NCBI GenBank assembly: GCA_963693285.1
Contig: OY848929.1
Location: 5,210,501 to 5,274,500 of the forward strand
Length of the DNA stretch: 64,000 bases
Origin: Xestospongia muta
Taxonomy: Eukaryota > Porifera > Demospongiae > Haplosclerida > Petrosiidae
Direction of reading: 5' to 3'
Positions 1-64,000 of the stretch are shown one piece after another. Both the position numbers and the translations under genes were made by a program. Every line of letters starts with the position of its first letter. Position 1 is the first letter of the stretch. The notes beneath the pieces were generated by a model. It was not told the DNA's origin. It did not search any database and saw only the letters and a program-made list of their open reading frames with translations.

Positions 1-1753
1 TGGCTTTGATATTATTCAAGTCAGAATTAGTGAGATTTACAGTGATGATGTAGCCCACAGAAGGACTTACAGTTCCCCCTGAAAGACTAACTGATACATC
101 ACTTACATTATGTTCACTCTGAAGACTGACAGCAGTACCACTAAAAGAATTAGGATTTATGACGTCATCAAATGTAAATTTCAGTTGACCAGTGTTGACA
201 TCCAGTATAAATGTTTGCAGTTTAGGACTTGTGGAATCTGCAACATAGTCACTTGCTTGTATAGCGGCAGTTATTACAACTGGAGTAACTGGGTTTCCTT
301 CTGTATCTTTAAAAGTACCATTTTCAAAGGCTATATATGAGTTACTCCTACCAGTACCTAGATTGGGATACTCAAGCTTAATACCTCGTACATCTTCCTT
401 TGTAAGAGTAAATCTGATCTCCTTTCTATCAGTAAAAAACTGAATATTAGAACCTCCAGTAAGATTATAGAATGTATTACTATCAGTTGCAGCTCTAATG
501 CTGATACCAGTAAAGTCAATGAAACTACCCATAGGTTCTGAGAACTCAAGTCTAATAAACTCAAGGTTTAAGTTAAGCACAACAAACTGTTCAAGTGAAG
601 GGAAGATAGTGTCTTTAGTGTAAACCTTAGCCTTAAGAACAGTGTTATTGTTGACTTTGTTTCCATACATATCTTGAATGAGATCATTACCAAAGGTGAT
701 AAATGTGGTGTCCCTGTTTATTGCAAGGTCAAGGTTTGCTTGAAGTTTTATAATATCCTCAGCTAAAAGAGAAAATGTAAAGACAGTAGATGGCGTCAGA
801 CTTGGATCAATGCTCTCAGCAGTTAGTTTATAGGATGTGTTGGGTGGGTTTGCATCCTGGATTGTAAGAAATTCAGCATGAAATGTTCCAACATCCACTG
901 TTTCATCAAAAGTTAAGGTAATTGATCCAGCAGTAAGATCAATCTCAAAGTCAAGTAGTTCTGGTGGTGTAACATCTTCTATAAACTGCTGAGGTCGTGT
1001 TGACAAATCTGCATTAATAATAGAAGCAACATCAATGACTGGTTCTATTGGATTACCAGCCATGTCATGAGCAAACCCAGATGGAAATCTAATCCAACAA
1101 TCAAAGTTTTTAGGATCAGTGCAAAGTTGTTCAAAACCTTTTAAAGAGTTAAGATCTGAGGTATTAAAAGTGATGTTAAGAACATTGGTATGTTGAGAAC
1201 CAGCTCCTCCTCCATTAAGACGAATCAACTGATCAGTCAAGTCAGTGTTAACACCGTCTTGAATAATTATTTCCGTAAAGTTGACAGAACTAATGTTGAG
1301 GGTCTCGGTGAAATTGAGAACTATATATCCAGCATCTAAATCTAAGACACTCCATTCTATCATCTCTGGGTTAGTAGTATCGGGTATGAAGTCAGACGCT
1401 AAAATCTTCTTGGCATCATCTGAGGCAATATTAACCACACCATTACCATTTGTATCATTGAGAGTAGACATTGGAAAGGAAATATAACAGTTGTCTGCAG
1501 ATGTACAGACAGCTACTTTTTTGATCTCATTAAGATCTGATGCGGATAGAGTGATAGTCACATTGGATACCTGTTCTGATGGAATTGTGGTTGTATCAAA
1601 ATTGAATGAAATGGTATTCTCAAATCTTTTGCTCTGAAAGGTTATTTTAGATAAATCCATATTTGGTACATCCACTGTCTCGTTAAATTGAAGAGTCAAA
1701 GTTCCAGCATCAAGGTCAAGGTAGAAACGTTCTAAATTTGGAGGATTACCATC
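1..1753 (-). repeat. GENE-M cassette V: units M46-M50 (last one cut by the window edge)
   Basis: Unit starts: A 1753, B 1381, C 976, D 613, E 238. A has AVCTSADNCY. B has QLCTDPKNFDCW and the insertion (EWSVLDLD). D has F-S-E-P-M and E-D-V-R-G-I-K-L. E has F-D-D-V-I and leaves the window just after DLNNIKA. The array therefore continues to the left of base 1. Confidence 0.85.
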
Positions 1754-4700
1754 ACTTACAAAAGATGTTGCTCTTCTAGAATTGTTTGAAGGAATTTCAA
1801 TAATTTTGTTGCCAGAAGCATCAGTGATGGCAGAATCTAGAAGTTGAAGGTAAGTTGTGTTTTGACTAACAGCTAGACCATAAGTGGATTTAATTTTGTT
1901 AAGATCAGTGGCAGAAAGAATAATATCAATGATGTGAGGTTGTGATCGAACTATTGTACTTCCTACAGTGAGATTAAGAGACGAACGATCATCAGACACA
2001 GTCTGTGTACTGTGAAGAGTCATACTAGTAAGAGTCACAGATGCTGGGTTGACTGACTCTGAAAATGTTAAGCTCAATTTGCCAGTGTTCAAATCCAAGC
2101 TGTATTCATCTAATCCAGGTGAAACCATGTCACCAATAAATTTGTTCACCTGAAATGGATTAGGGTAAGCAATAGCCAATAAGGGATTTCTGACTAAGTC
2201 TTCAATAGCATCATAGTCAATGTAAATAAACGTATTATTTTTATTGGTAGCTAAATGGATCTTTTCTGAGATCTCATTGAAGTCAGTAAGACCCACTGTA
2301 ATGTTAATGGTGCTACCAGATGGAAATGTAGCAACACTCTCAGTGGTGAGACGATAGAACTGAGACTGAACAGGAGGTAGTGAACTGTCATTAGTAAGGG
2401 TGATGAATATTGTTGAAAAATCATCGGTTCTAATCAATTCATTGAAGACCAATTCGATCTCTTGTTGCCCCACATCCATATTGAATTCAAGTAGCCTGGG
2501 AGCAGCAGCATCTTTAACAAAGATAGAAACTTGAATACCAGAAGAGAATTCTGTGATATTGTTTCCAACAGCATCAGTAATAGCACCAGTATCAAAGAAT
2601 AGGAAAGTGCTATCCATGTCTCTAGCAATTGATGAACTGTTCTTCAGTCTATTCAAATCATTAGTAGTGAATTTAATACTAATCTCTTTACCATTGCCAG
2701 TCACTGGTGATGAAAGAGTTAAGCTAAAAGACTGTGTAGAGTTTGCATCAGCATCACTGGCATTCAAAACAGAAACAAGAGTTGGCTTAAAACTGGCCAC
2801 ACTGACTACCTCATTGAATGTAAGATTAAGAAAACCAGTGTCTAAGTCAAGTTTATAACTAACAAGTTGTGGTGGAGTGGTATCAGGGACGAACATTCCT
2901 ACTTTAAGTGCTGACGATGATTCGATGGAGTCAATGGCATTGTTATTAGTATCCATAATAGTTACTGAACTGAGTGAAATGTATGTATTGTTGTCACTGG
3001 TACCTAAGCCATCAATGAGTTGTAATGAAGTCAGATCAGCTGCTGTTAAGTTCACAAGGACTTCAGTGACAAAAGTATCACTTGTAACACCATTGGTAAG
3101 ATTGAGCTTCAGTGCACCAGTAATATCAGAATCACTTTGAAGTTGAAGTTGACTAAAGATTAAAGTACTGACATCTACTGTCTCATTGAATGTCAGTTTT
3201 AATGTACCATCATCCATATCAAGTGTAAAGTTAGTGAGTGAAGGTGAGGTAGTATCAGAAACATATTCTGCAGCAGGTAAAGCATTTTTGTCTGATATGA
3301 GAGTTACGAAGTTGCCAAAAACATCCTCTAAAGCTGGGCCATGAATTGAAAGGAAAGTTGTGGCCTTAGAGGAGGCAATATCTGACTCTGCCTTAATAGC
3401 ATTGATATCAGTGTCAGATAACTGAATGGTTAAGGTACGTGAGAATATAGTTGTGAGGGATTCTGTACCATCTGTCAAGTTGTATACTGATCCTGAGAGA
3501 GTGTCTGAATCAGCCACACCTTGAATGGCAACACTTAAAGCATTAAATGTACTACCAGGAACAATCTCATCAACAGTTAAAATAATAGTACCAGTATTGA
3601 GGTCAAAGGTAAATCTAATGATGTTTGGATTTGTGACATCTGAAAGAACATTTGTAGCTTGAAGATTAGTTACAATTGGGGCAGAATTTTGAGAAAGATC
3701 TTGAATGTAACCAGCTGAGATAGAAATAAAGGTATCGGATACATTAGTGCCAAGATTACTATTTATGACAAGGTTATCCAAATCATTATTAGAAAGTTCT
3801 AGAACAATGGTGCTACCATCAATAAGTCGTTTAGGTGTACCGCCTGTAATGGCTAAGGTCTCTGAGCTCCCATTTGTAAGATTGATAGAAGTTGGAATAA
3901 ATGAAGACAATAAAACAAGATCAGACATTTCTAAAGTCAGTGTGCCTTTGTTAAGATCAAGAGTGAACTCATTTAGATCCGGAGCATTTTCATCTGGAAT
4001 AAATTGACCAGGAAGAATAGCTTTGCCATTAGTAATAGCTAATACATCAACACCATATATATCATCAATTCCAAATGCTTGCATTGTTAGGTAAGTATTG
4101 CTGAGTTGTGTGGCAACTTGCTGGTTGTCTCGCAATTTAAGACGATCTTGTAAACCAAGTGTAACATTAATAACATAGCCATTAGCACTGTTTGTTATAG
4201 TAGAAGGTGAAAAGGTTACACTTTCATTAGTAATAGCAGTCTTGTTCGATTGAATGGTTATTGATGTAGCATCGAATGTTTTAGCATTAACAACATCATC
4301 AAAAGTCAAAAGTAAAATCCCTGGTTCAATGTTAATACTAAAGTTTGATAACTGGGGTCTAGTGGTGTCTGCAGAAAAACCATCAGCTTTCTGAGGACCA
4401 GTTTGATTAATTTTATTGCCAGATGCATCTAAAATCCCACCAGCATCAATCAGTATAAAAGTGTTGTTGACATTGGAAACAAATCCTTCTGTTAGTTTTA
4501 TAGTTGCAAGGTCGTTGTCGTGTATTTCCAGTGTAGCCATAATTGATAAGTCAAGTGTTCCTTTAATCACTTTGCTTTCCATCAATGTGATATTTGTTGC
4601 AGGAGTTGAGGAATCAGACAAGAGAGTAATAGCAGTGAAATTAATGTCTGACAATTTTATTGGTTCATTGAAGAGAAGCTGAATTGTTCCATCATTAATA

Positions 4701-7700
4701 TCAATCTCAAATTGACTAAGTACAGGAGCAGTTGTATCATCAATGACATCAGATGCCTGTAAACCTTCAGTTGAGTCTATCCCAATCAACAAGTTATGTG
4801 ACATATCTTTTGCGGCACCAGTAGATATTGCTAAGAAAGTGTCACTAGTGTTAGTAGCAAAGTCTCTTAACTTCAGTTGGTTGAGATCAGCAATTGACAG
4901 AGCCACTTTAACAATCCTAGCTCCATCTGCTGTAGTAGTGCTACCACCTGTGAATGTGTAAAAGTCATTAGCATCGCTGACTGATTCTCTCTTCTGGATT
5001 GTAATACCAGTGTATACAATATCTGATGTACGCATTGGCTCTGAAAATGTGAGAGTGAGAAGACCAGAGTCAAGATCAAAGGTAAAGTCATCTAGGGTAG
5101 GGTCAGTTGTGTCTCCAGTAAAGCTCATTGCAATGAGACCAGGGAATGTTTCCTTTGTCATCTCATTAGAGTTACCAAAGAGATCATCAATGGTGTTATT
5201 AAGGATTCGAATGTAGCAGTTACTAGATTTAGTGCAAAGCTGACTTTTCTCCTGTATAGCAAATAAATCAGAGGCTGATAGATTGAAAGTTACAGTGGTG
5301 AAGTCTACTTCAAACACATCAGCATCTGTAATGTTGTAGGAATCTTCTGCATTGGCATAAAGACTTTGAAGGATCAGACGAGATCCATCAAAAGTTTCTT
5401 TATTGACAGGCTCATCAAACTTAAGAGTGATTGTACCCTCAACAAGATTGAATAATGCAAACTGAACTGCTTTAGGTCCTGTAGTATCTGTAATAACTGT
5501 AGACACTTGTAATGGAGTTGGACTCTGTTGAGCAATAATCTGAAAGCCTTCTGTATCCATTACTAAGGCTGAAGAGAAGCTAACATAGCAATCTGAAGAG
5601 TCATTACACAATGACTTTAACTTGATATTATTGAGATCGTCACTTGAGAGGTTAATGACAGCTTTAGAACTGGGATTACTGGAGGACAATGTGGAATCAT
5701 CAAGTGTGTAGGTAATGTTAGGACTAGCTCCAGTTTCTGACACAAAGCTCAAATCAGTAATTGTAAATGTTGTAAGATCAACACTTTCAGTAAAACTGAG
5801 CGTTAGAATACCATCATCAAGATCTAAAGAAGCAGACATCATTTGAGGATTGTCAGTATCCATAAGAAAATTGGATACTTCAATAGCCAATCGTGGTCGT
5901 ATTTCAGAAACATAGTTATCAGACATGTCTTTGATAGCATCAGATGTGATAGAGAGATAAGTGTTAGAGCGTAATTCCATAATTCCATCTAGAGCTTGAA
6001 TACTGTTTCTGTCCTCAACAGTCATGAAGAATTTGATGATTTTTCCATTAGTACTGTTGACTGTTCCACCATTCAATGTAAATTCAACAGTAGGGAAAAG
6101 TGCTCTCATGTTCTGTAAGGTGAACTGACGTGGATCCAAAGTTTGCGCATTCACTACTTCATCAAATGTTAAAGTAAACAAGCTATCATTAACATTAAGT
6201 TCAAAACTAAGGAGCTTGGGACTGGTTGTATCAGCAATGAATGTAGAAGCATTAAGAGCACTTGCTGTAGCCAATTCTTCTGCACAATTGTTGGCAATAT
6301 CACAGACAAGCAGAGCCTCATGATAAATGAAGGTATTGTTAGAAGCTGTGGCAAAATCCAAGTCTAGTTTTATGGTGTCAATAGTTTTTGTACTTAAACT
6401 AACAATAATCACATTGGAAACTGTGCTGCTAGCTACAGCATTATTAAGATGAATTTCATTGTCTGAAGATGTACCATTTAACAAGAACAGTTTAGAAGTG
6501 TTGAATTTAGTGAGCTGAACATCCTCATTGAAAGTGAAAATAATTTGTCCAGCATCTAAATCAAAGGTGAAAGAGTCAATAACAGGTGGAGTAAGATCTG
6601 CATTATGTTTAGTCACTTGAAAGATGACTGCTTCTATTGGAGTATTTGATGTATCGTTGATGGCTCCAGCAGACACATTGAGATATGTTGAGTCAAAATT
6701 AACACCAAGACCTTCTGTGTTACGAATATCTTTAAGCACTGAATCTTCAAGAGTAATAGTGATTGTTGTGGAAAGATCAGTTGAGTGACTTCCATTGAGA
6801 GCCACAAATGATGGTGGAGAGCTGTTATTACTTAAACTCAGCAATGATACAACTAATGTAGATGGATCAACAGTTTCATTGAATGTAAGAATTATCTGCA
6901 TTGGCTCTTGAATAAGAACGACTTCAAAACCAACAATGCTGGGTGGAGTAGTATCTGGAATGAACTTGTCAGGACCAATAGCATTAGCATTAGAAATTCC
7001 CACCAAGAGATTTTCATTAAGATCTTCTGTTGAGTTTTCCTTTATTGATAAAAAGACAGTCGTGTTAGAGACAGCAAATAAAGTTGTAGCTTTGATTTTG
7101 TTCAGCTCCTGTTCTGAGAAAGTAATTGGCACAAGATCTTCAAGGCCAGTGACATCAACACTGCTACCATCTAAAGTGATGTTGTCTGTTGGAAAATTCT
7201 TGCTAGCAAGTAGTGTAATGGATGATAAATCAAGAATGTCAGTATCAATACTTTCACTGAATGTCAGAGTTAGTTTTCCAAGATTCATATCGAGAGTGTA
7301 ACCTTTTAAAGTTGGTCGAATTGCATCACTTACAAACTTACTTGCTTGCAGAGCTCCATCTATACTGATAGCTGTGATCCTGTTCCCAGATGTATCATTG
7401 ACAGCTGATGAAAGCAGTGCAACGAAAGTATTACCCCTTGCAGTAGCAAAACCAGCAGTTTCCTTGATCTTGTTTAGATCATCTGAAGAAATAGTGAAGT
7501 TAATTTCTGGGCCAATGGTAGTGGTGAAAGTTCCACCAGTGATATTCAAGCTGTCAACTGCAAAGGCTGTTGAGCTCTGCAAACTAAAACTAGTTGGAGA
7601 AAAAGTAGATGGATCAACAGTCTCTGAAAACCTTAGCACTAATAAGCCAGTGGAGAGATAAAAGTCAAAAGATTGTAGTTCTGGAGCTGTGGTGTCTTTA

Positions 7701-10700
7701 ATGAATGAGGTAGCATGGATGTTGTTGGCTGCTTCTGCTGCATTGCCACTGTTGTCTGCAACAGCTCCATTATCAATGGAAAGGAAGGTGTTGTCTATCG
7801 ATGTAGCTAAATCAAAGTCAGCTTTGATATCATTGAGATCATCAAGAACAATCTGAAATTCAAAAATGTTGCCAAATTCAGTAGAAGTAGCACCATTGGT
7901 AAACCTGAATTCCTTTGCATCTGGATCAGACGAACTTCTTAAACGAAAGCGTTTAAATATCAAACTACTTGCATTGATAGATTCTGAAAATGTCAAAGTG
8001 ATTAAACCTTTGTTAAGGTCAAAGACATAGTTCTCAATTCGAGGACCTACTTCATCAGATTCAAAACTAGATGCTTGTTGGGCATTGTCCTTAGAAATAC
8101 CAATGACTGGATTGCCAGCCATGTCTACTGTCAAAGTGTTTGGAAAGGAAATGTAACTGTTGTTAATACTTGTACCAAGTTGTTCAAGATCTTTTATGTT
8201 ATTCAAATCAGTCAAGAGTAGAGACAGAGTGACGACATTAGAAGGATCACCACTAAGAGATCCATTCTTAGCCCCAGTCAAGGTATAATCATTATCTTCA
8301 TCAGAAGATACATTACTCTGTAAAGTTATTTGATTTGAATTAAACTTTAATGGATCTACAGCTTCTGAGAATGTAAGTCGAAGTTCTCCTTCTCCCAGGT
8401 CAAAGACAAAACGCTCAAGTTTAGGATGAGTGGAATCACCTGTAAATGTATCCACAACTCGAGCTTGTGTGACAGTACTACCAACAATTTCAACACCTGC
8501 AACATCAGTGATGGCATTCTGTTCAATTACAAGAAAGGTGTTGTTTTTTTCTGTGGCTAAGTTTCGTTTCCCTTTGATAGCATTTAGGTCAGTATCACTG
8601 AGGTTCAGGAATATATCATAACCATTTTCAACAGTGGCAGAACCTCCTGTAAGAGTGTATATTTCATAGAGAATATCACCATCGACTCGTACTTTCTTGG
8701 ATTGAATAGACAGTCTAGTTGGATCAAAGGTATCAGCTTTCATTATATCATTAAAAGAGAGATGGATTAGGCCTGAGTCTACATCTAGTGAAAAGAATTC
8801 GATTTGTGCTCGAGTGATATCCTCTAGATAATTTGTAACTCGATCGGCAACAGAGTTATTGAACCCAACCACAGGATTTCCAGAGACATCAGTTATGGCT
8901 CCATTATCAATGTAAAGAAAACTATCAGATTGTCTAGTGCCAAGACCAGTATCAAGTTTGAGATCTCTTAGTTCCGTATCACTAAAAGTAACTTCAATAA
9001 CAACTTTGTCTGTACCAATATATGCAACAGTACTATCAGTTAGGGTGAGGTTTGTGCCTCCGTCTACTCTAGATTGTAGATGGAACTTACTGCCATTAAA
9101 TTGACCTCTGTCAACTGGTTCATTAAACGAGACACGTAGGGTACCAGTATCTAGATTTAATTGTACAAAGTCAACAAACTGAGGATTAGTTTCATCTCCA
9201 GCTACAGCACTAGCTTTAAGGGCTTCATCAATATCAATAGAAGAAACAGGATTGCCTTGTATTCCTCCAATAATATTAGCAGAGCTATCTCGCACAAGGC
9301 TACTGGTGATAGTAAAGAAAGTGTTACTAGTATCGGTTCCAAGTCCATCCAAAGCTTTGATGTCTATAAGATCATCATTACTAATCTGTACCTGTATTTT
9401 CGTCGATACAATCTCATTAGGAACATCCCCACTTACAATTGTATGAGTCAAGGTACTGTTAATACCACTTACTACAGTAATTTCTTTGGCATCAAGTTGT
9501 CGTCCATCGACTGGTTCATCAAAGGTCAAATTAAGTATGCCATTGTCCAAATCTAATGTAACATCAGTCAATTTTGGATTTGTTGTATCTTGTATAAATT
9601 CAACTGTTTGACCAGCATCAGGAGGATCAGAACCAGCAGGAAGGAGTGACAAACCTGTGATTTTGTTACCCAACATGTCCATTAGAAAATCTTCAGAAAA
9701 TTGAACATGACATAGAATGTCTCGAGTACAAAGAGAGGGATCAGCTTTAATGGAATTGAGGTCAGCAGTATTGAGGGTAAATGTGAGAGTATCAGAGTTT
9801 AAAGTAGCTATATTTCCACCAGTAAGGGTGACTGTGGCTGATAAAGAAGACTCAGAATAATAGTCAGAGAAGTTTAGTTGGGTAAGATTTACTGAAGATA
9901 CTCGAATAGTTTCATTAAACTTTAAAGTAATTATTCCACTGTCTAGATCAAATGTTGTTAGTTCAATTAGTTTGGGAGGGTTAGTATCAGGAGTGTAAGT
10001 ATTTACCAATTTTGAATTTGAATTGGAGACACCCAGAACCTGATTTCCTGAGGTATCGTTGACAAGAGTTGACTCAAAGTTCAAGTAGCAGTTACTTTTC
10101 GCATTACATATCATTCTCCTTTTTATCTCATTAAGCTCATTGTTTTCAAAACTTATCTCCACATCCCTAAATGAATTTTCAGCAAAAGCTACTGTAACAT
10201 TCTCAACTTCTAGAATTTCTGCTATACCTGTTATAGCAATCCTATTATTTGACAATGTTAGCTTTGTTTTGTCAAATGTTTCAAGATTTACTGCTTCATT
10301 GAATCTAAGAGTTAAAAGTCCAGAATTGAGATTAAAATCAAATGTAGATAATTGAGGAGCTGTAGTATCCAGGACTAGGTCTTTAACTTTGACAGTAACA
10401 TCAAGTGCATTATTACCTACTGTATCTTGAATAGCACCTGCAAATGTATGAAGGAATGTGTCGTTCTTTTCTGTTGCAAGCTTAGCTATTTTAATAGCGT
10501 CAACATCACCATTAGAGAGTTGTATGTCAAAGGAAACATCAGACTCAGAGGGGTAACTTCCAAAAGTAAGAGAAGTAGATTCAAATGGTGACGAGCTTGC
10601 ATTTTGAAATGTCAGCAAGCCAAAGACAAGCGTATCTGGGTTTACAGTTTCACTAAATGTCACAGAGAGAATGCCACTGTCCAGATCAAGGTTGAATGAC

Positions 10701-13700
10701 TCTAGAGAAGGTCCAACTTCATCAGGAACAACTTTGCCAGCTTGAAGAGCATTGGTAGAAAAAATTGTTTTAACTGGAAAGTCAAAAAAATCTTGAACTG
10801 CTGTACTTCTAACAGAAAGATAAGTATTGGAGATATCAGTTGCAAGTCCTGACTCTCTCTTAATGTTATTTAAGTCACTAGCCCCAAAATCCAATTGGAT
10901 TTCATAGCCAGAGCCACCTGATACACTGCTTGCTGATGTGAGACGATATGTAAGTCCTCCAGAAGATGAACTTTGAAGAGTGAATGCACTCACAAGAACA
11001 GTTTCACTGTTCACTGATTCAGAAAAGGTAAGAACTAAAGCATTAAGACCATAATCCAAGGTATAGTTGAGAAGCTGAGGACGAGTTGTATCAGTTATAA
11101 AATTACCAATACCAAAGTCTGTGTTATTGATTGAATTGCCAGTTGTATCAAATGCAGAGTCATTGCTAAAGAAAAGAAATGTATTGCCTTTCTCTGTTGC
11201 AACATCAAGATCAAAAACCAACTTCTCCAAATCAGCTGTAGCAAGCACAATCTCAAAATCAGCTGCATCTCCACTGACGACTGAATTACTAAGGGCAATA
11301 GAGGAAGTAGCAGCAGAGTGGTTGTTGGTATTCTCAATTAAGAACTTTGTCAGATTAAGAGTACTGGCATCAATTGTCTCAGAGAAGTTAAGAATAAGTT
11401 TGCCAGAGTTCATATCAACTGTATAGCTCAGGAGTCTAGGATCAGTATCATCACCAATGTACTCAGCAACCTGTTTGCCAGATTCCATGTTCACTGATTG
11501 ATTAGCCATGTCTTGTACCAGTTGACTAGAGAAAGTAATATAGGTGTTTTCTCTTGAAGTAGCAAGGGTGCTAGCAGTTTTGATGCTGTTAAGATCTACA
11601 GTTCTAAGCTTCACTACAATAACAGAATTAGGAGAATTGCTTGCTGAACCTCCTGTGAGTGGAACTGATGTTGATGGAGACATACCAGAGTTTTGGATTG
11701 TAAGGTTGGTAAAACTAAAGCTGTTAGGATTGACTGGTTCATCAAAGGTTAGTGTGATTGTTCCATCATCCATGTCCAGAGTGTAGTTACTTAGCGTAGG
11801 GGATGTGATATCAGAAATGACATCAGTAGCTACTATACCCTCACTAACAGAGATGCCTTTGTTGCTGTTACTAGATGTGTCAGATATAAGTGAATCACCA
11901 GTACTTAAAAAGGTATTGGAAGACATAATTCCTATATCACTTTCAGATTTTATAGCATTAAGATCTTCATCTGACAATGTCACTTCTAAAGTAACAAAAT
12001 CAATAATTTTAGTGGATTTTGGGAGTGTAAGGCTAATAGAATCATCACGACTGCTGGCATCTTGGACTCCTTGAATTGTAATGGCTGAGAGGTTGAGAGA
12101 AGAGAGATCATAAGTTTCACTGAAAGTAAGAGTTAGAATACCATTGTTTAGATTTAAAGTGAAGCTAATCACTTCAATACTTGTGTTATCTGGAATGACC
12201 TCACTTGCCTTAAATGTTCCACCAGGAGCTAAAGAATTGTTAAATAAATCCTTTATGGCACCTGCTGCAATATTCAAGAAAGTGTTGTTAATGTTTGTAC
12301 CAAGAAGAGATGCATTCTTAATAAAGTTTAGATTATCATCGGTCAAAGTTAATGTAGCTGCTTTCCCATCATCAGAACGAGTGCGTATTCCTCCAGTAGG
12401 TTCAAGAGTGTCATCAGAGGAACCATTGTTGTGAAGAGTAAGGTCATTTATAACAAGTGAGGTATGGTCAATGAAATCAGTGAAGGTCATCAATAACTGA
12501 CCCTCATCTATATCCAGACTAAATGTAGACAGTGTTGGAGGTTCGTTATCAGTGATATAAATAGCTGCTTGAAGAGCTTTACCATCAGTGATTGCAATAA
12601 CATCTATACCTTCAACGTCATCAATAGCAAAAGCTTGCATAGTCAGCCAGCTAGTGTCAATACTCCTAGCAAGGCCACCTATTTTCTTAATCCCAAAGAA
12701 ATCTTCATCACTGAACTGAACTGAGATATCATAGTCATTGTTACTATTGGTTGTGGAAGTTTTTAAGGTGTAATGGAGGTCACCTTCTTTCCTTTTTCTA
12801 TCTTGGATTCTGAAAGCACTTGACTCAAACATGGATGCATCCATAACATCATCAAAGGTTAAATTCAAGACTCCTTTGTTCATATCCAATGTGTAGTTTC
12901 TCAGTTGTGGTCGACTGCCATCTGAAACGAATGATGAAGCCTTAATTGGTCCAACAGCTTCAAGAGGATTTGAGTTCATGTCTTCAATGGCACCAGCATC
13001 AATTTTCAGAAAGGTGTTAGTAGTATTAGTGCCAATGAGGTTATTAAGTTTCAGAGTTATGATATCTTCATTCAGTAACATCACTTTGATTTCTTTGACA
13101 CCATCTTCTTGAGTAGCTACATTGCCTCCAGTCAGTTGCAATGTGATACCAGCAGATTCATTGGCATTCTGGATTGTAAAAAGAGTTAAATTAGTCAATG
13201 ATGAAGTAAGCATTGGCTCATCAAACTTGAGGATTAATTGATCAAAGTTGAAGCTGAATTGGAACTCAACCAATGTAGGTGGAGTTGAGTCATTTATAAA
13301 AGTTGTAACAGGAAATGCCATGTTGAAGAGCTCTGGTTCCACTGCATTTTCACTAGGTTCATGAGCAGTATCTGTGATAAAATCTTTAGTAAAAGATATG
13401 AAAGTATTGGATTTTTGAGTAGCTAATTCACTGTTAGCTTTAAGTGTGTCCAAATCATTTTGAGTTAGAGACAATTCCATTGTTAAGCTATCAGCACCAA
13501 CAGTGCCTCCTGTTAGAGTCAGAGTTTGAACATTAGCATCGTTACCATCCTGTGCTGACTGAATCGTCAATTGTTTAGGTTCAACTGAAACTGAAGAAAC
13601 AGGTTCGTTAAAAGTTAGTATAAGTTTACCACCATCTATATCCATTGTAAAAGAATCAAGAGATGGCTTCTGACTATCAAGGATGAAAGTCCTAACAACA

Positions 13701-16700
13701 CTGGAGGTAGAATTAGAAACTGGATTACCATTAGCATCTGTAATAGCAATACCTTGTAAACGTACATAACAGTTATATCTTCGAGAGCAAACGTAAGGAA
13801 GGAGCTTGATCTGATCAAGATCAATGTCAGTGATATTAATTTTGATGGTTGAGCTTTTTGCACTTGTACTTACGCCACCAGTCAATGTGTATGTACTGAA
13901 GGGAGACTCATTGAGTGTTTGAAGTCTTATACCGGTACCATTCACAGATGATGGATCCATGGGTTCACTGAATGATAGGGTCATAGTTCCAGCATCAAGA
14001 TCAAATTCCAAAAATGATCGAAGGGTAGGTGCTCTTTCATCTCCTCTATAAGAAGTGACATTGAAGGCATTAGCTGGTAAAATTGGATCGTTGTAATTGC
14101 CAATATAATCTCTGATGGTCACACCAGTATAAGAAATAAAGCACTTAGTAGCACTAGTACATATTTCCAATACTTGAAGCTGTTCAAGGTCTGCAGCATT
14201 AAGGTGTATCTCCATTTGCAAACCATAATCAGAATTTATATGGGTATTATCAACACTTGTTGAAGTGAGAGTATATCCATTTCCTGATGGTTCATCATAG
14301 AGAGTGATTTCAGTAGGTGTTAGATAGCTCTCTTGCACTACTTCATCAAATGTAAGAACAATTTGTTCATTATGAAGGTCAAAGTTAAAGCCAAGAAGAA
14401 CTGGACCATGAGTGTCATTAGTGAAGGTCGATACAGGGATAGCTTCGATATTTTGAACACGATCAATATTATTGCTACTCATATCTCTTATAGCATAGTT
14501 AAGAATGGCCATATAAACTTCAGATTGTATATGAGCAATAAGACGTCTTTTCAATCTGTTTAAATCTGCATCTCTAGTATTATTTTGAAGAGTGAAGGAA
14601 ACAAAGCGTCCATCAGATAATTCAGAAGTATAAACATTGTCTAAAACTTCTCGAGCGCCAGCACTTGGATTTCCATCATAACGTTGTAACTCAATATGAG
14701 CAGCATTGAGTGTACTTGCATCAATTGGTTCATTAAAAGATATCGTAAGGTTACCATTGTCCATGTCCAAGTCAAACGATACAAGCTTTGGCAAAGTAGT
14801 ATCTGGTACTTGTGTGCCACCTAGAGCTGTGGTATTTGCAATTGCACGATTTGGATTACCAGAAAGATCCTTAATAGTAGCAGAAGGTATTGATATAAAA
14901 GTTGAAGCACTGCTAACAGCAAGTGTGGAATCTAGCTTCAAATCATCTAGATCGTCTTCTGAAAGTGAAACTGTCACAACATTTCCAAGAATAGTGGCCA
15001 TGTTAGTGCTACTCAATGTAAGAGATGTGTTAGCGCTATCTTCATTATTCTGGATAGTAATTGAAGTAAACTTAATGGTGTCAAGGTCTGTTGCCTCATT
15101 GAAAGTTAATAACAGCCTACCTGAATCAATATCAAGAGTAAAACTATCGAGAGTTGGTGAAGCAAGGTCAAGAGTGATGTCTTGAACTTGTAGTGGATTG
15201 GTTGTATTAATTTCTGAACTACTTAAACCTACCATATCCACTGCAGCCTCGTTTGCTACAGACAGAAAAGTAGTTGTTGTACTATTACCAAGAGGGAAGT
15301 TTGCTCTAATATCATCAAGGTGGTCACTGCTAAGAAGAATTTCCACGCGTGAACTGTTTGTGGTTGTTTGTATACTACCATTAGCAGCTGATACAGTCAA
15401 TGCTGAATTACTACCAGCAATAAGAGTGTAATCAGAGACATTGATAGAAGATATTTTGACAGTCTCATCAAAAATTAAAAGAAGAATGAAGCCATTCTGA
15501 CCCAAAGGGGGTGCTTGCAATTCAAAAGCTTTTAAAAGTGGTGGTGTGGTATCAGGAGTGAATGTATTAACTTTGACATTATCAACGGCTTTAATCTTGT
15601 TGTCTTGGCCATCAATGAGACCTCCCTCAAGTATATCAAGATATGTTGTCTCATTAGATGTAGCAACTCTAAATTGAGCCTTAAGACGATTGAGATCATC
15701 ATCAGAGAGTTGTATACTTATATCAAAGTTTGTTGTCTTGTTACTGAGAAATGTACCACCAGTCAAGGTAATAGGGAAGGAATCAGAGCCATCATGAAAT
15801 GTGAATGATCCTGGTATAAACGTATCTCCATTTACTCTTTCACTAAATGAAAGGACTAATACTCCATTGTCCATATCAAGATCAAAACCATCAAGCTCAG
15901 CACCAGTAGTGTCTGGTGTTATACTGTTAGCTTCAATTCCAGTCACTGTACGACCTACAATGTCATTTCCAGCAATGTCCTCAACTGCTCCAGATTGAAA
16001 TCCTAACCAAGCATTGTTTCGTATGTCAGCTAAATTGTCTCTGTCTTTTAACTGTTGAGCAACTACATTATCAAGGGTTACTGTCACAATATGGCTGTTG
16101 TTTCCTTGGACTGTACCTTTAAGGGTGAGGTTCTCTGTAGAAGAATCAAATGTCTCATCATTGTAGAGAGTGAACTGAGAAAAATTGAGAGTAGAGATAT
16201 CAACTGGCTCACTAAAAGTGAGTTTAAAGGTATCTGTAGAAAAGTCAATGTTGAATTCTGTCAGAGTTGGAGGAGTTGTATCAGGAGTTACTTCAGAAGC
16301 TTGTTTTATAGTAGCAGCAGCTGATTGACCAACCATGTCATCAACAACATTATTACCAGCTGTGATATAAGTGTTGTTAATGTTTTCAGCTAGACCGGTC
16401 TCAAGGATGATGTCAAAAAAATCTGCTTCAGTTAATGTAATGGTAATGTCAGGTGCTATAATTGAAGTAGTAAATGTTCCTCCAGTTAACTCCTTCAATA
16501 GGGTTGGAGAGGGTGTACCATCATCTTGGATAATGAGCTTTGTAGGATCTAAAGTGGAAAATCTGACAGTTTCATCAAATGTAATTGAGAGGGTGCCAGC
16601 ATCAAGATCAAAGGTGAAGCTTTCCAATCTTGGAGAGGTGGTGTCGTCAATATACTCTTCAAATATTACAGCTGCTACAGGGTCAGACACATTACCGCCA

Positions 16701-19160
16701 GTAGTTGTTAAAATGTCATTGCCAGCAACATCTTTAAAAGCACCTCCAATTAAACGTAAGTATGAGTTAGACCTTTCAGTACCAATATGAACATTGGCCT
16801 TGAGGTTGTTGAGATCAGTTTTAGATATGGATATAGTAAGAACAGTATTACTATCACTAGCAGTCGCATTTCCACCTGTCAGGTCAAAGACTCGACTATC
16901 GTCAGTTTCATTCTCTCGTATTTGAATGTTAGAGAAAGTAATTTGAGAAGTGTCTATTGGTTCATCAAATGTCAATATTATTTGGCCAGAATCTAGATCA
17001 AGTGTTCTTCTTTCAAGAACTGGTGGATTAGCGTCACCTATAAATTCACGTACTTTAATGCCTTCAGTAACAGCAATAATGTCTTCATTTCGGATATCAT
17101 CAAATGCTGCAGCTTGAATAGTAATGTAAGTATTATTTTCATTGGTAGCTACATAGGTAGCTGCCTTTAACTTCTGCTCATCACTATCAGTCAGATCAAC
17201 AGTGATAACTGTGTTGTCACTGCCAGTTAGAGGAGTTACACCTTCGATGACATAGGTGGTGTCTGAAATTGATGTATTTAAAATTTCAATCCTGTTCACT
17301 TTATAGGTGCTAATTTTGATGACATCATTAAAAGTGAGAATGAGACGCCCAATGTTCATATCTAATGTGAAGTTGGTAAGAGTTGCAGAAGTTGTATCTT
17401 CAATGATGTTAGCTACTGTAACTTGTTGCTGAGAGTTGGTATTTTTTCGAATGTCTTCAAAACCAGATGAAGAAACATTAAGGAATGTATTGCTAGTATT
17501 GACGCCAATAGAGTCATCTGTCTTTATATCAGTTAAAGTTTGACCATCTAACTGAACAGTGATAGAAAGAAGTTTTGCATTATCAGTAGAACTAATTTTG
17601 CTCTTATTAAGACTCAATTGGACATCGTCTTTATTGTGAAGAGTGAAGCTGTTTAAAGAAATAGAGCTTTTAAAGACAGGCTCAGAAAAGGTAACAATTA
17701 AAGCATTAGAATCAAGATCCAAAGAGTACGAGTCAATCTCTGGTCCAGTGGTATCATTGGTATAAGTAGAGACCTTCTTAGCTGTACCAGACTCAATAGC
17801 CACTACTTTATTTGGAGTCATAGCAAGGTCAGTTGCTGTAGCATTAGTAATTGAGATGTATGTATCACTAGCTGAAGTTGTAAAATCCAAAAGCTTAAGC
17901 TCATTTGCATCATCATTAAGCTGTAGTATTATGACTACTGCATCATTTGAAGGCACTGCTGTGTCTGATGTTAAAGTATATGTTGTACCTCCATCAGCGG
18001 CAGATTGTAATGTAATGCCAGTCTCATCAAAGGTCAAAGCTTTAACAGGCTCATCAAAGCTAAGCGTAAGCGTGTCATCAGAAAGATTAAGATCAAATGA
18101 TTTAAGCTTAGGTCGTGTGGTGTCAAAAACAAAATCATCCAACTGATGCTCAATTACATTAGTAGGATCATAGTTTGCTATAGCATTTGCAGCGTCTCTA
18201 CCCTGCGTGTCAAACAAATCTTCTATAAACCCAGCCTTGTAGTTAGGTACACAGTCTGTGGTCCCAGTGCAGAGACCACTGATAAGCTTGATCTGATTGA
18301 GGTCTTCCGTAGTAATACAAAAAGATATCTTTTTGCCATTGGTACAGTTGCATGAAACATTACACACTCCACCTGTTAAAGTGTACTGAGGAGCACTATC
18401 TGGGACAGAGAAATCACTTTGAAAGGTAAGCTGGGAGTAGTTTAGTGAGGAGACATTTACTACCTCAGTGAAAGAGAAAGTAAGCAAGCCATAATCCATA
18501 TCAAACTCCACGAAGCTACTCAAAGATGGAGGAGTACCATCAGGGAGGAATTCATTGAATAGAATTCCAGTGTTGTTTACAAACTCAATACCACTAGCAT
18601 TAATTCCATTCCCTGATTCAAAGAAGACTTTAGAGATAGTAAGGTTACCTACTGTTATATCAGGACTTCGAAAGTGAAGTTGAGCATTTTCACTGAGAGA
18701 ACACGTGACAATATTACTACTTTGTGTGCCATTGCCAATTAATGCTTCTGCAGTAGAAACATCATCATCTGGCAAACCTACCTTTATCTTTGTGCAGTCT
18801 ATATTTAGTCCACTATCAAGTGGAGGACTACTCTCAAAAGTTAGACGCAATTCTCCAGAATCAAAGTCAAATGTAAATATATCAGGTACTGGTTGAGCAT
18901 CTAAAAAAAATTGAATCTTCTTAGTTGAATATCACGTGACTTACCATTGGACCATACTCACAATATTAAAAATATATATTATAATTTCTATATAATGTTT
19001 TTATCATTACAGTAATGATTATTCTCAGTATGCAAATATATCATTTAATAAAGCAAATTAGAAGTTACAAGAACTCCTCAACTAAATGCATATATAAATA
19101 ATTAATTAACAACTCACAGATAGTGCTCAGACTGGTAGCTAATAGCACAATCAGGATCAT
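1..19160 (-). CDS. GENE-M: giant secreted tandem-repeat protein, 5' part (join of 19160..19118 and 18900..1)
   Basis: I do not recognise a named gene. Exon 1 encodes the start of a signal peptide. Exon 2 stays open from 18900 to the window edge, giving 6,314 visible residues with no C-terminus. After a divergent N-terminal domain come 50 units averaging 124.5 residues, each with F-[SDN]-E-x-[VI], D-L-N-x-I-K, N-T-[YF] and I-x-D-x-x-G-N. All 50 unit starts are in one frame (coordinate 1 mod 3), and I saw no in-frame stop. The protein should be secreted, acidic and heavily N-glycosylated. The unit resembles bacterial SbsA/Big_5 Ig-like domains, so a beta-sandwich adhesion or matrix role is inferred, not shown. 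The gene is divergent from GENE-P and clearly paralogous to it. Exon 2 has no in-frame ATG between its upstream stop (TGA at 18934..18932) and the domain, which is why I place the start in a separate exon. The existence of the gene is near certain; the function is unknown. Confidence 0.93.
1754..3994 (-). repeat. GENE-M ordinary units M40-M45 (6 units)
   Basis: Unit starts: 3994, 3640, 3256, 2884, 2512, 2131. Most have standard motifs and no Cys pairs. M40 keeps Asp in place of Glu in the strand motif (S-D-L). Confidence 0.83.
3995..5860 (-). repeat. GENE-M cassette IV: units M35-M39
   Basis: Unit starts: A 5860, B 5488, C 5113, D 4738, E 4369. A has SLCNDSSDCY. B has QLCTKSSNCY and the insertion (FALFNLVEG). 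D has F-N-E-P-I. E has F-D-D-V-V. The next unit, M40, has M-S-D-L-V at the strand, as M17 has T-D-F after cassette II. Confidence 0.85.
5861..8437 (-). repeat. GENE-M ordinary units M28-M34 (7 units)
   Basis: Unit starts: 8437, 8056, 7695, 7327, 6955, 6598, 6232. M33 (6598-6233) is unusual. Its terminal I-x-D-M-x-G-N loop is replaced by LLVCDIANNCAEE, a Cys pair six residues apart and unlike the cassette Cys pair. The other units look standard. Confidence 0.84.
8438..10369 (-). repeat. GENE-M cassette III: units M23-M27
   Basis: Unit starts: A 10369, B 9988, C 9589, D 9196, E 8821. A has the Cys pair in MICNAKSNCY. B has SLCTRDILCH and the insertion (ELTTFDLD). D has F-N-E-P-V-D and E-L-R-D-L-K-L. 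E has F-N-D-I-M and ends I-T-D-V-A-G-V-E-I. Confidence 0.85.
10370..12550 (-). repeat. GENE-M ordinary units M17-M22 (6 units)
   Basis: Unit starts: 12550, 12190, 11812, 11449, 11092, 10723. There are no Cys pairs. Strand motifs are F-[SD]-E-x-[VI] except M17, which reads F-T-D-F-I directly after an E unit. Confidence 0.83.
12551..14416 (-). repeat. GENE-M cassette II: units M12-M16
   Basis: Unit starts: A 14416, B 14041, C 13678, D 13291, E 12922. A has the Cys pair in EICTSATKCF. B has PYVCSRRYNCY and the one-residue insertion (SFLEFDLD). D has F-D-E-P. E has F-D-D-V-M. M17 (12550), which follows, also has Asp at the E position, but as T-D-F. Confidence 0.85.
14417..17035 (-). repeat. GENE-M ordinary units M5-M11 (7 units)
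   Basis: Unit starts: 17035, 16645, 16282, 15913, 15553, 15169, 14803. They have standard F-[SDN]-E-x-x strands, DLN-x-I-K segments and L-A-T...N-T-[YF] loops without the cassette Cys pair. Several keep I-x-D-M-x-G-N at the end. N-glycosylation sequons are frequent. They fill the space between cassettes I and II. Confidence 0.85.
17036..18900 (-). repeat. GENE-M cassette I: N-terminal domain M0 plus units M1-M4
   Basis: M0 (about 18900-18542) starts like a normal unit (P-D-I-F-T-F-D-F-D-S-G, then a strand) but loses the F-S-E-T strand and the DLN segment. It has two Cys. Unit starts: M1 18541, M2 18124, M3 17755, M4 17398. M1 is a B-type unit: it has the extra residue (SFVEFDMD), the Cys pair LCTGTTDC, and additional Cys in GGVCNVSCNC. 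M3 carries F-S-E-P. M4 is E-type, with F-N-D-V-I. The arrangement matches units 0-4 of GENE-P, so both proteins start with the same cassette, although their unit 0 is degenerate in different ways. Confidence 0.8.
18901..19117 (-). other. GENE-M intron 1 (217 nt, phase 1)
   Basis: The donor GTGAGT is at 19117..19112. The acceptor is a run of eight T followed by AG, ending at 18901. A branch-point-like ACTAAG lies about 20 nt before the acceptor. The interior is strongly AT-rich (runs of TATATA around 18970-19000) and carries stops in all three coding frames. Splicing joins the signal peptide to the first domain in frame (T|AT gives Tyr). A perfect donor consensus GTAAGT also sits inside, at 18944..18939, and is discussed under rejected items. 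Confidence 0.72.
19118..19160 (-). other. GENE-M exon 1: start codon and signal peptide
   Basis: This is a 43-nt coding exon, read ATG to the donor. It encodes MILIVLLATSLSTI plus the first base of a split codon. Joined to exon 2 it gives ...STIYA|QPVPD, a typical signal peptide: hydrophobic core, then a small residue at -1, with cleavage expected after residue 16. The donor is T|GTGAGT. The phase is 1, matching the phase 1 needed at the exon 2 acceptor. The start has G at -3. The same frame stays open upstream to an ATG at 19310, so a longer N-terminus is possible, but only the 19160 start puts the hydrophobic core at the N-terminus. Confidence 0.72.
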
Positions 19161-19165
19161 ACCAT
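19157..19165 (-). other. Minimal upstream ORF overlapping the GENE-M start
   Basis: ATG-GTA-TGA is read from 19165. Its stop overlaps the main ATG (ATGA). It would be in any transcript that starts upstream, spliced or not at the nearby acceptor. It may be chance, but termination-reinitiation at such overlaps is a known way to tune translation. Confidence 0.3.
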
Positions 19166-19176
19166 TATGAAGCAGT

Positions 19177-19200
19177 CTAAAGTAATAAAAAAAACTTGTT
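19177..19200 (-). other. Candidate 3' splice site in the GENE-M 5' UTR
   Basis: On the minus strand a T-rich tract (TTTTTTTTATTACTTTAG) ends 17 nt before the proposed ATG at 19160. If used, it would remove the upstream in-frame ATG at 19310 and make 19160 the functional start. Confidence 0.35.
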
Positions 19201-19230
19201 TTGAAAGACCTGACCACAGTTATGTTAAAA

Positions 19231-19247
19231 CAGCTGATCATCAGCTG
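19231..19247. repeat. Perfect inverted repeat, two E-box cores
   Basis: CAGCTGAT-C-ATCAGCTG has 8-nt arms around one base, each arm holding the E-box core CAGCTG. It lies about 70 bases upstream of the GENE-M start. A basic helix-loop-helix binding site is possible but not supported by anything else. Confidence 0.35.
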
Positions 19248-19256
19248 CAGTAATAA
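19245..19256 (+). repeat. 12-nt direct repeat, copy 1
   Basis: CTGCAGTAATAA, repeated exactly at 19419-19430 in the same intergenic region. Short enough to be chance. Confidence 0.25.
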
Positions 19257-19418
19257 CATTTGCATTACAGTATTTACAATATCACTATACCGTTGTTGAT
19301 CTCCCATCATGCCTGAGGCACTCTAAAAGGGAGCAACTGCAAAAAGGGGAGGATTACACACAGTCAAGCACTGTGCAAGTATCACAGGTAAAGTGAAAAA
19401 AGATGTAGGAGTCACAAA

Positions 19419-19430
19419 CTGCAGTAATAA
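19419..19430 (+). repeat. 12-nt direct repeat, copy 2
   Basis: Second copy of CTGCAGTAATAA, 174 bases from the first. Confidence 0.25.
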
Positions 19431-19600
19431 AGTTGCTTCAATCGAAAGAGATGAACAGAAGACGATCAAAAGGACTCTGAGGCCTTCTTTCTGAATATCC
19501 ACCCCGTTTACGAGTAGAAATGGAGGGCCAGCCTTGCAAAACGTGATACCCGGATAAAGATCTGTTGTTCAGTATCTCTATGGATACATTGCCAAACAGA

Positions 19601-19642
19601 GGGCGGATTACTTACTGAGCATGCGCATATCCAGGTATAATA
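19601..19642. promoter_or_regulatory. Cluster of GC box, NRF1-like site and TATA-like element
   Basis: GGGCGG is at 19601-19606. GCATGCGCAT is at 19619-19628; it contains the palindrome ATGCGCAT and resembles an NRF1-type GCATGCGC site. TATAATA follows at 19636-19642. These are the most CpG-rich motifs in an otherwise AT-rich spacer. Motif resemblance only; no transcription start is visible. Confidence 0.3.
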
Positions 19643-19744
19643 GAATTCATAGTTGAACTAAGCAACTATTCAGCCCACCTTCTTCCAGAGAAGAAATAAG
19701 ACTTTTCTATCAGTTGGGAGAAAAGCCAATAAAAGTCAACAAAG

Positions 19745-20029
19745 AAGATCTAGATTTAAGTATTATAGTAATAATTTTGCAAGCCACTCCTCCTTTTAGT
19801 AGCAGTATGCAAACCAAGTATTAAGAGGTTAGTTACTACTGATTTTATAACTATTGTAAGCATCTATATGCATATAAGTAATTTACTTACTGTACAAGGA
19901 CAATACTAGTTAATAGGTTTAGATGAAATCTACTGTACCTACCATTTGTTGCTATGTATAATTTAACCCTTTAAAGCGATATTTTTTTTCTATTTTGCAT
20001 ATTTTGCACTGCTGCTTACATGCAATAAA
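19745..20029. other. AT-rich stretch without a recognisable gene
   Basis: This part of the divergent spacer is AT-rich with no coding signature. It most likely holds 5' UTR intron sequence of GENE-P, given the splice-acceptor-like sequence that follows it. I see nothing else in it. Confidence 0.4.
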
Positions 20030-20048
20030 CGTTTTTCTCGTGTCCTAG
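20030..20048 (+). other. Candidate 3' splice site in the GENE-P 5' UTR
   Basis: A pyrimidine-rich tract (GTTTTTCTCGTGTCCTAG) ends 26 bases before the ATG. It mirrors the arrangement just upstream of the GENE-M start. A 5' UTR exon could lie upstream; CAG|GTAAAG near 19387 is one possible donor. Confidence 0.4.
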
Positions 20049-20074
20049 ATAAAACAAGATAAGTTTGCGAAAAT

Positions 20075-20128
20075 ATGGGCTTTTATTTCACATTTCTTTT
20101 CTTGCTTGTTGTGGGTTTTGGCCAAGGG
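20075..20128 (+). other. GENE-P signal peptide
   Basis: The first 18 residues have a hydrophobic core (F-L-F-L-L-V-V) followed by G-F-G-Q-G. Cleavage is expected around residue 18, before Q-D-P-N. The composition just after the cleavage site (Q-x-P) parallels GENE-M. Directs secretion. Confidence 0.85.
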
Positions 20129-23100
20129 CAGGATCCAAATCTCTCCGATGAGATTGTAGTTCAACTTGGCAACAAAGATCTTGATGCTATTAAAAGTGCT
20201 GCAATATGCAATGACAATGATGGCATAGACTGCTTCTTGTCCTTCCTTAAAGATGCTATTAGAGATGCTATGAACAACAGAATTGAGGTAGAAACAGATG
20301 GCATACTAGTTACAACCTTTACTCCTGATGAAACATCTCCAGAACTAATACAGTTTGTACTCTTTGACATGGATGAGGGTACCATTATTCTTAGCTTCAA
20401 TGAGGTTATACAGAGTAATTCAGCTAATTATTCAGCTATCACACTCCAGTCAGCTTTTGATGATGAAGGTGACAAATACACAATGATGGATAATATCACT
20501 ATATTAAGCAACGATGAACATACAACATTGCTTAACTTCACTCTCCATGTCAATGACCTTAATGAGTTAAAACGGATTAACTCTATTTGTGTCTCCAAGG
20601 GAAGCTGTTGGATTCGATTTACCTTGTACTTCATTATGGATGTAGGAGGTAACTTTGTCACTGCTGTTGTTACAGGTGACAATAGATTTCAGAGACAACG
20701 AGCTACTGACTTCATTGGTGATGGGACCTCTCCTACTTTGGAATCCTTTACAGTGGACTTTAATCAGAACCACATAACCTTTTACTTTGATGAAACAGTG
20801 GAGCGCAATAGCATTGACTTTGATGTCATCACGTTTACCTCCTCAAATGAGTCTACATCTGTCAATTATACACTTACTGATGCTGTTCATCTCTCTACAG
20901 ATGATGGGATATCATTCACTTTTGAAATGGTTGATTCTGACACCATCAAACTGAAGGCTCTTGACGGTCTCTTCAATAATGAAAACGATACCTTCGTTGT
21001 GTTTCCCAATAGTCTGATCGTTGACAAATTTAATAACCCAATAAATGCACGTGTGGCTGGCATAAATGCTCTAAGAGTTTCTGAATTTATACCAGATAAG
21101 ACACAGCCTATTTTAGATGCTTTTGATGAATTAGATATGAATGATGACAAGATGACCATCACATTTAATGAGCCTGTAGATATAAGCTATTTGAACTACT
21201 CAGCTATTGTCATCAAATCTTCCATGTTATCTAATGCTACTGAAGTGCGTCTCACTGGATCAGCTGGTGTCAGATATACATCCAGTGATAAACTTTCCAT
21301 TGAAATTCTTTTTAATAGTGAAGATATTCGTACATTAAAGCTACAACCTAATATAGCTACTCAGCGTAGCAACAGCTTTGTAGTTCTAGAGTATGGAGCA
21401 ATCTATGATGTGTTTGACAATCCAAATGTTGAAACCGCAACACCTAAGCAAGTAGTAGAGCACATTGAAGATAGCAATGGTCCTGAATTGGAGTCATTCA
21501 TTTTAGACCTCAATGCTAAAACTCTACAACTCAATTTTTCAGATATTGTCAATGTTGGAACTTTGCGTACATCCGAAATAAGCTTTCAACCTCACTTTAC
21601 TCTGGTTGATGGTAACCCTACTGTACAACTAACAGATGTACCTAGTAGCAGTGAAAATGGCTTTGTTGTTCTAGTAAATCTTGATCCTAATGACGTTGAT
21701 AGTCTCAATATGTATCCAGATCTTGCTACTAATATCAACAATACTTACATATCAATGACTGCTGATGCCATAGATGATGTTTATGCTGCCAATGTTATAT
21801 CTGTCACTCCCTCTATGGCCTTACGTGCAAGTGCTGTCATACCAGATCGTATCAGTCCAGAAATAGACTCCTTTGCTCTTGACTTTAACACTGAAATCTT
21901 AATGCTTAACTTCTCAGAGACAGTCAATATCGAATCTCTTGATGTCACTCAAATTACTATTCAAAACAGAGCATCCTCTGCTACTAGTGCAGTGACGCTT
22001 AATAGCGGCATTATCCTCTCTACTCAATATGCCACCTCAGTGAATATTATTCTTACCAGAGAAGACTTAAATGAGATCAAGACTATAACTGATCTTGCAA
22101 TTAGCAAAGCATCAACTTACCTCAGCATAACCAACTCTACCTTTCGAGATAGCAACAACAATCCTTCTGTTGAGATACCAGCTAGCAATGCTAAGCAAGT
22201 CAATATATTTAGCCAGGATGTAACAGCACCTGTTTTCCGATCAGCAACTTTTGATCTTAATGAAGGAGTGATAACACTGACATTTGATGAAACTGTCAAT
22301 GCATCCACTTTTAATCCTTCAGAGATTCAGATTCAGAGTGCCTCTACTCATCCTGCTAGTTACTATAGGCTCACAGGTGGCAATAGTTCTACTAATATCT
22401 TGCCTATCATCAATGTTACTATTACTACTGAGGATCTTAATGCTATCAAAGAGATCTTAACTCTAGCTACCTCTCGTAATAACACCTACATAACTCTCAG
22501 CAATTCTGTAGTTCTTGATATGAATGGAGTTTCATTCAGTAATACATCAGCTTTACAAGTTCTACAGTACACAGAAGATTCTACAAACCCCAAATTACTC
22601 GCTTTTACAATGGATCTTGATGTAGGTCTGATAAACTTAACTTTCTCTGAGACTGTGGATTCAACAAGTCTTGACATTGACACTATTCTTCTTTTAGATG
22701 GTCCCAGTGCTACCAATACAACCAATGTTAGTGTCATTTATTATCTCACGTCAGGTGAATATCCTCTTGGAAGTCAAACTTTCAGTTCTAATTCAACTCT
22801 GATTACTGTGTCGCTGGGTAGTATTGATCTAAATGAGATCAAACGGTTAACTGAGTTGGCTACGGATGAAACCAATGCTTACATTTCAATCAGCGACTTG
22901 ACTATTGTAGATATGAATAACAACTCTGTAGTTCCTATAACTATTGAAGAACCGTTAATAGTAGATCTTGTTGAACCTGATATTACAAACCCACGGCTGG
23001 AAGAGTTTTCATTTGATTTGGACAAGGGACTGCTATATCTGACATTCTCAGAGACAGTAAATGCATCGTCACTTAACATTCAAGCAATAACTTTTGAAGA

Positions 23101-26100
23101 TGATATGAACATTTTATCTGGTGCTAAGTACACTCTGATGACGAGCACTGGACAGGAGAATGATTCAGTCGTTATTGTTGTTACTCTTAGTGACGAGGAT
23201 TTGAACAGAATTAAGTTCCAATCTAACTTAGCCACATATTTCAACAATACGTTTCTAGCTATCAGCAATAATGGTATTAAAGATATGAACAACAATCAAT
23301 ATATAGATGGTAATGTAGTCTTTCCAGTGATGCCTCTCACTCCAGATACCACTGATCCAAAAATAGTGGATTTCAGCTTAGACCTGGATACAGCCATCCT
23401 CTCTTTGACATTTTCAGAAGCTGTAAATTCAAGTACTCTAAACATTTCGGCTATAACACTTCAGAATGCTGTCAGTGGTCCAACGAAGAATTTCTCTTTG
23501 ACTGGAGGCAATATATCAGGCACAAATGACATATATGGCCATCCACCAGTTGTAGACATCACATTACTTACAGCTGACCTTAATAAAATTAAAAGAATTG
23601 AAGAGTTAGCTGACAGCAACGGAACAACATTCCTCTCTATACAAGATAATTCTGTTCTTGACTTAGCATTTGTGCCAAATGCACTTGTAGGTATTAGTAT
23701 AGACTCTGCTCAAACAGTAAGTGAATATGATGAAGATGTTACCTCTCCAACCCTAGTATCTTTCTACCTTAACTTAACCAGTGAAACATTACTTTTAGTC
23801 TTCGATGAAACTGTAAATCGACTCACTCTTAACATTTTTGAAATCCAATTCCAATCAGAGAGAGATTCTTCAGTAATGGATACAGTTATTATATCACTAA
23901 ACGACAGCTATGTAATATCAATGGAGAATGACATTCAAGTTCTCTTGAGACTTAGCCAAAGTGATCTCAATGCCATCAAACTAGAACCACTTCTATGTAC
24001 AGAAAAAGCAAATTGTTATATTTCACTCTCTAATTCAACTATAATGGATATGAATAAAAATAATCTACAGGAAATTGATAGCTCTGCTGCTAAAATGGTG
24101 GAAGTTTTAGCAGAAGATACTACAGAACCTGAGCTAGTCAGTTCCATACTTGACATGAATGCTGGTTCTCTTCTACTTTCCTTCTCAGAGCCTGTGAATG
24201 TGTCCTCACTCCAGATTAAGAACATTGTTCTGTTGGCTTACCCAGGAGCTAATGAAACTTACTTGATACATCAGTTAACACCAGGTCTATATCCACAACA
24301 GACTGCTACCACTAGTGAGAATGGCCTGGAAATTTTCCTCAGTTTTGGTACTAATGACCTTTACCAGATTCAGAGGAAGTATTTATTAGCTACAGAGAAA
24401 GCAAACAGTTATGTATCTATTGCCGAAGGTTCTGTTTTAGATATGAATGGCAACAATCTAACTGGCATACCAGAAAACACAGCAGAAATTATTACAGAGT
24501 ACATTGATGATATTACTCCTCCAGAACTACTTGATTTAACTTTAGATCTCAACAGTGGTGTTATCTCCTTCACTTTTGATGAAAGTGTCAATGCCAGTTC
24601 ATTACTTCCTAATCTCTTAGCTCTTCGTTCAACTGAAAATATCACCAATCCAACAATCTTTGTCTCTGAAACCACAGAACTACCTGAGCATCACTGGCCT
24701 ATTATAAACATCTCTCTAATTAAGATGAACTTGGATGAACTAAAAGTAGAAGAAAATCTTGGTACAAGCATTGACAATACTTACCTTCATATTATGGCAG
24801 GTGCTATTCAAGATCTTGCAAAGTCTACTTCTGGTAATGCTTTACTGGCAACCACTATACAAGCTTTGGCAGTTTTTCCTGATATCACTTCACCAGAAGT
24901 CCTTTCTTTTTCTGTGAATCTCAATGCATCTACCCTTACCTTCTTTTTCTCTGAACCAATTGATGTCAGTGAAATTTCTTACACAGACATAACTTTACAA
25001 AATGCTGCTGATAATATAACAGAGATGTACCAATTAACAAATGGCTCAACACCTAGCATGGATGGACTTCAAATCATCATTCGTGTATCTCTTTATGACC
25101 TTAATGAAATCAAGAAGCTAGAAGATCTGTTTGTATCTGCAGATACTTCTTTTGTTCAGTTTACTAAAGATGCTTTTCAAGATATGTCAGGAAATCCAGT
25201 CGTACCAAGACCACTTGACAATCCTTTGCCTACATCTCAGTTCTTTAATGACACAACAAGGCCCTATTTGGATGAGTTTCATCTTGATATGAACACTGGT
25301 GTAATAACACTGATATTTACTGAAACTGTTAACACCACTAGCATTGATTTCACTGCTATTACTCTCTCACAAAATTCTACTTTAAACATTGGAAACATGC
25401 ATACACTTCAGGGAGGTTTTCTCTTATCAGAAAATAGTAGTACTCATGTTCAATTTGCTTTAACAGAGTATGACCTCAATGAGTTAAAACGACTAGAAAT
25501 TGGTTTGTCATCAGTTACAGCTCATATCACAGTTTTAGAAGACACTATCGAGGATATGACTAGCAATTCTGTTGTAGCTGTTGAAGGAGTTGAGGTCACT
25601 GTGTTTGAGAATGATTCAACATCTCCTACATTAGAGCAATTTGATCTTGATATGACTAATGAAACACTCACTCTATACTTTTCAGAAACAGTTCGTGCTT
25701 ATACTATTGATATCACTGAGTTTGTCTTACAAGACTCTTTAGGAAACACTTTCTATAATATATCAGATTTGAGCATGCCTTCCACGGATGACTCAACCAT
25801 CATTACTATATCACTTAGTACTTCAGACCTTAATGCCATTAAACTATTAACAGACTTAGCTACAGAAAAAGGCAACACCTACCTCTCTTATTCTTCTGAT
25901 TCCATTCTTGATATGACAGGTAATCCTGTGGTAAACAGGTCTACTTTGTCTCCACTTCAAGTAAACAATTACACTGAGGACTTGGTTGCTCCTCAACTTT
26001 TATCTTTCAGTCTTGATCTCACCAATGACACTCTCACATTGACATTTTCAGAGTCAGTCAATGCATCTTCTCTTGATCCAACAGAAATTGTCATACAAAG

Positions 26101-29100
26101 TGAATATACACTAACTAATGAGACATCTTATGTGAGGCTTCGCTCTGCTATGCAAAGTTCTAATAGCGATATCATTACTCTACAACTAAACAATTCTGAT
26201 TTAAATGACATCAAAGCTTTTCTTGATCTTGCAATTGACAAAAGTAATACATATATATCAATCACCAACAATACCATCAAAGACATGAACATGAATTCTA
26301 TTATTCCTATCTTAACGTCTTCTGCAAAAATGGCCACGGAAGTAATTCCAGACTCAATACCTCCAGTATTAGAGGGTTTCACTATCAATTTGAACTCCTC
26401 AAAACTTGTCCTCTTCTTTTCTGAAACTGTTTCAGGTATAAGCCTTGATTTCACCAAGATTATCTTGCAAGATACTTCCAATTCAACCAACACATATACA
26501 TTCCAGACTGGTGAAGTTGAAGACTACAACTCCTCCACAATCATAGTTAATATTCTAAAAATTGACAATGATCTTATTAAAGAAAAGCTAACACTGGCCA
26601 CGTCAATAAATGATACATATCTTCGACTGTTGACTGGAGCTATTTACGATATGAACAAAAATGCTTTTGAAGAAATTGAGAATGGAGATGCTGATAGGGC
26701 TTTGGAATACTCTGAAGATGACATCGATCCAGAACTTGTGGATTTTCAACTTGATCTCAACAGCGGTGACTTACTTTTAACTTTCTCTGAACCTGTTCTT
26801 GTCTCAACTTTAAACTACACAGCTCTAGTAATTCAAAATGATATCACTATTAACATATCTTTGCAATTGACTGATGGCAGTAGTACAGAAAGGAATTTCA
26901 CTGGAGTCAATATCACTCTTGTAACAGATGATCTCAATATTCTTAAGCAGAACCTCTATATAGCTACAACCATCAACAACACCTTTATTTCATTGTCATC
27001 TCTCCTTATTACTGACACAAATAGCAATTCCATTAAACCTATTGATGACGACAAGGCTTTGCAAGCCATAAATATTATCCCCGACATCACTGGTCCAATC
27101 CTGACTGGATTTGACCTCAATTTAACAACAGACATTCTTACATTAATGTTTAATGAACCAGTCAGTGTTGACACATTCAATACTGCTGCACTTACCTTTT
27201 ATGATCAACCTAATGGTAACATAAACTACACTCTTCAGAGCAGTTATATTATAGTTGATAGAGATGACACTATTGTGTATATTTATCTCTCAACTCAAGA
27301 TGCAAATGAAGTCAAACGATTACCTTTAGCAACATCATCAGATGATACTTACCTTACAATAAAGAGTTTTGGCTTTAATGACACCAGTGGCAATCCAGTT
27401 GAGTCTGTTCTACCAGATGATGCTCTAAATGTTACCTCTTATGGTATTGACCTGAAGAGCCCAATACTTCAGTCATATACATTCAATTTAAGTAATGGTG
27501 AGATAGCTCTTACTTTCTCTGAGACTGTCAATGCCACATCCATTAATGTGACTGCTTTCACCTTTCAAGCTGCTGAGTATGTCAATTTTTCTGATACTAA
27601 TCTTGGGTTTTATCAACTTACTCTGGCTTCTTATGCTTCAACTTATAACAGTCATATCATTACTATTACGGTGGCTGGTGATGATCTTGATAGAGTCAAA
27701 TTTGACCCAACTCTAGCCATCTCAAATGACACTACATTTCTTATTATGGATGATGGAGCCATCTTGGATATGGCTGGCAATCCTGTCAAAGAAATCACAA
27801 ACAATGCATCCTTACAAGTAACTGAGTTCACAAATGACTTTATACCTCCAGTGCTTCAAGACTTCAATCTATATCTTGCCTTAGGCTCCAACAATCTAAT
27901 AGTAGAACTCCTTTTCTCTGAAACTGTGAATGCCTCATCCATTGATCCAAAAGCCATTACCTTTGCTCCCCATGCAAATACCAGTAATATCAGTTTCACA
28001 TATAGACTTACTGATGGTATTGTCTCAACAGAGGCCTCCACATCTATTATTATCAACATTACTTTGAATGATCTGGAAGCTATTAGGCAACTAGATATAT
28101 ATGAACTGCTGACGACTCCAAATACCTCCTATATTTCAATTGAAGATAGCTTTGCAGCAGACATGAATGGAAACAATATAGTTCCTATTGCATTGTCTGA
28201 TTCATTGCAAATTACAGGAGCATTTGCCGATCTCAATCCCCCAGATATACTATCCTTCAAATTTGATGTAGATTCCGGTGAGCTTCGGCTAAGTTTTGAT
28301 GAGCCAGTTCTTGCTAGTTCTCTTGCTGTTACTAAACTTACTCTTCATAGTAATACATTAGTTGGCTCTAACTCTAGTCTAGGCCAGTCGTTTACACTGA
28401 CAGACTATTCTGTCAGTAGCAATGAAGACAATGGATTGGTTCTTGTTATTAAATTAACTGATGATGACCTTAATGAGATTAAAAGGCTTGATGAACTTGG
28501 CTTTTCCATCAATTCAACTTATCTTTCTTTCCTGAGGGGTTTGGTACTGGATAAATCTTTAAATGAAGCTGTTGAACTCCCATCCTCCAGTTCTATTCAA
28601 GCAACAAGCTACACAGTTGATACCACAGATCCAACATTGGTGTCCTATAATGTTAGTTTAGAGACTGGTTTACTGATGTTTGTCTTCTCTGAAACCATTG
28701 ACGCAAGCACAGTTGATGTCACTTTCTTTAGGTTCCAAAACAGTATTAATTCAGCTAGTAAGTTCTATTCGCTGACCAACAGCGAAGTGCTATCTAATGA
28801 CTCTATTTATCTCACCATTCAACTTTCTGAAGAAGATATGAATGGAATTAAAACAATAGATGGATTACTCACAGTTGAAAATGACACTTTTATTTCTATT
28901 GACAGAGAAGCTCTTATGGATATGGCTGGCAATGAATTAGCAGAGATATTTCCAACCAATGCAGTCATTGTTGACATTTATGAAGCTGACATGAACAGAC
29001 CATTCCTTCGAAATTACACAATTGACCTTACTACTGGTAATCTCATTTTCTTCTTCAATGAGACAATGAGAGAATCTACTCTTGATACAACTCAATTAAC

Positions 29101-32100
29101 CTTCTATGATTCTTTTGAAAACTCCACTGTCAATTATACACTGACAGCATCATTCAGTAATAGTGACAATAGCCCTATTCTCAATATATCCTTTGGTCTA
29201 ACAGATTTAAATGAGATCAAGAGATTACCCCTCTGCACTAGTAGAGATGATTGTTATCTCTCCTTCTCACAAGACTTTTTAATGGATATGGTAGCAAAAC
29301 CCATTTTACCAGTTGAGTATCGTCAACCTTCTAAATTTATTGAGGACTCAAAAGCTCCCACTTTGTTATTATTTGCTATACTCGACTTTGATCAGGAGAT
29401 TCTTGTGTTGGAATTCTCTGAGACTTTAAATATTGATACTCTAAACTTTGACTCTTTAACATTAAAGAACTTTTTTGTTTCACCACTGGATACAGTCAAT
29501 ATTACTGGTGGTGTAGTCTCTAATGAAAATACTACAACACTGAATATTTCACTAACAGCTGATGACATTGATTCATTAAAACTAGCTCCATATGTATGTA
29601 CATACATTGGAAACTGTTATGTCGACTTTGATAGTTCTTTCATTGAAGACATGAATGGAAATCTTATTACTGCCATTGAAGACAAATCTCCTGGCTTTAT
29701 TGTTCAGACATATCAACCAGATTCTATTAATCCTGAACTGTTAGCTTTTGATCTTGATTTACAGAATGAGACATTGTTACTTCAATTTAGTGAGCCAATT
29801 GATATTGATGAACTTGACATACGTCAGTTTGTTTTTCAAGGTGTTCAGAATGCATCAGAGAATGATTCCCAACTCTATCCACTCACAAATTATGTGTCTA
29901 TTAGTCGTCCTGAAACAAGGCTTGTACTTATTAAGCTTGATTCTGATGATGTTGAAACTTTAAAATCTTCCATATATTTCAAAGACAGAAACTCAACTTT
30001 CCTTTCAGTACAAGCTTATGCTGCTCGAGATCTCTCTTTTACACCCAATGTCTTGGATGAAATATTTGATACAGATGCTCTTCAAGTTCGTAACTTCACT
30101 GGCGATCTTGATGGACCAAGGCTAATTCAGTTTTCACTTGACTATGACAGCAATCAACTCATCCTTACTTTTAATAAACCAGTCTTACACGAATCTTTTA
30201 ACTTTTCTAGACTAACAATACAGAGCAATCCACCTACTGGTCCTTCTGTTAGTCTTACTGGAGGCACTGTTCTCAATGTTCCTGATATAGGAGAAGGCAT
30301 TATGACTGTCATCATTAATATAACTTTGAATGACATGACAGTTCTGGAAACAAATGTTTTATTAGCCACTGATGTCAGCAATACATTCATTTTTGTTGAA
30401 AATGATACAGTGACTGATACATTTGATGTGCCTAACAAAGCACAGAGTAATATACCAGCATTTTTCATAACAGCAGATTCCACTAGACCTAATCTAGTAG
30501 CCTTTAGTCTTGATATGGACAATGGTTTGCTAAGATTGTATTTCAATGATGTGATAGATGCTGAAACCTTTGATCCAACGGGTATTGTAATTCAAAATAG
30601 TAGTTACAGTGAAGATAAGCACAGAATTGAGCTCACAGATCAAACTACAAATATCAATTCAGATGGCTTTAGTCTTGATGTAAAACTAGGTTTTGATGAT
30701 TTGAATAGAATCAAAGCCCAACCATCTACTGCTACTTCAAGGAATGATACTTGGCTTACAATTCAAGCATCTACAATAGATGATCCATTTGGAGTGAATG
30801 TACTTGCTATTACAAATGGTAAAGCAATCCAATCCAGTGACTTTATTGGTGACAACACTTCAGTATCTCTACTGAATTTCACATTGGATCTTAATACAGG
30901 CATCATCACTTTGACATTCTCTGAGGCTGTGGTGGCGGACATGCTCGAAGTTTCTGCTCTCATTCTTTTAAGTAATGTGACACATTCAGAGCAGGTGGAT
31001 TTAGAGCAACAACACCGGTTTAATCCTAATTCCAGTATTATTGCCAAGTCTTTGACTGAAGTTGAACTTATAATGTCAAATGAGAATTTGAATGAATTGA
31101 AACGAAAGCTAGAGTTAGGTACAGATATAGAAGACACTTACTTGTCCATTGAAGAAAGTGCCATAATTGACTATTCTAACAATCCAGTATCTGAAATCAA
31201 TACTACAAATGCTATTCAAAGTCAAGAAGTTATTCCAGACATTACTAAACCATTGCTTAACAACTTTACATTGGATATGAATACTGGTATACTAGTCCTC
31301 ACCTTTTCAGAGACTGTCCTTGGGTACACTCTTGACACATCTCAAGTCATTTTACAAGGAGTCAAGATATTCAGAACAGGACAAATGACATCCTTAGTTA
31401 CAACAAATTCCTCAGAAAACATTTCAGACATTATTTATGTCAAGATATCTACAGATGATATGAACACCATTAAACGCCTCACTGAGATAGCTACTGATCG
31501 TGATTCCACTTTCCTTGTTTTGGGTAACATGGCTATTACAGATCCTGCTAACAACTCTGCTGTTGCTATTCAAGATACAAATGCAAAATTAGCACTTAAT
31601 TACATTAGAGACACCAATCCACCTTTTCTGGTAAATAGTGTGTTTAATGTTAGCAGTGATTCACTCATCTTAACTTTCAATGAAACTGTCAATGCATCAA
31701 GTTTTGATGTACTTCAGATCACTTTCTACAATAGAGAGAATGCTTCAAATGGTGTACAACTCACTGGAGGAATCATTGAAGGTTCTAACAGTACAGTCAT
31801 CACTATCGCACTCTCTGTACTTGATCTTAACATTTTAAAATCTGATCTATCGATTGCTACAAGTTCTAACAACACTTTCATCAGCTTTACATCTGCCACA
31901 CTTACAGATATGGCTGGCAATAGAGTCATTCCTGTTAATTATGGTCAAATTGATACATTTGTAGAAGATGAAATTCAACCAGTATTAAACAGCTTTATTT
32001 ATGATGCTCACAGTGGTATCATTACCCTTAGCTTCTCTGAAACAGTCAATGGTACCTCTCTTAACACTACAGCCATTATTTTCCAGAATTCTACAGAAGG

Positions 32101-35100
32101 AACAGCGGTTTTATACAGGTTAACTGGTGGTTATACTGATACAAAAGCGTCCGATACAGTTAACATCACATTGGATGTAACTGACACGAATGCCATCAAG
32201 CAAATTCTTGACTTGGCTAATTCTAAAGATACAACTTACCTCAGAATTGATTCAACAGTCATAATGGATATGAATGGCAATCCTGCAGTTGAAATTTCAC
32301 AAGATATGGCTCTCAAAACCTTAGTTTATGTCCCAGATCAAATCCCACCTGTGCTTTTAAACTTCACATTGAACATGAATACATCTGAGATAGAATTGAC
32401 TTTTTCAGAGACTGTGGATGCTTCATCTGTTAATGTAACTGGATTTAGTCTATTGGAGTCTCGATCTAACAATACAACACTCATAACACTCACAGAAGGA
32501 CTTGTCTCTAGAATTGACTCCACTGTAATCATCATATTTATCAGTACTGATGATGCCAATCACATCAAACAATATCCATCTTTAGCTACTTCTGTCAACA
32601 ATACTTATATTTCTATAAAAGACTATAGTGTCAGTGATATTGATGGTAACAAAGTGGAACCAATTGCAGAGGAAAATGCACTTCAAGCTGATAAGTTCAT
32701 ATCTGATGAAATTGATCCTCAATTGCTGGGGTTTTCATTGGATATGAACAAAGGAACAATAGCTTTGACATTTGATGAGACTGTCAATTCCACGTCACTC
32801 AGTCCTATTGAAATCACTTTGCAGAGCGCTGAAAATATTACCGATGGGGTTTTTTACACTCTAACCAGTGGTGCAGTCCCTGATGGTGAATTCTCTACAG
32901 TGATAACAATTGAAATATCTTATTCAGATCTTAATGCTATCAAAGATATACCAGACTTAGCACAATCAGTGAATGATACCTACATTTCTATCACTGGCAA
33001 TGCTCTAGAAGACATGTTTGGTAATCCAATTACATCCATTAGTAACGAATCAGCAAAAATATCAGATACTTTTATTGCTGATAAAACTCATCCAGAACTA
33101 CTTTTGTTTGATCTAGACATGGACGAAGGACTGGTCACTCTCTACTTTAGCGAAACTATTAATGCGGACAGCATTGTTGTGACAACATTAACACTAAAGA
33201 ATGATACCATAGAGACTGGAACAACTTACACTTTGATGGATGGAGGCAATTCCTATGACAATTCGACTATAATCGAGGTTTATATCATGGATGCTGATCT
33301 TAATAACATCAAACTAGAAAGAGATTTGGCCACTTCCGCCAATGACACTGTCATCTCAATCACTTCATCAACAGCTCATGACATGGCAACAGATCCTAAC
33401 TATGTCACTCCTCAACAACTTAATGTTTCTAACTTCACTGAAGATAGTACACCACCAACACTCAGCTACTGGACAATAGATGTCAATGATGGAGTGATTA
33501 TACTTGTTTTTGATGAGACTGTTGACAGGGATACATTGAATTTCACTGCTATTACTCTTCAATCAGTTATGAATGCTACTAATGAGAGTCAGTACTTCAC
33601 TTTGACAACAGGACAGTCTTATAGTCCTGATGGTTTATCTATGGAAGTCATCATCAATGAAACTGACCTTAATGTTATTAAACAGAATTTAGAACTACTC
33701 AGAGATAAAGAGTCTACCTACCTTTCCTTCTCACAGTATCTTATTAAAGACATGAATGGCAATCCAGTAGAAGAAATTCCTTTGTACGAAGGAGAATTTG
33801 TTACTAAATACATCAATGACTCCACTCATCCAAGACTCAGAGACTATTGGCTTGATATGGATAATGGCATCATTACTTTCTCCTTTTCTGAAACAATCAA
33901 TGCTAGTTCCTTTAGAATCAATGGTCTCACATTACAGTCTGTCTTCGACATTACTCACAAGGACCAGGCATACACGTTGACATCAGGTACAGTACTTACG
34001 GATGATGATCCTGTCATCAAAGTCCAAATATCCAGAAAAGATATCAATGAATTGAAAAGGCTCGAAATTGCTCGAGGACCTTACAGAACATTTCTTGTTC
34101 TTTCTCCCTATGTTATTAGAGACATTGAAGACCATACATTAATTCCACTACAGAATGGTATTAATGCTAGAATGATCACAAATGCTAATCATATACGAGA
34201 TACAACAGGACCTTATCTTGAAAACTTTGACCTTGATCTTTCCAAGAACACTCTTACTCTCTACTTTGATGAGACAGTTCTCACCTCCACATTCGATGTA
34301 AATCAGATAACACTGCAGAGTACAAATACTAGTGTTGATATCAAGTACATTCTAACTAACAACAGTAAAGTAGTGGATTATAACTACCATACTGTCACAG
34401 TACATTTAGGAAATGATGACGTCAATAACATCAAGAGAATCACAGAGCTTGCTGCTGATAAGAATAATACCTACCTTAGTCACACGGTTGACTTGGTGGC
34501 TGATATGAGGTATAATTATGCCTTTGCTATCGATACAACAGCTGCTCTTCAAGTGCTCAACTACACAGAGGACACAGTCAGGCCTGTGTTGGAGAGATTT
34601 GACTTAGATATGTCAAATGACACATTAACACTTTATTTCTCTGAGACTGTTAATGTTACCACACTCAATGCCACTCAAATTATATTCCTAAATTTGGCCA
34701 ATGGTTCAGATGGAAGATATGTCCTTACTGGAGGTTATTCCATATTTGAAAATGATCCTGTTGTCACAGTCCAACTACTCAATGATGATTTGAACATCAT
34801 AAAACAAATTATAACAATGGCCACTAAAGTCGATGATACATTCTTAGCCATCACTAGTCTGGCAATTCAAGACATGAATGGTAACTATGTCATACCTGTT
34901 GAAGAATCCAATGCCACTCAAGTCACAGGTTATTTAGAGGACTTAGTCAGACCTCAATTAACTGGATTTGACTTAGACATGGATGCTCCTAGTCTTACTT
35001 TGTATTTTTCGGAGACAGTAAATGTGTTGACATTGGATCCAACAGAGCTGACACTTCAAGACGGGGAATTAGCTGATGACTGGTATACACTAACAAATGG

Positions 35101-38100
35101 AACATCCTATAGTGTCAATGACTCTGTGATCATAATTAATATCACTGACAATGACTGGAATGTTCTCAAACAAAACACAAGTTTGGTGACTGGACATGGT
35201 GACAGCTTTATCACTATCACAGAATACCTCATTGAAGATATGAACGGAAATGATGTGGTAGCCATATTGAATTCAAATGGTCTCAACATCACCAATCACA
35301 TACCTGATACTACTTCACCAGAATTATTATCGTGGGATCTTGATATGGATATTGGTAGAATCTCATTGACATTCTCAGAAACTATCAATTCTTATTCCTT
35401 TAATCCAGCAAGTATCATCATTCAGTCTGCAAATCTCAGTGATACAAATGTTATGTACCAACTAACTGGTGGTAATTGGACAATGGAGAACATTACGGTT
35501 ATCCTAGTAGATATTCTTCGTGATCTTGAGCCAACACCAGATGACTTCAATGAGATCAAACGAAACATACTGATAGCCACTGCCAAAAACAACACCTACA
35601 TTTCATTTGATGAAGACTTAGTAGAAGATATGAACTTCAATGCCATTGTTCCGTTGCCTAATGGTATGGCTCAACAAGTTGAAAATTTCACTGAAGACAC
35701 TACTAGACCATATTTGCATGCATTTGATATTGATATGAATGCAGGAACATTAATACTGACATTTGATGAAACTCTAGAGAGGGATTCTCTAACTATCGAG
35801 GCCTTTACACTTCTTGTTGAGCCCCAAATACCAGTAGAAATTACCATTAATATCACTAGTATATGGGGCTTTCCTATTCCAGTTCAGGTCAATGTCAGTT
35901 ATCCAATATTCAATTTAACCTTAGCTGGTGGTAATGTGATTCCTGGAGATGCTCAAGTTTTTACTTTAAAACTAACATTTGAGGACCTCAATCGTCTTAA
36001 AATACTTGATCTTTGTACATTAGATGGTCAAACTAAAGACTGTTTTATTTCTTTCTCTTCTGATGCCTTCACTGATATGGTTGGTAATCCAGTGGAAAAT
36101 ATCACTACACGTGAACCAAAACAAGCTCGTTTTTATACTAATGATACCACTCCTCCGTTCTTGATGGATTTTAGCTTGTTTGATTTCGAAAATGATTTAA
36201 TGAGACTTGTCTTTGATGAATCATATAATATCAGCACATTTGATCCAACTGCCATTACATTTCAAAGATGGGGCTATAACGATTCTGATTTGAAACCTGA
36301 CCTGCCTTTTGTTCCCATTACGCTCACTGGTGGCTATGCATTTGAACAAGTTGATGACATCACACTGCAATTTACTCTCACCGACTATGATCTCAATCGA
36401 ATAAAACAAGAAGAAGAACTTTGTGTTGCCGACAGAAATTGCTTTGTTCGTTTTACTAGTTCTATCGTTGAAGACATGTCCAGAAACCCAGCCAGGGAGC
36501 TCAATAATACAGCTGATGAATTATCTGAAACTGTCAGTCTTTTTGAGTATGCCACTGAATTTGTAGATGATGGAACAGGACCAATAGTAGTAGCATTTCA
36601 GCTTGATTTAGATAATGGTAATATAACTCTGACATTCAATGAGACAGTGAGATACAATGATCTCAATGTTCAAGCTATCACTCTCTACAATGCTGATGTC
36701 AATGCAACACAAAATTACACATTGACTATCAAAAAGGGCTCAGATACTGTTATTAATTGGATATATGTCCAGTTCTTTTTGACTACCAATGATCTGAATG
36801 AGCTCAAATATCGGGAAAACTTAGCAATCGATGTTAACACAACATATCTTGAAAATACTCTCAATCTCATTGAAGATATGAAGGACAATGATGCCATTGT
36901 TCGCTCTGCTTCAAATCGGCTTCAGCTACTCTATTTTTCACCTGATATGACAAACCCAACTTTGACACACTTTGCCTTTAACTTAGAGAACAAACAGATC
37001 ATTCTCACTGCTAATGAACCCATTTATGTCAACTCCACTGATCCTACAGCTATAACTCTAATTTCATCCTCTAATATTTCAGAAACTGGTACTCTTTTTT
37101 ATAAACTAACTGGAGGTACTTTTGATTATTATGAAAGAGACACATCATTAAAGACAAAAATTGCTATCACACTGTCAATAGAGGATCAACTTGCAATACA
37201 ACTCCAAACAAACTTAGGACAAAATTCACCAAATACTTACATTGCTATTACAGATAAGGCATTTACTGATATGTATGGCAATCCTGTAGTTCCAGTGAGC
37301 AACGACTCTGCCAGACATGTTGATGACTTTATCGCTGATGGAGCTGAAGTGAATCTCTTAAATTTCACAATTGATATGGATACTGGTACTATGGAATTAA
37401 CTTTTGACGATGTAATTAAAGCTAGTGCATTTGATGCTACTGGAATCATTTTACAAAATGCAGAGGAGGAAAGTGATGTTGACAACTTCACATCGTACCG
37501 TTTTAAAGTCGAAACAGATACAAATTCCACTAATGGCTACAGTGTCCATGTCATATTTTCCATTAATGATTGGAATGCTATTAAAAAGGATCTTGATTTA
37601 GCAGTGAATATTAATACAAGCTATATTACCACAGATCCTGATAAAACAGTCATTAGAGACGTATCAGATAACATCAACAATGCTGTTCAGCCTGGACAAC
37701 AGGCTGTAGGCTATATCCCAGACACCACAGACCCAGTATTGGTTAACTTTGCTATCGACATGGATGCAGGCACACTTACACTTACTTTTAATGAAGTGAT
37801 GAGAGCCCATACATTAAATGTAACTAACCTTATTTTGGGAAGCCACAGCAACTACAGTTTAGCCAATTTCACATTCCAACTAACTGGTGGAGAGTCTACA
37901 CAGCTTGACTCTACATCCATCACAGTGACATTTTCTATTGATGATTTGAATGAGCTCAAGAGAATCACTCCAGGTTTAGCAACAGGAATCGATGACACAT
38001 ATTTAGCATTTGATGATGAGACTATTTTTGATATGAATGACAATCCAGTTGTACCAATCAGTACAGAGCAAAGTAAGATCACTGTTGGATTCATGGCTGA

Positions 38101-41100
38101 TACAACTGATCCCAACTTTGTGTCTTTTGAGCTTGACCTCACAGAAGAGACTTTAACATTGACCTTTAATGAAACTATGGATGCCAGTACATTTGCTGCG
38201 ACACAGATCACATTAGTTTCAACTCCAGATGAAAGCTCTCCTACCTATCAGAAACACACATTGAAAGGAGGTGTACATTCTCTCAATGACTCCACTGTCA
38301 TCACTGTCATTCTTGACTTTGACGATCTGAACTCAATCAAGAGTTTACGGCAACTAGCACTCTCCAATACCTCCACTTACATCTCATTTACTAGTGGTCT
38401 TATTCAAGATATGACAGGAAATCCAATTGTAGAAATAACTATACCAAATGCTCAACCAGCTCAAAATTATACAGAGGACAATACACTTCCAGAATTGGAA
38501 TCATTTGATGTCAATTTGAGTACCGATACAATATTGTTGACCTTTAGAGAGACAATTAAGCCTGAGTCTCTTAATATCACTTCCATTAGCTTCATTAACA
38601 GCAATTTGAATGCCACTGTTACTTATGAATTAACAGGTGGCAATCAAACATACGATGACTCTCGTTTCTTGAATATCACTCTCAACAAGGAAGACTCTGA
38701 TAAGATACGCAATTTAACTGATCTTCTGACATCTTATCATAATACTTTTATAGTATTACAAAATGCTACTATAACAGATATGAATGACAACCCGATCACT
38801 TATGTTACCAAACAAGTCAATCATTTTACTCAAGATATGGTACGTCCATCTTTCCTTTCCTATGATCTTGATCTTGATGAGGGTGTCATGACTCTCTTTT
38901 TCTCGGAGACCATGCAAGTTTCTACTCTTGATACAACACAGATAACATTTTATGACAATGCTGATATGAGTGGTTCCTATTACACTCTCACTGGTGGTTA
39001 TACCATATATGAAAATGACATCACAGTCTATGTTAAACTCTCAGAAAATGACTTGAATGAGTTGAAAAGAATTGAACCTCTTGTTACCAGTGAAAACAAA
39101 ACATTTATCTCATTGACTTCAGAACTAATTCGAGATATGAATAACAATAAACTCAATCCAATCTCCTCAGATGATATCAGAGCTCAAGTTGACAACTTGA
39201 TTAATGATACCACTTCTCCTGAAATGGAATCTTTTGTCTTTGATTTAAACTTGGGAGAAATTCGTATTACATTCTCTGAGACTGTTGATTCTGAATCACT
39301 TCATCCAGAACATTTTATACTTCACAATTCTCAGAATGAGTCCATTTCAACTTTTACCACATACTCTTTAACATCTACCAGTTATACAAACAGTTCAGAC
39401 AACACATCTATCACTTTACAACTTAGTCTTGAAGATCTCAATGCCATCAAGCGTCTACCGGATTTGGCAATTAATTTTGGAACTACATATCTCTCATTTT
39501 CATCTCTGGCCATTACTGATATGTTTGGTAATGAAATTGTACCATTGAATATCAGTGAAGGACCAAGAGCTGCATACTTCTATCCAGATGTTACGCCGCC
39601 ACAACTGGATGATTTCTCTCTTGATATGAATGACTTCCGTCTCACTCTTTCATTCAGTGAAACAGTTAATGCCTCAACACTTAACATTTCTGGCATTACA
39701 CTATATCCAGATAACAGTGGAGAGAACGGGTATACTCTTGTCAGTCCAGACACATCATCAGATACAATCTATAATAACATAGTCTACATTAACATCTCAC
39801 GAGATGATATGAATTCTATTAAAAAGATTCCACAGTTAGCAACTTCCGCTAACAATACTTACATATCTATTGAGTCTTCTACTATCAGTGACATGTCTGA
39901 ATTAAAAGTAGTTGCTATTGCACCATCTATGGCTATTAGAGTGATGGATTACCAGAAAGATACAATTGGACCGATTCTTTACAATTTTACTCTTAATCTT
40001 ACCTCTGAAGTTTTAACATTAACATTTGATGAGACTGTTAATGCCAGCAGTATTATAGTGAACCAGTTCGTTCTTTTCCCTACGAACAATATTACAACTG
40101 ATGGTCGGACATTAGAAGGAGAGGTCATTTCACAAAATTCACATATCATTGATATTCTCATTGATAAAGATATTCTACATCTGATAAAACTTCAAATTAA
40201 TCTTGCCACAAATTTATCAAATACTTACCTCCAAATCAAACCTGGTGCTGTACAAGATATGTCTTTTGATGCAAATGAAATTCTACCAACTTATGAAGAT
40301 GCTGAAACCTTCTTTGCTGACATCACTTCTCCAAGATTGAGCAGTTTCTTAATTGACCTCACAAATGGAACACTTATTCTTGAATTTGATGAACCTGTAT
40401 TAAGAGAGAGCCTTTATCTACCAGCTATCACTCTTCAATCAACTTCTGATGTCAACAATGGTACCTCATATACTCTAACAGGAGGAGAGTCTAACAGCAC
40501 AAATGGACTTCAACTGAGGATTTACCTTAATGAGGAAGATCTCAATCTTATAAAGAGAGACAACACACTAGCTATTGACATTAATTCCACCTATATTTCC
40601 TTAACAAGTCAGTTCATCACAGATATGAATGGCAACTTCATCACACCAATAGCATCTACTGATGCACAGCAGGCATCCTTGTACATGGAAGACATTATAA
40701 GACCATTATTAGAGGCATTTGATCTTGATATGGATAATGGTGTGTTGACACTTTACTTCTCTGAGACAATGGATCTTAGTAGACTTAATATTCAAGAACT
40801 GTCTTTGCAAATGATGCCATCAGTGACTAATCCATTACATAGCTATTCTCTCACTAATAGCTACCTCCTTTCCACTTTGAATTCTACTGATGTCTATGTT
40901 CAGATCACTGACTTTGACCTCAATGAGTTGAAGAGACGAAGCATAGCTCTTAGAAGTGAAGAGACATGGCTGACTTTCCCCAACTCCACAATTCAAGATA
41001 TGATAGGAGAGCCAGTACAAGCACTCTATAATGGAATAAATGAGGAACCTGTCAGAAACTACATTCAAGATTTTACACCAATTCAGCTTCTCAATTTCCG

Positions 41101-44100
41101 ACTCAACTTAACTGAAGAAACTCTAATCCTAGTTTTCTCTGAAGTTGTCAATACCATTGTGGATCTTGATGTCACTCAAATCTCTTTACAATCTTCTGTC
41201 AATGCCTTTGAATATGACACAGTGTCTTACACGTTAACAAAATCCAGTATGGTTTACAGAGTAGCAGATGATGTCAATATCAACCTATTTCCAGACCAAA
41301 ATATTGTGGTCAATGGTAGTGGTAGTGGTAGTAGTGTCCTTACAACAACAGTTCTTGAAAATTTTACTGTATCAAACTTTGTAGGCTCATTTGGTCGAGT
41401 TTTACTTGTCAAACTATCAACAGAGGACTTAAATGAAATCAAATTGAAAGAAACACTTGCTACTGAATACTGGAATGCTTACATTCATATCACCAATGAT
41501 ACAGTTCTTGATACGTTTGGTAACCCAACTGTAGAAATTCCAGCAGAAAATGCAAAACGAGCATCTTTGTTTAATAAAGATTGGAAACCACCACAATTAG
41601 AGTCTTTTGATATAAATCTTTCTACAGATCAAATCACTTTGAGCTTTTCAGAGTCAGTTAAAGCATCATCTCTTAATATTAGTCACTTCGCTCTACATGG
41701 TAGTAATCATACTAATCTTTATAACCTCACTGACAGTTCAGTCATCAGCAAAAATGGACCTGTCATTGTTATTCAAATTGGTTCTTATGATTCTAACCAA
41801 ATTCGAAATTTGTCAGCTATTGCTGTTGATGAACACTCAACTAATCTTTTCATAGCTAGAAATGGAATCACAGATATGAACTCCAATCCCATTCCAGAAA
41901 CAACACTGAGAGTGAAAATGTATGTACGTGATCAAGTTCATCCAATGTTACTAGATTTTTCACTTGATATGAATGCTGGAATTATTGTGTTCACTTTCTC
42001 CGAAACTGTGGATGTTTCAACATTTAATTCATCGGGAATCACGATCCAAAACTTGGAATCAGGGAATGGTTCAGCACACACTTTAAGCAATGGTACAACA
42101 CAACATTATAATCATACTATTGTCAGCTATTTCATTACACACGATGATCTCAATACGATCAAATATTTGTATGATCTGGCAACAAGAAGTTCTGACACCT
42201 ATCTCTCTATGGAGAGTAGTACTATTTCTGATACAGCTGGCAATGAAGTGACACCCATTCTCCAATCAAATGGTAAACAAGTCACCACTTATACAAGAGA
42301 CACCACTCCTCCAGACATTACTTACTTTGCATTTAATGTCAACCTTGGTCTCATCAACTTTACTTTCTCAGAGACAGTCAATATACAAACTTTCAATCCT
42401 AAATTCATTACACTGTATTCCCAAAGCAATGATCCAGAGTCAGGGGAATCATTTCGTCTTACTGGTGGTAGAATACTTACTGATAATTCAACTGATATAG
42501 TTATTGAACTTCTTACTAATGATCTCGATGCAATCAAGTCTTTGTCATCATTAGCAGTTATGTATCCATCCTCTGTAAACTTAGCTCATCAATATGACAT
42601 GATTGAAGATATGGCTGGCAACCCAATTTTACCAGTACAACCTCCAGATCTTATCACTGCGAATAATCTTACAGTTGATGAAAGTCAACCTGTATTGACT
42701 GACTTTGTAATTGACTTAAATAAGGGGACATTAACACTGGAATTCAGTGAAACAGTTTTGTACTCATCTGTGAACTTCACCCAGTTTACACTCCTAAACA
42801 ATCTAAACAATGAAACCAACTCCACTGTCAACTTGACTCTCACAGGTGGCAATTCCACACAAACAGATTCTGTCCAAGTAACCATTACATTATCATTTGA
42901 GGATCTCAACTCTCTCAAGAGTTTAAGACTCTGTGATTCCCATATGAATGGAAATGATTGCTTCATAATGTACTCTTCAAATGCCATTACTGACACTTCT
43001 AATAATTTTGCTGAGCCTCTTCCATTCCCACTTCAAGCTAGTTCATTAATACCAGATACTACAAGACCTGAAGTTGTTTCTTTTGTTGAATTCAACTATC
43101 CTAATGAGACTTTCACATTAGAGTTTTCAGAAGTAGTAGACTTGACAACTTTTGATGCTTCACAAATTACATTTCAGACTTTCTTTACCATGCTGACGAA
43201 TGATGGCATGTTCACTTTGTCTGGAGGCATTATTTCTCAAAATAGATACTCGTATATAATAACCATTGGGATATTGGAACCAGATGTTGATGAGATTAAA
43301 GCTCATGCTACATTGTGCTTTAGACGGAACACTTGTTGGCTCAGTATAACTAATTCAACAGTGAAAGATGTTGCTGGAAACATGGTGAAAGCAATACCAA
43401 TAATTGCTGCCACTTATTCTGACAACTTTATTATTGATACACAATCGCCAGAGCTGCAATATTTTAATGTTTCTTTGGAAAAAGGTACCATTACTTTGTA
43501 CTTCAATGAACCAGTTGAGACTGAGTTCTTAGAGGTAACAGCCATTACCCTTCAAAGTGAGCAGAACATTAGTGAAGCTGATTCACTCACACTTAAAAGC
43601 AGCACAACAAGCAGCATAAATGGGAGACAAGTTGTGATTGATCTATCAACAGAAGACATTACCAGAATTAAAGCAAGCAATTTCTTTAAGACTGCTAATG
43701 ACAGCTATCTTTCTTTCACTGATGATCTTATTGTTGATACAGCTCACTCCATGAACAAAGTTACACCTATATCAAGTGCTATGGCTAGTATTGTTAGAAA
43801 CTATGATGTTGATATAACAGGTCCAGTTTTAACTGGTGCTCATCTAGACTTCACAATTGACCACCTAACATTAACATTTGATGAACCTGTTTTAACATCA
43901 TCCATCAATTATAGTCAAATCATCATCCAATCTGGAAACAATACCTTTGGACCAGTTAATTTCAGTCGTCCTCTCACATATGGAGTGCTCACTTCAGAGT
44001 CCATTGATGGTGTCACAATTGTGGAGTTTGAACTTGCACCAGATGATATAGAGGTGCTGAAGATCAACATGGCATTGGCTACTGAAAGGAACAATACATT

Positions 44101-47100
44101 TGTTCGTCTCCATTATGGTGCTTTTGAAGACAAAGCTTATGAACCAAATGCCAATCTTGATCACACCATACAAGTCACTCAGTTCACTTCTGATACAAAA
44201 CTTGCAAACCTTGACAATTTTACTCTTGATTTGAATGAAGGCCTACTCCACATCACATTTGATGATGTAATGAACACAACAACCTTTAATCCTATAGGTG
44301 TAGTCATTCAAAATGCTATGTATCGCATGGGTGGAATTTACTATAGACTTACCAACAGTTCGTATACTAACACACCATATGGCTATGACATGACTGTTGT
44401 ACTCTCCACCACAGACCTAAATGAACTTAAGAGTCATCTTTCTTTAGCCACTGAAGTGCCTAATACCTGGATCACTATAGCAGCAAAAACAATTGATGAT
44501 ATATTTGGTGTTGATGTCCGAGCCACAACTGATGGTCATGCTATAAAGGCTTTTGCAGTTATTAATGATACAACTGAGCCAATATTGACTCAGTTCACTT
44601 TAGATTTGCACTCTAATCTTCTGCTGTTAACATATTCTGAAACAATTAATGTAGACACTTTCCAAGTTGACTATGTTCAGCTCCAGAATGCTGATAATGC
44701 TACTAACACTATTTCACTAACAAATGATACAAAGTTTTATCAAGTTTCCCATACTGTCATTGCTGTTGAATTACCTCAAGAAGATGTTAATAAAATCACA
44801 GCAGATCCCAACTTTGGAACCAATGAGAATGACACATACATTGCTGTCACTCTTTTTGCTGTTGAAGATACTAGTTCCAATCTAGCTAATGAAACTGAAT
44901 CTTTAAAGGCTGATAAATACATTCCTGATAGAGTGAAACCAGTTTTAGTCAATGCCACTTTAGATTTGGATAAAGAAATTCTTTATCTGACTTTCTCTGA
45001 AACAGTCAATGGCAGTTCATTAAACCCTACTGAAGTCACTCTCCAAGATCAATCAGAAAGATCAAATGATAATGCAGCTCTTACTTTGTCTGGAGGCTCA
45101 GTTTCTTCAACATACTCCACAGTAGTTTACATTGAGCTGCTCCTTGCTGATACTAACAGGTTGAAACAGATCAGCCAAGTAGGTACATCAGAAAACAACA
45201 CCTTTATTCTTCTAACTGGCTCGGCAGTGATGGACATGAGTGGTAACACAAATGTACCTGTAGAAGATGAAGAAGGAAGACAGGTTCAGGAATTTATCAA
45301 AGATATGACATCTCCTGAAATTCTTAATTTTACTCTTAATTTAACATCAGAACAACTAGTGTTGACATTCTCAGAAACAGTCGATGTTGCATCATTTGAC
45401 ATGTCAAGATTTTATCTTCAAAATGAGACAACACTCTCTACCAGCTATCGACTTTCAGGTGGGATAACATATTCTAATAATGCACCCCAAATTATCATTG
45501 AACTCACTCGAAGTGACTTAGATGAAATCAAAAAGCTAGATACATTAGCTACCAGCGTTGACAACACATTTCTTTCTGTGTTTTCTTCAGCTCTTGCAGA
45601 CACAATGGATAATTATGTTGTAAACATCTCTATGTATGCAGCTTTAAAAGCTATGGATTTCTACAATGATTTTGTATCACCTGCACTAGATTCTTGGACA
45701 CTAGATATTGATTCCGGTTTGCTAGTTTTCTCTTTCACTGAAACTGTTAGACTTACAACATTTCAACCTCAGAATATCACTCTCAGGAGCACTAGAGAAA
45801 GCAATGCTCAAGCTTACACTCTCACAGGAGGCAACTTCTCAGTTCTACCAGAAAACTCAGTAGTGATAGAGTTAACAAAGACAGATCTTGACAACATTAA
45901 ACAACTTACTACTCTTGCTGCCTCTAAAGAAAGCACATTTGTTAGTTTCACATCTGATTTAGTTTATGACATGAATGATAATACAATAACTGCTATTGAA
46001 AGTACATCTTCACTGCAGGTAGCAGTATACTCCGGAGATATAACTTCTCCTGTTCTTGAGAGTTTCAACTTCAACTTGAATGACACAACTTTGACATTTT
46101 ACTTCAGTGAAACTGTCAAAGCTAGCTCCCTTGATCCTTCACAAATTACAATTCTTAGTGGACCAGACAGTGAATACAATCGAACTCTCACTGGTGGTCT
46201 AAGCTCAACCAATGATGCAACAATTCTCATATTAACACTGAGCAAAGCTGATACAGAATACATTAAATCAGTACCAGAACTGGCAGCTTCATTGAACACT
46301 ACTTTTATCAGTATTACATCTTCAGCACTGACAGATACAAGTGATAATCCAGTCATAAACATCAGTTCAAGTACCCCACTCCAAGTATCGATGTATACAC
46401 CTGATTCTCGTGAGCCATATCTAGTCAATTATATTCTAGATATGGACAGTAATATCTTAACACTCTCCTTCAGTGAAACTGTGAACATATCTAGAACTCT
46501 TGACCCCACACAAATCACTTTTAACAGCACTGCAACATATTTGAATATTACCGAGTCTTACACTTTGACTGGAGGTAACTTTGTAAGAGTGGATAGTACT
46601 TCAGTAAGTATCAATATAACAAGAGTTGATGCTAATGCTATCAAAACTTTATTGAATTTGGGGACAAACTTCTCAAATACTTTCCTAACATTCTCTGAAC
46701 TATTGGTTGAAGACATGAAAGCTTTTCCAATTATTCCAGTAACTGCTGAACCATTAGATATAAACAACTATATTGCAGATACCACAGGTCCTGTTTTAGA
46801 GACATTTGATTTTGATGCTAACAGAGGTAGGCTAACACTTAACTTTGATGAAACTGTTAATGGACCTGAGCTTCGTATTTACAAACTGACACTCACTGAA
46901 ACTCTTGATGAAAACAGTGATAATGCTTACCAGTTCCAAGGTGAAGTTTTAACAGACTCTATCTCACCAATTGTTGAGTTGCAACTTGACTCGACTGATA
47001 TTCTTGCCATTAAGACCAAGCAACCACTAGCAACTTCAAACACAACAACCTTCCTTCTAATGGATGATGGTGCAGTATATGATACTGCATTGATTCCCAA

Positions 47101-50100
47101 TAAGGCTATTGAGAGATTTTTACAAGTGGACAATTATATTGCTGATGATTCTAGTCCAATTTTAGAGTCAGTAGCAGTTGATCTAAGTCTCGAGCAAATG
47201 ACAGTCAATTTCAACGAGCCAGTTGATGCACAATCTCTTGATATGAGTGGCTTAACTGCAATAGCTGGTCCAAACTCAACATCTCGATATACCTTTACTA
47301 GTGGCATAACATATTCCACAGATGGTTTCTCATTGACAATATCACTTGCTACAAGTGACTTGAATGAGATCAAAAAGAAAGAAGATTTATGGGTTGATTT
47401 AAACTCTACTTATATCAGTGTAACAGGAGCATTTGTATCTGACCCAGCAGGTAATGGAGTAATGGAGAGAACATTGGCACATCCACTTCAAGCCTCCTTG
47501 TTAATGAAAGACAATGGAAGACCATCTTTGAACTCATTTGATTTGGATATGGACTTGGGAATATTAACACTTTATTTCTCTGAAACAATCAATATCTCCA
47601 CATTTAATTTCTCTGCTATTACACTTCAAAACTATTATAGCACATTTGTCTACAGACGTGCTAATCGATACAGTCTGACTGGTGGTGACTTCATCTCAAA
47701 AGGGGACGTTCCAATTGTCATTATTCAGCTCACAAGAGATGATCGCAATGCTCTCAAGAAGCTTGAAATTGCTAACACAGCTACTAGGAGTTATATCACT
47801 ATTTCAGACAAAACAGTGGAAGATCAAAGTGGCAATGCAAATAATCCGAGATTTGATCATTTAACTTCACTCCTAGTTAAGAACTACACAGCAGATATAA
47901 CTAGTCCTGTACTAGAATCATTTAATCTGAATCTGACTGCAGACACCTTAACACTCCTATTCGATGAGACAGTACGTTTTACTTCACTCAATGTTAGTTA
48001 CATAACTCTTCATGGGTTGAACTTCTCTGTCAACTATACACTAACTGGAGATAGCAAAGTTGGACAAAATGCTGAAAATGAACCTTATCTAATAATTTAT
48101 TTAAGTGAAGAGGACAGAAACAATATTAAACGAGAGACAGCCCTGGCAGTCAATAATATGACAACATTCATTACACTCACTGAAGACACCCTTGCAGATA
48201 TGAAAGGCAACAAAGTAGTGGCAGTTCTTCCTGAAGATGAATACACTGTTGGAGTCTTTACTGAAGACTTGGCTAGTCCTACTTTGGTAGCTTTTGATCT
48301 TGATCTGACAGCTGAGACACTTACTCTCTCTTTCTCTGAAACTGTTGATGTCTCAACCTTCAATGTAACACAAGTGACACTCACGGAACCAGTTTACAAG
48401 TCATACTATTCTTTGCAAACGTCAGCCATTTATCACAATGATGAGCCCATTGTTGTCATTAACCTGACTCGAAGTGACCTCAATGAACTAAAGGATATCA
48501 TCACTCTGGCTATTAACAATGTAAGTACACATATTGCCCTAACAAATCTCACTATTCAAGACATGAATGGCAATTATTTGACTGAAATAACCATTGAAGA
48601 TGCTATTCCAGTGCAAACATACTTCACTGATACTATTCCACCTGTTGTAGAGGCATTTGATTTAGACATGGATGCTTCAACTTTAACCTTATACTTCTCA
48701 GAAACAGTTAGTAGTGTTACAATAGATCCAAGTGTTCTTATATTGCAAGATAATGAGCTAGCTGAAGACACCTATCAACTAACTGACAGTTTCACACAAA
48801 CTGACAATCACTCCATCATAATTATTAACATCACCAAATATGATCTCGATTGGATTAAGTATGACTTCAGTTTAGCAACAAGTGAAGCAGATACATTCCT
48901 TACATTTAACTCCAGTCTCATTGAAGATATGTTTGGAAATGCAGTAGTAAACATAACAGATGGGTTTGCACTAAATGTCACTAAATATACACCAGATACA
49001 ACATCACCTTATCTTGAGTCATTTACTTTGGATATGAACACTGGAGGAATGGAGTTCACGTTCTCTGAAACAGTTAATGCTGGCAAATTTGATCTTACAC
49101 AGGTTACACTTCAATCAAAACAAAACACCACTGATTTATTTCAACTCTACACTCTGACCAATGGTAACAGTAGCACTGTAAATTCTACATTAGTAACTCT
49201 CAATCTCACCATTTCTGATCAAAATGAATTGAAGAGACGGTACCTTCTGTCCACTAATGAAAACAATACATTTATTGTCCACACCAAATTCTTTATATAT
49301 GATATGAACAACAACCCAATTGTACCCATACTTAATGGAGAAGGACAAATTATTAGAAACTTCACTGAAGACACCACTCAACCTGAAATTGTCAATTGGG
49401 AAATTGACATGGATAATGGTATCATGAAGATGACATTTGATGAAACTATGGATCGTTCTTCCCTTAATGTGACTACCCTTACCCTACAAGATTTTACACC
49501 TCCTCAAAGTACTAGTTATAATCTGACTGGAGGACATACTGAGAACACAAAAATGTTTACTATCGGTAGCACAGTTACTGGAGATCACACAGTGATAACT
49601 GTGAATTTTACTATCAGTGACTTCAATGAAATAAAAAGAATACAGCTGTGCACAGATGTTGAAAGAGAAGAAGATTGTTTCTTGTCCTTTGCTAACATAT
49701 CAATTGTTGATATGAATGGAAATCTTGTGGTACCAAGAGATCCAGATGATGCTATTCAAGTTAACCATTATACTCCTGATGATTCAAGACCACAGCTGGT
49801 TGAGTTCACTCTCTTCAATTTAAGTAGTGAAGTAATTACTCTTGAATTTAATGAGACAGTGAACATTACATCCTTTGATACAACCACAATTACTCTCAAA
49901 AACTTTTATGAGACTCCTCGTTTTAATCCTGAGACTTTTATCAGTTATAATCTGACTGGACGATTAACACTGCTCAACACTCAAGACAGCATTTTTGTTA
50001 GTTTCAGACCTTTAGTTTATGATCTCAATCGTATCAAACAATACACTGATCTTTGCACAGAACTGCCACCAAACTGTTACATAGAATTTTCATCTGAATT

Positions 50101-53100
50101 AATTAAGGACATGGCTATGAATCCAGTTGTTGCAATTGGTAACGATCCTGAAAAATTCACAATACAATTTTTTGAAGACTTGATTGGACCAACTTTAGTC
50201 AATTTTTCCATTGATCTTGATCTGGGCAATGTAACACTAACGTTTGATGAGACTGTCAACAGAGAAACCTTCAATCCAACAGCCATTACCTTTTACAACA
50301 ACAATGACAATACTACTGAGACACATACCTTATCTGGAGGTTCAGGAGCTTTGAACTCTGAAAACTGGCTATACATCAACTTCAATCTACTCCCAAGTGA
50401 TGTCATTGTCCTCAAGTACATGGAATATCTGGCAACAAGCCTTTCAGACACATACATTCTCATTACTGATGCTCTCCTTAAAGATATGAATAACAATGCA
50501 GCTCAAACCATCACTACAGCAGATCCATTACAAGCATGGAGCTATCGTGAAGATTTAACCGATCCACAGTTACTTAGTTTCAGACTAGACTTAGAGAATG
50601 ACTACCTTTATCTTTTATTTGATGAACCAGTCAGAGTCAACACCACTGATTTGACACTTATCACTTTTCATTGGACTGCTGTGGGTAGCGATATTCCAGA
50701 TCTTACATTGACTGGTGGCTTTGTAGAGTATGATCCTGTCTCAGTCAACAAATCTAATCTTCGTGTTGAATTGAATCTTGAAGATATCAGATCTATCAAA
50801 TTGAGAAGAAGAAATGCAGTAGAAGCAGACACAATTCAAACTTTCTTATCAGTAAAGCAGGGTATGATAGATGATATGAATAATAATCATCTGGTTGAAA
50901 TACCAATTAACTATACTCTACCAATTACAAGTCTTGCTCTTGATGGTGCACGACCATCTTTAACATCGTTTAACATAGACCTTGATGAAGGTACCATGAC
51001 ATTATTCTATGATGATGTAGTCGATCAAGACACACTAGATCCAACTAAACTTGTAATTCATGATCAAAGTGACCCTGTAATTAGCCACAAGTACACTCTC
51101 ACTGGAGGTACCACTGCAACACCTCATGGCTACTTCACTGTATTGGATTTTTCCATTCAAGACTTAAACCAGCTGAAGAGAGACGAAGGTTTAGCTACAA
51201 GCAAAAATGATACATTCATTACTTTCTCAAGAGATTTTATTGATGATGATCGTGGTCTAAGAATAAATTCAATAGCCACACAAGCATTACAAGTTGACAT
51301 CTATACCACAGACACTAACAATCCATCTTTAACAAACTACAAACTTGATATGGATGATGGTATTCTCTACCTAACTTTCAACGAGACAGTTAAGTCCAAC
51401 ACACTTAACAAAACATTGATCACATTTCAAAGTGTGCAAAATGCTTCTCTCATTGAAAACACAACACTGTATGAGGACAGTTCTGTTCTATACTACACAC
51501 TCACTGGAGGTAGTCACAGTTATTACTATGATGATCCTGAAGTCAATGTCACCTTCTCAAAATATGACTGGGACAAGCTTAAAAGAATATATGGACTTGC
51601 CATATCAAAGAACACCACATATATTACATTTCCTGAAGAGTTTCTTGAAGATATGAATGGCAACTTCATTGTACCAATACCAACCACAAATGCACAAGAA
51701 GTGGATGTTTTTATTTATGATAATACTGCTCCATATCTTTCTTCATGGGATTTGGATATGGACTCTGCCATAATTACTCTCTATTTCCTAGAGACAATGG
51801 ATGCTTCTTCATTTAACGTGACTAAACTGAGAATACAATCTCATCAGAATTCTAGTGTTGGTCATACACTAACAGGAGGTCCACATAGTTTAGCTGATAC
51901 CTTGTATATTGTGGTTAACATCACCAAAGAAGATTTGGATGAAATCAAACGTATTGAAGAGATTGCAACATCAAGATCTGATACATATCTCTCATTTTCC
52001 AATGACCTAGTACATGACATGAATTTCAACTACATCGTACCACGAGCAACTGATAATGGAATCCAAGTGTCTAAATTTACAGAAGACATCACTCCTCCAT
52101 ATATTGTGTCTTATGATTTAGATATGAATGCAGATTTTCTTATCTTTACCTTTTCAGAAACAGTCGATGCCAGTACTATCAATTATACCTCTATCACTTT
52201 ACTCAATACTCCCAATGCAACAGAACCAGAATCCTATTACACACTGACTGGTGGCTTTCTAACGATGGAGGACTCCACAATGCTCAATCTCACTTTCTCT
52301 AAAACAGACTCAGATGAGATCCGAAGACTCTATACATTGGCAATCTCTGCCAATACTACTTTCCTATCAGTACTTGATACTACAATTGATGATATGAATT
52401 CCAATAATTTGACTGCTATTGAGTTTGTTGAGCCATTGAAAGTAACTGACTTCACTGAAGACACAACATCACCTGAACTAATTTCTTTTAACTTGGACAT
52501 GGACTCTGACCAACTGTTTTTAACTTTCTCTGAAACAGTTGATCTGAGTACATTTATTCTTCAGGAAATAACATTTGTCAGTGAACCCAATGACACAAAT
52601 GCTTCAAATGCACTCTCTTCACATCAACTACAACTTGCTTCTCATACAGTAGACAACTCTACAATGATCATACTCAATATATCACTAGATGACATGAACC
52701 AAATCAAACGTCTCCAGTATTTACTAGCCAACAACATTTCCACTTATATATCAATTACACATAGTCTCATAAAAGATATGAATGGTAATAATGTGACAGC
52801 CATTTTCTCATCAAACCCATTGCCAGTCAGTACCTACACTGAAGATACTACATCACCAGAACTTCTTTCATTCAATCTTAATATGACATCAGAAATCCTT
52901 ACGCTTTTCTTCTCAGAAACTGTCAATACTAGTACTCTTCAAGTCAATGAAATTACAATGCAACCTGAAGGTATTGTTGGCGTAAATGACACAGTTCATT
53001 CCTTCTCTTCCATTATCACTTTCACTGATACTCCTTTTAATGACATAGTGACCATACATATTGGTCTTGAAGATATGAACCAACTCAAACAACTTCGAGG

Positions 53101-56100
53101 TCTAACAGAGGCCACAAACACAACTTTCTTGTCACTTACAAACTTTACCATTTTTGACATGAATGACAACAATGTGGTCAGTATTTCTTCCTCTTCAGCT
53201 CTAAATGTCAATGACTTTTATGCTGATTACATACCTCCACAATTAATTGGATTCAGTCTTGACATTGACACTGGAATTCTTGTAATGAATTTCTCTGAAA
53301 CTATCGATATCTACTCACTCAATATTAGTAAAATTCTTCTTCAACCAGACCAATTAACTCCACATGATTACTCTAATGTGACCTACACTTTACAACATGG
53401 TCAACCTCCACTACTAAGTTCAAGCCCATCCACTGATTACCATATAATTCAAATAGATATAGGCAAAGATGACTTAAATGAAATTAAACGAATTAAGGAA
53501 TTGGCAAGAGAAACTAATAACACTTACATTTCTTTTCCCAATACACTAATTAGTGACATGTTTGGTAATAGTATTGTTTACTTACCTAATGGTGAGGCTA
53601 GACAAGTCAGTCAATACACTCCTGATAAAACTGGTCCTGTCTTCCTGTCATTTTCTTTCAACTTGAGCTCTGAACTGTTAGTCCTAACATTTGATGAGAC
53701 AGTAGATATTAGTACTATTAACATCACTTATCTCACATTTATATCTGGAGTGGCTAAACAGACAAATGGTTCAGCCAGTGGTTCTGGATACAGTTCAGGG
53801 AGTGGCTCGGGTATCATACTTAGTACTGAACCTTTTACTTCATATACACTAACTAATTGGGTTAGTATTACTGAAGTAGATGGACCTATTGTCACAATAG
53901 TGCTGACTGACGATGATCTTCATGAGATCAAACTGCTACGTGATTTAGCCACCGTGCCAAACAACACTTACTTACAACTGCATAAGAAAGCATTCCTTGA
54001 CAATGCTCTAGATCCTAATCCAAGTCAACCCACTACTCTACCAATTCTCAATGAAAAGTATGGTTATGATGTGATTGCTCCTCGACTAACATCTTTTACT
54101 GTGGATATGAATACAGCCATATTGGTTCTTAATTTTGATGAACCAGTAGATAGATTCACTTTTAATCCAGCTGGTCTCACTCTTCAAGGAGATGAGACTA
54201 CATACTCTTTGAAACAAGCCATGCAATTGACTGGAGGCTATTCCAATAGCTCAGATGGTTTGGTGATTCGACTTCTACTTACTAAAGAAGATTTGGACAA
54301 ACTAAAGCAAAACACTTTTATCTTTACTAACATCAACACATCATACCTAGTAGTTGATCCATCCTTTATTAAAGACATGGCAGGCAACCCAATTCAAGCT
54401 ATTATCGATGGAAATGCTCTACAAGCTACAGAATACCAAGATGATATCAACGAACCAGTTTTAATTGGTTTCTCACTAGACATGAACAGTGCAAACTTAA
54501 CACTCACCTTCTCAGAAACTGTCAATGTTCAATCACTTAATTTCACTCAGCTAACACTACAAAGAACAGCCAATGTCACTGGTAATTTTTACCAGTTCAG
54601 TCTCACTGGAGGAGAGTTGTGGTCTACAAGAAATGACACCCGAATCTATATCAAGATATCAGATCAAGATCTCAATGAACTGAAATATAGAACAATTGCT
54701 AATGACAACACAACTGCTTATTTGACTTTCCCCAGTACTACTCTTCTTGATATGAATAAGCAACCAGTACAGGCTCAAGTGAATGGATTGTCTGCTTTTG
54801 CTGTGACAGACTACACTCCAGATACCACACAACCAAAACTTGTCTCATACACTTTGAATCTCACTTCAGGACAAATCGATATTTTATTCTCTGAGACTGT
54901 CAATGTGATGACAAGCTTTGATGTTACTCAACTTACTTTACAAGATGCTGAAACCAGAGTTACAGACAGTCCAGGACTTCGTTATTTCACTCTAAATCCT
55001 GGTAGTGTCTCTATAAGCCCAAATGATCCAAGTATCATCGTGGAACTTAGTACTCCAGATCTCAATGCTATAAAGAGAAGAGAAACATTAGCAACATCTA
55101 CCTCCAATACATACATTGCTATTACTGAAGCCTTTATTGAAGACATGGTTGGTAATGATATTGAAGTCATTACTCCAGAAAAAGGTTTGCAAGCCACCGA
55201 TGTGTTCAATGATACTGTAAGACCAGAACTAATGGAATACTACCTTGATTTAACAGCAGATACATTAACACTGAACTTTACAGAAACAGTCGACACTAGA
55301 ACCTTTGATATGACTGCTTTCTCATTCTATGCTAGTGATGATGATCTAAGTGAATTTTATACATTAACAGGAGGCTATATAGTATCTCCACCATCTGACA
55401 TTGTCATTGTTGAATTATCGACTTTTGATCTCAATGTTATCAAAGAAAAATATGCTCTAGCCATTGATAAAGAAACAACTTATCTCTCCATTACTGAGTA
55501 TGCTTTACAAGACATGAGTGGACTTAATGTAATTGCTATTGTTCCAGAGTTAAGTCAGCAAGTTTCTTTATATACTGATGATTCAGTTAGTCCTAAACTA
55601 GTCTCATTTGACCTTGACTTGAATTCAGGACCTGGTCTTCTTTCATTGACTTTCACAGAAACAGTTAATACTGATACTTTGCAGGTATCATCTATTACTT
55701 TACAAAACTTACCTACTGGTTCCATTAGCTATCAACTTGATACTAGCTATACAACCAGCCCCAATGGAACTGTAGTGAAGATAAATTTAACAGAAGAAGA
55801 CTCCAATATCATCAAATACCATACTGGGCTAGCAACCAGTGCAACTAACACATTCCTTACCTTGGTTGAAGATGCTATTACAGACATGAACAATAACACT
55901 GTTGTAGCAATACCTAATACGAAAGGACAGCCTGTTAGAAAGTTCACTGCAGATACAACACCTCCAATGTTGAGAAATTTCTCTCTTAATCTCACCTCTG
56001 AAATCTTGACACTAACTTTCTCAGAGACAATGCTTGCTGACAGTTTCAAGCCAAAAGAAATAACTTTATTGGCTAGTAGTGTAAAATCATCTCCATATTA

Positions 56101-59100
56101 TACTCTTACTGGAGGTTATGTCTCTACAAACAACTCTACTGTTATAACAGTGATGCTTACATTTGATGATCTCAATGTCTTGAAGAGGATGACCATGTTA
56201 GCTACAAATCTCAGTAACACTTATATCAGCATTACCTCATCTTTAGTAACTGATATGAATTATAATCCTGTCATTAAAATCTCACCTGAATCACCACGTA
56301 GAGGCAATGCTTTCTTTGGAGATCAAACAAAACCATCACTTGTAAACCTTAGAGTAAATTTTGATACTGGTCTCATTATTCTCACATTCTCTGAGACTGT
56401 AAATATAGATTCACTTGATATCACAGAATTAACATTTGTTGACTGCTGCAGTTACTCTACTAACACTAATGCATCTGCAAGTGGATCAGGAAGTAGCCTG
56501 TCTGGCTCTGGAAGTGGTTCAGGTAGTGGTTCAGGAAGTATACAGTTACCTTTATATAAGTACAGCTTGACGAAGGGGAACTGTTACAATAGCAGTAACA
56601 CAGTCTTCACTTGTTATTTAGATGATGGAGATCTCAATGAGCTCAAGCGACTTCCATTGTGTACCCAGCAGTCAGATTGTTGTCTCATATTTACAGGAGA
56701 TGCTATACAAGACCACTTTAACAATGAAATAGCAACAACATTTGGAGCATGTGGTGTTAATTCCACATACATTAAGGATAAAAACAGACCCAGTCTTGTT
56801 CATTTCACATCTTTTGATCTTGATATGAACATTATAACATTGACGTTCAATGAAACTATTGATGCCTCTACCATTAATATGGGTGCCATCACCCTTCAAT
56901 CTTTCTATTACAATCCTCATTACTCTTTCTCTCTAACTGGAGGTATAGTCCTCAGTTCAGATAGTACAGTAGCTGAGCTCCAACTTTCTCAAGATGATGT
57001 TTTTGAGATACAAAAGCTAAGAGGTTTATGTTCAGAGATCAATAACTGCTGGATATCCTTTAATGATAGCTTTGCTAAGGATATGGCTGGCAATAGGATT
57101 TCACCTGTTCCACGAGACAATGCAGAGCCTGCAACTATATTTGAGGATGACATGCAAGCACCCAAACTGCTTGACTTTGAACTTGATTTGAGTAATGATA
57201 CACTAACACTCACATTTAGTGAGATTGTTGATGCTGTCTCTCTTGATCCAACAGCTATTACTATTGTAAATGCCCAATCAAATAGCTCCATTGCTATCAC
57301 TCTTACTGGGGGAACCACAAACAGTCCCGATGGGCTTGTAATAACTGTAAACCTCCTCAGCAAAGATACTAATAAACTAAGAGCTCTAGATAACATTGCC
57401 AAAACTGAAAGCAATACCTTCCTATCTATAACCAGTGACTTAATCAATGATGCAGTACGGCTTCTACCAAATCCAGTTATTGCTATCAATCCATCTAATG
57501 CACTTCAGATCAAACCAGGAGGACTCTATCCTGATGTTATCCCTCCGGAACTGACAGGGTTCTCATTAGACCTTGACAAAGATACTCTTACATTGACATT
57601 TGATGAGCCTGTACGAGTATCATCTATACTCTTTCACTACATCACACTTATTTCACAACCTACTAGCTTTCCTGAAAACTTCAGAGAATTGACTGGAGGA
57701 GAGATTGATGATGACACAAACTACAATGGAACTATGAAGATTGTAGTTCACTTAACTCAACCTGATATTCGCCATTTCAAACTCTCAGAGACTGACCTAG
57801 CTAATGATGAAACAGATACTTTTATTAGTGTCATAAAAGGTATGATACTTGACATGGCTGACAATCCTCTGGTGGCCATTCCTTACAATGAATCATTACA
57901 AGTCAAAGATATAATTCTTGATACAACACCAGCAACTCTTATTGACTTCCAACTTGATATGAATGAAGGACTTCTTCATTTAACCTTTAATGACATCATC
58001 AATAGTTCTACACTATATGCTCCTGCCATCACTATACAAAGCTCCAAATATATCATGACTGATTATGTAACATTGACAAAATCTAGCACTACTAACAGTG
58101 ACCATGGTTACTATATAACAGTCAATATATCCACTGAAGACTTAAACCGTATCAAACTCAATGACAATCTAGCAACACAACTTGCTAATACATATGTTTC
58201 AATGAGAGCTGAAGCATTTATGGACAATTTTGAAGTGGATGTTATAGCTGTGACCAGCCACGATGCACTCCCTGCATCTATGTTTATAAATGACACAACA
58301 TCACCAGAGCTCCTGTATTTTTCTCTTGATATGGATTCTGGTACAATCAGTTTGACATTTGATGAGACCGTCAGAGCAAATACCATTGTTGAAGAAGAGA
58401 TTACACTGTTGGGATCTTCAAACATCTCAAACATATCCTATGTGACTTTGATTGATGGAATTGCCTCGACACAAGACTCAACTGTAGTTGACATCAGCAT
58501 TGTCAAAGACGATTTGAATGAAATCAAATTTCTAACAGATTTAGGAACTTCCACAAATAATACTTTTATTGCTTTTAATAGTGAACTCATAATGGATATG
58601 AATGATAATCCAGTATCTGCTATCAGTGAGTATGATGCTCAACAAGCTAAAAATTTCTCTGAAGACCAAACTTCACCATCACTCGAGTTATTTTCTATAA
58701 ATTTGACTGATAACACACTAACATTAATATTTGATGAAACAGTTAATGCCACTTCTCTCATGACAACTGAACTCACTATTCAAGGTGATGTCTCACTAGA
58801 ACAAAATGCCTACAGATTACTACAGTCAAGTTCTGGCTCATCAGATGATTCAACTATTATAATAGTCTATTTAGGTCTGAGTGATCTTAATGAAATCAAA
58901 AGACTGACTAATGTTGCTACCTCTAAAAATGACACCTACCTTTCAGCCACATCATTGACAATTGAAGATATGAATGGCAATCATCTAGTAAGTGTGCCAT
59001 TTAACAATGCTATACGAGCTTCCAACTATTATGGTGACACAATCAGACCTTATCTAGAGGGATTTAGTCTCAATCTCTCATCTGAAATACTGACTTTATC

Positions 59101-62100
59101 CTTCTCAGAAACTGTACAAGCTAGTACTCACTATGTACAACTATACACATTGCTATCATCAGAAAGTATCGAAGATACTAAGTATGACTTGACAGGTGCC
59201 CTGGCTACCAGTGAAGATTATCATATCCTCGAAGTTGAGTTAACAACAGCCGATTTAAATGTCATTAAGGGTCTCACTGATTTGGCTACTAATGACAACA
59301 ACACCTATATTCTTGTGGAATCAGGAGCTATTAAAGATATGTTTGGTAATCCACTTCTTCCATTAGAAAAGACAATTCAAGTCACAACTTTCACTGAAGA
59401 CTTTGTTCAGCCTATTTTGACTCATTTTGACTTGGACATGAATGTGGGTGAGCTAACTCTGTTCTTCTCAGAAACAGTTAACACATCCACATTCAAAGTT
59501 GACCAAATTCTTTTACAAGACAATCAATACCTACCCAATGCAACTAATACCTTTTGGCTGACAAATAATAGCTACATAAATTCTACTAACTATCATATAG
59601 TCACTGTGTACATTGGTGATAATAACCTCAATGAGATAAAGAGGCTCCATACCTTAGCATTAGACAATTCAACAACTTACCTGTCTATCACAAGTGATTT
59701 AGTTACTGACATGAACAATAACTCCATCATAGAGATACCAGAGACTGGGGCCTTATTTGTATCCAAATATAACAGTGACACAACTCCACCAGAGCTAGAA
59801 GAATTTGATCTCAACATCAATGTGAGTTTACTTGTGCTTCACTTCAGTGAGACAGTAGACAGAGAGTCTCTCAATGTAACAGCTATTACCATACAACACA
59901 ATGTTAGCTCCATTTCTGATGTACATGTTCTTGTTCTTAGTAACAACAGTTACTCTATCTCACCTAATGGTACTACTATAACTATACACATCAGTATATA
60001 TGATCTCAATGAACTCAAACGTCTCAATGAAATAGCCACTTCAAACAATAACACATACCTTTCAATAACATCTGATGCCATTCTTGATATGGCTGGTAAT
60101 CCAGTTGTACCAATTCTTCAATCTGATGCACTTCGTGGACGCATTTTTACCCCTGATGAAATCCGTCCAGAATTAGAAGACTTCAGCCTAGACATGAACA
60201 TAGGTGTATTACAACTGACCTTCTCAGAAACTGTCAATGCTTTAACATTCAACATCTCTACTATTACATTACAATCCACCAGTAATACTTCTGAGAGTTA
60301 TACCTTAAAAGAAGGTCTCCTACCAGATCTCTCCTACTCTAATAGTTCAGACAGCACTATCTTGACAGTGTATCTTGGTATTGAAGACATGAATGCACTC
60401 AAGAAAATCTACAACCTTGTTACAACTGAAAACAACACATTCTTGTCCATCACTGAGAATGGGGTTGAGGATATGACTGGTTTAAGTCTAGTTCCTATAC
60501 CATTCGATGAAGCACTTCCTGTTACCACATACATTGAGGACAGCACTAGCCCGGTGTTGCTTTCCTTCTCTCTCAACCTGTCATCTGAAATCCTATCATT
60601 AACATTTGATGAAACTGTTAATGTTGACAGTCTTAATGTCACAGAGCTCACAATACAATCTAGTTCTAACTTCTCTATCAGTACATTTGTTGATCTTAAG
60701 GATTTGAGAGATCTCTCTCCTGAAAATTCCACTATTGTGTCCTTCCGTCTTGCCTTTGATGATCTCAATGACATCAAACTTGATGAAAATTTAGCAACTG
60801 ATACTTTCAACACTTGGTTAAGGCTATTCCCGTCAGCCATTACAGATATGGCCTATGAACCAAATCCAATTGAAGATACAATACAGAGAGTGACTCTCTA
60901 CACTAATGACAGTGTTAAGCCAAACCTATTGTCATTTTATGTTGATCTTGATGCTGGGTATCTTGTGTTGAACTTTGATGAGCCAGTAGATGTGTCCACT
61001 CTAAACTATACATCATTTACTCTCTACTCTACCAAAGCAACATCAGATATGATCAATGCATCTCTATCTTTAAATGATACATTCTTTTCTGCCAATGGTT
61101 CTGGTTTAGCTTCTGGCAGCGGCAACAATGAGGTACCTTTGACATATTTCACTTTAACTGATGGCTTTACAAACAGCAGTAATGGACTCCAGATTACTCT
61201 TGTGTTTACACTTGATGATCTTAATGCAATCAAGAAAGATGAATATCTCTATACTAACAGACATTCATCTTACCTCAGTATTACACAGTACGCCATTGAA
61301 GACATGACTACAAACCAAATAAACAGCATCAATCCTTCAAATGCAATCAGAGCATTCCAATATGTCAATGATGAAACATCTCCAGTACTTACTGGTTATG
61401 ATCTTGATATGGATACTGGTCTTCTTACACTTTACTTCCCAGAGACCATTGATGTGTCCAGTATTATGTTTGATGGTATTGTACTACAAAGAAGCTCGAA
61501 TGTGACTATTAGTACTGGACAATATATGTTAACTAGTGGCAGACTTAATATGACAGAAGATGGCATCGCTGCATATATACAGATTACACATGATGATTTG
61601 AATGAGATCAAGCAACGTAGAATTGCTTTAACTAATTCTACAACATGGCTAACAATCGAAAAATCAACTCTTTTAGACATGAATGAACAACCATTATTAC
61701 CTCTTGTAAATGGCTATTCAGCTAAGCAGGTAGCAGAGTATACATCTGATACAACTTCACCTACACTACAATTTTTCGTACTGAATCTTGATGCCAATAC
61801 ACTATTTATGAGTTTCTCTGAGACAGTAGATGGCTATAATCTGAATGTGAGCACCATTACCTTGCAAGACACCTCAAATGGTAGTTATTTGTATAACCAC
61901 TATTCACTTAGTTCTGGCTCTAGTTATGTCACCAGTGCTTATGGACCCAATGTCACTATTACCATTGGCTTGGATGATATGAATATAATTAAAGAACTTA
62001 TTGAACTAGCCATCGATAAGAATAGTACTTTTATTAGCTTTACACAAGAATTGGTCGCTGATGTCTTTGGAAATGATATTATTGATATTAAATCCACTTC

Positions 62101-64000: not shown

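What the first reader, a model, noticed from the sequence alone, without database searches (positions are those of the whole stretch)
1..64000. A recurrent five-domain cassette (A-B-C-D-E) punctuates both giant arrays
Eleven places share the same ordered signatures: two adjacent units with a Cys pair (A, B), an ordinary unit (C), a unit with x-[EK]-P in the strand motif (D), then a unit with [DNS]-D-[VI] (E). Cassettes start at units 0, 24, 42, 60, 78, 96 in GENE-P and at 0, 12, 23, 35, 46 in GENE-M. In GENE-M, unit 0 is degenerate and does not show the A signature. The two genes sit on opposite strands with different spacing, so the cassette predates their split and has been kept. It may be a fixed structural node or ligand-binding segment placed at set distances along a very long fibre. 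I know of no description of it.
Basis: partly seen in the sequence, partly recalled or inferred. Interest (0 to 1): 0.93.

Follow-up and report, generated by a model that had tools for sequence, protein, structure and literature searches.

The report
Spaced five-domain nodes, giant sponge fibre
Two neighbouring sponge genes encode secreted chains of about 334 and 126 similar beads, and a special five-bead block recurs along them at spacings also seen in distantly related sponges, as if the chain were a measured fibre with attachment points.

Summary
Window = C13:5210501-5274500 of an unnamed 158-Mb genome whose closest named relatives are sponges. GENE-M is one open frame of 41,553 codons (334 Ig-like units); GENE-P has 16,013 codons (126 units). 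In M, 27 complete cassettes, 23 of them starting outside the window, are spaced 11,12,11,12 without exception (26 of 26 intervals). Two cassette types, I and II, alternate. A third gene on the same contig has cassettes too.

Homologues carry the case. Of 76 long relatives, 34 align unit by unit to one absolute position of M or P. Of 85 cassette intervals in the 25 M-like ones, 83 are 11 or 12. Dysidea avara gene models follow P's units in order from end to end. A choanoflagellate has the cassette at spacings 12 and 13.

So this is an ancient, measured, titin-like super-repeat in a secreted glycoprotein: made by block duplication, then conserved. Best mechanism: cassettes are docking or cross-linking nodes. 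New: M ends, and mature P begins, with complementary halves of one domain, suggesting that the chains join. Ligand, location and function are untested. No description was found in the searches listed.

The parts
19118..19160 (-). GENE-M exon 1: signal-peptide-like start MILIVLLATSLSTIYA (last residues completed by exon 2), followed by a GTGAGT donor
   Evidence: read directly from the joined frame; no signal-peptide predictor was run
1..18900 (-). GENE-M exon 2 (window part); the open frame continues to contig position 5104773, 41,553 codons, no stop
17036..18541 (-). M cassette 0: units B-E (M000-M003), preceded by a degenerate first unit
12551..14416 (-). M cassette (type I), units M011-M015
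8438..10369 (-). M cassette (type II), units M022-M026
3995..5860 (-). M cassette (type I), units M034-M038; modelled with AlphaFold2 (pLDDT 92.1, pTM 0.76)
1..1753 (-). M cassette (type II), units M045-M049, cut by the window edge
18901..20074 (.). M's 5' intron and first exon plus the head-to-head intergenic stretch; the two ATGs lie 915 bases apart
20075..64000 (+). GENE-P (window part): signal-peptide-like start, then 126 units; the open frame ends at window-scale position 68101 (16,009 aa from the ATG)
20132..20326 (+). second half of an A-type unit at the mature N terminus of P (profile columns 64-110), Cys pair included; complementary to M's terminal half unit
20327..21844 (+). P cassette 0: units B-E (P000-P003)
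28988..30850 (+). P cassette (type I), units P023-P027
35696..37720 (+). P cassette (type II), units P041-P045
42677..44566 (+). P cassette (type I), units P059-P063
49370..51310 (+). P cassette (type II, weak), units P077-P081
56321..58291 (+). P cassette (type I), units P095-P099

Best explanation
M and P are secreted, glycosylated giant fibre proteins of a sponge, built of about 123-residue bacterial-type Ig-like domains. The five-domain cassette is a specialised node: its A and B domains each carry a Cys pair (mostly C-x5-C, probably a disulfide clamping one loop), and its E domain (type I in M) is the most conserved domain of the array. Nodes of two alternating types (I, II) are held at fixed domain counts (11/12 in M, mostly 18 in P) by the length of the domains between them. 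The fibre therefore presents two kinds of docking or cross-link site at measured intervals, about 45-50 nm in M if a domain spans 4 nm as in titin. Shown: the order, the spacing, the alternation and their conservation. Inferred: secretion (signal-peptide-like starts), rod shape (model of five domains), disulfides, docking or cross-linking. Unknown: the partner and the place in the body.
For: Spacing strictly 11/12 over 26 of 26 intervals in M, 23 of 27 cassettes starting outside the window. Cassette classes are shared by P and M while other units are not: mean centred similarity E(P)-E(M, type I) 69, B 48, D 28, A 24, C 17; M-other against P-other -2. Short homologues: A,B,x,D,E in order in 28 of 81 proteins, shuffled mean 0.42, maximum 3 in 1,000 shuffles; the E motif at +4 from an adjacent Cys-Cys pair in 32 of 35. 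Long homologues: 34 of 76 colinear with one absolute position, 1,323 of 1,818 units best-matching exactly that position, together covering 126 of 126 P units and 334 of 334 M units. In the 25 M-colinear ones 83 of 85 intervals are 11 or 12. Types alternate in 27 of 27 complete M cassettes (leave-one-out) and 6 of 6 in P, and in 95 of 99 successive pairs in 41 homologues with two or more strict cassettes. Dysidea avara gene models follow P's units in order from start to end. E of type I keeps 39% identity among 14 copies against 25% over all unit pairs in M. Model: five beta-sandwich domains, pLDDT 92.1. N-glycosylation sequons in excess: 1,004 against 743 shuffled in M, 485 against 284 in P.
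Against: No expression, localisation, binding or biochemical data. Non-cassette units also show phase signal (20.8 at offset 23 in M), and by raw identity only E of type I stands out: A-D of type I lie at 0.26-0.32, inside the range of linker phases. M's gene-start cassette scores as ambiguous type I (+29) where alternation asks for II. P-type spacing varies in some relatives (19 and 20), and P0083, P0091 and P0134 do not alternate types (0 of 4 pairs). 22 of 76 long homologues show no cassette by my rule (many look like the third gene's C-terminal part). Six of the 34 colinear fragments lose register towards one end (P0083, P0104, P0120, P0124, P0127, P0132), so single units have been gained or lost at times. 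Corticium is colinear only in aggregate (11 of 51 and 17 of 47 units exact). Most homologues come from unnamed contigs, so the number of independent species is unknown.
Confidence: 0.62

Rival explanations
1. Relic of block duplication. The array grew by tandem duplication of multi-domain blocks carrying one or two cassettes. Once units had diverged to about 25% identity, unequal crossing-over stopped, and the count froze without any selection on spacing.
For: A 23-unit (M) and an 18/36-unit (P) higher-order repeat is clear, also in non-cassette units. The highest identity between two units of one gene is 0.49 (M) and 0.50 (P), so recombination between units is indeed unlikely now. Duplication surely made the pattern.
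Against: Neutral freezing does not explain why A, B, D and E are recognisable across paralogues and in a choanoflagellate when neighbouring units are not; why E of type I is far more conserved than units of the same age; or why M spacing is almost invariant (83 of 85) while P spacing changes in some relatives.
Confidence: 0.2
2. Mechanical element. The cassettes are disulfide-stapled, stiffer or less unfoldable segments that set the elasticity of a long tether; they bind nothing.
For: Two adjacent domains with an extra Cys pair in every complete cassette of M and P; titin offers a precedent for graded Ig mechanics (recalled).
Against: D and E are distinctive too and have no such Cys pair; two alternating types and exact spacing are not needed for stiffness.
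Confidence: 0.12
3. Flagellar-vane filament (a more specific form of the best explanation). The family forms the vane of sponge choanocytes and choanoflagellates, with cassettes at the branch nodes of the mesh.
For: The homologues that carry a species name are sponges and the choanoflagellate S. rosetta. The S. rosetta vane is a mesh of about 3.5-nm filaments with nodes, first branching about 80 nm from the membrane; its composition is unknown and carbohydrate or glycoprotein was suggested (PMC9671500, passages). Domain width and node spacing are of that order.
Against: No expression or localisation data; proteinase K did not remove the vane (same passages). Collar mesh, gasket or mesohyl matrix would fit the taxonomic range as well. 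Homologues in other phyla are not excluded: the searches were capped by length and candidate number and most hits are unnamed.
Confidence: 0.12
4. Artefact of assembly or of segmentation.
For: Very long repetitive frames invite suspicion.
Against: Units within a gene are at most 50% identical, so an assembler should not confuse them. The frames are stop-free over 125 and 48 kb, and sequences of other species show the same order.
Confidence: 0.01

Closest known systems
Titin/connectin A-band super-repeats (11 copies of 11 domains; PMC7427331, passages read)
   Same: A giant tandem-Ig chain with a many-domain super-repeat of about 44 nm (about 4 nm per domain) matched to attachment sites, and evidence for a molecular-ruler role
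   Different: Titin is intracellular, of Ig and FnIII domains; here the chain has signal-peptide-like starts, bacterial-type Ig-like domains, two alternating five-domain nodes and no known partner
Bacterial Ig-like domain family Big_5 (PF13205) and the S-layer proteins SbsC/SbsB
   Different: Animal protein, hundreds of domains; cassette and super-repeat order not known to me from these
GhpA grappling-hook protein of Aureispira (9flv, 9flw, 9g8b)
   Same: Among the top Foldseek hits for the cassette model (ranks 1, 2, 4)
   Different: Bacterial; no sequence match found; TM-scores on the query 0.13-0.15, so only a shared rod-of-domains arrangement
49,014-residue single-exon protein of the glass sponge Aphrocallistes vastus (PMC10282587, one passage)
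   Same: Sponge, single 147-kb exon, similar size; possibly an orthologue of M or of M+P

Membership tests
Bacterial Ig-like (Big_5, PF13205) domain | Profile match at or above the curated cut-off | tested here: met
   M stretch 25.2 bits against 23.6; single units: 13 of 58 match at E up to 0.1, best 2.4e-4; the P stretch gave no Big_5 match at E up to 1
Bacterial Ig-like (Big_5, PF13205) domain | S-layer-type Ig-like beta-sandwich fold | tested here: met
Titin/connectin family | I-set Ig and FnIII domains | tested here: not met
   In the parts scanned: no I-set or fn3 match in two 3,000-residue stretches or among the 25 of 29 families shown for 58 units
Titin/connectin family | Intracellular, kinase domain, sarcomeric place | not tested
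   Signal-peptide-like starts on both genes argue for secretion; no kinase in the Pfam scans made, but most of M and P was not scanned
Titin-like molecular ruler (works like) | Higher-order domain repeat of constant length | tested here: met
   Autocorrelation at 23, 46, 69 in M (33.4, 29.5, 28.3; next 7.2) and 36, 18, 72, 54 in P (30.0, 23.8, 19.4, 15.7; next 11.3); 11/12 in 26 of 26 intervals
Titin-like molecular ruler (works like) | A partner that binds once per super-repeat | not testable with these tools
   Needs binding or imaging data
Choano-flagellar vane filament | Localises to the vane | not testable with these tools
   No proteomic or imaging data found; PTSG_06209 named in 0 papers of the library
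Choano-flagellar vane filament | Present in both choanoflagellates and sponges | tested here: met
   Domain family: S. rosetta PTSG_06209, Dysidea avara, Corticium candelabrum, Geodia barretti, Ephydatia muelleri. Cassette seen in the first three; the Geodia fragment shows none and the Ephydatia one only parts
Sponge aggregation-factor type proteins (Calx-beta; recalled) | Calx-beta domains | tested here: inconclusive
   No Calx-beta in the M and P stretches scanned; a weak one, 15 bits against a cut-off of 27, in the C terminus of the third gene

The most novel reading that the evidence does not exclude
M and P are two separately secreted chains joined end to end by a split domain: M's conserved C-terminal half unit (columns 1-56) and P's conserved N-terminal half unit (64-110) fold together into the A domain of a cassette. 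The result is one composite fibre of about 460 domains in which cassette types I and II alternate across the junction, and this fibre is the unidentified filament of the sponge and choanoflagellate flagellar vane, its cassettes being the mesh nodes. (Joining alone about 0.35; vane alone about 0.12.)
Probability: 0.08. Interest if true: 0.97.

Novelty: new variant of a known kind. Interest (0 to 1): 0.86.

Why it matters
If spacing is functional, this is a second natural solution to the molecular-ruler problem, outside the cell, unrelated in domain family to titin, and traceable to before the split of animals and choanoflagellates. It puts exact domain counts on giant proteins that gene models cut into pieces and that are named only 'uncharacterized' or 'hypothetical' in the records seen. 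It makes a long-standing question, what the flagellar vane or collar mesh is made of, testable through one named choanoflagellate gene, PTSG_06209. The split-domain junction would be a new way to make a fibre longer than one gene.

Tried and rejected
Block duplication alone: the higher-order repeat is real, but it does not explain cross-gene and cross-species recognisability of the cassette units. A cassette-specific motif for C: none found; C is weakly recognisable within types only. Class of M's terminal half unit: A scores best of the five cassette classes in 5 of 6 half units (M and five orthologues; C in P0118), but 'other' scores higher still in 4 of the 6 (A is best overall only in P0096 and P0092), so that half is not diagnostic; P's half is A-like in P and P0082, B-like in P0102. 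Matches to solved structures by sequence: none for P's first 3,000 residues; with a profile of 58 units only 8gsy at E 0.33. NCBIfam gave nothing above a cut-off. Foldseek matches have low TM-scores on the query (0.10-0.18 in the 50 rows shown) and were not used as kinship. Permutation test with M-trained profiles on single homologues: 12 of 80 at p up to 0.01 and 22 of 80 at 0.05 (9 and 17 without Cys); one of 81 had too few units. The second model, P's N-terminal half plus B and C: DSSP assigns no strand of three or more residues in the half, which fits a missing partner but may be expected of any half domain.

Rows dropped before counts: unit hits at or under 30 bits or starting after profile column 12 in M and P (this leaves out P's half unit, a partial inside P055 and M's degenerate first unit; two units that one search had merged with their neighbours were split out, which moves later M indices by one and two); hits at or under 15 bits in the third gene, 10 bits in short homologues, 8 bits or shorter than 30 columns in long ones.

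Papers: PMC10282587, PMC9671500, PMC7427331 and PMC7755389 were seen as passages only; the others only as search listings with starts of abstracts. PMC7755389 was consulted for vane widths and is not used as evidence. Absence from print rests and on the held open-licence library only.

Full report
What the window holds. It is C13:5210501-5274500 of an unnamed 158-Mb genome in 28 contigs. Two open frames run off its ends. With 220 kb of neighbouring sequence, GENE-M is a single open frame of 41,553 codons (contig 5104773-5229431) and GENE-P one of 16,013 codons (5230563-5278601). M has a small first exon that reads like a signal peptide, MILIVLLATSLSTIYA, at window 19160-19118, with a GTGAGT donor and an acceptor before window 18900. 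P begins MGFYFTFLFLLVVGFGQG. No signal-peptide predictor was run. The two ATGs are 915 bases apart, head to head. The closest named relatives are sponges, so I take the organism to be a sponge; its species was not determined.

The cassette. Over both genes, 27 M and 5 P cassettes are complete, plus one at the start of each gene whose first unit is degenerate (M) or halved (P). Exceptions are few: Cys pairs outside cassettes in 2 of 195 M units and 2 of 97 P units, plus M032 by a looser count. Ten of eleven stray E motifs in M lie in the unit after a type-I E.

Super-repeat. Column-centred similarity between unit i and unit i+k peaks at k = 23, 46, 69 in M (33.4, 29.5, 28.3; next 7.2) and at 36, 18, 72, 54 in P (30.0, 23.8, 19.4, 15.7; next 11.3). 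Non-cassette units alone still peak there (M 20.8, 18.4, 14.9; P 30.9, 24.8, 24.0, 21.8). So whole blocks were duplicated. But the signal is uneven: within-phase similarity in M is 111 for E of type I and 67 for B of type I, and 3-4 for two linker phases. By raw identity E of type I stands out (0.39) while A-D of type I (0.26-0.32) do not differ from linker phases. No two units of one gene exceed 50% identity, so no recent duplication is involved.

Two types. M's two cassettes per super-repeat differ. With profiles from M only (leave-one-out inside M), the type sign alternates in 27 of 27 complete M cassettes and in 6 of 6 of P (II, I, II, I, II weak, I); M's gene-start cassette is ambiguous (+29, I, where II is expected); the third gene reads I, II, and later I, II.

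Third gene. At C13:4874968-4923236, minus strand, about 180 kb beyond M's far end, two exons give frames of 2,311 and 13,770 codons, with a signal-peptide-like start (MISKTILVFLLVFLVAIGQ) and three IPT/TIG domains at the C terminus (PF01833, E 4.8e-27). It has cassettes at S0, S10, T36 and T66 and, by the D and E motifs at T002 and T003, perhaps a fifth across the intron.

Homologues, short. A 1,242-residue query returned 81 proteins, among them Dysidea avara, Geodia barretti and Ephydatia muelleri. In 28 of 81 the signatures A, B, x, D, E occur in order; shuffling unit order gives 0.42 on average, at most 3 in 1,000 trials. Of 40 adjacent Cys-Cys pairs, the E motif sits at +4 in 32 of the 35 that reach so far and the D motif at +3 in 32 of 37. 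These proteins may include several per species.

Homologues, long. A second search returned 76 proteins of 5,506-7,987 residues, including two each from D. avara and Corticium candelabrum and one from the choanoflagellate Salpingoeca rosetta, PTSG_06209. Cassettes are 11 or 12 units apart in 100 of 122 intervals; 24 then 18 recurs in P-like ones (P0082; D. avara P0102). 22 of 76 show no cassette. Unit-by-unit comparison places 34 of 76 on a single absolute diagonal of M or P (criterion: best diagonal at least 1.5 times the next, z above 8); 1,323 of 1,818 units have their best match at exactly that position, and together they cover 334 of 334 M and 126 of 126 P units. Six of the 34 lose register towards one end. 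Among the 25 M-colinear ones, 83 of 85 intervals are 11 or 12, the other two being a run of extra Cys pairs in P0104; the 9 P-colinear ones give 24 (2), 18 (6) and 19 (1); the remaining 42 give 11 (5), 12 (12) and 10, 13, 16, 20, 23 or 24 (11). Types alternate in 95 of 99 successive pairs in 41 proteins (the four failures in P0083, P0091, P0134), and 83 of 84 intervals of 11 or 12 go I to II at 11 and II to I at 12; the exception is S. rosetta, which reads I, 12, II, 13, I. Corticium (Homoscleromorpha) is colinear only in aggregate (11 of 51 and 17 of 47 units exact), yet its models end at the same last unit of M and of P. Most other hits are unnamed contigs, so the number of species is not known. 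A third search with the S. rosetta protein named no further species.

Halved domains. M's frame stops inside unit 334. In M and five orthologues, Corticium included, the last unit covers profile columns 1 to 54-64; P and two orthologues begin, just after their signal-peptide-like starts, at column 64. Joined, the two halves of this genome score 86.5 bits as one unit. M's half is about as conserved as other half units (identity to orthologues 0.80, 0.65, 0.41, 0.43, 0.45; means of other units in the last four 0.58, 0.52, 0.49, 0.40, the first mean not computed). It lies 23 units after M's last cassette start, exactly one super-repeat, and P's half is A-like and is followed by B, C, D, E. Type evidence is mixed: the register predicts type I there, P's first cassette reads II, and so do those of P0082 and P0102; that breaks the phase but keeps the order I, II, I across the junction. 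Modelled without its partner, P's half forms no strand of three or more residues. This suggests that one ancestral array was split inside a domain and that the halves still meet. It is inference; M's half alone is not diagnostic of class A.

Mechanism. A rod of similar domains measures distance. Nodes of two kinds at fixed counts suggest docking or cross-linking at measured intervals, as in titin's C-zone, where 11 super-repeats of 11 domains at about 4 nm give 44 nm and deletion of two super-repeats shortens the filament (PMC7427331, passages). By that figure M's node spacing would be about 45-50 nm, P's about 70 nm, M about 1.3 um long; I could not measure the rise per domain on the model. 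The place is unknown. The flagellar vane of S. rosetta is a mesh of about 3.5-nm filaments with nodes, of unknown composition (PMC9671500, passages); this fits the taxonomic range and scale but nothing here tests it.

Against. There are no expression or binding data; P spacing and alternation fail in some relatives; single units have been gained or lost in some fragments; the neutral alternative that the array was simply frozen by divergence is not fully excluded. Size is not new: a 49,014-residue single-exon sponge protein is in print (PMC10282587, one passage).

Noticed in passing
contig C13:5104773-5229431 (M, reaching beyond the window): One stop-free exon of about 124.6 kb encoding about 41,550 residues, larger than titin as usually quoted (recalled).
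   Followed up: yes
C13:4874968-4923236, loci L023-L027: Third paralogous giant gene (2,311 + 13,770 codons) with cassettes, ending in three IPT/TIG domains and a weak Calx-beta match below cut-off.
   Followed up: partly
M units 16, 39, 85, 108, 154, 177, 223, 246, 269, 315: The unit just after the type-I E often (10 of 14) repeats the E motif; type-I cassettes of M may be six units long.
   Followed up: no
unit P095, about 56321-56776: An A unit with eight cysteines, against two in the other A units of P.
   Followed up: no
M units 323, 145 and 32; P unit 9: Isolated Cys-pair units outside cassettes; M323 lies close to where the next type-II cassette would be expected.
   Followed up: no
window 18901-20074: Head-to-head M and P with 915 bases between ATGs: a possible shared promoter.
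   Followed up: no
homologue P0079 (eukprot): A protein with six such units, a probable membrane segment (my reading) and SH3 domains in its tail (Pfam as listed): the domain family may also occur in signalling receptors.
   Followed up: no
C13:5081093-5085560, locus L015: Several neighbouring frames resembling each other (Cys-containing ectodomain, hydrophobic segment), possibly a small receptor cluster.
   Followed up: no
C13:5328160-5335744, loci L011-L012: Long open frames made of a short repeat (NNTSITYNTSIT and IPVLPT in other frames), a minisatellite.
   Followed up: no
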